Assembly: GCF_037126465.1 (NCBI RefSeq)
Contig: NC_088203.1
Span: 95,108,668-95,172,667 of the forward strand
Reading direction: 5' to 3'
DNA length: 64,000 nt
From: Ornithodoros turicata
Lineage: Eukaryota; Arthropoda; Arachnida; Ixodida; Argasidae
Both the position numbers and the translations under genes were made by a program. This document shows, one piece after another, positions 1 through 64,000 of the stretch. How positions within the stretch are numbered: the stretch's first letter is position 1; every line of letters begins with the position of its first letter. The notes under the pieces are model-generated. The model was not told where the DNA came from. It saw only the letters and a program-made list of their open reading frames with translations, and made no database searches.

Positions 1-274
1 AGGCGATAGCGTATGTATTCGCCATTCGACGTGGAGTTGCATGTTGAAACTGAAATTAATCCCTCGAGCGCCTAGTGCCATATGGCATCGCAATACCTGC
101 CCTCGGAAAAGAACACATTGGTTTCGGTTTCGAACTCTCGTTTCAGGGCCAATCAAAGTGTTATCAGCATCACTTTGCACATGTCTTCCGAGGGGTGTGA
201 TGCACTGATCTCTATAGTAATAGGATGGATAGCGGATTGAGGGTGCAACCATACGCTTTCAGACATATGTTTTC

Positions 275-400
275 ACAGTTCCCTTAGAAGTCGGCCCAGG
301 ACGCACATTCCCCAGGGCGTCAGTCGTGACGTTGCCCACATACGTGAGGCCGACAACGGCAAGCCCTTTCACCATCACCACCACCACCACGGTCACCGCC
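275..400 (-). repeat. SINE-like repeat fragment
   Basis: A block containing GTCGGCCCAGGACGCACATT and a CAACGGCAAGC box near a His-codon-like CACCAC run. The same block recurs, in either orientation, near 13716-13795, 23425-23495, 25205-25285, 25505-25575 and 35205-35315. Repetition alone identifies it as an interspersed element. The shared 'cctgggccgac' phrase also occurs in the tRNA-headed SINE of this window, so the two families may be related. Confidence 0.6.
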
Positions 401-495
401 CCCCCCCCCCCCATCTTGGGAAGCTCAAAACATTGCAATTCGCGACTGCAGCTGCATATTCTGCATGCGCCTTTGCGTGACATTTTTATCGCGTC

Positions 496-1149
496 ATGCC
501 CGCCTGCTGTGGTTATGGATGTACTGCCCGTACTGGCAAGGCATCGGGAACGACATTTCACAAGTAAGTGACTTAGTTTTATAAATATATGTGATTTATT
601 AGTCCACGAGCGGGGCGACAAAACGGTGCGCGGCACTTTGTGGCTCGTACGTCAAGATCTAAACGTTAAACTTTAAGCAGTACTTTATCTGGACAGAGTC
701 ATTGTGATATACAAACTTCCTGTAGTTCTCTGGTATGGTCTGAGCACGCAGCAGGTGTTGAAGCGCGCTTGTCAGGTGTGGGATCTACCACTGAGTTTGG
801 CGATCACGGTATCGCCAATTGCTTGCCTGGATCAGCCTTGTCATCCCTGCCGCAATTCATGGCATAAATGATTCAATGCAGGTTCCCTCACAGCCGCCCG
901 GATCTTTTAAAAAAGTGGGTGGTGAACGTCAGGCGAAAGGACTGTACGCCGTCGAGGACATCAGTGGTCTGCAGCAAACATTTTGAAGACAGCTGCTTCG
1001 ACAGAACGGGGCAGATCGTTCGTTTGAGGCCTGACGCTGTGCCCACCAAGTTCGATTTCCCAGAGCCCCTCGAGAAAGTAATAATGCATGCATCATATGT
1101 AGAGGCCGGATTTATATGCACTAAAAGCTGGTTGAACACACATGCATGA
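496..1149 (+). CDS. THAP-domain DNA-binding protein, two exons
   Basis: THAP domains are zinc-coordinating C2CH modules that bind DNA in the nucleus; they occur in transcription regulators and in P-element transposases. Exon 1 is 496-563 (starts MPACCGYGCTARTG), with donor GTAAGT at 564. Exon 2 is 882-1149, after acceptor AG at 880-881. The join restores FHKFP at residues 21-25. Visible THAP landmarks are the C4-x4-C9 pair, W35, C53-x2-H56 (CSKHF) and the closing AVPTKF box at 75-80, so the domain is complete at about 80 residues. The predicted product is only 111 residues, with 31 after the domain, which is short for the family. A GT at about 1077 (after EPLEK) could be a further donor leading to exons I cannot find. 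It may be a host regulator, a THAP-only remnant, or the 5' end of a P-like element. I favour a genuine THAP coding region but am unsure that it is an intact gene. Confidence 0.75.
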
Positions 1150-1711
1150 AAAATTCATTATACTTGCTCAATAGGTGCACCTCTAGAAATGCACTTGCGT
1201 GCATTTAAAACATTTAACAAATTTCCTGGGGCAACAATATCTTACATTATGCAGTGTAAAAAAAAAGCATGCAGGGGTGAAAGTATGTATCTGCATGAAA
1301 ATCTGGCCTCTATGAATCATGCTCCCTAATTAGAGTTTCAAGTGATGGTTGCTGACTAGAATCAGTACTGCATGAAGGGTACCTTAAAGCTGCAGCTAGT
1401 CCAATATACGAAAACACTCCTGAATTATGCATTCACATGCAGTTAAAAGCCACTCCATATTGCATAGGACAATACTAAGATGCATGAAAATTTGTATTGC
1501 AAATTTGTATTTGAAAAAAGTATTGCATGAAAATTTTGCCCAACAACTCATTTGTGAGATATACTAACACACCAGCCACACGTCTTTTTGGTGCGTTCCA
1601 GAATGTTTATTCAGAGACAATAAATAACTCAACCTCGGACGTCTACTCTTTACTCTCCCTGCTTAGGATAACTGCCAACTGGCAAACACAAACATTTTGC
1701 AATATCTGCGC

Positions 1712-2247
1712 TTACATTTTCACACAGAAAGTGCAACCAAGGAGGGCCCCCCCATTAGATGCAATTGTTTTGGAAAGCCCCTGCATTTCTGAGATTTCCT
1801 TCACCTTCAGACGCCTGCCGCTCAGCACTTCCTCCTCGACACAAGACAAATTTTCTTGTGTCACCACTTCCACTGGACGGCCATTGCGTGGATCACCTTC
1901 AATGGACTCTCGCCCCAGTCGAAACTGCTTAGCCGAGTCTTTTACCGTTGTGTACGACGGAGAGGCTTCCCTGTACACGTTGTCCAGTCGCGCTTTAATT
2001 TCTTTGGGCGTAAAGTCCCCCTTTTGTCAAGAAGTTAATCACACCGCGGCACTCGATTTTTTTCCATTTTAACTGAAGGGTGCACCCTGGTCGTTTGAAA
2101 TGACGCTCTCCAACAGACAAAAGCATGGAGAGGGTTGAGGGTGGTGCTCCGGCCCTCCAACAGATGGCGTCACGCGTCCTTAATCGCATTTTCAAATTCG
2201 CGCTCATTTTCTACCTCGAGCCGGAAACTTATGGAACCACCCTCGTA
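1712..2247 (-). pseudogene. mariner transposase N-terminal fragment with 5' TIR, broken
   Basis: Read on the minus strand, the first part (about 2076 down to 1995) encodes KKIECRGVINFLTK, and a second frame (1978 down to 1712) encodes REASPSYTTVKD, DPRNGRPVEVVT and RRLKVKEISE. These are the classic N-terminal helix-turn-helix pieces of mariner/SETMAR-type transposases. The two parts lie in different frames, so the gene is frameshifted, and the catalytic DDD region is absent. A 20-base motif at 2228-2247 (minus strand TACGAGGGTGGTTC...) sits about 170 bases before the start, where the 5' terminal inverted repeat should be. The same motif with one mismatch lies at 53081-53100. This is a dead 5' half of a mariner element. 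Confidence 0.8.
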
Positions 2248-3327
2248 TGTTCGAATGCAGCCCAAATGAAAACCATGTGATCCGTCTTATCCAAGAAGTT
2301 TCCCAGTGCTACAGCAGGATCAGACTGTACCGCCTTGCCAAAGAATATACAGAGAAGGTGACAGCCAGGCCTTATCTGCGAAAGAAATTGTCAAGGTTGA
2401 TCGTATTCAACAACCAGTAATGCACTCTACTCACTTACCTGGTTGACTGCTTCAAACTTGCTTTTGCAACTGGACTTGTGGTACTTCGATGTTGGAGCTT
2501 TCACCACAAGACCTTGCTACTTAGCCTTTTTATGACTTATTCACTCTGTCTCTAGTCATCTTGAACTGTCTTTACCGCCATTTACCTCCCCATTGCATAT
2601 ATTTCTAGTTGATATGTTTTTACCGTCATATAGCCTTTATATCACATACTTAATTCTCATTCTAGTCCTTTGGAAGTGCTTTAGCGTCGTTCGACATTTC
2701 GTGTCATGACTAGTCATATCTAAACTTCCTGTGCAAAGCATAATGTAATGCAAGCATATTAAGGTGGTTTCATAAACAAACGTACCAAATATTGCTGAAT
2801 GCTGAGAGTCAATTCTGAGAATACTGCTCCCTGGCATTCCACACCCCCGAGCAGAAAGGAAATGGGAGAAACACGAGACGCAGCACGCTGCACACGCTGA
2901 CGGACGACAAAGGAAACGTAACACAACAAATACAACACCACGCAAAACCAGCAAATCACGTAATCGAAGTTCAAAGTACAAAATTGGAACGACACGCGCT
3001 CACACGAGTACAAAATAGAAAGGAAATAACATATATGTGACGGGTTTTCACACAAAAAACGTAAGGAACCCAATCACGAGGAATTTCTGCAGGATCCGTG
3101 GCGAAGCAGCAAGGGAAGCGCTCACAAACAGCAAGACTTGTCACAGCTTACATGCATTCCTAGCTGTAATGGCTCTTTTGAGCACCGCAATATGGCGGCC
3201 GGTTGGCGTACCCTTTCCTGCGATACCTCACCAATCCGCTATCCAGCCTTCATACATAGAGATCAGTGGTGTGATGTTAGTTTCATCGTGTCGTTTTTTC
3301 TCTCGATATCAGGTATTCTAGACAGGG

Positions 3328-3419
3328 CTCCATAACGGCAAACCTGAGCGGGGCAAAAACATGTAGACAGCACAACACAGCCCCGTGTTTTTGTCCCGCT
3401 CAGTTTGCCGTTATGGAGT
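3328..3419. repeat. short inverted repeat (hairpin)
   Basis: The arms are CTCCATAACGGCAAACCTGA and its near-perfect reverse complement ending TTGCCGTTATGGAG, each about 33 bases long around a loop of about 25 bases. The arms also include a GCGGGGCAAAAACA match. It is probably a small foldback element; no target duplication is evident. Confidence 0.6.
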
Positions 3420-3540
3420 TCATCCACCAGCTTGTCTGTGTGTGTGCAATTTTATCTGTATTCTAGACAGGGGGACGCATAAAAATGCCCTACAGACACT
3501 ACCTACAGAGTGCAAATAGAAACGCAAAGGGACAAACAAT

Positions 3541-4135
3541 ATTTATTTATTTATTATATACATTAAATGCCCATACAGGCATTACATAAAGGGGGGGGGG
3601 ACAAAATGATAGCATCACAGCAAAGCAACAATAGCGAAACAACAATAGCGATAACACGCACACAAAGTATCAAAGGCACGCAATGTAAACGAAATACACT
3701 GTAACGTGACAGACATATGAAAGAGGTGTGGCATATGAGTAGGTCGCACAGTCCTCTTTTAAACTCAACGGGGTTGGTGATTGCAACAAGAGATGAGGGT
3801 AAGGTGTTCCGTTCGGAAATCGCTAATGGGATGAATGACTTCGAAAATCTCAATGTACGAGCTCTAGGGCAGGTGATATAACAAAGATGTTGAGTTCGAG
3901 TTAGTCGACGATGAGAAGTACACAAATCAATTTCGGCGAAAGGAACCTGTGAGTAATATAATCTGTGGAATAAGTGTGCCGTGCTATTTTTCTCCGAACA
4001 ACAAGAGGAGGGTGAGGGTGCCAACATCCTGTTTTGAGGCTGTAATGCTAGTAAATCTAGGGTAATTAGAGGTTATGTACCGTACGGCCCTATTCTGAAC
4101 TGCTTCAACATCATTAGTGAGCTCAATCAAGATCA
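3541..4135 (-). pseudogene. non-LTR retrotransposon (LINE) reverse transcriptase C-terminal end, broken
   Basis: On the minus strand, the sequence from about 4135 reads VEAVQNRAVRYITSNYPR, the usual 'Q.RA.R.I...Y' signature after the RT fingers/thumb region. A frame change near 4027 then leads into ARTLRFSKSFIPLAISERNT and NPVEFKRGLCDLL, matching the conserved 'sFfpr.i..WN.LP......FK..L' C-terminus of jockey/CR1/L2-like LINEs. The 3' end runs into a C-run (plus-strand G-run at 3590) and an AATAAATAAATAAAT tail at 3541-3553. Only the last part of ORF2 survives. Confidence 0.7.
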
Positions 4136-4704
4136 TTCAAGGTCAATACTTACAGTCAAGCTCAGGGTTACGTCTACTAGCAGAATGAACTTCACAAACT
4201 GCCAGTACTAGGGCAAGGCCCAAAAGATAAAACTGCATTTTCTATACTTTTGGCCAAAATACGAAGCAGGTGACTAAGATTCCGGCAAAAACTTTACGGT
4301 CCTATTTTCGAGTCTTCCACGAAAGATTTATACCGCAACATTGTTCCATATGGTTTACGGGCCGGTTCAGCTGCGAGAGACACGAAGCAGAGTTCCAGTT
4401 TTCGTAATAAACCTCACTTTCGGGTCACGCCATATTATCAACGGTTAAAACTCTTTCTTCACGGCGCGTTATTGCCTTCCCCGCGTAAATTCCGTTTGAG
4501 GCTGTAAAGGGACGTAATTAACTAAAACAGAGCGTCTCTTTACGGCACGCTCGCAACGTGGCAATAACGAACATCGAGGAGTACAATCCGGGAACGAGGT
4601 ATAAATTCTCTATCGCCACTCGACGTCAGAATCCACATCGACATAACGTAATAGCGCGTTTCTCTCTCTCTTTCTTATTTTTATTTAATTTCTGTTTCTT
4701 AAAT

Positions 4705-4950
4705 CTTAAAAATGAAGTTCACCGCATAGCACGCTCCTAGCCAATCATCATCTCGAATGATATCGTTATCTGCATTGATTTGTTGAAAACAGGAGGCGTA
4801 CACCTTTTTTGTGACACTTACGCTGTTCATAATTGTCACAAAAAAGGCGTACGCCTCCCGCTTTCAACAAATCAAGGCAGATAACGATATCATTCGAGAT
4901 TATGGTTGGCTAGGAGCGTGCTATGCGGTGACGTTTTGTTTTTAGAGTGT
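4705..4950. mobile_element. foldback MITE, TA family (CACTCTTAAAAATGAAC ends), copy 1
   Basis: This is an almost full-length palindrome. Its arms contain TTCACCGCATAGCACGCTC, ATGATATCGTTATCTG, GATTTGTTGAAAAC and GGCGTACGCC, mirrored after a centre near 4828. The family has no coding capacity. In better-preserved copies it ends in CACTCTTA...TAAGAGTG flanked by TA, the target site typical of Tc1/mariner-type transposition. This copy has worn ends. Confidence 0.85.
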
Positions 4951-4974
4951 TTCTTCTTTTTTTATATATTTCTT

Positions 4975-5095
4975 GCTGTATTGTTCCACCCACAAAAGCG
5001 TTTTGGCGTAGCCAGTCCTGGCAGGTCGGGACTAACCTCTCTATATTTTTCTTTGATATCTACCACCACCTCTTGATATCCAATCCAATCCAAGA
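4975..5095 (+). repeat. LINE 3'-UTR fragment
   Basis: The piece GCGTAGCCAGTCCTGGCAGG...CGGGACTAACCTCTCTATAT matches GGGGTAGCCAGTCCGACTCT...CGACTAACATCCCTATTTTT in the 3' end of the LINE fragment at 59340-59860. It is a truncated copy of that tail. Confidence 0.5.
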
Positions 5096-5126
5096 AAAAC
5101 AGCAAGTTTTGTCTTTTTGCGGAGTA

Positions 5127-5364
5127 CACTGTTAAAACAGAACTTCACCGCATAGCACGCTCCTAGCCAACCGTCATTCCGAATGATATCATTCTGTACA
5201 TTGATTTGTTGAAAATGAGAGGAGGCGCCTATCTGGGACAGATTATCTTGTCCCAGATAGGCGCCTCCCCCCTGTTTTGAACAAATCATGACACAGAATG
5301 ATATCATTCGGTATGATGGTTGGTCAGGAGCGTGCTATGTGGTGAAGTTCTGTTTTAACAGTGT
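5127..5364. mobile_element. foldback MITE, TA family, subtype with CACTGTTAAAACAG ends
   Basis: Ends are CACTGTTAAAACAGAACTTC and its reverse complement, flanked on both sides by TA (5125-5126 and 5365-5366 region). The arms share the ACCGCATAGCACGCTC core of the main family, but the centre carries GGCGCCTATCTGGGACA instead of GGCGTACGCC. A second copy of this subtype is at 43904-44115. Confidence 0.85.
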
Positions 5365-5415
5365 AGATGCATTGCCACATCCACGTGGTATTTATGCTAA
5401 TGACTGGGAAACGGT

Positions 5416-5760
5416 GTGGGTTCGAACTCTGCCACCGGCAGCGCTGTCTCAGCTGCCCGTCAAATCGGCCCACGATGCACATTAAACCTCCCGTCTCTCA
5501 CTCTTTCCTGTTGCTCTTTGTTCACACGTGTACATCTGTACGTCCCACATGACTCGCTGAATGTGTGCTGTGTGTGCCCCCCAGCGATTCCGACATTTTA
5601 CACTCACTTGGTCGAAACTTTTGAACTACATATTGAACTCGATCATTTTAACCCTTTTTTTTTATCACATCACCACGTCCCACATGACCACACTTGCTTC
5701 GTGGCGGCAAGACGGAATGAAAAAGTAATACGTCAACCAGAAGCAACGTCGAGTGAAAAG
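5416..5760 (+). repeat. truncated tRNA-headed SINE followed by LINE-tail-like sequence
   Basis: It begins with GGTTCGAACTCTGCCACCGG (a B-box-like motif) and continues with the CGGCCCA...GATGCA body of the SINE that is complete at 46401. From about 5570 the text (TCGAAACTTTTGAACTACAT, then TTTTAACCC and a T-run) resembles the LINE 3' UTR near 59680-59830. Confidence 0.5.
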
Positions 5761-5875
5761 TAGACCGCAAACAGAATGCAGATCTGATCTGATTAGAATT
5801 AAAAGAGACAAAAAAAAAATGAGAAGAAAAATAAAATAATGTAGAGTAACAACAACAACAACTTTATTTTCGACC

Positions 5876-5982
5876 TTGGAGAGTGTTACTTCGAGAGAAG
5901 TAACACTCTCCACAAGAAGAACACTTCTTGAGAGAAGTAACACTTCTCACACTCGAGAGAAGTAACACTTGGAGAGTGTAGT
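5876..5982. repeat. cluster of short inverted and direct repeats (GAGAAGTAACACT)
   Basis: The unit AGAGAAGTAACACT appears three times on the plus strand (about 5894, 5932 and 5954), and its complement AGTGTTACTT occurs near 5881. CTTGGAGAGTGT flanks the block at both sides. The block can fold into several alternative hairpins. No gene is present here. Confidence 0.6.
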
Positions 5983-6953
5983 TAATGTAGAGTAGGCGAC
6001 CAATATCCCCATATTTTTCCGTTTTAAACCGAACCGAACCAACCAACAAAAACGGAAAGAAAGGAGATGCATCTGGTGCCATGGCAACGGCAAGTGAGCA
6101 ACCTAGCGTACGCTTTGTTGCGTAACGAACACGAGACCACTTATGTTACGCACGAAAACTGGCACACAGAATTTCACAGTTCCCAAATTTTTAAGCAAAG
6201 GCAAACTCTCCGCACCGTAGCACAATCGCCTTTGCACCGAAATGATCCAGTGTTCGTCGTATACAAGACGCGTGTGGTATCGAGCAACGGACGTATAAAA
6301 CAACGGATTGCTGCATCTCTACCGGCTCGCTGGATTTCTACCCATCAACGGCTTTAGAAGTCTCTTTTGAAACTGGATTCGACTGCACAGGCGTAATGTA
6401 CTAGGCAAATCATTCCAGTGTAAGCTTTACGAACACTGTAAGAATATAACAATGAAGGACACTCACGGATCCAGTATATACCCCAATGTTTGACTCGGGC
6501 TGGAGTATACACTCTACAGGGCGTACAAAGTGAAAAAAAAGAAAAACACCACCAGCAACAACAAATGCTACATTTAAAAGAAAAATGTGGTGACACGCCT
6601 ATCAGTAGATGCGACATGAAAGATACGCATGACCTTGAGTACATTACGCCTTATCTCATCGTCATTCACGTAGTTGTTGTTGCTCTTACACCAATTGTCT
6701 ATTAAACATCGCACCTGTGCTATTACTGTGAAGTAGCAAACAAACGATAACCGAGAAGAAACGGCAGGTGAATGAGGTAATTAGTTCGCACCTTTATCTT
6801 CATTACCCTTGTCTTAAAAGTTGACAGAGTAGGTGCTGTAAATATTGCTGCCGCACGCAAAAGCATGAAAAATACGCGAAACGAAGACATTTGTCGTAAA
6901 TTGTGGGCGCCGCGACGAAAACCATAAAACATTTCAGACAACACGCGGGTTGG

Positions 6954-6961
6954 TATAAATA
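6954..6961 (+). promoter_or_regulatory. TATA box of gene A
   Basis: TATAAATA lies 45 bases before the ATG of gene A. An initiator-like CAGTCA follows about 30 bases downstream (6985-6990), giving a short 5' leader. Position and sequence are typical of an arthropod core promoter. Confidence 0.65.
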
Positions 6962-6998
6962 GGGTGGGCCTTGAAACGCATGTACAGTCACCTTCAGG

Positions 6999-9900
6999 AT
7001 GGATCCAAAGACGACCCTGTACGTATTCTGCATTGTCATGCTCCTCGTGGGATTATGCAATGCGAAAAAGGCCAAGCCTAACCGTAAGGACGACGAGGAT
7101 GACGATGATGATGATGATGGCGATGATGTTTATGACAACGGAGAAAAGTCTGTGAACGGTATGTGTTCGAGAACGCTGCTGTTACATTTCTTCTTTCTTT
7201 TTTTTTTTTTTTTATTGACGCTTGCGACTGTTGACAACAGACTGGTTAAAAAGATGCATGGTTACAACGATGTTTGCGCATTGTTTTAATCGGGAATTTT
7301 GTCACCCGGTTGCAATGCACTTCTTCCTCGCATTTCAGTGTACAAAATGGAGCTCACGTGCCTCGTACATCTCACGAGGGACCTCCAAACGTGGCCGCCG
7401 GTAGGAAACCAGTTTTTCTTCTTCTTCTTCAAACTTTATTTCGATTTAGACGGTCTGGTCGAGAAAACAATGAAAACGGACCTGCGGCGATTAAGAATAT
7501 GCTGCCAACAAATTACATTGTGTTCCTCAAAAGCGATATAGTCATTCGAGCTTCTAAATTTTCCTGTTTGCCATCAGTGTAGTTTGTGTTGAGCACAAGT
7601 TGTGCATTACGTACGTAATAAATTTTCCCATAACAAACAACTACTTGTTTTCTTCGCGAGCAGAAACCGTCGAAAGAGTTACCGCAGTGGGTGAGTGATG
7701 TGTTCGCTCGATACGCTGTTGCTACACTCTTAAGACAACGCTTCGCCTCATAGCACGCTGAAGGCCAACCATTGTACAGAGTGATATCTCTATCACTCTT
7801 AATTTGTGGAAAGCGTGGGGCGTACGCCTTTTTGTGACAATTAACGTTCCTGCATAAGTGTCGCAAAAAGGCGTACTCTTCCCGTTTTCAACAAATCAGA
7901 GGAGAGAACGTTGCCATTCGGGATGATGGTTGGCTAGGAGCGTGCTATGTGGTGAAGTTCATTTTTAAGAGTGTACGATCTATAGTTCATCTACAAGGAT
8001 ACAAAGCAAAACCTTTTAGATATTTCAACGTCTGGCTGTATCCGAATATATTTTTCGAATGTTTGACAATTAATATTTGGTCATCCCAACATGCCTAACA
8101 CTTGTGCCCTTTTCTAAGTACGCGGAAGTCGAGGCTATTGCTGACAGCTGCGAAAAGAAGGCTGGGTTAAAAGATTCTTGCGAGCACAAAGATAAGGTAA
8201 ATCGGTTATTTTGACACAAATAGGGTGGCTATACCTTGTCGGGAGCAAAACAGGCCACTAATCTGAAGCCGCTTGCAGGTCAAGAACTACCTCGAGTGCA
8301 TGCGCAACGGCGCAAAGAAGGTGGTAAGTTTCTGCTTCGGTATACCTCGTTACAATCCCTATACAACGGTGCTTGACGCGCTTTCCAGTCTCTTTATTCG
8401 TCGAGAAAACGAAGCATTGGAAGGCGAAAGCGGAGAGTTGCGTCAGCGCTGGCAGAAGTCCCATGGTTATACTAAGCGTTCGTTGAAAGTTTATTTTTTA
8501 GGGCATCCATTTTAGTCAAACGTAAAACCGTAGAACATTTCAGTATTTCACGTAGCTTTTCAGAAGCCAAATGTCTGAAAGTCAAAGTACAAGTTACAAA
8601 ATCGGGGGAAGTTGCGGGGAAGTTCAGTCGTAAGGGTGTATACACTCACGATATAACTGAGACAATAAGAAACGTAGATTTTTACAGTTCTCAAAATGCT
8701 AACTCCCGTATGCGTCGGCATTTACGGAAGAAGTCCGCGTCACTATAGTGTCCATTTACCGTCACTATTACGAATTCCATATAACAAACCTAGCCACGAG
8801 GAAGCAGCAGCGTATCTTAACTATCGGTTAACACAATCACCATATATACACCCTTGACGTGCGTAACAGTAACATGCGCTGTTTAAGTGCACACCATGGA
8901 AGCTGTCTACTGTCGAGACAAAAACAACAACAGATAAATTAATGATGATGTATGGACAGTGAACAGTAATATTCATGGGAAGTCATTAAAATAGCAACAG
9001 GTTATGGGCACGGACGCAGGTAGTGCAAATACATGCAATTAATTAAAGGGACACTAAAATGCAAAAACAACTTGCTCTCAAATGAAAGTCCGTGTTTCAA
9101 TTAGTGCAATTCAAGAAACGTGTGTGAACTACACTCTTAAAAATGACCTTCACCGCATAGCACGCTCGTAGCCAACCATAATCTCGAATGATATCGTTAT
9201 CTGCCCTGATTTGTTGAAAACGGGAGGCGTACGCCTTTTTTGTGACAATTATGAACAGCATAAGTGTCACAAAAAAGGCGTACGCCTCCCGTTTTCAACA
9301 AATCAGGGGGCTTAATCGCTTCATCGTCGTTACGGTTGTTACAAGCTAACGAGTGGCAGGAAATTCAAAAAGGCGGGCGGGAAATTTAAAAAGGTGGGCA
9401 CGTGATAAAACACGTGCACGCCGCTCTTCGCGCGATACGTGAAGGCCGTGGTACACGTCACGCGCAATGTGTCACGTGCCCACCTTTTTGAATTTTCCGC
9501 CATTCGTTAGCTTGTAACGACCGTAACCACGATGAAGCGATTAAGCCCCCAGGGCAGATAACGGTGTCATTCGAGACGATGGTTGGCTAGAAGCGTGCTA
9601 TGCGGTGAAGTTCATTTTTAAGAGTGTACGATAGCGTAGTTCACACAACGCTATCGTTTAGAAGAAAACCGCAATGAAAACAGAGCCGTCTTTGGCGGCA
9701 ACGAGTGGGATCCCCAGGAGGCAAAGATTGGCGGCATCCAATCAGATAGCAGGAGAAGCGCGAGCATACCTATCGTGGCTGTGTTAATTTGGAACGGGCC
9801 ATATCGTAGTGTTCCGTATATCCGCGGCATGATGCGCACTGCTGCAATTTTCGATACCGATTCATTGAATTTTAGCCCGTAACAGTTCCCGCTAATGTTC

Positions 9901-10827
9901 CACTGACAACATTTATCTTCACGTCCTTCGGACAGCCGCGCCAGTCCGCTTCGCAACGCGTACTATGTTTTTCAGCGGGATGACTGCGCCATGGCGTGGC
10001 ACGCGCAGCATGGACTAAAAAAACACCGATGCACGAGCTGAAACGGCGTTCACTGCTTAGCGCCGAAGCAAGAAAGAGTCCGGTATAATTTTCGTTCTAG
10101 CTTCCTAACGGAATCAAAGTTTTGGATTATGACAACAAGTATGAAATTAACACAGCGTGTAACGTAATTTAAAATTAACTTGTTTCTGCATTTTAGTGCC
10201 CATTTAAATTCATGCAATTCGTTAAGAGGGAGATTTTTGTTGTTACTTTAAGATGCGCACAAAAAATGCACTGCGCACTCACAGACATTAAACAACTGGA
10301 ATTCCAGCACTATACCATAAGTAATTTGTATAGTTTCCGCTGATTAAGTTCATCCACTGTTCTTCTCTTCTGCTTCCACTCTCGACCAAGGAGAACAAGA
10401 GACGTGGTCCTCGAGAGGAAAAGCTCTTTCTGACAGGTCTTCTTCTTTGTCTTAAAGGCTTGTCCTACTTATCACCTAAATTAGCAGCTAATAGCATAGA
10501 TGCAAGTTTTCCTTTAGTATGCTAATACCATTAATGCAAGTTTCCATCTGGTATAGAAAAATGACGTGGCCAAGAAGAGCTTCAAAACCTACAATGTAAG
10601 TGGCCGATGCAATGCGATCGGATGGAGCATGATTTCCTTTCAGACAATCTCGTTAAGTGCAGTAGATTTACGTTCAGTAATTAAATTTGTCTACACAGGG
10701 ATGCTTAAAAAAGTTCCTCACGTACCAAGACGAGAAGGAAGGCAGGTATGGATCAAAGAGCCTACTACGAAGCTTGAGACAGAACTTCCATTCTCTGAGG
10801 AGCAAGTACAGGTTTTACGACTACTGA
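6999..10827 (+). CDS. gene A: secreted cysteine-framework protein, six exons, unassigned family
   Basis: Exons by eye: 6999-7158, 7339-7400, 8119-8196, 8279-8323, 10557-10595, 10699-10827; all introns are GT-AG, phases 1,0,0,0,0. The product is about 170 residues. Residues 1-22 form a signal peptide (TTLYVFCIVMLLVGLCNA), followed by a basic patch (KKAKPNRK) and an Asp run at 31-43. Cysteines are C61, C85, C95, C107 and C130. Exons 2-5 match genes B and C in length and cysteine position. Exon 3 (AIADSCEKKAGLKDSC..DK) and exon 4 (VKNYLECMRNG) are clearly related to exon 3 and exon 4 of gene C. Size, signal peptide and helical Cys pattern recall tick microplusin-like or salivary effectors, but I cannot assign a family. 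The last exon is the least certain: another frame over the same bases is also open. A TATA box lies upstream and AATAAA lies 169 bases after the stop. Two MITEs sit in its introns. Confidence 0.7.
7723..7975. mobile_element. foldback MITE, TA family, in intron 2 of gene A
   Basis: Outer ends TACACTCTTAAG and TTTTTAAGAGTGTA include the flanking TA dinucleotides. The left arm is diverged (CTCATAGCACGCTGAAGGCC), whereas the right arm is close to consensus (GGCTAGGAGCGTGCTATGTG). It lies between exons 2 and 3 of gene A. Confidence 0.85.
9130..9628. mobile_element. foldback MITE, TA family, interrupted by a second MITE, in intron 4 of gene A
   Basis: Outer ends are TACACTCTTAAAAATGACC and TCATTTTTAAGAGTGTA. 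The arm sequence runs to CAAATCAG, is broken by 243 bases of another element (9307-9549) plus a CAG duplication, then resumes with GGCAGATAACGGTGTCATTC. Removing the insert restores the normal length of about 250 bases, so the order of insertion is clear. Confidence 0.9.
9307..9549. mobile_element. foldback MITE, CAG-target family, nested copy
   Basis: Terminal inverted repeats are GGGGCTTAATCGCTTCATCG and its complement, flanked by CAG on both sides (9304-9306 and 9550-9552). The arms contain CTAACGAGTGGC, GAAATTCAAAAAGGCGGGC and several CACGTG E-box palindromes; the centre is GCTCTTCGCGCGATACGTG. There is no ORF. Other copies are at 14931-15134, 22240-22481 and 43447-43689; two of the four are exactly 243 bases by my count. 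Confidence 0.9.
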
Positions 10828-10995
10828 GCCAATTGCAAGACCACACGGTCGTTGGCAGAACGCAATAGATTGGAAAAGAAGATGTTCTACTGACCCCGGT
10901 GACGAGTATAATCTAGGTTAGTCGGGAAAGAAAATCTCATAAAAAGATGGGTTAAAAAATGATGTGTAACAAGAACGTGATATTCCTTTGAACAC

Positions 10996-11001
10996 AATAA
11001 A
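10996..11001 (+). promoter_or_regulatory. polyadenylation signal AATAAA of gene A
   Basis: A canonical AATAAA lies 169 bases after the proposed stop codon of gene A. It fits a short 3' UTR. Confidence 0.55.
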
Positions 11002-11224
11002 GAAGCATCATTATGAAAGCTTCATGTTGAAATGACGTACGTTGGTCCAACACTCAATCTCCGGACGTCGCAAGGTATCTCCCGTCAGGCTGCTGCGTTA
11101 ATTCAACGAGTACAGTTCAGTATCGCTCTTACTGCTCAGTTGTGTTGCCGCTTGCGACACATCGACTCTCCAAGATGCTATTGCTGTTGTGACTTACTTA
11201 GCGTACAGCGTCTTTAAGTCGGAT

Positions 11225-11370
11225 AACCCTCTGTTCCCACTGTTAGGATCCCCCTTGTAGTTTCATTAAATTACCACGGGCAATGAGGTATAATATCGTC
11301 TGTGGCGATTAACGACAAAACAATCCAATCAATTATCATCATTAAAGTGTTGTTGTTGTTTCAATAATAC
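11225..11370 (+). repeat. LINE 3'-UTR tail fragment
   Basis: The text CACGGGCAATGAGG...TCTGTGGCGATTAACGAC...ATCATCATTAAAGTGTTGTTG parallels the 3' tail of the LINE fragment at 31385-31785 (ACCGTCAGCAATCGGG...AATAAAGTTGTTGTTGTTT). It is a truncated retroposed end. I could not read a convincing RT sequence just upstream. Confidence 0.5.
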
Positions 11371-11929
11371 TGCCTACGAGGATAGAAACCCAGATGTAAT
11401 CAAGGCAAGCATTAGCCATTACAGAAGCTGGCATGCAAAGATAACTGAAAAGAACGTTGCAGACACTACGCGGACGAAATGCGAACACGACACGCATTAA
11501 CATTTCTTGACGTGTTTCATTAGTGCCACACCCTTCTTAAAGAGGCGGCATACATTCGAAAAGAACTGGGGAAAAGATTTCCAAAGGCTTTTGAATGGTC
11601 ATTTATGCATCCATTCAAAGTATACTTTCTGCATTTTTAGCCAATATTTCGGCGGTGTTATCGATGACCACACAGAAAATGCGGAAATACGGTGCGGATC
11701 AACATATGAGGTTCAATTGCTCGCAGCGAATTCTTAATTCGAAATAAACGAACAGAGTAGAACTCTATACTGTTATAGGAGTTAAAGTTGTACGATGCGT
11801 ACGTTGGTATTCGCTGGTGCGCTTCCATAAATGTATAAAGAAACCCCATCATATACATAGCCACAGTCATGCAATGATATGTACATAGTAGCTTGTGCAT
11901 TTCTCATCGTAATGAATTCCAAATAGTGT

Positions 11930-12036
11930 ATTAGTGACGGAAGAAGGAAATCACTGAAAAAGCCCGTTGTAGGACTCGAACCCACATCTTCTGGATTACC
12001 GGTCCACGACTCTACCAACTGAGCTAAGCTAACACT
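11930..12036 (-). repeat. SINE with tRNA-like head (family 2)
   Basis: The minus strand reads TTAGCTCAGTTGGTAGAGTC (A-box-like D arm) and then GATGTGGGTTCGAGTCCTAC (B box), followed by a TTTTTCAGTGATTTCC tail. The acceptor stem does not pair well and the tail is shared with 48095-48178, so this is a tRNA-derived SINE, not a functional tRNA gene. Confidence 0.7.
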
Positions 12037-12754
12037 TTTTTTCTTAAAGAACGTTTTATTTCACACTGTTACAGTTCAAGACGTAGATGTCATTTACAAT
12101 GCAAGATGCGGTATGTGATCGGGAGGGGTGACACAAGAATACATGCTTGAGATGAAGTATGTACAAAAGTGTGGGTGTGATTTGAAGACCACGATCAGTC
12201 CATTAACACTCCGTGGGGCTTGACACAACAAGCTCAAGCACTTTGAACCAACTAACACACCTCCCCCGCGACTTCCAATGGCGCGTCATCTGAAGGGACA
12301 AACCAACCACTCTCACGCTCATCCCACTTTCACTCTTACATGTTTTCTCAATCATACACACATTCATACGGCGGGATCGACGCAAGCGGCATCTGTTGAA
12401 CATGATGGCAATGATTTCCTTCTTTCATCATTAATTTCTTAGGCACTTGAGGCTTTATATGTATTTGTCCCTTATATGTGTTCCAGCCTCAGAACATCAA
12501 TTGCCATCAAGTGTAATAGTGGTGACGTTGAAAAAATTTCCTCACACAAAGTTGTCTGAAGTCTTCGCATGGTGCGAACAAAAAAAAAAAAAAAAAAAAA
12601 GAACACACACCGAGGGACCTGAAAGAAGTAGCAGCAGGCACATGTTTACGGAAAACGAACAAAAATTATCATAATTTGAAGCGGCATAGAGGTAGATTTA
12701 TACCTAACGACTGCAGGTAATTTCGACCACCTGGGCCCGGCGGTAGGAACAACA
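12037..12754. other. no gene recognised
   Basis: This stretch contains an A-run of about 21 bases near 12581 and scattered short ORFs with no family resemblance. I see no splice-consistent coding unit. Confidence 0.4.
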
Positions 12755-12925
12755 AAGAGTTTTGGTACATCTTTACGCTATCGTCTTTGCGTATACGTAA
12801 GGGATAGCGTCGATCGTTCTTCGCACGCCCATAACAGAATGAGAGCGTCGCGCAGTGCGCAGAACCACCAACGCTATCTCCCACACACGCAAAATTGATA
12901 GCGTACGACGTACTAAAACTCTCTA
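12755..12925. mobile_element. small foldback element, GAGTTTTA-ended family
   Basis: It ends in AGAGTTTTGGTAC on the left and GTACTAAAACTCTCTA on the right. The body contains ACGCTATCGTCTTTGCGTA and GGATAGCG, mirrored by AACGCTATC further on. Related elements are at 57601-57755 (ends TAGTGAGTTTTA/TAAAACTCACTA) and 48278-48808. Confidence 0.65.
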
Positions 12926-13077
12926 GTGTTTACATGCTACACGGTCTTCGGCAGGGATTTAAGCCGTGGTCGTGAGCTCACTAATGCCAGCGCGCTGCCG
13001 GCGGAGTTACCGAAGCCGGCCGAAGAGAACGAAAAGTGAAAGGAATCAAAGGAGAGCTCATTCATCATGCGTTGAAC

Positions 13078-13200
13078 CAACAAATATAAACAAAAATATA
13101 AAACATTATAAAAATATTAAATATATAAAAGAAATTAAAAATATAAAAAATATTATAAATATTATAAAAATATAATATAAAACGACAACATATAAAACAA
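13078..13200. repeat. AT-rich low-complexity tract (ATAAA-type)
   Basis: More than 110 bases are made almost only of A and T, in repeating AAATATAAA-like units. Short ORFs across it (Lys/Ile/Asn-rich) are compositional artefacts. Confidence 0.8.
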
Positions 13201-13857
13201 CGTGAGCGCCGGTTGCTCCGCACGTGGCCGTTGATAGAAGATGAACACACTAACTCACGGTACTCTCCCGGTGAGGAAGCATGACTTACCTTCTGTTTCT
13301 CAAGAACACGTCTGCAAAGAAAGAAAGAGTGAGTAATGAGTGCCTATTTCTCAATTTCTTTCTTTTTTATCAACTCAACTCAACAACAACAATAAATAAA
13401 GAAGAAGCGATGATGACATATTGGGATGTTTCCCCGTGGTAGCCACACGACCTTATACCCCACTTCGCAGAGGTTAATATGAGAGGATGAATTATGGTGA
13501 ACGCGAACCGACGACACGTCGGAGTTCTGCAACTCAACTCAACTCAGAGACAAAGGTTACGAAACTTATAAAATGAAGACGCCGACGAAGTCGCGTGGTA
13601 CGTCATACCCATAGTCATTACGTGCGGCCTGTTGCGCTGAAGTTTGCGGAGACCGATCAGGACGCCTATCTCTCCACTAGCGGCAGAGTATACTCTTAAA
13701 AATTAGAGGGGGGGGGTCGAAGTAGCTTGAGGTTGTTGGCCGCACTCAAGTGGGCATCGTCACGACTATAGCCAAAAAAAAAGGGGGGGGGGGGGAGAAG
13801 AGAGTTGACGATTTCAAAGTGAGGCATAGGCAGGATGAACGATACTGATGGGACGGA

Positions 13858-14093
13858 GGTGCACCGCATAGCACGTTCCTAGCCAATCATCATCATCTCG
13901 AATGATATCGTTATCTGCCCTGATTTGTTGAAAACAGGAGGCGTACGCCTTTTTTGTGACACTTATGCTGTTCATAGTTGTCACAAAAAGTCGCACGCCT
14001 GCCGTTTTCAACAGATCAAGGCAAATAATGATATCATTCGAAATGGTGGTTGGCTAGGAGCGTGCTATGCGGTGAAGTTCATTTCTAAGAGTG
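13858..14093. mobile_element. foldback MITE, TA family, left-truncated copy
   Basis: The right end TGAAGTTCATTTCTAAGAGTG is intact. The left end starts inside the arm at GCACCGCATAGCACGTTCC. The usual GGCGTACGCC core and GTGACA...TGTCAC centre are present. Confidence 0.8.
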
Positions 14094-14320
14094 AGCAAAG
14101 CACGGCCGCTCCGCTCGCTTTCTGGAACGTTAGGGCGGTCTTCGCAAGTGTTTGTACATCTAACTACAAAGCGGAACGGGTTCGTCAAAATAGACCGAGT
14201 GCAGCGGAAACGCAAGAGTGGAACTAATTACTGCTGTATTTTGGGGTGCCACAACAACGGTACACTCTTAGAAATGAGGGGGGGGGGGGGGGTGTCGAGG
14301 TAGCTTTTTCTTGGCTCTCC

Positions 14321-14575
14321 TACACTCTTAGAAATGAACTTCACCGCAGAGCACGCTCCTAGCCAACCATCGTCCCGAATGACAACGTTCTCGCCCCTGA
14401 TTTGTTGAAAACGGGAGGCGGAGCCTATTTTGTGCCATTATGCACGGTACAGAATAGGTCCCGCCTCTCGTTTTCAACAAATCAGGGGCGAGAACGTTGT
14501 CATTCGGGTCGGTTGTCATTCGGGGATGGTTGGCTAGGAGCGTGCTTTGCGGTCAAGTTCATTTCTAAGAGTGTA
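14321..14575. mobile_element. foldback MITE, TA family, with extended flanking palindrome
   Basis: Ends are TACACTCTTAGAAATGAACT and its complement. The core differs from the main type (GGCGGAGCCTATTTTGTGCC). The immediate flanks TTTTTCTTGGCTCTCC and GGAGAGCCAAGAAAAAG are themselves inverted repeats, so the palindrome continues about 17 bases beyond the TA borders. A second CACTCTTAGAAATGAGGG start lies just upstream at 14261, which suggests insertion into a related element. Confidence 0.85.
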
Positions 14576-14930
14576 GGAGAGCCAAGAAAAAGAAGAAGTC
14601 GTCGGTCTCGTTTATCGAGGAACAGTTTCCGCCGATGCACTTTTACCGCTTTGCTGGGGTGTCTTCCAGTACTCTGAATTTTGTCTTTCTGTCTGGATGT
14701 CTTCTACAGGAGACGTTACGCTAAACCGTGCGCCTTTATTTCATCGAGGAAAGTAAAGGCTGCAGGTTATCTCAGATTTCTTCACAACATTAATCAATCA
14801 ATCTTCACAACTTCTATCTTCCATCATGTCATCTAATAGTGACTTGCATTCATCGTCTTATGCATTCAGCATCTTATCGCGCAGCACAAAATTTGCAACT
14901 TCAGCAAGACACGCAGAGCTCAAGACCCAG

Positions 14931-15134
14931 ACGTTACGACCTAACGAGTGGCGGGATATTCAAAAAGCCGGGCGGGAAATTAAAAAAGATGGGCACGTGA
15001 CACACTGCGCGTGACGTTTACGACGCCCTTCATGTATGGCGCGAAGAGCGCCCTGCACGTGTTTTATCACGTGCCCTTCTCGACGAGTGCCTTGCCCCTC
15101 GTTAGCTCGTAACGCGTGCAAGCGATTAAGCCCC
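14931..15134. mobile_element. foldback MITE, CAG-target family, left end deleted
   Basis: The right end AGCGATTAAGCCCC followed by CAG (15135-15137) is intact. The left arm begins with ACGTTACGACC directly after a CAG (14928-14930), so about 30 terminal bases are missing. The CACGTG motifs and GCGCGAAGAGCGC centre identify the family. Confidence 0.8.
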
Positions 15135-15137
15135 CAG

Positions 15138-17300
15138 GTACGGTTTCCTAAAAAATAAAAAATAAAAAAATAGCTGCCGATTCACCTGACCTCGCCGGGA
15201 AGACGGAAGGTATTCTGTTAACTTACTGTACGCAAATAAACTCCACACAGGCAAGACACACCGGCCGCTCATTGTGATGCTCGGGGTGCGTCGCGTCACG
15301 CTTTCCCAGGACTGGGCGCAATGCCATAGAAAGGGACGCCGCTTATTCATGAATGTTTGCGACGCACACAAAGCGCTTGAGTTGTAAAAGTCGGAGCGTG
15401 GGCACACAGAAAACGCGATACAACGCCGTCACACTCAAGCAAACAAAATATCCATGTCTGGATTGGGTGGGTTGGGTCGTGTCGCGCTTTTGTGCGCCCA
15501 TCGGAGTTTCTCCACCAGCTATAGCATGCATAGGGTCGTTGCTTAGGGTGCTGCTTAAAATACTACAACTTAAGAGCACAGCAAAAGACGAATTATGAAA
15601 AATCTTCTTCAACATGCCGCCATATACCCGTACCGTACCAGCATTACAAATCATTGTGTTCTGTCCGCTCTGTCCCTTAGTAATAATTCAAGATGAAACG
15701 GCTTCTTCGCCAATCGCTAATTCTACAAGTAGCTGCTGCGTAGATTGCCACCGAATGATGATACCAACGGGAATGAATAACTTGAATGCACCAACCTTCA
15801 CCGTCGCCATGAGACCTTTAACCGTACTACTATTTCTCGTATGCTACTAACATAAGTCGGAGCGTGGGCAGACAGGTAATATACGATACAATACAGCACG
15901 GCTCAAAAGCCAGAAAAAGACTGATTTTGCACGAACCCAGCAGGGATTCGTGCAACGAGGACTAGGGAAAACAGGACGAACACGGTGTGAAGGAAAAACG
16001 CCGAAAAAGGTTGGTTGGTAGGTAAAAAAAGAAAAATATGGAGATGTTGTCCCAACTCTACATACAGAAATGGAGTGAACAAGATCAAGCACGAAGATTC
16101 AAAGAAGAGATCTGAACGACGAATGAATAGAGGCGGGCACATTTGTCCTTTACAGTAACAGACGTTTCTGACCAAAGAGGATGGAATTTTGCTTGCAGTC
16201 AATCAGGTGGGAAGGCAAATTGAAGTTGGTGGTGTTTTTGTGGCGACCTGACCCTTAGTTTAACGAAAGTGACGTTTATCGTTGCTCCAAGCCTTGCTTC
16301 ATTCATCAAGCAATCTATCAGCAGCCACCGTGCAAAATATTTGCGCTGAATGGTCTTTCTTCTGCCTGCGCAAATAAACTAACAAAAATACACTGAAAAA
16401 GGAGCGATGAGGTGTGCGGTATCACCTTGGAGATGACAAGCATCATGTGTGCACATGCAATATTGTGTGGTCCCACCGAAAATATCAATCAATCAATCAA
16501 TACATTTTATTATGTAAATTTCAAATTACAATATCGAGAATTGCATAAAAGCAGCAAAACAGCCGCTTGACAAGGGCACAATTCCGTATTATGCACTCGC
16601 TTCGACAGCAAGTGTATATCGAACAAAAATTATAATTAAATACAAGTAAGTTTGATATCTTTGAAACTCTAATGGCTTTGTAATCGTATGACGCCATGCG
16701 GTGCCATGTCACATACCTTTTACCGCGGGTGACAACGCCTCTGACGCAACACAAACGTTGCTTAGAGCATCATCAAATGCTATTAGTCGAACGCAGTGTG
16801 ACACATGTTCGAGAAACGCGTGTTCGTCACGCCAAGTAAGAGTTCTTAGAAGCGAAAATCGCGATAGACGGACAGAACAGTGGCGCTACCCCTTTTAAGC
16901 TACCGAGTGTAATTGTCTAGAATCGTATCGCGGAAAGCAAAATGTGGAAGCCACAGTGGATGCCTATACGCGAAAAGTTTTACCGCTTCTAAAGGAAAGC
17001 AATGATGACAAAGGTAGGCCCATGCGACCCTCGTAAACTTTGACAAATCGTGCCTTCTGAATACATTTTCTGGGCCCTTTTCGGTACATACTATTGAAAA
17101 CGTAGCTGCAGAAACATAAAGCTGCTCTTTGCAAACACGCACACGTTTTTTGAACGAAGAACCGGAGGATCTCTATAAGGCAATAAAAACGTATAGACAT
17201 TTCTCTTTCCCTTGCACTTAAAAAGCAGCCAATGAAAGGTGCATGATAAAATGGGAGGAGGCATAGGGGGGAAAAAATAAATAAACAATCGTATGGCATG
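15138..17300. other. no gene recognised; simple repeats and a possible retroposon tail
   Basis: ORFs here are short and resemble no family I know. At 16485-16520 the plus strand reads (CAAT)n followed by TTTATTATG, i.e. an AATAAAA-(TTGA)n tail on the minus strand, as at the end of many arthropod LINEs. The spacer separates genes A and B. Confidence 0.35.
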
Positions 17301-17307
17301 GCAATCG

Positions 17308-17313
17308 TATAAG
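17308..17313 (+). promoter_or_regulatory. TATA-like box of gene B
   Basis: TATAAG lies 49 bases before the ATG of gene B, nearly the same spacing as the TATA box of gene A (45 bases). The shared placement supports the start chosen for gene B. Confidence 0.45.
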
Positions 17314-17356
17314 CAGCATATCATGCTTTGCGAGCCTAACGTATACAGGTTCAAAA

Positions 17357-20008
17357 ATGCATCCAGATCGGTGTATCTTCGCAGTTGCGTTTATGATCGA
17401 TGCGGTGGTGTCTCATGCGGCTGCAGACCCATGTCCATCCAGTAAGTAAGTACGCATCGAATGCGAGATAAAAACGTAAACGTCCATCCTCTAGTATGTA
17501 GACTGCAATTGTGACATGCCGTAGTTGTGACACTTGTGACAATTCTTGTGAAAAGGGAAACCGTAAATTACGGTTTCCTCCATGCATAGGTCGCGAACGT
17601 TGCAACGGTTGAATCCCCGCACTAAAGTTTTTGCTTTATTTTCATCATAATTTACGGTGCACATCGACAAACGATATGTCAGCCAAACGTGGTATAACAG
17701 CAGCAGCACCAGTATGCCAGCAACTACACCAGTGGCAGGTATCGAAGGCACACCCTTGTAGTCTCCAATATTGACTAAATTGACCCTGTAGTGGTATATT
17801 TCTTTGTGCATTGTAGATATCATGAGTCGATCGGAGTCCTGAGACATGAGTCATCGTGAGTCACATGTCAATGAATTCACTCTCTACGTAAAAATTACCG
17901 GTCAGGTCTCCAGCATGTAGGTGCCGGTCATCGGGTATATAAGCCTGAAATGATGCTTTTAGGGCTTTCATAAAGCGCTAAAATCGGGGCAGTATGTGCA
18001 TGAACGCGTGCTCTGCAGGGGGAGGGGGGGTATGTTTAATGAAAAGAAAAAAAAGAGAAGGGAAAGGTTAGCCATGACGTAGGCTTGCTATTCCCAAAAG
18101 CCAACCAACAAACAAAAGAAGATAAAAGCAGCAGCAACACAGAAAATTATGGAAAAATACAGAAAAAATAGCTCCTTCACTAATCGTTGTGCAGACAGTC
18201 ATATAGGACGTATCAGAGAGTGCCCAGGAGTTTAGACTCCCGAAGGAATCGCGGAGGATTTACAGTTTTGAAATCCACTATTTCCTCTTTGCGCTAACTC
18301 GGAGCACAGGATCCTCCAAACAAGATCAGTGAGATGGCAACACACAATAAGGTTAATTGCATAATGTAGTTTTAAGATAAACACCTTTATAGATTCGTTC
18401 ATGTTTGTTTGGAAAAGATACGACACCGGAGGCTGCAGGTGAGATGTGCCACAATCGCTACAAGAAAGGCGCTCAACCGGAACGTCAAAGGTCACTGCGG
18501 GTACGTATACGGACATGACTTTGTTCCTTCTTGCACGTTATAAATACCTATAACGGTTTTCCAACCTACTTTGAGCTTTGTTAGCGGTTTTCCTTCAATA
18601 TTCACTAATACACCGAGGCAAGTTAACTCCTACCAGGTCAACTCCGCCCACAAATTTAAAAACGTCTCTGATTGGCTTAGGCGGGCGCATGACGCCTCCG
18701 AGTCACAAAGTAGTGCGCCCTCGTGCTTCAAACTGTTGCTTGCACACAATTTATGTTGCGTAAGACTCGTCGGCAGCGACGTATTTAGAACACTTTTGGA
18801 TGTTTTTAACATGTAAAACACGGATGGATGTTTAAACACGTAAAATATTCGCGCTAGCAAGACGTGTGAGTTGGCATGTGAATCTTCTCGTGTGCCCCAC
18901 TCTCAATGTGCGGAATACACATTCTCCGCCGGCGGAGATTTACCTCTGTTCCTGTAGCCCTTATATTGACTCGGGGTACAACTACTTCATCTTGTTTTGA
19001 TGTGCTCTTTCGGACGACGTTACTTTACCTATCACCTATAGTGATCTTTTTCCTTTTTTCTTTTTTACTTTTCACACTACTTGTTTTCAGGATTAACGTC
19101 CATGTTCTCCTCGTGCAATTTTAACTTTCAGCGATAACATCCTCAAGGAACAGTTCTTTTTCTTCTTCTTCTTTTTTTTTCGATTTCATCTATCTTGACT
19201 CTGAGGCATTTACGTTTTGAAGTGAAGAATATATTGTCCTTTTTAATTATTTCGCTTCCGATGTACCAAGTGCAGCGTAATACACTTAAGTCTTATACAA
19301 TATACAACAAATTTTTATCATATTTTTTTTAAACAGAAACGCGACGCAGCTGGCGGCACGTCCAAAAATATAGTACGTACATATTTATATTTCAATACTC
19401 AAGTTAACATACATGGACATTACATACGACGACAACAACCGCATCATTATCATCTTCATAACATAACGTAGAAACATCTGCCAACAAAATGTAAATGTTT
19501 TATAGACAATTTTAGATATCGAAGACACCTGTACACGGGCAACCTTTGGCGAAGACGAGCCGGATTGTATGCCGAATGATAAGGCAGGTAGTCTCCTTTG
19601 CGGTTGAGGTCCTACGGCCGTTGCTTTCTCGAATGCCTTCATTCACCTACGTGGGCGGTTTCTACCACTGTAGTCCTGAGGTTCATGGTATGGCTTTCTT
19701 TGTCGTTGTTCTAGCTCAAGGAGTGGGTCACGTGCGCTCGTAGGAGGTACATAGCGTCCGGCGTAAGTAGTTACATTTGCCGACCGGAATAGCTTAAGGA
19801 AGTAAACATTTTCGAAAATTTTCAGTTGCAGAAAAAGCAGCCGGCATACTGGAACGTCTTGGTACGTAACTCCTCCCACGCAATTCGGTCGTTAATGGTG
19901 GCAATCGCTATTATGTGCCTTAGAAATGCATTCGAATCAACGCAGGTGGGCCCGGTATCACCAACGCTGGTTAACTTTGAACCGAGATCAAGGCTTGCTA
20001 AAATTTGA
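17357..20008 (+). CDS. gene B: secreted cysteine-framework protein, six exons, paralog of A and C
   Basis: Exons by eye: 17357-17441, 18439-18500, 19506-19583, 19715-19762, 19826-19861, 19946-20008; phases 1,0,0,0,0 as in A and C. The product is about 123 residues. Residues 1-21/23 are a signal peptide (IFAVAFMIDAVVSHA). Cysteines are C26, C32, C58, C70 and C82. Exon 2 (62 bases) and exon 3 (78 bases) have exactly the lengths found in gene A. Exon 3 ends in PNDK, like HKDK in A and SYDK in C; exon 4 (LKEWVTCARRR) aligns with VKNYLECMRNG (A) and FKPFLDCCHEL (C). Intron 3 would use a GC donor (AAG|GCAGGT), a known minor class; a GT four bases later breaks the phase. The exon 2 acceptor has a weak pyrimidine tract and is the least certain join. 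A LINE fragment starts about 75 bases after the stop, and no AATAAA is seen before it. Confidence 0.68.
17491..17847 (-). CDS. uncharacterised ORF with one membrane segment, antisense in intron 1 of gene B
   Basis: This is a 118-codon minus-strand ORF. It has one clear hydrophobic segment (TGVVAGILVLLLLYHVWL, about residues 39-56), followed by a Cys-rich part containing CTVNYDENKAK, FNRCNVRDLCM and HKNCHKCHNYG. I do not recognise the family. It could be a real exon of a small type III or type I membrane protein, part of an unrecognised element, or chance. No promoter, splice site or paralog supports it in this window. Confidence 0.2.
   Translation of the reverse strand: MSQDSDRLMISTMHKEIYHYRVNLVNIGDYKGVPSIPATGVVAGILVLLLLYHVWLTYRLSMCTVNYDENKAKTLVRGFNRCNVRDLCMEETVIYGFPFHKNCHKCHNYGMSQLQSTY
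18018..18095 (-). repeat. C-tailed short retroposon-like repeat, copy
   Basis: The plus strand starts with a G-run and then TATGTTTAATGAAAAG, a purine-rich stretch, AAGGTTAGCC and GGCTTGCTATTCC. In the other orientation this is GGAATAGCAAGCC...GGCTAACCTTT...(T)CATTAAACATA-C(n). It is the same unit as the copies at 32238, 40877, 44958, 49562 and 62687. Confidence 0.65.
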
Positions 20009-20082
20009 AGTTAACACTCAATTCTTTTCTACAAACGTTAGTTGGTGGCGTGATGAATGTTTCAGTGACAATAACTACCTTT

Positions 20083-20640
20083 AGTGAAACATTTTGGGAA
20101 TACTGCATCGATGCAAATATTTTCTCTCACGTCAGGCACTAAAATCAATATACTACGCGCATATCAACTCGCATCTTAGCTACTGTCTGCTAGTTTGGGG
20201 AACAACTTCTAGGCATTCAATCTCCAAACTATTAGTTCTCCAAAAGAAATTTTTACGTATTCTAGAAGATGTGAGCTACAACCATACGACAGCAGGGCTA
20301 TTCGAGAAGTATCGCATACCCAGAATTCACAACCTTTACTGCTATAGGCTCATCCTGGCGTACCGTAAGTGACCTTCTGGACGTGGCGAGCTTAGAAATT
20401 ACCAATCCCGCTTACAATTACCGCCACCCTCTAACATACAAAGTTTCACAGTGCCGGACGTCGCATGGGTTCCACAGGTTGCAATATAATATAGTTAGAC
20501 TACTCAATGATAATACATGCGATTTGTTGTCGTTACACAGAAATGATTTGCTAACATATTTTCGTAATTTTGAATAACCACTACTGTATATAAACGTCAC
20601 ATTGCTGTTGCATAGGTAAGGTTCAAAACTGATCTTTGTT
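20083..20640 (+). pseudogene. non-LTR retrotransposon RT C-terminal fragment, frameshifted
   Basis: The first frame (from 20094) reads ALKSIYYAHINSHLSYCLLV and LLVLQKKFLRILEDVSYNHT, the well-known 'lY.a.i.shl.Yc..vWg...Q.k.lRii' tail of LINE reverse transcriptases. It stops near 20370 and continues in a +1 frame from 20383 (YNYRHPLTYKVSQCRTSHGF ... LLTYFRNFE). No catalytic YADD box is included, so this is a 5'-truncated, broken insertion. It lies just downstream of the last exon of gene B. Confidence 0.75.
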
Positions 20641-20836
20641 TCATTTGCTATTTATTATTATTGATGATTGAGTGACATGTTTGTACTTGTTTATCATTGC
20701 GCATAGCGTTGCCTCGGACCTAAGAACACCTTGCTGAAATATACAGAGCCGTTCTTACTGAGCCGGGCTTCAATGTAGGATTCTTTCTAGAGGTCAACAA
20801 TATCCGCGAAAAATGGCGATACGCTCATCCTTCAGC

Positions 20837-21087
20837 CTAAAAACAGAACTTCAGAACTGAAAGTGAAGAGTGTCAGAACAGGATGGCAGCTTCTGATTCG
20901 AAGAAGGGGGGGGGGGGGGGGGGATGGCGGTGAGCGTATACCTTTTTATGTCAATTTGGATAGGTGGTAATTGACACAAAAAGGCCTACGCCCCCCTCTC
21001 TCTTCGAATCAGAAACGATAACCCTATCATTCGTGGCAATGGTTGGCGCACAGCGTGCCATGCGATGACGTTCTATTTTTAGAGTAT
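20837..21087. mobile_element. foldback MITE related to the TA family, diverged subtype
   Basis: The arms carry TTCTGATTCGAAGA/TCTTCGAATCAGAA and CCTTTTT..GTCAAT/ATTGACACAAAAAGG with a G-run of about 18 in the left arm. The right part shares ACGATAACCCTATCATTCGTGGCA with a fragment at 43155-43226. It ends near TATTTTTAGAGTA. Confidence 0.7.
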
Positions 21088-21099
21088 AAGAAGAAGAAA

Positions 21100-21290
21100 A
21101 AGTATATATAATTTTAGTCCTCTTGAGGGTTAGATACACTGCCACAAACAGAAGTTTATGCGAAGTTTGGGAGCCACTGAAGTACTGAGGAGTAAATTTC
21201 GGGGTCGGAGGACGAAAATGGGGAGTAATTGCAATCTAGGAGGCTAAAAGCTGTAATGACTCCTCAAGTTACCCTATGTTTGCTTCCTTA
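21100..21290 (+). repeat. fragment of the CACTCTAAGAAAAA element family
   Basis: The phrases GGAGTAAATTTCGGGGTCGG, AAATGGGGAGTAATTGCA and CTTAGAGTTC match the 3' half of the longer element at 34675-35197. It is a truncated copy. Confidence 0.55.
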
Positions 21291-22200
21291 GAGTTCTGTC
21301 GGTAGACGCGGAGTAACCTTCAGCTTCAATTGCTCGAATTCTGGTTCTGTACGGAGTGCACTGCTTAGGCGGTGGTGGTAGACTAGTAAGTTCACCTACA
21401 ACATGGCTCGTAAATAAACGTGTCCGAAAACTTTCTTTCCAATCGAAGTACCTCTAATTAACATGTTTCAGAAATTACATGTTAATTAATTACAACGTCT
21501 TAATAATGCAATGTTAATTACATGTTTTAGAAATGCATGAAGAGGCTCGCGGAGAACAAGGTGTCATGGAACCCAAAGGAGAAATAAAGGAATGTCTCAC
21601 CACGCGGTACTGCATTCACAGTACAAGGCACATAAAATTGGTTAAGCTGCTCACCCCCCCCCCCAAAAATAATAATAACAGTTATTTATACCATACAACA
21701 AAATAAAGTTGGAAATGAAAATGAGAAATGCTGTTTTCTTTTATTGAATAATTACGACGCCTTCCCCAACACCGCGTATACGGCACGTAATTGCGAAAAC
21801 TTCAGCTGCACATATGCTGAACACGCGTTGTTTTTTTAAAGCAGAAACACGGCTCTGTTTTTCATTACGACGACAGGCTACGTCCTCTTGCTGCTCCAGG
21901 TTCACTTTGGCAACATTTATAATGCTTGTCTGGGCTCAAGGCACGCGCATGAGCACCTACGACGTTCTGCGAACGCCTTGCGCATCCAATAAGCTGCCTC
22001 GTAGAAAGTCGGGTATTTGTCAGAATGGTCACACTGTTTAATTCACTAAGTTGTCATCATCCTTGGTTGCTCAAGTGATGACAAATAAATGTGAAAGATA
22101 ATTATTTTCATCGGTAAGAACCTACATCCCAAGGTTTACGGCAATGGAGGAAAATAGACACAAAGACGTTCTAAAAGCCAAGATTCGTCATGATAAAAAT
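21290..22200. other. no gene recognised; possible 3' exon with polyA signal
   Basis: A plus-strand ORF (21814-22041) is followed by AATAAA near 22083, and an acceptor-like TTTAAAGCAG precedes it. Two frames stay open, and neither encodes a protein I recognise. It could be the last exon of an unseen gene, but support is weak. Confidence 0.25.
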
Positions 22201-22239
22201 ATAGCACACCGGCTTTACACAACAGAGTAACAGGTACAG

Positions 22240-22481
22240 GGGGCTTAATCGCTTCATCGTCGTTACGGTCGTTACAAGCTAACGAGTGGGGGGAAATTCA
22301 AAAAGGTGGGCACGTGACACATTGCGCGTGACGTGTCCCACAGCCTTCACGTATCGCGCGAAGAGCGCGGTGCACGTGTTTTATCACGTACCCACCTTTT
22401 TAAATTTCCCGCCCGCCTTTTGGATTTTCCCGCCACTCGTTAGCTTGTAACGACCGTAACGAGGATGAAGTGGTTAACCCC
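22240..22481. mobile_element. foldback MITE, CAG-target family
   Basis: The left end GGGGCTTAATCGCTTCATCG is preceded by CAG (22237-22239). The right end ...GAAGTGGTTAACCCC is followed by CAG (22482-22484). The element is 242 bases, with the standard CACGTG-containing arms. Its right terminal repeat has a few substitutions. Confidence 0.9.
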
Positions 22482-22782
22482 CAGGTTTACTTAGCCGTTT
22501 CGTCCTGCCGGCGTCTAAGTAAACCTATTATCCTGTTGTGTAAAGCTGGTGCACGTAAATGTACGCGTAGAAAATCGGCACACTATGTTCATTAAATATG
22601 AACTTTGAACTGAATTGTTTTCTGTGGGAATCACCATCATCATCCTCTTTATTGGCATCATCATTCCTGGAGTTTTTTACCAAAGTAACTGGTGCAAGTG
22701 ACGTGGAGTTGCGGGCCTCAAACCCTTAAACTACTGAAGTGAAGATCTCCATTTTATTTCTTCTTAAATCAAATCAATCAAT

Positions 22783-23017
22783 CAAGTTCACTACATAGCG
22801 CGCTTCTTGCCAACCATCATCCCGAGTGACATCGTTGTTTCCCCTGATTTGATGAAAACAGGGAGCGTACGTCATTTTTGTGGCATTATGCAGTTAATAA
22901 TTGCCACAAAAACGGCGTCCGCTCCCAGTTTTCATCAAATCAAGGGAGAAAACGTTGTCATTCGGGAGGATGGCTGACGAGGATCGTGCTATGCGGTGAA
23001 GCTCTGTTTTTAGTGTG
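22783..23017. mobile_element. foldback MITE, TA family, diverged copy
   Basis: Arms read AGTTCACTACATAGCGCGCT and AGGATCGTGCTATGCGGTGA, with TGATTTGATGAAAAC mirrored by GTTTTCATCAAATCA. The centre is TTTTTGTGGCATTATGCA. The outermost bases are worn. Confidence 0.8.
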
Positions 23018-23171
23018 CACCCCGAGTACCGAAACCCATCTTGCTCTAACGTCACTGCAGGCGTCTCCGCCAATGAGGCGACAGCGAGAGAGGTCACGTG
23101 CTTACGAGAACCAATTAAGAATGGCCGTAGCTCCTCTGGCGTCGGAGCTTGACGCATACGTGCAGCTCATA

Positions 23172-23362
23172 GAACAGAACTTCACCACATAACACGCTGA
23201 AGTTCAACGATTGCGCAGAGGTTATCACCTCGGATTTGTGGAAAGCGCAGGTTAATAAACATAACTTTGCAAATGTCACAAAAAGGCGTACGCATCCTGT
23301 TTTCAACAAATCAGCGGAGAGGATGATGTCATTCGAGATGACGGTTGGCTAGGACCGTATTT
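23172..23362. mobile_element. foldback MITE, TA family, partial copy
   Basis: It starts with AACAGAACTTCACCACATAA and ends in the right arm near GGTTGGCTAGGACCGTAT. The left arm is heavily altered and the GGCGTACG core is present on the right side only. Confidence 0.65.
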
Positions 23363-23841
23363 TGTTATTCCATTTATCGGTTCATTCATCCTGTACTCAC
23401 CTTCACCCCCTTTTTCTTTCGTTTTTTTTTTCGGCTATAGACGTGACGATGCCCAGTCGCGTATGACCAACAACGGCAAGCCTCCTTCGATATAACCCCC
23501 CCCCCCCATTCTAAGGGCACGTGTTCGAGGGAGAGGTGAGGAATAATGCATTAGCGGTAATGCATTAGATTTGGGTAATGAGTAATGGTAATGCATTGCA
23601 TTTTGACCGAGCAATGCGTCATGGATTTACTCATTGTACTCGGGCTGAATGTTCTCGTACTGTCTAAACCGGACAATTAGAAATTGCGCCGCGTCGGGAG
23701 ATGGAAAATCGCTGTTTTTTACAAGCCAGCTTTCAAAACGACCAGGCGGAGAACCAAGAAGGGGAGTATGCCCCAGTAGGCCAAACACGTGTCCAGATGG
23801 TGTCGTCACTCTTTTTCTCCTCTAACTGTTTTCTGTACTTA

Positions 23842-24093
23842 TCACTCTTAAAAATGAACTTCACCACATAGCACGCTCCTAGCCAACCGTCATCCAGGGT
23901 GATATCGTTCCCTTCCTCGATTTGTTGAAAACGGGAGGCGTACGCCTTTTTGTGACACTTATGCAGAAATGTTAATTGTCACAAAAAGGCGTACGCCTCC
24001 CGTTTTCAACGAATCATGTGAGAGAACGATGTCACTCGGGATGATGGTTGGCTTGGGGCGTGCTATGTGGTGAAGTTCATTTTTAAGAGTTTA
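23842..24093. mobile_element. foldback MITE, TA family, well preserved
   Basis: Ends TCACTCTTAAAAATGAACTT and AAGTTCATTTTTAAGAGT mirror each other almost perfectly. The core ACGGGAGGCGTACGCCTTTT is intact on both arms. The flanking TA is partly mutated on the left. Confidence 0.9.
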
Positions 24094-24410
24094 GTTCTCC
24101 GTGCGCCATTAAAACTTACATCATCGTCGTTATCTATGTTTTGCGATCAGATGAGAATGAACGCACACACACAAAAGAAAGCATGTAACAAGTGATGAAC
24201 TATGTTTGTCTTGTACTGAGCGCCAACTACATCTGCCCTGCAATAAATCCTATTATGAAAGTAATCTGCGCTGCAGCAACATATTACATGCACACTTTAT
24301 ACAAACTGTTATGCGCAAATTCACTCGTACCGATACCTATGCAGGGCCTTATTAGACACTTCTGAGAGAAAGTAATGATATTACTTGATGAAAGTAATGT
24401 CATTAGTAAT

Positions 24411-24469
24411 GCCCCAAGCAGCACAACATATCGGTCCAATATTGGTCCAAGATGTTGTGCTGCTTGGGG
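24411..24469. repeat. hairpin with 19-base perfect arms, followed by CCAATAT tandem motifs
   Basis: GCCCCAAGCAGCACAACAT is mirrored exactly by ATGTTGTGCTGCTTGGGGC around a 21-base loop. Just downstream, ACCAATATCGGA-like units repeat several times to about 24550. Confidence 0.8.
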
Positions 24470-24604
24470 CATTGGTCCAATAGTGGACCAATATCGGACC
24501 AATATCGGATCAAAATCGGATCAACATTGGACAGACGCCAATCGGATTGGATCGGCTCAATATTGGGGCAGAATATTGTGATCCTTGATGCATTACTACT
24601 GTGC

Positions 24605-24775
24605 TGTCTGGGATTTTCCCTCGGCTTTCCGGCAGTCTTTCCGGGCGAATGTCGGCATGGTTATTCCTGAAGTCGGCCCAGTACGCATACTAACCCGGCT
24701 GTCCTCTCTCCATCTGTCTACGTCTGTACGCCGCTCATAGCCATAGTTGTTTCGCGGTGCTAACGCAGAATTTTA
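24605..24775 (+). repeat. tRNA-headed SINE (Ruka-like), 5'-truncated
   Basis: The body contains GGATTTTCCCTCGGCTTTCC, TGAAGTCGGCCCAGTACGCA, CTCCATCTGTCTACGTCTGT and CATAGTTGTTTCGCGGTGCT, in the same order as the complete copy at 46401-46675. The tRNA-like head is missing. Confidence 0.8.
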
Positions 24776-25059
24776 AAAAAATCATTATCAACCACAGAAA
24801 TGTAACGAGTAACGTAATGCATTACTTCTGAAAAAAGCAATGTGTAATGGTAATACATTACAAAATAAAAGTAATAATTTCCCCACCTCGACGGTTCGTA
24901 TCCGCAAAGTACGACACGCAGAACAATGATTGTCTTTTACCCAATACTCTGGCGTGCGGGACAAAGCGTGCATGATGAAAAGAACCGCATTTATCAAAGT
25001 GTCGTAACCCGTTTAAGGAATTTTGTACTCTTTCCAAGGCAACGGAACACACCACTTCA

Positions 25060-25365
25060 AAGTAGAATTTCACCACATAACCCTCTAATTGCGCGGAATG
25101 GTTCCTGATGTGTGGAGAGCGCGGGGCGTACACTTTTTTGCGACAATCACACCGAGCTTGCCTACTTCGTTCCCCCATCTTATGGTCATCATCATCTCAT
25201 CATAGTCTCCAGCTACAGTCGTGACGATGCCCACAGCGCCAACAACGGCAAGCTGGTACCATCACCAACATGCACCACCACTTTGTGACAATTACACATA
25301 ACTGCATACGTGTCACAAAGAGGCGCATGTCTCCCGTTGTCAACAAATCAGGGGAGAGGACCATT
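25060..25365. mobile_element. foldback MITE, TA family, degraded and interrupted
   Basis: The left arm (ATTTCACCACATAACCCTCT...GGGGCGTACACTTTTTTGCG) and right arm (GTGTCACAAAGAGGCG...GTTGTCAACAAATCAGGGGA) are separated by a short repeat insertion at 25205-25285 that carries GTCGTGACGATGCCCACAGC. A further left half-arm of another copy follows at 25372-25478. Confidence 0.6.
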
Positions 25366-25924
25366 GCGAGTTAGCACTCTTAAATCAGAACTTCTTGCCA
25401 ACCATCGTCCCGAATGACAACTTTCTCTCCCTTGATTTCATGAAAACGGGGGGCGTACGCCATTCTTGTGGCAATTTTGAACCGCCGCCGCCTCAAAGAG
25501 ATGAGCAGGTCACGACTGACACCCTGGGGAATGTGCGTCCTGGGCCGACTTCTAACACGGCTGTAATAGATGTTGTAAGAACGTATCAGCAACCCGGACT
25601 GATTTGCATGAGCAAGCTGCATCTTCCGTGCGCGGGGCTACAATATTTCATCTCGTACCTTTCGTCGGGAAAACTTCGTTATTCATATTTCATCTCATTT
25701 GGAACCGGGATGTGGCAGCCGACGTCTCTTGATTCGTGAACGGGCCCTGACTTACGAACTTTTATCAGTCCACTCCATATTTATTGACCTCTCGTTACTC
25801 ATCCCGTTGAACGAATGCATGGACAACAGCCGCTGGAAAAAGAGTGCATTCCTATAGGCCACCTGGTCAACGTTTGGCGAACGATCGCGAGGCAGAGTTG
25901 CGATCCTTGTATAGCGAGTCAGAG

Positions 25925-28657
25925 ATGCGGCTCGTATTCTTCCTCGCACTACTTCTGGCTATTACATGCGAGATCCAGAGTGAGCGACGTTATTACCCCA
26001 AACAGCGAATAAGAGTGAGACCAAGATGTAATAAACGTAAGTAGTGATTTATTTGCTGCTTTATGTTGCCTACCTATTGTTTCGAAAATTCAAAAGTACG
26101 TGCATGTGCACCAAGTTGTCGACTAGATACCCAAGAGTTTAAGGCTATGTCCAAGCACCTTGGAAGTCTCGATGCAGTTTTTAAGCTGGCAGTGGTGCTG
26201 TATCACCTTCTCGAGTTGCTGGTGTAATAAACCGGTGTTGGAATTGATAGCCTGGTACTCGGCGAATAAAAAAACGTTATGCCGAAAACTGTCAGAACTT
26301 GTCGCAGTTTATGTCAAATAAAGCTATTTTCGCTTTCTGTTTCAGTACCTAACGAACTGATGCAGTGTTCTTACAACTTATACAGAGGCGTACATCAGTA
26401 TGACCCAGAAAGCGTAAGCCCTTAATCTCGCATATTTTGCGAGGTTTTACTTCCATACGAGAGTTCAGGTAGCACAAAACGTATCACGTCTAGCTGTGCG
26501 AAACTTTAATTTTTCGAATATCAAAGCGAATGTGTCCGATTCGATTCAGAGTCGAATGCTGCTTTCTATATTCGAACTACGAATCGAACATCCTTTCGAA
26601 ACAGAATATATTCGAGTATTCTCGAATCTGCACGAGTGAGCCTGTTAATGCCACAAAACAAGGCAACCAAATAGGCGCTGCTTGATATGAAGATACGTAC
26701 ACGTTCTCATATGCAAATATATCATGCAAACCATCTGCGACACATTGCAGCATTCTTAGCACTCAGAACTTCACTAACTTGGCAGGCCTTGCTGCAGCTA
26801 TGCAACGAGGTAGTGTGACACCCCGTTTCCTTCACTGTATGAGAGGACACTCCACGTTTCACCTATTTTGCGGTGCGTTTACTGGTATTCGGTATCTCGC
26901 AGCCATACCTCGGCAAAACTCACTCATCAGCATGCTCATTCATGCTCACTGATACTCAACGTGGCAAATGAGTTGAGCATGACCGATAAAACGGAGGGCT
27001 AAGCGGGGAGTGAGTGAGAATGAGTGAGCGAGTGCAACTGCTACACGGAGGAACGTGATATACTTGACAAAATTCACATTCGTGAGCATGTTCACTCACG
27101 CTCACTCATGCTCAATGTGACGAATGAGTTGAGTATTAGTGAGCAAACGTAGAGCTGAGCTTGAGATGAATGAGCATGAGCAAGGGTCATAAGTGCTCAC
27201 CTCTGCTCGCAGTAGTTAGTGTGCGGTAAATGCCACTTGCGGTGCTATGGAAGAAGCAGCTACCCACGCCCTCTGTCTTGGATGTGGCCGCCAGAAGTTT
27301 CGACGAAGCGAAGCTGCTTCGAAATATGTCGAATGCGGCAGTGTTCTTTAGACGACCAGAATCCGTACGCTTCAGTTTCGAAGTGACTATTCGCACTCCC
27401 CTAATACACCCTCAACATAGACCTGGGCCAACGAATCCTTATATTTTTCTTTCTCAAATCAAACCAACGCTCACAAGTGGAATACACTGTATTTTGTATT
27501 TGTATTTTTTTTCTATCACGTCACATCACACTGTATTTGTTTTATTAGGAGGTGGTAATGAACATTCTCCGTTTCTGTACTGTCTCCAACGGCCTGGACG
27601 ATGCTGACTTCAAGTGCTTCTCTTATGACAAAGTAAATATTCCTTCTTTTTTCTTTCTTTTCCATTGACTTTTCAATGTCCACGCTATTGATTGGAACCT
27701 TATATTTTAGTTCAAACCGTTCCTGGACTGCTGCCACGAACTCAACGCACATTATGTGGTAAGTCGGGATAACATCGTATTCCTTTTTAGTGGTCGTGTC
27801 AGTTGTATACTCGCGGATACATTAAAAAATGCGTCCCTTCATTTTGTTGTTGTTGTTGCTTTGAAGACTTATCAATAAAATATTGCCCGAAAACAAATAC
27901 CACCTTTGAAGCAGCGTTCCAGCTGAAAAGTTTGCACGATTTCAAAACTGTTCCAGAGGGGATAAAGATTATTGTAGTACTGTGCAACACAATCAATATG
28001 CTACACTCTCAAAGGATTGCGAAATATTTAGAATTGACTAGGCACGAAGAAAGCCATGGGAACGCAACTCGCGTATGATGTCCCCCTTCCAAGTTACTGC
28101 CAGTAAACCAGTACAGCTGCTTTCGCTTTTTCTTTTTCTTTTTTTTAGTGTTCATGTAACAGCGTTCCAATATAAATACTTAGGCTATACATCCTTTTCA
28201 GAAACCCGTCCCATTAAAACTGGAACTCAACGCCTACTTGGTACGTATTAGCGATGTCGTGTTAGGCAAAAAATATAATCGCAACTCGTTAAAACATTCC
28301 ACAAGAATTCCACTGCATACCAGATCATACAGAGCTTAACGAAAATTTCTTTTTAAAAACAAAAACACCGCAGTGTGCAATGCATGGTCGTTCTCTTTCC
28401 TTTTTTCCCCCGCTGGAATTCCTTCTGCAGGTGCAAATCAATATGAATTGCCTGTTGAGGTTTCAACGCTGTCTTCTTTCAGGAATGCGTCGAGGCCATA
28501 TCATGATGCCGTGGACGGGAATTTTATCTTTATTTTTTTTATAACCCCATATTGAGTTACAGTTAAGTACATATGAAGCAAATTTATTACATTGATCTTA
28601 TGGCGACACTACACTATATTACAGCAAGGCGACGTGAGAGCATCGGATGTCCAGTAG
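25925..28657 (+). CDS. gene C: secreted cysteine-framework protein, six exons, paralog of A and B
   Basis: Exons by eye: 25925-26036, 26346-26413, 27549-27632, 27711-27758, 28202-28240, 28625-28657; all introns are GT-AG with good donors (GTAAGT, GTAAGC, GTAAAT, GTAAGT, GTACGT), phases 1,0,0,0,0. The product is about 127 residues. Residues 1-19 are a signal peptide (MRLVFFLALLLAITCEIQS), followed by a strongly basic segment (RRYYPKQRIRVRPR). Cysteines are C35, C45, C70, C83, C95 and C96. Exon 3 encodes NILRFCTVSNGLDDADFKCF and exon 4 FKPFLDCCHELNAHYV, aligning with A and B; the C83-C95 spacing of 12 is identical in all three. The best-supported gene of the window. Family unassigned; it may be a tick-type antimicrobial or salivary effector, by size and basic start only. 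AATAAA follows at 28710. No clear TATA box at the position seen in A and B. Confidence 0.78.
26500..27200. repeat. low-complexity ATTCGAA and GTGAGCATGAGTGAG tracts in intron 2 of gene C
   Basis: From 26505 to 26640 the text is rich in TTCGAATCGAA-like words. From 26930 to 27185 it repeats CTCACTCATGCTCA and its complement. These look like decayed terminal regions of DNA transposons. No ORF is supported. Confidence 0.45.
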
Positions 28658-28709
28658 GAAAGGCTGGTTCCAACGTCCTGTTTTCTGTGTAATTCATTTG
28701 GGCAAACTT

Positions 28710-28715
28710 AATAAA
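28710..28715 (+). promoter_or_regulatory. polyadenylation signal AATAAA of gene C
   Basis: AATAAA lies 53 bases after the stop codon of gene C, giving a compact 3' UTR. Confidence 0.6.
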
Positions 28716-29075
28716 TTATTTTTGTTTCCCTTGTGATTAAAAGAACTGTGCTGAAATGCATATTTCTGGCAGTCTTGTTTCTCTTCTTTTGTCTCTTCAC
28801 CATCCTCTCATTTTCCTCCAATTGCAATGGGGTAGCATTCCGCTCAATGAGCGGAAGTCATCCCCATATCATCGTCATCATGTATTTCTCTCTCTCTCTT
28901 AAGAGTTAGAAAGTGCAGTACCCAATTTCTTTGGTGTGAAGAAGCTCTAATACATTATACCCATTCGTATGGTATTGTATCTATTTTTGCACCCTTTTTT
29001 GACGTGCTTGGTGTTTATGAACCCAGAAAAAATACACGCCTTCTACGCCTTTTCTTTTCGCCTAAGCGTCTAATA

Positions 29076-29315
29076 CCCTAGTCAGACGGCAAACTTCTGT
29101 ATGACAATTATGCAGTTCATAATTGTCACAAAAAAGATGTACGCCTCCTATTTTCAACAAATCAGGGCAGAGAACGCTGTCATTCGAAATGATATAGTTG
29201 GGGGGGGGGGATATGTTTATTAGACGAAAAGGGAAAAAATATAGGGATATAGTTGGGCTACCGGTGAAGTTACGGCCGTTCCGCTAACGGCCTTAAGTTT
29301 GCCGTCTGACTAGGG
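29076..29315. mobile_element. element with CCCTAGTCAGACGGCAAACTT inverted ends, carrying a half MITE and a C-tailed repeat
   Basis: The left end CCCTAGTCAGACGGCAAACT and right end AGTTTGCCGTCTGACTAGGG are perfect complements over 21 bases. Between them lie a right half of the TA-family MITE (29098-29190, with ACAATTATGCAGTTCATAAT and CAACAAATCAGGGCAGAGAA) and a G-run-started C-tailed repeat (29200-29245). Inner flanks GGCCGTTCCGCTAACGGCC form a small hairpin. Confidence 0.8.
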
Positions 29316-29385
29316 CATTACACATAAAAGTGAAAGCAGTCGAAACGTGTTAAACTACTGTTGGTAAAACTTTACATCAAATACG

Positions 29386-29880
29386 TCACGAGACACGCAT
29401 TTCACAATATAAGTAGTTAAAGCACATAGCTTCGCTGTATGGGCCGCGTAACGGGTTTAACACATGCTGCAACCGGGGACGCATAAGGACCGTGACGTCT
29501 CGTTGCGACACAGTGTTGAAGCTGCGAAAACTTTCCCCTTCCATCGCACAAAATAATGTACACATTCCGTCGCCTTGGATCTTAATGAAATATGTCTGTC
29601 CTTCTACAAAAGGTCGTCGCAGAGCGCGCGTCCTCATGATTGAAGTTAATGAAACCCAAACGGTTCGTCCTACAACTCCTCTGCCAAATGCTCGTGGAAT
29701 CACTCGCGGAGTTAAGAGTACGCCTATTCGCTTCAATAATAGTGCAGGGCACGTTTCACGCTCTGGTAGGAACTGTAGCGAACCGGTTACTGTTGAGAAC
29801 GTTTTTCGGGCTGTCGAATTCTCCGAAAGCAAAATGGCTCGGAACGCCTTTTAAAGGGTGACTAAGCTGTCTCGCAGAAG
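29386..29880. other. overlapping long ORFs on both strands, not assigned
   Basis: A 148-codon minus ORF (29386-29832) and a 120-codon plus ORF (29492-29854) overlap. Neither shows a signal peptide, known domain or flanking splice sites. I treat them as chance or as parts of an unknown element. Confidence 0.2.
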
Positions 29881-30012
29881 CGTGCGACACTAAGGTCAGT
29901 ACCGAAGACAATCTTTTTTCAATTCTTGACGCATCCAGTCAAGCCTAATTCAAGGTCGCTGTTGCCATAGCACACGCCTAGTAAAAGTGAACTTTTACTC
30001 AACAGTCACGTA

Positions 30013-30227
30013 CAGCTTGGGACAAAAGTTTACCGAACACAGCACTTGCGTATTTCTTCATCACAGCGGTCTCGTGCTAGCTATCACGGGGAGTTCAAAT
30101 AAGAAACGTGTGACCGGTTATTCTGTCCACCTCCTTGTATCTGTGTCCGTTCCTGTTGGCTGCTTGGGTGTCAACCCAATCTACAAATGCGAGACCCCGG
30201 TGTTCCGTAAACTTTTGTCCCAAGCTG
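30013..30227. mobile_element. Tc1-like MITE with CAGCTTGGGACAAAAGTTTA ends
   Basis: The left end CAGCTTGGGACAAAAGTTTA and right end TAAACTTTTGTCCCAAGCTG are exact complements over 20 bases, and similarity extends further inward. Both are flanked by TA (30011-30012 and 30228-30229), the Tc1/mariner target duplication. The 215-base interior has no transposase. Confidence 0.9.
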
Positions 30228-30518
30228 TACGTAAGGCTTTTGCTGGGATAAAAAGTTTCAGGTTGTCAAACGGTTATAATCTCGCTAGAATAGACAATTT
30301 TGTGTGGTACTTTCGTTCCATCTGTACACTCCAGCATTAGCCAACTTCTCTTTTTCTATCAGGTCCTCATAACTGCTACCAACCTCTCCGCGTATTTTAA
30401 GTTTACATATACCTCCCATCCCCTCTTTTTCTAATCAGTCATCATAAAGTGCGACGCAAGATGTCTATGGAAGCAGCACGATGATTCCCATTTGCAATGA
30501 ACATAAATATATGTGTAT

Positions 30519-31345
30519 TAGAGCCCTGCACGGGCCCGGGTCCCTGACCCGCCCCGCGGGCCGGGCTGGGCTTGTTATTGACTGTGTGCTCCGGGCCGGG
30601 CCGGGCTCGGGCCGACAAAATACGCCAACACCGCATGACAAACATGTTTCCGAGAGTCAGGCTCGAGAGGGTCACGCAGCTAATTCCACGCAATGAAGGA
30701 CTATTAGTTCATATCATCACGTGGTTGCGTCATTCCTGTTCATAGTATTTGCAAAAACAAGCAAGGAACACTGTATTATGCGTATGATTCGACCCTCTAT
30801 AACATTCTCAAAGCCACTTTACATTGCTCCTGACTCCTCACGTATTTCACAAACACGTTCGCAAAGCTTGGTGAGAGGGGTAAGGAGGTAAGGATTGGGA
30901 GGAGTTTGTCGACAGCACCCTCTACATCCACAAAAACTTGGTAGTGTAACGATAACGCGCTTGCCAGCGTGCGTCCAGGATTTAATTTGGTCTCGTGCTG
31001 TTGTGGCGTTAAACCGACAGTTCTTGTATGTTTGTGGCCGTGTCTTCTCTTATAAAATGGTTAAAAAGCAAGCGAGCTGGTGGCTGAGACTTTGTGTTGT
31101 GTCGTCTGTTTTTCGTCTTTTTTCCCAGTCTCGGGTTTTCGTCATGGTTCTCTTATAAATTTGTGTGATAAGCGCTTGAAACGCGTACGTCACGCCTGGA
31201 AATACTAGGCCGGGATCTACGCCCTGAGTCACCGGGCCGGGCCGGCCTCTATGCAGTGGGCCATCGGGCCGGGCCGTGCAGGGCCATTTTTCGGTGCACC
31301 CGGGCCCGGTCGGGTCCGGAAAAGTCAGCAGGTGCAGGGCTCTAA
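30519..31345. mobile_element. hAT-type non-autonomous element with 8-bp target duplication
   Basis: The ends are TAGAGCCCTGCACGGGCCCG and ...GGTGCAGGGCTCTA, each followed inward by GGGCCGGGCCGGG-rich subterminal repeats. The direct 8-bp duplication ATGTGTAT flanks it at 30511-30518 and 31346-31353. TAGAG/CTCTA ends with an 8-bp duplication are hallmarks of the hAT superfamily. The 827-base interior encodes no recognisable transposase. Confidence 0.92.
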
Positions 31346-31384
31346 TGTGTATACTTGTATTTTTTATATAAGTGTTACCTTCGG

Positions 31385-31785
31385 ATTAAATCGTGAATAC
31401 TCGAAATATTGCCAGCAATCCAAGATAAAAACGCGCTTCGTTTTGTCGCTGATTCCTCGCGGTGATCTGGAAGATCTAGAGCACATCCTTCTCCATTACC
31501 CGTACCATCACGCTTTCAGATTCACACTTTCAGTGTCTCTAAATCAGCTGGACTCTCGCCCTCTCACTGTGCAAAAATTGCTTGACCCATGGCCGAATCC
31601 AGCTCACCAACGCTCTGCCCTAAGAGCGCGTCTGAAGATTTTTGGACACCGTAGGACTCGGATCCTCACTATGAAGTGACTCATTATTATATTTCACCAC
31701 ATTACCGTCAGCAATCGGGTAGAGTATCACCCTTTGCGATGAAACTCCCCACTTATCATCATCCAAATAAAGTTGTTGTTGTTTA
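31385..31785 (+). pseudogene. non-LTR retrotransposon 3' end (C-terminal ORF and tail)
   Basis: The plus-strand frame reads DLEDLEHILLHYPYHHAF and LDSRPLTVQKLLDPWP, then stops at 31679. This is the zinc-knuckle (E..H....C) and 'dsRpl.l.kLLgPwP' tail common to arthropod LINE ORF2 proteins; the final knuckle Cys has become Tyr. The tail runs to AATAAAGTTGTTGTTGTTT at 31767. It is heavily 5'-truncated. Confidence 0.7.
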
Positions 31786-31904
31786 AATAGGAAAGATGAT
31801 TACACTTCCTCCATGATCTTTTTCTCTTGCATAAACTCATTCATTGGAGGATGTCAGGCACTTAGTGGCTTTCGCGAGAGGCGTTAATCACTGAGTGTCC
31901 TACA

Positions 31905-32500
31905 CTCTGAGGAATAATTTTACATTTTTTTTTTTTTACAATTTCATATTTTTACAATTTTACACTTGTAGTAATTTTAAAAAGGAGTAATTTTCTTCCG
32001 TATCAAGACTAAATACATTGCCGCAATCATTAATCCCTTTCGGGATTGGCAGTAATGACTTTTCGTTGGCCGTTCTCCTTGGCCCCGCACTGCACCCCAA
32101 CCAGTGGGCTGTGCCGCTCTCCTCGGTTTTCTCCCAGTCTCAGAACTGGTTAACTGCATGTGACGTTGTTCTAGTGTCTCGTTTCTACTTTCTTCCTTTC
32201 TTTGCCTTTCCTCCCTTTTCATTATGGAATGAATAGCAATGAATAGCAAGCCGGCTCTTTGCCTTTCTAACCTTCCCTGTCTTTTTTTTTTTTTCTTAAT
32301 CAACAGATACCCCCCCCCCCTTTCGGGACGAAATGCGTGGCTCTAAATGAATATCACAGAGTGGGGAGTCTATTTGACAATATGTCAACAGTTTTATGCA
32401 TATAATCTGGGTGCATAAATGAAAATTACATTGACTCCTAATTGAACTGATATCAAATATTGTGGCATGCGTTGTGCACGCTTTACCAAGAAAGAACCAC
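31905..32500. repeat. copy of the CACTCTAAGAAAAA element, interrupted by other repeats
   Basis: TACACTCTGAGGAATAATTT, TAAATACATTGCCGCAATCA, AATCCCTTTCGGGATTGGCA, then after an insertion AATATCACAGAGTGGGGAGT and TTACCAAGAAAGAACCA match the element at 34675-35197 in order. The interruption ends with the C-tailed repeat at 32238-32320. Confidence 0.6.
32238..32320 (+). repeat. C-tailed short repeat, plus orientation
   Basis: It begins with GAATAGCAAGCCGGCTCTTT, continues with CTAACCTTCCCTG and a long T-run, then AATCAACAGATAC and a run of about 11 C. The start and the closing C-run match the copies at 40877-40963 and 49562-49641. Confidence 0.7.
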
Positions 32501-32628
32501 TCCGTAGGCCGAACGTTGCTGGAAATTATATTGCGTTCACCGTATTCGCGCAGAGCACACACATATATACGTAGATTATTTGCAGTGCGGGGAACTAAAT
32601 TCCAGAGGTAAGGGGATGAAAATAAGGA

Positions 32629-33835
32629 GTGGGGTAAGGTGGGGCAACATGAGACACGGGGCAAGACGCGACATTTTTTGCTCGACGCCGCCTGTCTCGG
32701 AGACGCTTTGCTGTATGGGCTTGAAACTTTACGCATAGGTGGCTCTGCATGTCAGCTTTATTGCACGTGAGAATTGTACGGATTGGTATGTGCGTTGAAG
32801 GGGGGAAAAAAAACGATTATTTCTGCCGGTAGTGTAAAGCCCCACCAAAAAGGCGCGATTTTCTGTAGTCCCTTTTCTTGTCATCTGTACAATAGCGTTT
32901 CTGTGAATGTAAGTCCACATTGTATTTCTTTATTCATTCATCTAGATACATGCAAAATATGGGCACTCTTGGTTTTCCGGTGTTGAACAGAAAAATTAAT
33001 TCATCCGATGATATCCACGGGGCAAGATGAGACAATTTAATGTAATTTAAAAACGGATAAGTCAACTATTAGGTGCCTTTATGCTTGTTCCTCAGATATT
33101 TTATTTTTGCATATTGCCTAGGATTTTCGAGCAAATTTTCCAGTTTCCTAGTATATTTTCAGCAAAGCAGAAGCGCACGCAAAAGCGAGCGACCTGCGAC
33201 ACATCAGACTGGCGGTGCCTTGTTTGCAAAGGACGGCAGAGCAAAACCGCACTGGGTTCTGTGTGGTTTCATTGCACAGCATGTGGAGGTGGGCTAACGG
33301 GGATTGTGTAGGGGGCCCACGGACTTTGCTTTGGTCTGCTTCGACTACAAAAACTAAATTGTGTAGTTCATTACCACGGCGTGTCTCATCTTGCTCCACG
33401 CGATGTCTCGTCTTACCCCGAGGGCTGCGGCAAGATAAGCCAATCTGTATTTTTGAATTTCTTGTTCCGTGTTTACCTTACGCCGGCTACGTCCGTTCTG
33501 CATTTACAGGTCAGAAGCTCTAGAACGCGCCTATTGCTAGTTTTTTGAAAAAAAAAACAGGAAGAATAAAATTTGCTATTCAATTGCGAATTTCATGTCA
33601 ACGGCCTTGCTGTTTGAGGTTTTCCCTGGATTTTCCGAAGATTTTCCAGACTAATGCCGGCACAGTTCCTCCTGAAGTCGGCCCAGGATGCATACTAACC
33701 CCCTGTCCCCCCACTCCTTCCTGCTGTACTCTCCATCTGTCCATGTCCGTACGCCGCACATAGCCACGGTTGCTTCGCGGCGCTATCTCGAAATTTAAAA
33801 AAATCGCAAATTTCTGTCTCATCTTGCCCCACCTC
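32629..33835 (+). mobile_element. decayed pogo/Tigger-type DNA transposon
   Basis: The left end GGGGTAAGGTGGGGCAACAT-GAGACA and right end TGTCTCATCTTGCCCCACCT form inverted repeats; TGGGGCAAGATGAGACA-type ends are characteristic of pogo-like elements. The frame at 33081-33311 reads KQKRTQKRATCDTSDWRCLV then CKGRQ...WFHCTACGG, i.e. the CxxC...W.xC..C zinc-binding tail found after the DDE domain of pogo/jerky-type transposases. The catalytic domain is not readable. A SINE copy (33603-33800) is inserted near the right end. Confidence 0.65.
33603..33800 (+). repeat. tRNA-headed SINE (Ruka-like), head truncated
   Basis: TGAGGTTTTCCCTGGATTTT, AATGCCGGCACAGTTCCTCC, GAAGTCGGCCCAGGATGCAT, CCATCTGTCCATGTCCGTAC and GCTTCGCGGCGCTA occur in the same order as in the full copy at 46401-46675. 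Confidence 0.85.
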
Positions 33836-34674
33836 AATTTAAATCTTTCTCTAGGGCACAAGATGCTGCATATACTCCCCACTTCTCTTTTTTAACTTTT
33901 TTTTAGACCGTATGGTGAAATTTCGCACGGATTAGAAGAACTCTCAGGTGGAAAAAAATTAATCCTCCGTCCAACCACGGCGTCGTCGCTTACCCATAAT
34001 AGTTCTACGGCCGTCGTAAAGCTTCGAACTATTACTAGGTCTTATTATGCTCGCATTTTCATGTCCACATTTCGTTCTCACTGATCTGCGTTGTCCCGTG
34101 GGTCTCCCCTGAATTGTCCGCGCACGTGGCCATTAAACGTACAGCTTTTCCAAGCTTAAAACGACGAGCTGCTAAACATCTTGTAAATCCGGCAAGCGTG
34201 GGCAGAGAAGCGGAACATCGTCGATGCGTCATAATTTTTCACGGAACAACCGCGTGAATCTCTTGGCTCATTCATCATTCCTACCTGTCACGTGGGGCGC
34301 GCTCGCTCTGATTATCCCACCTGTTCCTTCCTAGGTACAGAAGGCTATTTTTCGTAGCGATGCGGAAACAATCTTTCCAGATATCCCTAAGGAACTGCGT
34401 ACCATGATATCTTTTCCCACTTTATCGTCGTGTGTTTTGCAGCGGAAAAGTTGGTCCCATTTAAAGCTGAAATTATATGCAGCACTATAGGGGTTTCCGA
34501 GCGAGGCACAGCTCATTTGCTATAGGACTTCACAGCTATAGGACTAAATGTCGGAAGCTGTCTTCGCTAGACAATGTCCTAACGAAGGCTCATTAGTAGT
34601 CTAATGTTTGTACGCAGTTACTGTAAGTTAGTTACTATACTATTTTTTTTACGCATCTGATATATTACGTAGGT
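33836..34674. other. no gene recognised
   Basis: I see only short unrelated ORFs and no paired terminal repeats. Nothing coding can be supported. Confidence 0.4.
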
Positions 34675-35197
34675 GCACTCTAAGAAAAAAATGAGTAATT
34701 TTACTCCTTTTGGAGACTAAATGCATTGCCACAAAAATAGTCCCTTTCGGGAGTAAATGCACGGGAGTAAATAAATGTCACAGAGTGGGGTCTCCATTTC
34801 ACGCTTTGTTCTAAGAGACCCAGTTACGTAATTCCTGTGCATGCATGAAAATACTTTGAATCAAACCGTGAATCGTGATATATCGAGTGATACAAAATTT
34901 TGCGACATACATTGGGCCCAATTTCGCGAGAAAGAACCTTTAACTATTTCCTTCTCTGTTGGGGTGGAAAATTGCTAAATTTGCTGAGTTATACATCCTT
35001 ACGCCATCAAATTAACCAAAGGGCACACATTTGCGTAGACTGTTGCATTCGGAAGACCATTTGCGAAGTCCGGTGACTATTTGCAGTCCGTGGAAGTAAA
35101 TGTCGGGTTTAGGGGACTAAAATGGGGAGTAGCTCCAGTCTAGGGGACTAGGAGCTGCAATTACTTCCCATTTTACTCCTTTCTTTGTTAGAGTGTG
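34675..35197. mobile_element. MITE-like element with CACTCTAAGAAAAAA ends, full copy
   Basis: The left end GCACTCTAAGAAAAAAATGA is followed by GTAATTTTACTCCTTTTGG. The right side has CCATTTTACTCCTTTCTTTG then TTAGAGTG. Internal phrases (GTCCCTTTCGGGAGTAAATG, GGGGAGTAGCTCCAGTCTAG) recur at 21100, 31905 and, inverted, at 58551-58795. There is no coding capacity. Confidence 0.75.
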
Positions 35198-35204
35198 GTG
35201 CTGG

Positions 35205-35315
35205 TGAAAGGGGTCGCCGTTGTGGGCCTCCCAGAGGTGGGCAACGTCACGACTGAAGCGCTGGGGGAATGTGCGTCCTGGGCAGACTTCTAAGGGTACT
35301 GTGCTGACATAATAA
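35205..35315 (+). repeat. SINE-like repeat fragment (same as 275-400)
   Basis: GGTCGCCGTTGTGGGCCTCC, GGGCAACGTCACGACTGAAG and GGGGAATGTGCGTCCTGGGC match the reverse complement of the block at 275-400. Confidence 0.6.
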
Positions 35316-36933
35316 GAATAATGTTTAATAAGTACGGCACACGTAGCACGAACGAATCTGGGCCATGAAAATTTAATGAGCTAATTTCCGATTAGAGAAT
35401 GAAAAATGTGAATGGTCACTTCCAAAGCTGTCCTTTCGCATACGGGAACACAATGACGTCACGATCGTTTTTGCAGACCTACTGGGCGCCTTTCGGTTTT
35501 AGACGGCTTTTGATCGCATCTAGTGTTGTTGCACTAGAGCCAATCATTATACCCCAAAGCGTATATAGATAGCAGAGCGCTTTGAAACGTTTACCCGGGA
35601 CAAATCACATACCTAAGCGTCGTGTCAGTGACATAATCATAAAGTAATTTAAATCGCGTATAAAATGTAAGTTTCTAACCGTATTCAGAACGTGAATACT
35701 GTAAATTTCGGTACAATGCCTCTTCCGTCACTTTGAAGAGCGAGAAAACTCCGAAGAACAACAACAAAAAAAAAAAAAATGTATGCACTGTCCAAAATAT
35801 TTCTGCTGAAGTTTCGTTTACAAATGTGTCGACATTTCAACCGGTTGATGGCTACTTACGGGAATATGTTCTATACGACTATAGTTATTTCGAAAATCCA
35901 ACCCCACTGCACGCACACAGTGGCGATGACCTTTTTACATACAGACACCAGAAGAGTATTTTTATGCTCCACACACGCATGGCCGGTACTAGAACCGGAT
36001 TTCCTATTCAACCGCATCATTCGTCTCAGAGAAAGCACCATTCTCCAACAAGAACTCGCCGCAGACAAGAGCAACAATAAAAACACTCCTTTAGAGACTC
36101 AACAATAGTTTGTTACTCGCGCACAAACAACATAAATTCTCCTCGCAGACACACGGACAGCAACGTACACCACGCTGGAGGCTCCCCACGCATCAAAGCA
36201 TCCGCACAAACAAGAGTCCCACACATTCTTTCCTCCACGAAAGTAGATTTTCCTTCTGCTCTGAAAACGACTCCGAATCCTCCGGCGCAGCGAGGAACAA
36301 GCTATAGTATGCCGGATAGCTACATTAGACTTTGGCCAACCGAAAATGCGGTTTAGAACGGCGTGTGTATATGTTGCTGCGTGCAAGCTAGACGTACTTT
36401 CTTTGCCATTGTGGCCAGCCGCAGGCGATGAAAAGCGGCTAGGATTGGTGGCCTTGCCTTCCGTCTTTTTAACAGTGAACGCTAGATTGCTACTCAAGAG
36501 GTTGTCTGCCCTGTTTGTCCGGACTGATTGCATGGCAGTCGGTCGCCTTTTTGGCGTTCTTCTGCATCGACCTTCCTTTTTTTTTCTATTCTTTCGTTTA
36601 TACGTAGTTTTTTTTTTTTTTCTTTCGGTGGTGTTCATTTCGCGTGTGTGCTTTTTGTGAGATGTCCAGCAAGGCCAATCACACCCATTTTGTTTTGGGG
36701 TGTGTGTGGCTTTTTTAGAGAGTTGTCTTTTCGTTTCTTGCAACTAGGGAGTAGAGAAAGAAAGGAAGGAAGGTTGAGTTATAGGTTTCCGTTCAAGGAT
36801 CAGAGTAAAGGATCGGGAATGGAATATAAGCAGAATTGTCTTTGTCTGCCCTCCGGCTCGCGCGAATGTGAATGATCAGACAGCCTTTCTTACGGCAGGT
36901 GGATGCAAGGAAATTATATGCATTGTTTTGGAA
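35316..36933. other. no gene recognised; long low-complexity ORF rejected
   Basis: A 214-codon minus ORF (36099-36743) is rich in Lys/Arg/Thr/Ser and coincides with T-runs on the plus strand. It has no domain, start context or splice support. Nothing else is readable here. Confidence 0.35.
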
Positions 36934-37008
36934 TACACTCAAAGAAAACATAACTTTGCCGTGTAGCACGTTCCGACCTTACCGGTCATTCGGAATGATA
37001 TCGGTTTC
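36934..37008. mobile_element. left-end fragment of a TA-family MITE
   Basis: TACACTCAAAGAAAACATAA followed by TTGCCGTGTAGCACGTTCCG and GGAATGATATCGG matches the left arm of the family; the rest is lost. Confidence 0.6.
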
Positions 37009-37335
37009 TTTCGTGCGTGCGTGCGTGTTTTTTTAATGCGAGGCATACCCCCTCCTTCCCTCTTTCCTCAACGGCGTGTTAGGTGTAGAGCGTAGATACG
37101 AACTTTTAAAGCAGGGTACGTAGTATGGTAAGTATGCTATTATGCTTAGAGTCGCTGGGACTTCTCTAGCCTATAGTAAGAATCAGTCCCGTCAACCAAA
37201 AAAGATGACGATTAAAAAACACAAAGCTGCTAATTTTAGCGTCCTTTCCACTACCCATAGATAAAAACATTTAGCATGGGCTTCAGGTAAAAACGTATAG
37301 CTGTGAAGGCATTTCGTTTATATATATATATATGT

Positions 37336-37728
37336 ATACTCATGGAACGATGCGACAGCACCAGAGGACACGTGTTTCGCCGTGTTTGCGGCTCGTCAGC
37401 TCTGGGTAGCTGCGCATCATTCGGAATTGGCAAACCAGGGGTCGCTCAGCGAGCGATATACACCTGGGAGGGTGACTGAGCACTCCTCAATGCCACAGTG
37501 CAAGCCAGTGAATTATAATGAGGGAAATTTTCACTGGCTTGCAGGGGAATAATTCACTGGCTTGCACTGTGGCATTGAGGCTGCTCAGTCACCCACCCAG
37601 GTGTATATCGCTCGCTGAGCGACCCCTGGTTTGCCAATTCCGAACGATGCGCAGCTACCCAGAGCTGATGAGCCGCAAACACGGCGAAACACGTGTCCTC
37701 TGGTGCAGTCGCATCGTTTCATGAGTAT
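37336..37728. mobile_element. large foldback element with arms of about 180 bases
   Basis: The left arm runs ATACTCATGGAACGATGCGA, CACCAGAGGACACGTGTTTC, GGTAGCTGCGCATCATTCGG, GGCAAACCAGGGGTCGCTCA to GCCACAGTGCAAGCCAGTGA. The right arm is the reverse complement, with only a few mismatches, ending CGCATCGTTTCATGAGTAT. The short centre repeats CACTGGCTTGCA. No target duplication is visible. It could extrude a long cruciform or give a long hairpin RNA. No coding content. Confidence 0.9.
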
Positions 37729-37828
37729 CTGTTTCTCTGCGTGCAGCCATAGAACCCATCTCAATCTGTAATTTTGAATTTCAAACACGTCTAGTGCCAT
37801 TTACTTGTTTCTTTAATGGCTTTTTTCC

Positions 37829-37832
37829 CCTC

Positions 37833-37868
<36 letters not shown>
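37829..37868. repeat. (AT)n microsatellite
   Basis: An uninterrupted run of TA dinucleotides of about 38 bases. A shorter (AT)n lies at 37320-37332, just outside the foldback element. Confidence 0.9.
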
Positions 37869-37871
<3 letters not shown>

Positions 37872-38280
37872 CCTTCCAATGAAATAATAACAAGCTCTTG
37901 TAGACCGTTCATGCAGTTCTTGCAGTTAGGGTACGTACCCACATGCTTAAACCGCTTGCGGGTTCCGCAGCTTTCAGGGTGTCGACGCTGATGACGCTGT
38001 CAACGTGCTGCAGACTACGTGTGAGGCAGGAAGAAAACAAGGGCGTGACGCAGTCTCCGTGGACCACCTGATCTGCCGACGGCGAGCGGCATGCAGCTAA
38101 AAATCGTGCATTGCGGGGTCGTGGTAACGCAGAACGCGGAGGCGGCTTCTCCCGCACCGCGGCAAGGATTTTCCGCCCCGCATACGCGCTACCGCGCACA
38201 TTTGCTGCAGACGGGCACGCGGCCGGTAAAGCCGCAGCTCATTCCGTGTGATTTTGGTATGAGTGAAGATCGATGGAAGG

Positions 38281-38784
38281 TAATGCTTGGTTCACACTGC
38301 TGCATTTTCATGCGTTACGGATGCGGCGCGACACGGTTGTCATGACAACGAAGCACGACACTCCGAAAAGCACACGCACCGCAAGAGTTGAGCTCGACCG
38401 AACTCCATGCGGTACGGGCTACCTGCGGAGATGCAGCTGACCAATGAGCGAGCGCGCTCCGCGCAAGCGCATCACTGCTGTGCTGTCGCGTGCTTTTCCA
38501 ACATGGCTGCTGCCATTTGAATAACAAGTGGCCAGTTTACGCGCTCTGTATGACGCAGATACGCTTCAATACACCTCAAAGTTTCGCCGACCACATCACG
38601 TTGCCCGTTCATGGCTGCCTGTGGAATGGAGACGTGGTGGAGTGGAGACGTGATTGGTCAACCACAAGCGTTTGACGTATCAAGAACGCATATGTCTGAA
38701 CAGCGTGTCGTACGACAGCCGCCTCCGCACTGGATCCGCACCGTAACCGCAACGGAGAGAAGTTGTAGTGTGAACCACGCATTA
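38281..38784. mobile_element. MITE-like element with TAATGC.TGGTTCACACT ends
   Basis: The left end TAATGCTTGGTTCACACTGC and right end GTAGTGTGAACCACGCATTA are inverted repeats; inner matches include CCGTAAC..GCAACGG versus GCGTTACGGATGCGG. The 504-base interior is GC-rich with no recognisable transposase. Confidence 0.7.
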
Positions 38785-38837
38785 CACGCAACAACAACGT
38801 TATTGTAATCTCACTTGTCTCGCGACTTAAACCACCA

Positions 38838-38880
38838 ATGATTTATTATTATTATTGTTATTGTTATTATTATTATTGCA
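38838..38880. repeat. (TTA)n microsatellite
   Basis: Repeated ATT units (TTATTATTATTGTTATTGTT...). The Asn-run seen in the complementary translation is an artefact of it. Confidence 0.85.
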
Positions 38881-40231
38881 ATGATGATGAGCAAGGTACA
38901 CAGCACATTGGTGTTGACCAGAGTCGCCCCGTGGCGAGTTTGGGCCCGGGGCAGGATAAACGTGAAGCGCCCCCCCCCCCCTCCCTTCCTTCCCTGAAGT
39001 GAGAAGCTCTGTAAACAAAGAAAAGAAAACGCTCATTTGCACTGCCGAGATCAACCTGCCAGGGCTTCCTGTTCGGCGCCCTCTCGGGCAAGGGTCAACG
39101 GGGCGGCTGCCCCTCTGGCCCCCGCCTCGGAACGGCTCTGGTGTTGACTACTGACACTAATCTGATATGGCGCCACTGAGCTGTAAAAATCTCTTTGAGT
39201 CTTATCCGGTGAATTAATGCGGCATCGTGACGAGAGGTGTTGTGTTTCATGGCATCCGGAAAGCGAGCGTTGGATCAACTCTTGCAAGCATAGATGGGGG
39301 GAGAATGTCATTTGTCTATTGACGGGAAGCCAGGGGTGCCACTAGACGTCGAAGAATGGAACGACGGTCTCCTCTCAGCAGTGGAACTCTTGTTCGTCTC
39401 CTAGACGAGGGAGCTGCTTCTGTGGCGCTAGCACGGGCATGGATACACTGGGACGAAAAATTATAGTTCATACAGTGCAGGTCTCTTTTCGTTGGGAAGT
39501 GAATGCCAACAATCTAATATCAACGTTCAAGAAGGAAAGAGTGGAACCTCTATTCGTTAATTACTAGACGGTCTCAAACCAAACGCCGTTGTTTCTCGCA
39601 CTCTGTGGAGTTTATGATATTTAGTAACCGTTATTTGCGAGATACTGATTCAGAAATCAGTAATCATGAGTAAGGGACCCATATCTTCCTGTCGGGCCTG
39701 TCACGGGAACAGATATCCCTACCCCAACAACACCGAATATCCTCTGGACGTACGAATAACGTCCGATGGATATCTGAGTGATATCCACTAGACGTACGAA
39801 TCCGTTACGAGATTATTCGTGCATCCAAAGGATAGTAGGTGTTGTTGGGGATTGCATCAAAATTGTTTCGTGAGTCGAGATGCCACTTTCTTGTGCCTGA
39901 GTTGCGCAGATACCTATTTATCAGCGCTAGAAATTTACTGCCAACTGCTTTTTTAATTATAATTAGAGATAACATTACGTTCCTGATAGCACTACACGGG
40001 AAACTTGATGGCATAAAGATTGCGAAAAAGTTGTTGGTTCTGCCTATATTTTCACGTCTTTCTCTCTCTTTCGAGTACAATACATTACAATACTATAAAC
40101 GTCCCGGAGCAGGGACACCGTTCGGCGTGGAGGGGTTCGGCGTGGTAGAATTACTTTGAAGATGTTTCGTCGTGGTTCCTACGTATTTAAGATACCAGTC
40201 GCGGTAAATGATCCCGCAGTGAGTAACTCTA

Positions 40232-41114
40232 ACAGGGACTGTAACCAGAACGGAACCGCAGTTTACTTAAACCGTTACCTGAACCGAAAAATCTGATTTC
40301 GGTTACGGTTCATTTGAATTGGTTCAAACGTGAACGCAAACAACTTTGGATGAGATATTTGTATCGCTTGACAACTCGTGGTGTAGTACGTACTTCTCTT
40401 AAAGTAAACCTCTCCGTCATGTGTTCTTCATTCAGAAGGGGTGTAGACCAAGGTGTGTAGACCATCTTATGCGCTTGGAGTCATAATCGGATGGCATAGG
40501 CATCGTATGTCATGTATTGCGTACGTCCCTTATGAGTAATGAACTGTATTATTGCGCTCTTTTAAGATACGAAGCGTTGCACGTTGTTTGTTTCCACATC
40601 TGTTTGCTTAACGCACGCAGTTTTTCTTGCCTCGTAGCTTGTTACAGCACGAGAGAAATGAATGTGCACGACATAATAGCGACCGCAACAAAGTATTGTT
40701 CAGGAATATCGCAAACGGCCAAAGTGCGTCGAAGAGAGAATTAACTCTTCCTTCGATCTGGCAGATGACAATGCACCACTCTTTCAGAGCGCAACAGATA
40801 AATATGTCCATTTTCACCCCCTTGCACTTTGTAGCTTATTCTGTGACATCCACGCAGCCTGCAGACACATCCTAGGGAATAGCAAGCCGGCGTGCTGCAT
40901 GGCTGACCTTTCCCTTTTCTTTTTTCTTATTTTTTTTTTCTGCCAATAAATCCCCCCCCCCCCTTAGAGAAAACCGAAAAAATGCCGGTTCAACTGTTTG
41001 GCTACCAGTAACCGCAAATATTAAAACTGCGAATTTTGTAACCGGAACCGCTTTCAGAGTTCTGACACTCAACCGTTACCGTAACCGAACCGACATTCCT
41101 TTCGTTTCAGTCCC
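40232..41114. mobile_element. hAT-like element with 8-bp target duplication, carrying a nested C-tailed repeat
   Basis: The left end (AC)AGGGACTGTAACCAGAAC and right end TTTCGTTTCAGTCCC are imperfect inverted repeats, and both sides are rich in AACCGTTACC/GGTTACGG words. The 8-bp sequence TAACTCTA occurs directly before (40224-40231) and after (41115-41122) the element. CAGGGRCTG-type ends with an 8-bp duplication point to hAT. No transposase is readable. A C-tailed repeat is inserted at 40877-40963. Confidence 0.8.
40877..40963 (+). repeat. C-tailed short repeat, plus orientation, nested
   Basis: GAATAGCAAGCCGGCGTGCT, GGCTGACCTTTCCCTTTTCT, a T-run, then CCAATAAATCCCCCCCCCC. The full unit from GAATAGCAAGCC to the C-run can be read here. 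Confidence 0.75.
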
Positions 41115-41122
41115 TAACTCTA

Positions 41123-42535
41123 AGCCGTTAATGGTTAAACTGACATTTTTCTTCGCGTAACTCCGCGTAGTGTAGGCACACCTTTTTTACCACCCACAAC
41201 ACGGTATAATGCACCATCTGCTATCGCATAAATGATTTATTCTTCACGGGAAGCCTGGCCACATGTGGCTCGTTCGTCGTGTGTCGGGTCGCTGATCTCA
41301 TTCTCGGAGGCCCGATGATTCTGGCGATTCCTGCTACGATAATGGTGGTGGAGCTAATGTTAGAGACTCGCTACGCTATAGATAAACCTTGCGGAACAGG
41401 CAGTATTCAACCCTGCATCTACTGTAACAGTCTGACATTTAAAAAGGCGCTGTTTCATGTCCTATATACATTCGCAATAAATTACCTCACTGCTAAAGGC
41501 GATTATGTTCGCATCAGGAATTGTGTAACGTAAGTATAGCTTGTAAGAGACATACAGCGTTGTGCCAACAGACATTTAGCGGATCATGTGCTGCAAATTC
41601 AGTGGTCTAATGTCAGGTTTTCCTGGACGGAGTTTGTCCTGGATCGCTCTGTTAGACCCAAGAAGAAACAGCTCACTCGAAATCCTAATGCACACGATAA
41701 TAGTGTCTCTCAGTAATGCTATTAGCAAGCTATAAAGTCTGTTAGGCAATGCACAAGCACTTTTGGCTTTCATTCGCATTTCAGGATTTCCCTTTAAAAC
41801 GAATGTAATCTGTTAATCTGTTTTTCTTTCTTCTTTACCTTCGTTAGTCAACTCGATGAACGGAATAAAGCTGAGTAAGTGAACATTGCAAGAGGCATGT
41901 TTCCCTTATCAGGGTGAATTTTCGGCGGCTAGGCTAAGCGAAAACGTGAAAGCGTATGCTCGAAAAATGAGAGTATGTCCCAGTACACTGGCAAAATATT
42001 CTCACAGTTTCGATCCAGCAGTTGGTGCAACGCGGGTACAAAACATTCCTCCTCGCCACGATCACAAGAAAGACGCAAGTTAATCACAGCAGTTCAGTGC
42101 CTCCGCTGTAATTCTTGAGCATACAGCCCTGGCTGGACTAAGCTGAAGTGGCAGGCAGCAAGAAACAGCCGAGAACGAAGGGGCAATTTCCTAAGTGTCA
42201 GTTGCACCGCGCGATGCCCGTCGGTTCTCGAACACCAAGTTTGAATGCTTAATTATCCGCCCCCTCTTTTCCCAGAGTTCCCATTTTTTTGTTCCTTTTA
42301 GCCCCGAGACACGTGACCCTTGAGAACAGAAGTGGCTCCTATTAGTCGGTGCCTATGGGAGCCGTACGCGATCCATTTGTAGTAAGAGAGGGGAGTCGTG
42401 GGAGTTCCAGATTCGTGATAGAAAAGTGGAAAGGATCTCTCTACTGTTTCTCATTTTTTCGGAAGATAATTTTCGGCAGCTCAAAAGGAAAGTGGATGTC
42501 CATTGGAAAAAGGAAAATGGTTGCGCACACGCGAA
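41123..42535. other. no gene recognised
   Basis: An 84-codon plus ORF (41279-41533) has a hydrophobic start and ends next to a GTAAGT, and another ORF lies at 41886-42083. They do not join in phase with each other and match nothing I know, so I do not call a gene. Confidence 0.3.
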
Positions 42536-42640
42536 CACACACACACACACACATACATTGGATGGTAATGGGCTGGGCGATTCACCGCCGCTGAGGCGGT
42601 ACACTGCCCTCATCCTCCCCCAACGCACACGCGAATTTGT
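42535..42640 (+). repeat. (CA)n plus GATTCACCGCCG short repeat
   Basis: A CACACA tract is followed by TGGATGGTAATGGGCTGGGC, GATTCACCGCCGCTGAGGCG and GTACACTGCCC. The same order occurs at 56258-56345 and 56745-56830, and parts occur at 55105-55165 and, inverted, at 61030-61105. It is an interspersed SINE-like unit. Confidence 0.6.
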
Positions 42641-43034
42641 TGAAGTTGCCACTGTTAATTAGGAGCAACGGGCTTGTATGCCACTTCGTTTAGGCCTAAT
42701 TTTTATGTGCACTCATAGTCCTCTAGTGCACCAACAACAAGTGACAATGTACATTACGACAGTGAATATGATGATTATGACTGAATAAATAAGTAAATAG
42801 ATGAATGAATAAATAAATAAAAAAATTGGCAGGTATGGTAGAAGTTACATCAAATCAACGACAGCGACAGGGCTGAAGGGTTGAAGGACCGTAAGGTGTG
42901 CCTTATCCCTTATGGTCATTGTAGTATGTGGAGACAGTACAAGTGAATACACCATAAGGCACGTCCCTCAGAAAGACGTGGTCGAGGCAACCCCCACTTC
43001 TGCAGGTGGATTCTTGGGTAGATGACACGAGGTA

Positions 43035-43327
43035 CAGTCTAAGAAAAAAGGGTGTGAAAGGGTTGTAGCTTCTGTAGTTACCACCTAGATCAACATAGCG
43101 TCTCATAAAGGGTGTAAAATGGTGGTAAAAGCAATTATCATATATCCAAATTGCTACAAAAGGGCGTACGCCCCCCCCCCCTCGCTCACCGAATCAGAAG
43201 CGGTAACCCTATCATTCGTGGCAGAGAGTGAGGTAGCAGGTAGAACTTTGCAACTTTTAGGCACAACATATGCGACAACTAATGCCTCCTAAAAGGTGTA
43301 ACTGCTCCAACCTTTTTTCTGAGAGTG
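43035..43327. mobile_element. MITE with CA.TCT.AGAAAAAAGG ends, containing an older MITE fragment
   Basis: The left end CAGTCTAAGAAAAAAGGGTG and right end CCTTTTTTCTGAGAGTG are inverted repeats, flanked by TA on both sides. Inside, 43155-43226 matches the right half of the diverged MITE at 20837-21087 (GGCGTACGCC, CCCTATCATTCGTGGCA). Confidence 0.7.
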
Positions 43328-43446
43328 TAGAAATCGAGAAATTCTCGCATCCATTGGAGGAAGACACCGTTGCGCTTGGCGTCCACGTTCGAGTCACTGG
43401 CGAGGGTGACAGGATAGGTCCGTCCACTGGTGAAAGGTTCAGCCAG

Positions 43447-43689
43447 GGGGCTTAATCGCTTCATCGTCGTTACGGTCGTTACAAGCTAACGAGTGGCGGG
43501 AAATTCAAAAAGATGGGCACGTGACACATTGCGCGTGACGTGTACCACGGCCTTCACGTATCGCGCGAAGAGCGCCGTGCACGTGTTTTATCACGTACCC
43601 AACTTTTTAAAGTTCCCGCCCGCCTTTTTGAATTTCCCGCCAGTCGTTAGCCTGTAACGACCGTAACGACGATGAAGCGATTAAGCCCC
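43447..43689. mobile_element. foldback MITE, CAG-target family, best preserved
   Basis: It is 243 bases, with ends GGGGCTTAATCGCTTCATCG and CGATGAAGCGATTAAGCCCC, flanked by CAG at 43444-43446 and 43690-43692. The arms and GCGCGAAGAGCGCC centre match the other three copies. Confidence 0.92.
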
Positions 43690-43903
43690 CAGGAGTGCAT
43701 GCATCTTGGCAAGGGGCATGTTGGCGGAAATGTACATGGACTCCACCGCGATGCGTTTCTTCTTCTTCGTTATCCTGTTCGTTTCTTTTCTTCTGTGTTT
43801 CGGCGATGCAACATATGGGACAAGAGCTTCACGAGATTGAGGAGATGTCGCTGTAAAAATTTGCTGCGTCTTTCTGGCATAATGCGAAATGCAGAAACTT
43901 CAC

Positions 43904-44115
43904 ACACTGTTAAAACAGAACTTCACCACATAGCACGCTCCTAGCCAACCATCATACCGAATGATATCAGGGGGGAGGCGCCTATCTGGGACAAGATAAT
44001 CTGTCCCAGATAGGCGCCTCCTCCCATTTTCAACAAATCGATGCACAGAATGATGTCATTCGGAATGATGGTTGGCTAGGAGCGTGCTATGTGGTGAAGC
44101 TCTGTTTTAACAGTG
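43904..44115. mobile_element. foldback MITE, TA family, CACTGTTAAAACAG subtype, copy 2
   Basis: Ends CACTGTTAAAACAGAACTTC and GAAGCTCTGTTTTAACAGTG are inverted. The centre GGCGCCTATCTGGGACAAGA is shared with the copy at 5127-5364 and not with the main type. Confidence 0.88.
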
Positions 44116-44292
44116 CAGGGCCGCCACATGGCCATACCACGTGACTATGTGACCACGTCACGTGGTCAAAAGCTATTACATGGCGGTTGCTGTATAATAC
44201 CACAGGCTGACCTAGACTGTGGTTGTCCCCGTACAGCTATTCGTTTTAAAAATCAAAATAAACCAATGATTATGACATGGGTATTTCACCCC

Positions 44293-44528
44293 TGCACTCT
44301 TAAAAATGAACTTCACCGCATAGCACGCTCCTAGCCAACCATCATCTCGAATGATATCGTTATCTGCCCCGATTTGTTGAAAATGGGGGCGTACGCCTTT
44401 TTTGTGACAATTATGAACAGCATAAGTGTCACAAAAAAGGCGTACGCCTCCCGTTTTCAACAAATCAGGACAGATAACGATATCATTCGTGATTATGGTT
44501 GGCTAGGAGCGTGCTATGCGGTGAAGTG
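44293..44528. mobile_element. foldback MITE, TA family, right end truncated
   Basis: The left end TGCACTCTTAAAAATGAACT is present. The right arm stops at GCGGTGAAGTG without the TTCATTTTTAAGAGTG terminus. The internal palindrome is nearly perfect. Confidence 0.88.
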
Positions 44529-44957
44529 TGGGGCTAGGGTACCGTTGCCAAATACGTATGAGACGTGCGTGACACGGGATGGAGTTAATGGAACACAGCT
44601 ATGCACACGTTCACATAACATGCAAGGCACACGCCACCAAACGAATACAAAAGGCGCTATCCGTGTTCACTGATGCACTGGTATGTGATAACCAGATAGA
44701 CAGCATTTGCAAAGCTTTCATTACGTATTTGCAAAAGTGTGTATTCCTATCGCTACTTTTACTTCGTTCGCATATTGGCCTTTTGTATATTTCAATATTT
44801 TAACTGCATACCCTTCAACAGTAACTGTTTAAAAAGCGCACTTAACTATGCTTCTGCATATAGTATTAACCAACTTCACCGCATGCAGATTCCCCTTTCC
44901 TGCACCTAAGCGACAACACTAGGTCATAGGCAGTGTATGCGCACACATTCCCGTTAC

Positions 44958-45056
44958 GGGGGGGGGGGGGGGGGTATATAGGTTTATTGCAAAGAAAAAA
45001 ACAAAGAAAGAGGGGAAAGGTTAGCCTGGCTCCAAAAGCCGACCTGCTATTCCCGC
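44958..45056 (-). repeat. C-tailed short repeat, minus orientation
   Basis: A G-run of about 17, then TATATAGGTTTATTGCAAAG, a purine-rich stretch, GGAAAGGTTAGCCTGGCTCC and GACCTGCTATTCC. This is the reverse complement of the unit at 49562-49641. Confidence 0.7.
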
Positions 45057-45912
45057 TTAAAAAAAACGAAGAGAGCGAAAAGAGCGAAAGAAAAGAGGCT
45101 CAGTCACAGGCTCAGCGCGAGCCCTGTGTCGCCTAGAGTGTGGCAATACCGTTGCAATTACGAGTAATCACGCTCAAATACGCGCACGACAATGTTTTCA
45201 ATGTCGATAAGTTGAGTCAGTCAACAATGTTCATCGCAGCTGCTTCACGTTTGATTAGTACTGATGGTTTGTTTGGAATTCACAGCTTCTTCGTTTGATT
45301 GGTATTAAAATTCCCAGTCAATTCTCGACGGTACTCTCCGACGTCGCTGTTATACAGCCGCCCACGGAAGCCAACGTGAAACAGCCAGTGAACACAATTT
45401 GGGACATGATTGTTACGTCAGCGAAGGATAAACAGTACTGGCGACATGCATAGATTAGCGAGAACCCCACGATGTTTTGAGTAATGGTAGGCTACGACTC
45501 TGTCAGAGTGCACTATGCCGTATACTGAAGCGCAGACACGCACAAGCCATGTTGCGTTCGCCTATGAGGGAGATAGCTTAAATGAAGAAACTAACTCGGT
45601 ATTGCCTGCTGTATCTGCATGAATCCCCGCGGCGGCATTCATTGACTCAGTGCTGTATATTCAGTTTCGTTCCCTTCAAAGGTTTTCGCGCCCGGGTTAG
45701 TTTGGAAACAACAACAGCTACGTTACATACTCTAATTAGCCCGATATAAACAAAAAACAGGAATAAACATGCACATAACCCGTCCTAGTTGAACGCCAAG
45801 ACACGACCCATTTTTGATACCGTCGCCCATGAATATTCCAGTATACAATCACCAGTAGTATCTACGTTTGTGTAAAGACGCATAATAATACGATATATCA
45901 ATGTCCCATAAC

Positions 45913-46347
45913 TAGGGTTCCGCGTTTCGGTTTTTATTTTTGGGCGGATTCGGCGTATGTTTTTCGGTGTTTATTGATTTTCACGAAATCGGCGTTTTTC
46001 GATGTTTTTCCTGGCGTGTGCACGGTTTACCCGACAGTTATCGGCGAATAGAAATCGCAATGTAATTTCTACACGACGCGCTCATTGAACATGGCGTTGT
46101 TAGCTGCGGTGGCGTTTTACGGCTAAACGAAAACGTCAACTGACATCTTTCACGACCATCGTGTTTATGTATGGTTTTCTGATATGCATCAACAACTTGC
46201 TGGGCATGCGCAGCAATTTATCTCTGTCATCGTTCCTGGAATGTCCCTCTGTATTCGATGTTTTTCGATTAAAACCGAACGAGGGAAAATTAACCCGGCG
46301 TATGTTTTTCGGTGTTTTTCGGTTAAAACCGAAAACGCGGAACCCTA
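45913..46347. mobile_element. hAT-type MITE with TAGGGTTCCGCGTTT ends and 8-bp target duplication
   Basis: The left end TAGGGTTCCGCGTTTCGGTT and right end AACCGAAAACGCGGAACCCTA are inverted. CCCATAAC is repeated directly at 45905-45912 and 46348-46355. The 435-base interior repeats GTATGTTTTTCGGTGTTTTTCGG-like units and has no transposase. Confidence 0.92.
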
Positions 46348-46400
46348 CCCATAACGTCTCTTGTTGACGAATGAGATATTATCCACTTGTGGAACACCAG

Positions 46401-46675
46401 CTCGCGTGGCGTAGCGGTTAGGATGATCGCTTTCCAAGCCAAAACTAAGGTGCCATGGGTTCGAATCCCGGCACCGGCTGCACTGTCTGAGGTTTTCCCT
46501 GGGTTTTCCGGCAGCTTTCCTGACGAATGCCGGCACAGCTCCCCTGAAGTCGGCCCAGGATGCATACTCATCACCCTGTCCCCCACTCCTTCCTGATGTC
46601 TTCTTTCCATCTGTCCATGTCTGTATACGAAGCTCATAGCCACAGTTGTTTCGCGGCGCTAAACACGGAATTAAG
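46401..46675 (+). repeat. tRNA-headed SINE (Ruka-like), complete copy
   Basis: The head reads CTCGCGTGGCGTAGCGGTTA (A-box-like) and CCATGGGTTCGAATCCCGGC (B box), like a tRNA gene. The body is GAGGTTTTCCCTGGGTTTTC, GAAGTCGGCCCAGGATGCAT, CATCTGTCCATGTCTGTATA and CACAGTTGTTTCGCGGCGCT. tRNA-related SINEs of this kind (Ruka) are described from ixodid ticks; the link is from memory. Partial copies are at 5416, 24605, 33603 and, inverted, at 54712 and 63262. Confidence 0.85.
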
Positions 46676-48090
46676 GCGGACTCATGGGGTCTAGTTAACT
46701 TTCGCTTCCAGAGAGAGTTTGTTGCTCCGTCGCAACATTGCTTTCTTCGCTTTGCTTTTCGCCTGCATTTTAAGGAGGTAATGTAAGCGGCACCAGCGTG
46801 CAGAACATGCTTGCAGACGACAACGACATTATTTTCATTCGCAGGGATCTGGAAAACTGCAGTGAGCTTGTTGAATTTGTTGATTGCAATCATTTCCCCG
46901 AGCGTTACTGTAGGGAATGACATAATTTTGGCCTAAATATCGCGGGCGAGCGGGCCGAGAAAAGCGGTTTTGTTGCATGTCCCATAGACTCCCGTGTATT
47001 GAAAATCTGACGAACTTTAATTCGCCAAAGATCAGAGGACCGCGTCAGGCCTTCAAAAAATACGTCATTCCCTAGATAAACACGGGGGGAACACGCCTGT
47101 ACCTGTTACGTGTAGAAATGTAGCTTGGTTTACGAGAACCCTGCGAACAAAAAAAAAATCCTCATAGACTTTCTTAAAATGTGGGTCCGCCTTAACAAAC
47201 GACACATACGGTTGCAGACCTACACAGACAGACCTAAAACAGAACTTCTCGATGCAACACGATGGAGACCAATAAATTAGTGTCACTATCACGAAACGGC
47301 GTACGCCTCCCGGGATGACATTTGATGACATTATCCGGGATCGTGTCATGTCGTGTTATGCGGGTATGTCTTCTGTAAGATTGCTTAGCCTTGTCGATCG
47401 ACGAATTATTATTATCCTTTATTACTTAGCATTAGATCCTTTATCAGTTGTTGCTCCATACGTATAGAAGCGACTGTCAAAACCCGTGCACAACGTGCGG
47501 TCTTTCTGCCACAAGTGACGGCGTCATGTATGAGGGGGGTGATCCATTCTTCCCCTTTCTCTTCTGCATCGACGATTAATCGCTATTCTAACACCACGTC
47601 CATGAAAATTTTGTCACATGTAATACCTCGTACCCATGTAAGAGCTCACCACGCCATCCCGATAATGGCAGGAACGCACCTGTATAACCTGTAGCCACAG
47701 AATCTGAAGCATCACGTAACATTCGACTGGGAGTCCTGCTTCTCCCCCAGCGAGTGGGATACACGCAGTTGACCACAGTCTACCATGTATCTATAGCGTC
47801 GGTTATGAACCACGAGGTCTCCCCTGGGGCCACTGAAAATCAGAGCACGTTTTCGATTTCGTGCGAAACGCATTAGCAGCGAGAGAAGTGGCAGCATCTT
47901 TGGCCGCTGTGCAGATAGACACCCATATACGCCTTTCTAATTGGGGCACGGCTGGGATTCTGTAAATGAAGGGGAGGCACCGACGTGCTGTCCGAGCTTA
48001 TGAGAGGGTTACTGCGAGCGGGCTGGCTCCGAGAGACATAGAAAATTTATTGCGATTGCAAAGTGGAAGGATCTAAGGATGTTGTCCGAC
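46676..48090. other. no gene recognised; degraded MITE at 47235-47365
   Basis: AAACAGAACTTCTCGATGCA...GGCGTACGCCTCCCGG...GTGTTATGCGG at 47235-47365 looks like a degraded TA-family MITE. Minus ORFs at 46345-46923 and 47712-47897 are open but unassignable, and the first overlaps the SINE. Confidence 0.35.
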
Positions 48091-48094
48091 AGCG

Positions 48095-48178
48095 GAAATT
48101 ATATGCGACGATGAAAGATGAAAGTCACTGAAAAGGTTAGCCAGCTGTAGGGATCGAACCCACATCTTCTGGATTACG
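48095..48178 (-). repeat. SINE with tRNA-like head (family 2), partial
   Basis: The minus strand reads AATCCAGAAGATGTGGGTTC then GATCCCTACAGCTGGCTAAC and CTTTTCAGTGACTTTCATC, matching the copy at 11930-12036 from the anticodon arm onward. Confidence 0.65.
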
Positions 48179-48277
48179 ATGTTTTTCGTCAATTGCTGTC
48201 AAAAGTATACTATCACTGTCAGCAGATTCAGTTAAAATTTTCGATAAAGTACTGCACTGTAATGAACCATATGATAA

Positions 48278-48808
48278 TAGAGAGTTTTAGTATAGACCGT
48301 TCTTGCATCGCCGATACGATACCGGCTACGGCGTTGGTCTCATGGCGCATGCGCGACGCTAGCGGAGCTTCGCTAGCGTATCGTATCGTATCCTAGCGCA
48401 TCTCCTCAAGGAATAGCGTACCGTGTTATCGGAGGCGTCACGCGGGTTGCGGTGCTCCGTAAGGAAGAGGAGAAGAAGACTAGGCCAACTACGCGAGAAG
48501 CAAGATGGCGGTGCGCACTCCCGTAGCATTTTTATGCTGCTCAAGGTGATTGCGAGTAACCCTGTCGTGGATGCAACAAAATGGATTGCAATAACAGAAC
48601 TCCTCAACAGCGTAACATCCAAAGGCTTCACAGTTCAGGGTTCGCGATTTGCCACGTGGGAGCGCTACGACGTTAATTAACCGTACCGTCTCCTTCCACG
48701 GCGTACTAAGACCCCAGCACGTCAGTCTCGCGTATCGTGATATCGTTTCGAATTATCGTAACGTGTACCGTACCGTGACGTTGCAAACTGGTTTACTAAA
48801 ACTCACTA
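48278..48808. mobile_element. element with TAG.GAGTTTTA inverted ends and a small Myb-like ORF
   Basis: Ends TAGAGAGTTTTAGTATAGAC and TTTACTAAAACTCACTA are inverted repeats shared with 57601-57755 and 12755-12925. The plus ORF at 48423-48680 (85 codons) contains LLKVIASNPVVDATKWIAIT and ELLNSVTSKGFTVQG, a W...I...LNS pattern that recalls Myb/SANT-like domains linked to some DNA transposons. That link is weak. The subterminal GTATCGTATCGTATC words repeat at both sides. Confidence 0.55.
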
Positions 48809-51800
48809 ATAAGGCTTTAGGTGCACGCTATCACTCAGAGTACTCAGGGTACCGTTCTTACAGCTCCAGACAAAATTACATAAATGCGCAGGCAAGCTGG
48901 TGGATCATATCCACGTTTGGGGTAGTCTGAGCTTGAGCACATAAAGCTTGGGATTGTTGGTGTCGTGTTTTCCTTTTATGTACCCAAGCTCAGGCTTCCC
49001 AAATCATGGTTACAGTCTCACCGAGCATCTGTCGTCTGTCTGTAAAACAAATATGACACTCTGACTCCGCCAATGCCCAGGCGGTGTTTGAATCGCATCA
49101 TGCATGCTAAACGTATATAACGAGTGGCTAGTTTCTATTTGTTTCCCATCTTTCTGCGTGTGACAAGCATAAGAAGAAAACAGAAATAAGGAATGCCACT
49201 TCTAAGTCCCGGGCCCGTGTGCATAAAAATTGTGCAAGGAACGTAATCGTAAATACCTTCCTTTAGCGCAGCTTTGCAGCTACTTTAAGCACGTTGCCGC
49301 AGTCCTAAACATCGTTATATTCCAGCTCGTGGCAAACACACTGTCAAATCTGTGGCTAAGAGTTTTCATTTATGTTAGGTTTCTAGCGAGACTTCTATGC
49401 CAAACGGGCTCTTTTATTTTCCTTCCTCTGAGAATAAAAGTGCCAAGCATTACTACCCTTTGGGCCCAACAAGCCTGCGGCCCCTCGAACAGACTCCAAG
49501 GGCCTCTTTTGTGCGTGCGTGCGTGCGTGTGTGTGTGTGGTTTTCTTCTTCTTTTTTAAAGGAATAACAAGTCTGTCTACGCCTGACTAACCTTTCCTCC
49601 CTTTTCTTTTTTCAATAAACATATCACCCCCCCCCCCCCCCGTCCACAACAGATGGGCTTGAATGTTGCCACGTGTCTTCTTTCAAATCAGCCTGCCGTC
49701 TAGCTCGTCTAATACCTCAAAGATGAGTATCCAATCTTTAAAGGCTGCGTGCCCGTTAAAGTCCCGTCCACCCACACCCAACATTCTATCCTCGTTTACA
49801 CTACATCAACAGTCCGGCCACTCGGAGCAACGAAGCAGCCCGCGCGGGTTCACTTTTTACAACTATACTTCCTCGCTCTCCCATTCTTACATCATCCCCC
49901 GCAGAAGCACCATAAAGCCCAATTTCAATTTCTCCAGCATGCGCTTCTAAACTTCTGAAGGAGATCCCCGAGCGTGACTCGGAGTTTCATCACGGGATCA
50001 CGCACCCCTGGGCCTCCGACATGCTCGCGATACTCTTAAACCCAGACAAGCCTTTGGAATCACGCACTCCGAAGCGCAGAGCTCTCCCACGCGCGACGTG
50101 GCGCAAGAAACAAGACGAAGAAAGAAGGAAGAGAGACGACCAGCAAACAACCCCCCGACCCCGCCATCAGTGCATGCGACGCTGAAAGAAAACTTTCCAT
50201 GGCTTTTAACGTGTTTACCCAGAAGTATCGGAGACGTATACGCATTTTCCATCATAGCGTTTTCAAAGGAGACCTTCTAGAATTTCTTGCTGGTCTGCGT
50301 GTGTATAGGGTTGGCGCCGTTTAGAAATTTTCCCATAGAGACACTGAGATCAAAGTGGACGTTTCCAGGGCGGAGAAGCTCGATGTTCGCTGTTCGTACT
50401 TATCGGGTTACATCTCATTATACTGCTCAATCTTGATGTCGAGTACAAAAGGGATGTGCTCTCTTCTCCTTGTGCTCTACGAAGTGCTCAAAGTAAGATA
50501 CGGTGACGTAGTCCCGTTTCGGGTTTTAAGGATAACTTGTTACTCAGAATATGACGAATACTGACAGTTCCGCTGCTTTCAAAAGTAACGGCTTTGAGCT
50601 CATTGAAGAAGCTGCACAGGAATGCCGGATATGACACCGTTGCATCATGAAGGCCAGGGACTTGATGTTAACTAATATTGGCATACCCCTTCCGGTACTG
50701 TGAAAGCTGGGAGCACGGGTCGTCAAATATGTAGACTTTATTAATTAGTCCAAGCAACAAGTTGTCCAAGTCATCTTGAGGTTATGAGCTTTTTTTTTTT
50801 TTTCGAGCAGGTTAAGGCTGAGTTATTATCTTTCACGGACGCGACGGCGTTTAGGTTCCCAAGGCGTAACGCCAGAGATAATAATTCTGTCACTGAGAGC
50901 CTTTGTTTTCCTTATTCATTTGATAGCCGTCTGACATGTATGACGTTTCAGGAAGGTCATGCAGACCTTTCTTGACTTGCGAAGTGGGAATCATGCATTG
51001 CCGGAAGTGCGGTGAATATCACGGGGTCAGAGTCATCGTAACATCATAATGTAAACGCCTGAGTCTGGGCACACACAGGGTAGACACGAACACACGACTC
51101 ATGCTTTTAGGTTATGGAGTTCATCCACCAGCTGGACTGCATATACGCCATCTTGTCAGCTCCTCGTAACGTGTCGGTTTATTGAAATTGAAGGAGTGTT
51201 AAGGGCATACGCGTAGTTGGTGGCAGTTTTCCGCATCTAACCAGAATGCCGAACTGAAGCTCAGTACTGAAAAAGGCATCTACCAGTTTTCCTTCCTTAC
51301 TTCAGCTTTCAGTACTCTCTTTCAGTATTTCACAACAGCCTTCTACCTTCTCCGACTATAACTCACCATTTTTTCATGACTGCCTCCGCATAGCTTTGCG
51401 TTACACTAGTCTCTTGGTCCTTTATAGCAGGGATAAGAGCTTGAACTGAACTCAAACCGAACACGTCTACAGATAGTTTCTTTCTTTCTTTTTTTTGTTG
51501 TTGTTGTTGAACTGGAACGAAACCGAAGTTGGTTTTCCTGAGCCAGAACTAACCGGAACTGCAAGAAGGTGTAGATCACGTTGGTCGGATTTGAACACGC
51601 GGAGAATGCGAGGACACACAAGACGGACATACTTGGAAACCAGAAATGAGTTTTAAAAAAAAAACGGCTACGGGTTTACACCGTTCAGGGCGCGTTAGGA
51701 ATTCCATCGACATAACATGCGCCGATATTCTCTGTAACGTGGTGATAGTTCCTAATTAGACTAAACTAATTAGACATCCCAATTTATCGCAAAATTATTT

Positions 51801-53080
51801 TTTTTAATCTCTCGTTTGCTTTCATTCAGACATTAGCTTCACTGAACCGGTTCGGACCTTCATTTTCGCTGTCGCGGAGGTGAACCCGAACCCGAACTAA
51901 ACGCTTCTCCGCCAACCGAATCGGAAAGGACACGGCTTTATGGGCATACTGTCACTATGCCAGCGTCGTCCCACTTACAGCGCAACGGACCTCTGTGTAC
52001 CCGGCTTCATCTCGTTGTATAAACACCTCTCTCACACAATGAAGCGATATGGAGTATATAGAGATTCCTGAAGTTAGCCTCGCGGCCAATGAAGGCAGGT
52101 AGAGCAGTGTGGCTCGCACAAAAGGGTCTCGTGCTAACGAGCTAAGCCATGTCAATATTGACGCAAGCTGTCACCGATTGGGGGCAGCGACAATGACAGA
52201 GATAGTAAAAACTGCACTTCATCTCCTCTGTATCGAAATTCGATGCCCTTCCTGACACGGCCTGATGAACGTCATGGGAGTTCCGTGGGAAGAGCGATGT
52301 TTTCAAACAAAACTCGTCTCGTCTGTTCGCGACGGAAGGTAAAGTATACGTCTCGGAGTTATTTCGCTATGCGTTGGTGTTAGTCGTGCAGGCGAAGAAA
52401 GCACGGCGCTCTAGAAATATAACTGGTGAGTGGTGTTCATTAGTTAGTGAGTGAAGTGATTCGTTATAATATGTAAGTCTACGACGAGCTTATTGGCTTC
52501 CTCTCAGTAAAACAGCGAAGTTATCTCGGAAGTGAATTGGGGTACTAACGTTTTCATTCTTCTTTCGTTTTTGTATGATGATGATATGTGTTTTATTGGC
52601 GTAAAAGTTCCTCAGACTACAGTAGGGCAAACCGGGAAGACTTGTCACAGTTTTTACTTCTAACTTTGCTATGACGAAAGTGCGTTTTTCAGACTGATGA
52701 AATCAACGCAGCGTTTTAGTGCGATCCTTTGACTACACAATGCACATGTTAAACTAAAGCTGGCTTTCAAAAAAAAAATTATAAAAGAGATTTGCGCGGA
52801 GGTCGGCAAGTGTGACGATACGCCCCAGTAGCGGGGCAGGTTGTCTCAACTGGTCGGAAGTTTGGCTCCGACTATAGCAGTTCCGCAAGAGACGTCAAGG
52901 AAGCGGTGTATAATGGCCTACGCGCCCGGCCCAAGAACTTCCCTGCTGGAATATAGGAGCCTCCCAAACTATAGCGCACCAAGATTGAAAAGCAGGGGGA
53001 CTACGTAGAAAAAAAAATGATACATTGTTTCCTGACACGCTCATCATTTTCATTGTTCGTCAATAAATTATTCAAGGCTA
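48809..53080. other. no gene recognised
   Basis: Apart from the C-tailed repeat at 49562-49641 and simple (GTGC/GT)n near 49514-49539, I see only short ORFs without family signals. No splice-consistent coding series could be built. Confidence 0.35.
49562..49641 (+). repeat. C-tailed short repeat, plus orientation
   Basis: GAATAACAAGTCTGTCTACG, CCTGACTAACCTTTCCTCCC, TTTTCTTTTTTCAATAAACA, then TATCA and a C-run of about 15. It shows the AATAAACATATC-C(n) terminus clearly. Confidence 0.75.
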
Positions 53081-53100
53081 CTTATTGAACCACCCTCGTA
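53081..53100. repeat. solo mariner-type terminal repeat
   Basis: CTTATTGAACCACCCTCGTA differs by one base from the motif at 2228-2247 next to the mariner remnant. I cannot find the partner end nearby. Confidence 0.55.
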
Positions 53101-54700
53101 AGTCGATGTTTTCGTCATGAAGAAAATGGACAAGTCGACGTTTCAAATACCGTCATTGTACAAGCTCTGAATGTTCTCCACTAGAAGTTATCAGTTCTTC
53201 ACAGCAATATGGTTCAGACATGGTATTTGTCCAATATCTCTGCGTAGTAACTTATAAAGCCCGCGCCCATTCGACTTTTGTGTATCACCACCGGCCAACT
53301 GTGAGCTGCACGCTGATGAACAGTCTCGCTTCAACGGCAGGCTCAGAAAGCCATCTCTCATCCCTGTACAACAGATCCCTCACATAGGCGTGCACACATA
53401 CCGAACGAACAGAAGATGATGGATGAGCCAGCAAACCATTCGGCACAAAAGAAAAAAAGCCAATGACGCCTTACGAAAACTTTCGACAAAATCTCTTGGA
53501 ACATAAGACACAACCTAGGCGTCTTGTGCGAAATAATATACTGCCTTCTTCCTTTTTGTTTTTGTGAACGATCAACTAAAATTCTTTGTTGCTATTTTTC
53601 TACCCGCATTTCTTAAACCCCAAACTTGTCAAGAACGAGTTCTCCACTTGGAGGTCTCTAGACTTGGAGCAAGACAAAGCATCGATGCAGACATCCGGTG
53701 ACGACAAAAGCAGGCGATAAAAGTCTGCTGATTTCAAAGAAGATCCACTAGATGACGATATAACTGGCACGCAGACACAAGCGAGAGAGAAAAAAAACTG
53801 ATATGTGCGCGTATCTGTCTTTCTATATCATTATTACTACAACAGTCGGATGGACTCATGTTGCGACAAATTGTGGTCGATGATTTAGTGGGAGGACGTG
53901 TGCACTGAAATATTGATACGAAAACGCGTCGTACACGAAGAAAGCGACCGAGTCTTGCCCATAGTTGCCGCTAGGGGGACGAGTCATTGCCTTCCCACTA
54001 CAGCGTTGCCAGACGCTTTCATTCTTGCTTGCCGCGAGTACTGCCTTCTTCGGAAATGGTCTTCCGCGCTATTTTCCCGATGAGTTTTTGTCATTTCGTC
54101 GGGACTGCATGGAAAGCCGACCGAGAGAAAGAAGAAGAATTTTGTTCGAACGAAAAATTGATGACTATAGAACGCGCATACCCGATGCTTGACGATAACG
54201 AGAGATGCCAGCCTATTCCGGGGCTCAAGGAAGCAAGAACACATTGTAGAGAAAGGATAAAATGTTCAGTGTTGTTAATGCCTATTCAGCGTAAGGAAGA
54301 AGAAGTGTGTTGTCGACGATTACAAAATAGGGATCTAAGCAAAAAACGACTCGGATGAACATGGAGGAATGATTGATGCACCGATTTGGCAAAACCCATT
54401 GGGGCGATGTTGTACATTTTTGAAAATTGCTTTCTCTAGAAGGAGATTCTTTTCTGTTTTTTTACTGTCGCCAATCAGTCGCTGCATAAGGCCTTCTTCT
54501 AGTACTACTCTCCGTCAAATTCCAGTTAGCAATACAGGAAATAGAATTTTTATTCGTAGACTGGTAGCAAAGTGTTAGCGTTGCATCCCTGTAATGTGCT
54601 CGCTGTGCCCATGTAGCGCCTCTGTACCAGGTATGCAAATGTACGTGCACTACTTTGTCTATATATTTCGCAACCGTAATCCAGTATTTTTTTTTATTCC
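53101..54700. other. no gene recognised; one 123-codon ORF
   Basis: The plus ORF 53987-54358 is charged and Cys-containing in its second half (REKEEEFCSNEK, LDDNERCQPIPG). It has no recognisable domain, signal peptide or splice partners. A TATAAAG at 53249 precedes only a short ORF. Confidence 0.25.
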
Positions 54701-54711
54701 GTGTTTGCGCC

Positions 54712-54990
54712 GCAAAGCAACTGTAGCTATGAGCGGCGTACAGATTTGGACAGATGCAGATAGGACAGCAGGAAGGAAGGAGTGGGGGACAGGGGGGGGG
54801 GGTAGTATGCGTCCTGGGCCGACTTCAGGGGTAACTGTGCCGACTATTCGTCTGGAAAGTCTTCGGAAAACCCAGGGAAAACCTCAGACAGCAGAGCCGT
54901 TGGTGGGATTCGAACGCACCACCTCCCAGTCTTCAGCATGACCTTTGCCACCACAAAGGAGCGGGATGCCTTAACCCGCTCGGGCCATGC
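54712..54990 (-). repeat. tRNA-headed SINE (Ruka-like), minus orientation
   Basis: On the plus strand the order is reversed: CTATGAGCGGCGTACAGATT, GTCCTGGGCCGACTTCAGGG, CCCAGGGAAAACCTCAGACA, GGTGGGATTCGAACGCACCA (B box) and CGGGCCATGCC. It is near full length. Confidence 0.85.
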
Positions 54991-56047
54991 CGCTGGCGAG
55001 TCATTTATTTTATTTTAATGTCAGATTAATTAGAGGGTTTCGGTATAGATCGGCAAATGGCGTCTTATACTTTACCGCGTCGTGAGAACAACAACAACTA
55101 CTACTACTACATGAATGACGATGGAATGAGGTGATTCACCGCAACAATTGCGGTACCACACGCCGTGAGAATAACCACATAAGCTGGTAGCAGAGCTAAG
55201 CATTACGTGTCTAATTCAAGTGTCACTCACGTAACGTAGCACAGTAAGACCTAGGGAAGCCATAGAGAAGGCGATGCCATTATTAAATAAAATATTTATA
55301 GGCATTATTCAATGCCGTTACCTACGCCTTATCACCGAGCAAGCAGGGTGAACTTTGACCTTAATCGCAGAAAAGTGCAAAATCCCGATTAAAGTGATAT
55401 GCCCTTACGTGTCTGTACGTATATACACGTTTAAAAAAAAAAAGCAATATAACATCCACCCTTCCTCTCAACCTTCATTTGTCCGGAGAAAGCCGGCGGC
55501 AAGAAGGAATTTCAGAAAGCCTGGACGCAATAAAGGTGCAATTCACCTCCCTCCCCCAGGTCAGAAACATGAAGGTATAAAAATCATCCCCAAAGTGGTG
55601 TTATTACTTTTCCGAAGAGAAATGGCCGGTGAAATCTAGTTGGTTTCAGTCTTTTGATCGGCTCCCGGCAGAGATTTCTCGACGGACAGGAGCAAGAAAC
55701 ATTGAGATGCTTCTCCCTTACACAAAGTCGGCTGAGCAATCTAGAACTGAGCTGTATGGACTCAAAACATCGCGTGTGTGAGAGGCCGCCACGTTAAGAG
55801 AGCCGAACAGGCAAGAAGATGCCAGAATAACTATTTTACATCAAATGTAGTTTTGTTTAGGAGGTACGCATCTGCACCTTTGTCTTCCTTTTAGCCTAGG
55901 TTCAAATTGAATTACCGGCCTATAAAAGTCGACCTAGGTTAGATTAGATAAGGAAAGAAAACTGAGATGTTCGGCCGGCGTTGTCAGGACCAGCTGCATG
56001 CTTTGCTTACTTATGTGGTCGATACTCGGGAATAACATTTTTATATG

Positions 56048-56177
56048 GTGTGAAGGGAAGCGCCTCAGGACGAGAGCAGCCGACATTTCGAACAGAGACT
56101 GTTCTTCTTCTGGGAAGAAGAACAGAAGTCTCTGTTCGAAATATCAGCGGCTCTCGTCCTGAGGCACTTCCCTTCAT
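56048..56177. repeat. palindrome with arms of about 60 bases
   Basis: GTGAAGGGAAGCGCCTCAGG, ACGAGAGCAGCCGACATTTC and GAACAGAGACTGTTCTTCTT are mirrored by AAGAAGAACAGAAGTCTCTG, TTCGAAATATCAGCGGCTCT and CGTCCTGAGGCACTTCCCTT, around a centre of about 6 bases. It is a compact foldback, possibly a MITE or small-RNA hairpin source. Confidence 0.8.
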
Positions 56178-56257
56178 ATTCCTTTACGGGTTTGCTGTGT
56201 TTTCTACCCTTCACTGTTGTATTGTGTACGTTTTCAAGGTACCCTGCATGGTGCTAC

Positions 56258-56345
56258 CACACACATACACACACTGGATGATGATGCGGTCGGCGATTCA
56301 CCGCCGTTGTGGTGATACACTGCCCTATATCTCATTGGGAACGGA
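56258..56345 (+). repeat. (CA)n plus GATTCACCGCCG short repeat, copy 2
   Basis: ACACACATACACACACTGGA, GATGATGCGGTCGGCGATTC, ACCGCCGTTGTGGTGATACA and CTGCCC follow the order seen at 42535-42640. A third copy is at 56745-56830. Confidence 0.6.
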
Positions 56346-57600
56346 TGAGGGGACGATGGTGGGGTGAGCACCTTCAGAGACCCGTCGCCAGACCGGTGGA
56401 GCGCAAGAACTCCGCATGAAGACGATGGTCTTCTACCACACAGATCATACACCCAGCATCTACTTTACGGGATAACCAATTTTCGCGCTCCGAATTTGTT
56501 TCCTACACCAAAGTGTACCTAATTCCTAGCCAAACGCTTACCACAAATATTACCAGTAACACAAACGAAAGTTCGACGGAATAAAAAGGCAAAGCGTCAG
56601 TGGAAGGGAGCCCGAAAATAGCGTATACGCATCTCGCAGTGACTTTGAAACATGAGCTAGTGCTGAAGATGAATTACAGTGCGAGAAAAAATGATAAAAT
56701 CAGTCTCGATGATTGTGCCGAGTCAGGTTAGTCCAATCTTCCACGCACACACAAACACACATAAATGGGATGATGATGTGGTGGGTCATTCTCCGCCGTT
56801 ATCGCGGTACACTGCCCCATTGCGCTTGTGGAAGGGCTGAGAAATAAATGATGATAGAAACGTGTCCTATTACAGTTCGTCCATTAGTCGAGTGCTGGAG
56901 AGGAACTCTGCAACAACTCGTAGGCCTTGCATCTGATGTGAGGGGTCCGACCATGGCCCGAGAATTTTGGCCAAGTCGAACTGGCGTTGATCGACGCGTT
57001 GCAGAGCAGTTTCCATGAGCACGCGCTCGCGATCGTACGGCAATCTTGCAATTAACTACGTAGCTTTATACCCTTTCGATCCGCACTTTCGATCCACATG
57101 GAGCCCATGCTCATCGAGCTCAATGCGGATCCGGCGCTGCTACACGAACACGTTCGAGTAGGATCGAACTCCAATCCTGCTTAACCCGATCCAGTTTGTT
57201 AAACGGGATTGAGATTCGCAAGACGGCTTAAATAAAGTCATTGGCATCCTGGAACTCAGTGAATTTGTAGTAGTCAACAAAAACATTACATTAATTTGCA
57301 AATGTTCCTATACAAGCCCATGGAATTTCACGGTTACGGTTTTAGTCTATGTATGACGGGCGACTGCGTTTGCTAATTTGTTTAATCTCGACCACTCTCG
57401 ACACCGCGCCCCCGTAAAGGCTTAGTAAACACCACAATGCGGAAGCGGATGAGGTTATCCAGGACCCACCACATCATCATCCCATTTATGCGCGTGTATG
57501 TGTGTGACATGCGCCTTGACAACCTTGTTCTCCCTTGGGCCAGCACAGCGCATGGGTACCCGCTATTCCAGAACTTCTTACTACCACGCGTTGCTGTGGT

Positions 57601-57755
57601 TAGTGAGTTTTACCGTATCGTACGCTATCGCCTTTGCGTACGTAAGGGATAGCGTTGTGGTTCTGCGCACGCGCAGAACATAAAGAGAGCTTCGCGCATT
57701 GCGCAAAACCACCACGCTATCCTTTACCTACGCAGATATATACTAAAACTCACTA
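57601..57755. mobile_element. small foldback MITE, TAGTGAGTTTTA ends
   Basis: Ends TAGTGAGTTTTACCG and TATACTAAAACTCACTA are inverted. Inside, GATAGCGTTGTGGTTCTGCG and CGCAAAACCACCACGCTATC form a second, inner inverted repeat with TGCGCACGCGCA at the turn. It is 155 bases with no ORF. Confidence 0.8.
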
Positions 57756-58550
57756 AAATAACGTTACAGCGATAGCACTCTCGCTTTACCCAATACGTAC
57801 TACCACTTCCGCCGCATCGCTCTTCACTAGTATTTACCATTATCACACAAAGTGGCCCGTACATTGTGACGCGCTCTTATATTTACGATGTGTCTGGGCC
57901 AGTTTTCGCAGCGGGACGCGGCGCAGATGTAGGGTTCGTCGCGCTCCAGTGAACGTTGACGGAGTGCGGCGTCACGATCAAGAGCCGCGCGGTCGACAAG
58001 TGGCGAGCGCTAACGAGCCCCGATCGGAGGAAGAGTCGTTAGAATGCAGCACACGCGGGCATCCAACACTCAGGACAAGACCGCCCGTGGGACGCCGAGG
58101 ACAAGCCACACGCACTTGGACTCTAATTGCTGTCCTTCCTCTCGACCTCTTGTTCTGCTTTATTTAGGTTTCTTTGTCACGTAGGCTTCTTGGTTTTTCC
58201 AATCTCTATCTTGCTTTAGCAGGCTGAGCGGGAATGAAAAGAAAAATGCGAGCAAGTGGGCATCTTCCTTGTTCACGCACAATCGTTTCAAATTACCTCG
58301 CGGCAGCGGAGCCAATACTAACTGCACACCTCGTGTGGATACACGCCGTACGCGCGCTACCGTAGTAATGTATAATGCGTATTTCAATAATCATTACAGC
58401 TTAGTCGAGTCTCAGACGTACCTGGGAACGGGGCGTCCTCTCCAAGAAATCGTAGGGCTTCGTCCCGCGCCTCCCGAAACTTTTTAAGATTTGTCTTTCT
58501 TCTCCACCACGTGTATTTCAAGTTCAGGTACCTTCTTGTTTGTTGTCCGT
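57756..58550. other. no gene recognised; GC-rich
   Basis: The plus ORF 57949-58167 is Arg/Glu-rich in GC-rich DNA and ends in a hydrophobic run. It has no family match or splice support. Confidence 0.25.
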
Positions 58551-58795
58551 GCACTCTAAGAAAAGGAGAAGTAAATTGGGAATCAGTTACAGCCTCCAGT
58601 CCTCTAGACTGTAATTACTTCCCATTTTAGTACCCGGACCCTGAAATTTACTCCCCAGTACTGGAAATATAGTCCTTGAACTTTGAACAAATTTGCGTGC
58701 AGTTAGTCCCGAAGGGGTCTAATGGTTGTGGTAATGGTAATGGTGAAATGCATCCAGTCCCCAAAATGACTGATATTACTTTTCTTCCCCAAATC
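58551..58795 (-). repeat. truncated copy of the CACTCTAAGAAAAA element
   Basis: GCACTCTAAGAAAAGGAGAA followed by TAATTACTTCCCATTTTAGT and TAGTCCCGAAGGGGTCTAAT is the reverse order of the copy at 34675-35197. Confidence 0.6.
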
Positions 58796-59339
58796 CTCTT
58801 CATTCTGTCAACCTCTTATTTTCTGCTCAGGTTAGCAGCTAGTTGAGGCACGTTGGGGTTTACAACGTCGTTTCAACAACTTCAGACCACACTCCTCCAA
58901 CCCAATCTCGGTCAGTGACAATTCTGCAAAGTATCCATTAACCTTCTATCATTCCGTGACGCAGGCTTTTGCTTTCGAGCACCACCTTCCTTCGCACGAC
59001 AAACGACGACTGTCCTATACATAGGGTGGTGATGGTGATGTTTGTAGAAAGACTAAAAACGTCAGCGTCACTGTGCTTTATAGCCATTCATAAATTTGTT
59101 GTATGGGTATGTGTTGTTTATGCTGTACAAAAAACATATTTCGAGTGTTGCAGAAATATTTAAAAATATATTGCTTTTTATTGCCAGAGGTTGCTGTGTA
59201 AAACATGCAAGATGAACATGTTTTTTTTTAAGGATCGTACTAACTTACGCTATGATCCGTATGGTTTCTTACATTACTTAATCTGTATATGTTGGCAAAC
59301 AAAATAGTAAAACATTTGATAAATAAAAAATAGGCTACG

Positions 59340-59860
59340 GCTCAATGTGCCGTACAGCGCATGTCTTCTCTTCAAACGGGACAAGCGTGACTCTCCGAAC
59401 TGCGGTGAGTGCGGCGTTGTAGAGGACGTAAAACGCATCCTCCTCAGGTGACGAATTGACACTCGAAGGGTTTTAGAGGCGAACCTGTCTCGTGTGGACT
59501 CCCGAGCCTTCGATATCGCGAAACTGTTAGGCCCTCAGTCGCCCGACAAGGTGCTGAGGGCACTTAAAGGTTTTCTACGTACAACTGGGCTTATGGACAC
59601 ACTATGACTTGATAGGTGCGTGTTGTGTGTGCTTCTCCACTGATTTCTCTTCTTGTTTGGCATTCTCCACTCGCTCGTTTGAAACTTTTGGAAGTACATG
59701 TTGCTCTACATCACTTTAACCCGTTCATGTGTTTGTCTTCACCGTGAGTAGGCGTTCTGGGGTAGCCAGTCCGACTCTGTCGCGACTAACATCCCTATTT
59801 TTTTCTACATTTCTTTATTACATCACCGTCATCGTGACACTGCCTTGATTGCAAAAAACC
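59340..59860 (+). pseudogene. non-LTR retrotransposon 3' end with ORF2 tail
   Basis: The plus strand reads DSPNCGECGVVEDVKRILLR, an in-frame stop, then VLEANLSRVDSRAFDIAKLL and RALKGFLRTTGL before a stop at about 59607. The CxxC....E...(H/R)....  pattern is the zinc knuckle at the end of many LINE ORF2 proteins; the His is replaced by Arg and a stop interrupts it. The 3' UTR (GTAGCCAGTCCGACTCTGTC) matches the fragment at 4975-5095. Confidence 0.75.
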
Positions 59861-62680
59861 AAGACAGAAAAAGTACGGAGCAATTGAAAAAAAAAGCTGA
59901 ATAAGACGAGCACCGAAATCGCTACAGAACACCGACGTCATGCACTTTAGCAGCGCACCACGTAAAACCCACCTACCGTGCACCCTAACGTTCATCGCAC
60001 ACAACCACCTAATTAAGCGCTCCATCCACGTAACTATACTAACCGCCCGACAGATCCACGCAAGGTCGAACTCGGCTAAACGAATGCACAATCAGCGAGA
60101 GAGAGACGGATGCTATGCGCACAGCCAGGATCAGTTATCGAATACCGATTTGGACGGCCACATGGGGGGCGCGCGCGATCCGTTAACCCGTCATTTTTCA
60201 CGACGCTAATAGAGACGCCCGATAGAGCGGAGAGAGAGAGAGAGAAAAAAAAAAGCGTCGTCATCCGCCTCATAGCAGAAACAGCTTCCGCGATGCAGAT
60301 GGCAAAATCGCCTTTCATAATACTCCGCACATAAAATGCTTCCCATCATTCTTTGAAACGGAAATCGTTATTTAATTTCGCGCTGAGCCCCCGACAAAAA
60401 AAAAAAAGGAAGAGACACATCTGCTAATTGGTAGACGCGCAGAAATTCGAGATCCCCGAATTCTTCGCTATTATTATTCAGTGTCTCAGCTTCTTTGTTC
60501 TCCTGCGGTGACGACTGGCGAAATGAAATCATGCCCGAAAGAATTTGAGATTCTCTCTTTCGCGCGCGATTAGTTTGATCGGCTTAAGTGTCCCGTTTCC
60601 GTGACATTACCCCGAATTGAAGTGCCCAGTTGTACAGCTGTGTTGCCACCAGAAAGGTTTTTACGTAAGTTCTTCTTACTTCTGCAGCGCAAAATGAAAT
60701 ATGGAAAGGCTTCTCTCGAATATGACTGTCGGGCGCGCTCGTGCGTACCTATCGCGCACTGACTCTGCAGGTACGGAGTTGAAAAAGGATTAGCTTCCGT
60801 CGTTATTATGAGGGATATGAGCAGTAGAAGTATTAGGGTGATCTGTGCGCGCAGCTTTAGTGTCTGTCAGGCTTTTTTTTGTTTTTGTTTTTATGTAAGC
60901 ATCGCACTGATTTCATGTTGTTTTACTCCGCGTGTGTGATATCTCATTTGCGCGTGTCATGTGTGTGTGTGCGAGCGTGTATGCCTCGTCTTTTTCATCG
61001 TCATCACACTCATATATTAACCCACATGCTCTGAGGTATGGTACCGCAATCCTTGCGGTGAATCACCTCATCCCATCGTCATTCATGTAGTTGTTGTTTT
61101 TGTTATGTTAAATAAAAAAAATTCGCGATTAAAATATCGCAAAAATAGATAAACTGTAGCCGTGCATTTACAAAAAAAAAAATCAGCTATAACCAGAAAC
61201 AAGATCAGAAGAAAATCGCTGAGTTTTTCGAGTTTTTCGAGAGTTTCGAGACTTTTTCGATCGTATTTTTTGCAAAACAAAAGTGGTCAAGAACAACTCG
61301 CGCAACAACCGCAGTACTTTAACGAAATGTTAGATTATAAATGAACTACAAACCGTCACCTAGCTCCAGCATTTGCTGACCTAAAGGCCATATGAACTTT
61401 TCGCGTCCACGTAATTGTTTTTCTGAAAGCAATATTTAATTAACACCGTTTATTTTTAATCTTGGCCGCATTTTGGCACCCGCACAATTATATATCGCAC
61501 CACACAACCCCTATCAATCTGTTTCTCCTCTCTATTTCAATCTCAATCCTTTCCACCTGCTCAACCACTTGTCGCGCTCTTAGAAAAGAACTCCGCAATC
61601 TCCCACAACCGGTCCCCGTCCCCACTTTTCTTTCCTCTCCGAACAAAACCTTTTAAGAAACAGAAGCTGATCACCCTGAGACACGCCGTGCACTTCGTAT
61701 CGGAAATCGTTCCGGGCACACAGCCGCGCTGAGATTCTCTCCGTCGGTCTCTTCGTTCGACGAGGACGCAAGACAAGAAACTACTTGCTACGAGTAGCTT
61801 CGACATTGTAGCGCAGCGATGGGGTGTTATTTATGCTCGTGGACGCGTATCCCCCGCGTGCCAGAAATGGAGCGTAGCGCGGAGATGAAAGGGCCTCCAT
61901 TAGGATGCAGACGCTAAAGAGGAGCAGGTCATGCTGAGGGTGTCCAGCTGGAAGGTATCGACCGCCGCTTAGGGACATGGATTCGGAACGAAGGGAAGGG
62001 ACGAGAATTATGGCCCAAGTTGTCCGCGTAGTGAAGCGGCCGGTCAAAGCGATGCGTCGTGAGTGTGTGCGAAGTCAGTTCAGTGAGCACGGCGTAGATG
62101 AAGCAGTTTGTGGTTAATAATAATAATAATGTTTAGCCATACATGAAAAGGAGGCGAGCAAAAAGCCAGATAAGTGGCTTGACGAGGCTCGACTCCCTAC
62201 AGTGCGGCAGCTATATATACACTAATGTCATTTGCATCAGCAAAAAAAAAAAGAAAAAAGAAAAATACGTGTATATATTACACATAACCAAACTGTCAAA
62301 TAGTCCTTAGCTAACGGAGAACACAGACAGAAACACAAGTGAGCACTACAGTTTTTTTACACATAAAATGATCTACGATTTCTCCAACAGAGCCGCAAAC
62401 GACATCAATATTTTCACTTTCTGTGGCATTTAGGAGCCGGGGTAGCGTAAAGTGAAGGCTCTGTTTATCATAATTGGTGCGGAGTCGAGGGATGCACCAT
62501 GTGCATCTAGGTCTAACCGCAAAGCACTGAATTGGGCGTGATAGCTGAAATAACGATAGGAATGCATTATAGTTAGTTAGTGTATTATATTAGTTATAGT
62601 TAATGTATAATATTATATTAGCCTATAATCATATAATTTCGTTACGTTCATAATGTTATGTTTTCTAAAAAGGCCTCTTG
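59861..62680. other. no gene recognised
   Basis: Contains a (GA)n tract near 60226, a GATTCACCGCAAGGATTGCGG-type repeat inverted at 61030-61105, and AT-rich sequence near 62570-62640. ORFs are short and not family-like. Confidence 0.35.
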
Positions 62681-62686
62681 TTTAGT

Positions 62687-62832
62687 GGGGGGGGGGGAAT
62701 ATGTTTATTAAGAAGAAAAAAAGAAAATAAAGGTTAGCCAGGCAAAGAGCCGGCTTGCTATTCCGAAAAAAAAGGAAAAAGGGGGTGGGGGGAATATAGG
62801 TTTATTGCAAAAAAAAGAAAGAGGGGAAGGGG
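62687..62832 (-). repeat. two adjacent C-tailed repeats, minus orientation
   Basis: The first (62687-62764) runs G-run, AATATGTTTATTAAGAAG, AAAGGTTAGCCAGGCAAAGA, GCCGGCTTGCTATTCC. The second (62780-62832) has GGGGGTGGGGGGAATATAGG, TTTATTGCAAAAA and stops early. A third partial start (G-run, ATATGTTTATTCAATTTC) is at 63219-63250. Confidence 0.7.
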
Positions 62833-63261
62833 GAGTTTGTTTGTCTAATGCGAAATGAGATTGTCTGTGAAAGATGAAAACGTGGCATTAATAAAGATCT
62901 GAAAGGAAGGTGGCAACGTGATGCTTTAATTATGCGCGAAATTTTTCAGAAGTTCACAACGTAAGCAATTGTGTGAACACTGTTACTTGAACACGTGGTA
63001 CGCGATCCTGAGTCGAATGAACGGGACTCAATGTGCTGGACGATATGTCCTTGCAAGTTCGAAGTCGTGGAGATGGCGATGTCGTGTCGGCTTCGCGTTC
63101 TTTCACCGTGTATTAAAAAGAAGAAATAAGTACCAAGGTTGAGTATAGGAAGGGCCAGTAACATCAGAGTTTCCGCTTACATACGTATCAGCTCCACGTA
63201 GCAAGTGTGTGTGTGTGTGGGGGGGGGGGATATGTTTATTCAATTTCAAAATAGTAGTAGC

Positions 63262-63468
63262 AAGTGTGGCTATGACTATGTGAAGACTATGGAGAGGAGA
63301 AGCAGGAGGAGAAGTGGTTAGTATGCGTCCTGGGCCGACATCAGAGGCAGCTGTTCCGACGCCTGTCTAGAAAGCCTTCCGAAATATCCTGGGGAGACCC
63401 CAGAAACCGAGGCCGGTGGACGGATTCGAACCCACCACCTCTCATATTCGGCATAAGCTCAGAGCGAA
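63262..63468 (-). repeat. tRNA-headed SINE (Ruka-like), minus orientation
   Basis: TATGCGTCCTGGGCCGACAT, CAGCTGTTCCGACGCCTGTC, GGCCGGTGGACGGATTCGAA and CCCACCACCTCTCATATTCG are the reversed body and B box of the family. Confidence 0.8.
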
Positions 63469-63689
63469 CAGTGATTAAACGTTTATGTCCGTGGCGATAC
63501 CTGTGGCGTACGTACGCGCAAGGAAGAATGCGAGCAGGACAAGAATAGGATGAGGATTCATTGTCCTCAGAATTTCAGAAGTGTGTATGCGCAAGCGCTT
63601 TCTATCGCAAGTGTCCATCCAATCCATCCAATCACATTTAATGGGTTTTACTGAGAAGCGGATCCGCGCAGCGCCGTTGACTGTGACGC

Positions 63690-63830
63690 ACTCTAGAGGA
63701 ATGCTTTGTACGTTCTCAACTACTCCTCACTCATTGCAGTTTGGAGAAAGAACCATTTCGAGCTTGAACGGGAGGCGACCGCTGTATGGAACATTTACCC
63801 GGAGCTTATGGAAGACACATGAAATTGAGC
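63690..63830 (-). pseudogene. LINE ORF2 tail fragment, minus orientation
   Basis: The minus strand encodes LRVNVPYSGRLPFKLEMVLS then PNCNE, which parallels LNVPYSACLLFKRDKRDSPNCGE of the copy at 59340. It is a short broken piece of the same LINE family. Confidence 0.6.
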
Positions 63831-64000
63831 GTTGGAACAAATGCGGCGATCCGAATCGACGCTTAGCCTTCCCTTGGTACAGTAACAAGGCATGTGCAGC
63901 TCCTGTTAAGATGTACGTCTTGCGCAGTTGCTGTAACATGGTAGGCGGCAGGACGGATAATAGCTTTTGAAAAACAAAGATTTGGTTTCATAAAATAAAG

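Follow-up and report, generated by a model that had tools for sequence, protein, structure and literature searches.

Genes of the cluster

The locus lies in the genome of the soft tick Ornithodoros turicata, within a stretch of 64,000 nucleotides of contig NC_088203.1 (the window). When 264 kb were scanned, i.e. the 64-kb window and 100 kb on each side of it, seven related genes could be modeled, which form a cluster of 51.5 kb with members on both strands (Table 1). The initial annotation had described three tandem genes, A, B and C, built on a six-exon plan. Instead of a tandem trio there are seven modeled genes in mixed orientation, and the six-exon plan is broken by an extra micro-exon in gene A and by candidate micro-exons in D, E and G. 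The exon sizes reported for A/B/C (62/62/68, 78/78/84, 45/48/48 and 39/36/39 nt for exons 2 to 5) were reproduced, as were the intron phases 1-0-0-0-0 and the signal-peptide-like first exon of each of these genes.

Table 1. Location of the gene cluster and of modeled exons (window positions, except for the cluster, which is given on its contig).
Feature	Position	Strand	Content	Sites and support
Cluster D+, G-, E+, F-, A+, B+, C+	C3:95085638-95137173	both		gene models
Gene F exon 1	4238-4154	-	signal peptide	donor gtaagt; splice-rule model only
Gene A exon 1	6999..7158	+	signal peptide, then acidic stretch	donor gtatgt, phase 1; LOC135388863
Gene A exon 2	7339..7400	+	62 nt; first core Cys	LOC135388863
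Gene A micro-exon	7664..7690	+	27 nt, 9 residues, phase 0	cag/gtgagt sites; LOC135388863
Gene A exon 3	8119..8196	+	78 nt; core Cys 2 and 3	LOC135388863
Gene A exon 4	8279..8323	+	45 nt; core Cys 4	LOC135388863
Gene A exon 5	10557..10595	+	39 nt	LOC135388863
Gene A last exon	10699..10827	+	core Cys 5 at codon 2, basic tail, stop	LOC135388863
Gene B exon 1	17357..17441	+	signal peptide	donor gtaagt; TATAA at 17308
Gene B exon 2 (preferred)	18439..18500	+	62 nt	alternative 18418-18500; gene model, without public protein
Gene B exon 3	19506..19583	+	78 nt	GC donor (gcaggt)
Gene B exon 4	19715..19762	+	48 nt	gene model
Gene B exon 5	19826..19861	+	36 nt	gene model
Gene B last exon	21531..21587	+	Cys at codon 2, stop	poly(A) hexamer at 21702
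Gene C exon 1	25925..26036	+	signal peptide, Arg/Pro-rich stretch, extra Cys	LOC135387491
Gene C exon 2	26346..26413	+	68 nt	LOC135387491
Gene C exon 3	27549..27632	+	84 nt	LOC135387491
Gene C exon 4	27711..27758	+	48 nt; CC pair	LOC135387491
Gene C exon 5	28202..28240	+	39 nt	LOC135387491
Gene C last exon	28483..28506	+	24 nt; Cys at codon 2, stop	LOC135387491; poly(A) hexamer at 28710

Two of the genes have counterparts among the public proteins of O. turicata. LOC135388863 ("uncharacterized") is identical to gene A letter for letter, including the micro-exon at 7664-7690, and comprises seven coding exons; the 27-nt exon had been skipped in the earlier six-exon model, and with it the spacing between the Cys residues of exons 2 and 3 is 33 and not 24. 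LOC135387491 (also "uncharacterized") is identical to gene C letter for letter and stops at 28506, short of the end at 28657 first assigned to this gene. A TATAA element is present 45 nt (A) and 49 nt (B) 5' of the ATG, unlike in gene C where none was found, and a poly(A) hexamer follows at most 210 nt past the stop in each of A, B and C (168 nt in A).

The remaining models are less firmly anchored. Gene B found no counterpart among public proteins in a word-based search of 5.77 billion proteins, and its model is less sure because exon 3 has a GC donor and exon 2 two possible acceptors. Genes D, E, F and G were modeled by splice rules, with intron phase used as a search rule, and there could be pseudogenes among them. 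In gene G, exon 1 is unsure, with no GT donor at the splice place of the other genes. Gene F extends beyond the start of the window, reaching about 6.8 kb before it; its signal peptide resembles that of gene C (tblastn piece 4217-4161, E 1.7). Neither core Cys 3 nor a clear micro-exon is present in F, and exon 3 is preceded by a weak acceptor.

A common cysteine frame and splice plan

The genes are a sequence family with a common splice plan and a common Cys frame. The core consists of five Cys residues: exon 3 encodes two of them, exons 2 and 4 encode a single one each, and the fifth is specified by codon 2 of the last exon. The last of these was found in 7/7 genes, having served as a search rule for D-G, and core Cys 3 and 4 are 12 residues apart in 6/6 genes that have both, gene F being without Cys 3. 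The pairs C95-C107 (A, in the numbering of the initial annotation), C70-C82 (B) and C83-C95 (C) were thereby recovered. Intron phases are 1-0-0-0-0(-0) in A-F, and the same in G from exon 2 onward.

With signal cleavage placed by a simple -3/-1 rule in A, B and C and by hand in D-F, the Cys count past the signal peptide is four in F, six in B and seven in C; it is five in A, D, E and, when counting begins at exon 2, also in G. The charges of the N-terminal segment and the domain are -8/+11 in A, -3/+11 in E and +7/-6 in C; the contrast is clear in these three genes only, the N-terminal charge being -1 to 0 in B, D and F.

Since the exons are tiny, and since B and D-G are supported by splice rules and similarity, we considered whether the models could be a chance assembly of splice-like sites with no genes behind them. 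For A and C this is largely refuted by the letter-for-letter public proteins, and several null controls speak against it; we regard its probability as close to negligible. An exon-3/exon-4 pattern derived from A, B and C gave three matches on the forward strand of the window, exactly these genes, and none on the reverse strand. Neither the reversed window nor the complemented one contained a match, nor did any of 20 mononucleotide shuffles, each searched on one strand. Leave-one-out is the fairer test because the pattern was fitted to A, B and C, and here the omitted gene scored above the best match of 40/40 (A), 40/40 (B) and 36/40 (C) Markov-1 sequences. When the 264 kb were scanned with a six-gene matrix, six loci, which are also its training set, scored 41.0-52.5, whereas scores in 12 Markov-1 sequences of equal length did not exceed 19.8. 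One unrelated match (21.6) and two pairs of a real exon with a chance exon (39.0 and 24.2) exceeded every null as well. With a hand-made exon-4 pattern, seven matches were obtained over the 264 kb, and every gene of the cluster contained one of them.

In pairwise comparisons, 12 of the 21 scores were reached by no more than 6 of 500 shuffles, and such pairs connect all seven genes. The other nine are weak (score reached by 11 to 266 of 500 shuffles), eight of them involving B or C, and no branch was well supported in a tree of the cluster genes.

Searches, predicted fold and putative role

No significant match to Pfam, PDB or another species was found in the Pfam scans, the PDB profile searches and the word search with A, B and C. 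When shared 5-residue words of these three genes were used as query against the 5.77 billion proteins, only A and C were retrieved, as 2 of 423 candidates in one search and as one of them each time among 3 and 35 candidates in the others. Ten other ORFs of the window gave no Pfam match at E<=0.01 (0/10). In the tick's own genome, protein A as query (13 matches at E<=10) matched clearly in gene A only, and the weaker matches that were inspected (L026, L028, L030; E 0.013-0.17) all align via an Asp run. Protein E (8 matches) likewise matched clearly only in gene E and missed A and F, so these searches are uninformative on distant copies. No paper naming LOC135388863 or LOC135387491 was found, and among the papers listed on soft ticks and multigene families none describes such a family in its title or the beginning of its abstract.

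The proposal of an unassigned secreted tick family that shares an exon plan at low identity is supported; identity of the cluster copies to gene A is 15-30%. On the best reading of the sequences the family is undescribed, no described family having matched in the searches made. The expectation that ordinary searches would miss the genes holds at most for B, as A and C are already present in the automatic annotation. Exon plan and Cys spacing can recover families that sequence search misses (here Pfam and word-based search), and the seven-gene set is a ready profile for seeking relatives in other ticks.

The helical layout suggested earlier is supported for gene C by structure prediction. Gene C, predicted from a two-row alignment (mean pLDDT of the five models 75.4, 75.0, 61.4, 59.6 and 51.1), yields a predicted five-helix bundle with helices at 40-54, 60-73, 78-82, 86-103 and 107-123 and a pLDDT of 77-94 per ten-residue block from residue 41 on, whereas the model of gene A is poor (pLDDT 51.5).

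Each protein would consist of a signal peptide, a short variable N-terminal segment and a five-Cys-core domain, which, if the other members fold like gene C, may be a helical bundle held together by intrachain disulphides. One core Cys would be left over from pairing; this residue could be free or connect two chains in genes A, D, E and G, and in B and C its partner could be the additional N-terminal Cys. In A and E an acidic N-terminal segment may rest on or mask a basic domain, and in C a basic segment an acidic domain.

Soft ticks are described as carriers of relapsing-fever spirochaetes, and many tick secreted products are unassigned; lineage-specific secreted multigene families are common in ticks. 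Judged from sequence, the present family probably has an immune or host-interface role, candidate settings being immunity (an antimicrobial of haemolymph or gut) and the host interface (saliva). Binding of a fast-changing partner is proposed because the copies are so little alike (15-30% identity to A) and keep little but the Cys frame. A cluster of seven genes for small secreted five-Cys-core proteins, whose likeliest role is to bind such a partner in tick immunity or at the host interface, is a reading that we hold with about even confidence. Rapid divergence is by itself no proof of an arms race, and the proteins might instead be tick-internal ones with no part in defence or feeding, such as egg, sperm, cuticle or cement proteins, whose divergence would reflect relaxed constraint. 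Simple decay is opposed by the strictly kept Cys frame and by reading frames that stay open in the modeled members, and we regard the tick-internal alternative as unlikely. A more elaborate reading, which we think rather improbable, would be an undescribed soft-tick defence or feeding family whose odd five-Cys bundle acts as a disulphide-linked dimer, with a charge-opposed N-terminal mask removed on activation and a micro-exon that lengthens the first loop and might be included or skipped in splicing to alter the binding face.

Comparison with microplusins and odorant-binding proteins

The initial annotation had tentatively pointed to microplusin-like proteins. Distant relationship to microplusin/hebraein, tick antimicrobials that bind copper(II) and act on Gram-positive bacteria, is suggested by the small size and secretion of the cluster proteins, by the five helices predicted past the signal peptide of gene C, and by gene E, where the mature chain contains seven His, an HH occurs in the N-terminal segment and the tail carries three scattered His. 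Microplusin is described with three disulphides and five helices (PMC7344629), and microplusins with six Cys, a His-His start (preceded by Asp in one species) and a His-rich C-terminus in common (PMC6509419). In the cluster the core has five Cys and not six, the predicted mature chains start with KK (A), DP or nearby (B) and ER (C), and the tail past the last Cys holds no His in B, C, D and F, one in A and G and only the three scattered ones in E. Membership was therefore rejected for want of His-His starts, His-rich tails and a common six-Cys frame. Three- and six-member profiles retrieved no microplusin at E<=10 from 177,635 PDB sequences, among which a microplusin chain is presumably present. 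A distant relationship, for example one of fold, we consider unlikely.

A second candidate was divergent chelicerate odorant-binding protein (OBP)-like carriers of small hydrophobic ligands. Run against PDB, the three-member profile matched just two entries, both with the name odorant-binding protein and presumably from mosquito (E 0.58-0.59, aligned at Cys-x4-G and LKxYxxC). This match is not significant and was gone with the six-member profile, which found only helical Cys repeats of CagY/Cag7 (E 0.05-0.07); both were read as chance. No OBP was among the 50 matches listed in either PDB fold search, and PBP_GOBP was not listed in the Pfam scans of the cluster proteins. Chelicerate OBPs are small and helical, with six Cys and very low identity, and VdesOBP1 has its Cys at 21/41/68/111/132/141 (PMC8222343), a spacing of 20/27/43/21/9, as compared with 10/25/13/12/24 in gene C, the one cluster member compared (C95 used, C96 omitted). 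Disulphide pairing C1-C6, C2-C3, C4-C5 is a further feature of the chelicerate OBP-like group. We give little credence to an OBP-like origin.

As to known systems, LOC135388863 and LOC135387491 are genes A and C themselves, and the names seen for them give no family, function or grouping. With words of A, B and C as query, no public protein was retrieved for the other five genes. Microplusin/hebraein differ from the cluster by their six Cys, His-His start and His-rich end, with no sequence match found, and resemble it as small, secreted, Cys-containing tick proteins that are helical, as is the predicted model of gene C. Chelicerate OBP-like proteins (VdesOBP1, PDB 7NYJ/7NZA) differ in Cys spacing from gene C, with no significant sequence match and no OBP among the fold matches listed, and share with the cluster proteins that they are small, secreted, helical (as predicted for gene C) and hugely diverged, with few, spaced Cys.

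Models of genes A, B and C

Two members of the family are already annotated: genes A and C correspond to the public O. turicata proteins P0001 (LOC135388863) and P0002 (LOC135387491), both named 'uncharacterized'. A rebuild of the three genes by splice rules returned the exon sizes, phases and cysteine positions of the initial annotation. The shared six-exon plan proposed there held for sizes and phases, but gene A has an additional exon: its public protein is nine residues longer than the first model, owing to a 27-nt phase-0 micro-exon between exons 2 and 3, and with this exon the model is identical to P0001 letter for letter. The splice-rule model of gene C is identical to P0002. For gene B no public counterpart was found in a word-based protein search (shared 5-residue words); the reading frame is complete, with TATAA 49 nt 5' of the ATG and a poly(A) hexamer, and its weak points are a GC donor after exon 3 and an uncertain exon 2. 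In all three products the N-terminus is hydrophobic and a putative cleavage site is present.

A pattern describing how exon 3 ends and exon 4 begins occurred at three places on the plus strand of the window, and nowhere on its minus strand or in 20 shuffles. Since this pattern had been fitted to A, B and C themselves, a leave-one-out test was performed. The left-out gene exceeded the best score of 40/40 (A), 40/40 (B) and 36/40 (C) Markov-1 sequences. Within the plus strand it ranked 10th, 9th and 9th, respectively, and the top six entries of each ranking were training genes or pairs containing half of one. Smith-Waterman scores were equalled or exceeded by 8 (A-B), 1 (A-C) and 4 (B-C) of 1000 shuffles. 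We regard the family as almost certainly real for A-C.

The wider cluster and its cysteine frame

In the window plus 100 kb on each side (264 kb), four further genes, D, E, G and F, were traced from exon-4-like sites upstream of the window. An exon-4 pattern, made after the candidates had been seen, gave seven matches in the 264 kb, one per gene. With a matrix built from A-E and G, the six training genes scored 41.0-52.5, while among 12 Markov-1 sequences, each 264 kb long, the highest score was 19.8 and three had no match. Among the other rows in the real sequence, two (39.0 and 24.2) combined a genuine exon with a fortuitous one, one at window 36673 was unrelated (21.6), and one scored 11.8. 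Gene F was missed because it lacks the third core cysteine. The remaining 212 kb yielded no additional recognisable gene, within the limit that members such as F can be missed. Instead of three tandem genes, the models comprise seven on both strands over 51.5 kb (D+, G-, E+, F-, A+, B+, C+), and the family is very probably real for most of D-G.

Of the five core cysteines, one is encoded by exon 2, two by exon 3, one by exon 4 and the last by the second codon of the final exon. First and second are 33 (A, D, G), 39 (E), 26 (B, F) or 25 (C) residues apart, the long spacings belonging to the genes with a micro-exon (27 nt in A, D and G; 33 nt in E); of the spacings 24/26/25 first reported for A, B and C, the last two stand, and that of A becomes 33 with its micro-exon. 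The second-to-third spacing is 10 (A), 12 (B), 13 (C), 7 (D), 10 (E) and 8 (G). The third-to-fourth spacing is 12 in A, B and C, as first noted, and equally in D, E and G. Fourth and fifth are separated by 22-27 residues in all seven (24 in C, from the first cysteine of a CC pair). An extra cysteine precedes the core by 6 residues in B, with the preferred exon 2, and by 10 in C.

The low identity noted initially was borne out, at 15-30% to A in a seven-member alignment. In pairwise comparisons, the scores of 12/21 pairs were equalled or exceeded by at most 6 of 500 shuffles; the other nine were weaker (11 to 266 of 500), and eight of these involve B or C. A seven-gene tree gave no clear branching (B+C versus the rest at 68/77).

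Repeats and other features nearby

Positions of features in the window and, for L010, in the stretch upstream of it
Feature	Position	Strand	Remarks
Gene A micro-exon	7664-7690	+	cag/gtgagt sites; encoded in P0001
Gene C last exon	28483-28506	+	24 nt; end of public protein
Gene F exon 1	4238-4154	minus	inside window
Palindromic, ribozyme-bearing element	arms in next row		further perfect 32-nt inverted repeat within
Arms of this element	37336-37482, 37582-37728		147 nt each; 97% inverted repeat
Type I hammerhead ribozyme, first arm	37361-37405	-
Type I hammerhead ribozyme, second arm	37659-37703	+
Tandem array	L010:3926-5127		beside gene G likely exon 1; 103-bp unit, 11.6 copies
tRNA match	11961-12033	-	39.2 bits (gathering score 29)
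Alike inverted repeats (by eye)	~7720-7970, 9130-9625		within gene A introns; that at 9130 longer, another repeat nested within
Alike inverted repeats (by eye)	~13850-14095, 14325-14575, 23840-24095
Open frame	1712-2026	-	no Pfam match at E<=0.01

Judged by eye, the likely exon 1 of gene G ends in sequence similar to the L010 unit, and the array may therefore represent exon/donor sequence amplified into the first intron. The tRNA match is possibly a tRNA-derived repeat, not a gene. The five alike inverted repeats share inner arms and outer ends, mostly measure ~250 bp, and look like an abundant palindromic (MITE-like) element. The open frame resembles the helix-turn-helix region of mariner-type transposases.

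Predicted structure, possible role and known families

For gene C, predicted from a two-row alignment, the best model had a mean pLDDT of 75.4 (77-94 per ten-residue block from residue 41; other four models, 75.0 to 51.1), with helices at 40-54, 60-73, 78-82, 86-103 and 107-123. Cys45 and Cys70 would be equidistant from the loop joining the first two helices, which makes a disulphide at this place plausible. The model of gene A was poor, and fold searches gave no clear match among the matches listed.

The members share a splice plan and a cysteine frame, joined in gene C by predicted helices. Intrachain disulphides would hold the domain, and the spare fifth cysteine of A, D, E and G could link chains. 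The N-terminal segment and the domain are oppositely charged in A (-8/+11), E (-3/+11) and C (+7/-6), and the segment could there mask the domain. The fixed frame of otherwise diverging chains may point to a function in immunity or at the host interface. We consider this explanation as a whole, function included, about evenly balanced between right and wrong.

Pfam matches (products of A-E and, from exon 2 on, G) were scattered over unrelated families, best E 0.019; PDB sequences gave no significant match (best E 0.053), and no relative in other species was found among 5.77 billion proteins by shared 5-residue words of A, B and C. Judged by these searches, the family appears undescribed, yet of a kind common in ticks. 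Comparison with known families also drew on PMC8269058 and PMC7344629. The cysteine spacing of the chelicerate OBP VdesOBP1, as given in PMC8222343, is unlike that of gene C. Microplusins had been suggested initially as a likeness; membership of that family was not supported: the six cysteines, His-His start and His-rich end that microplusins have in common, according to PMC6509419, are absent as a set from genes A-G, the nearest member being gene E with seven histidines.
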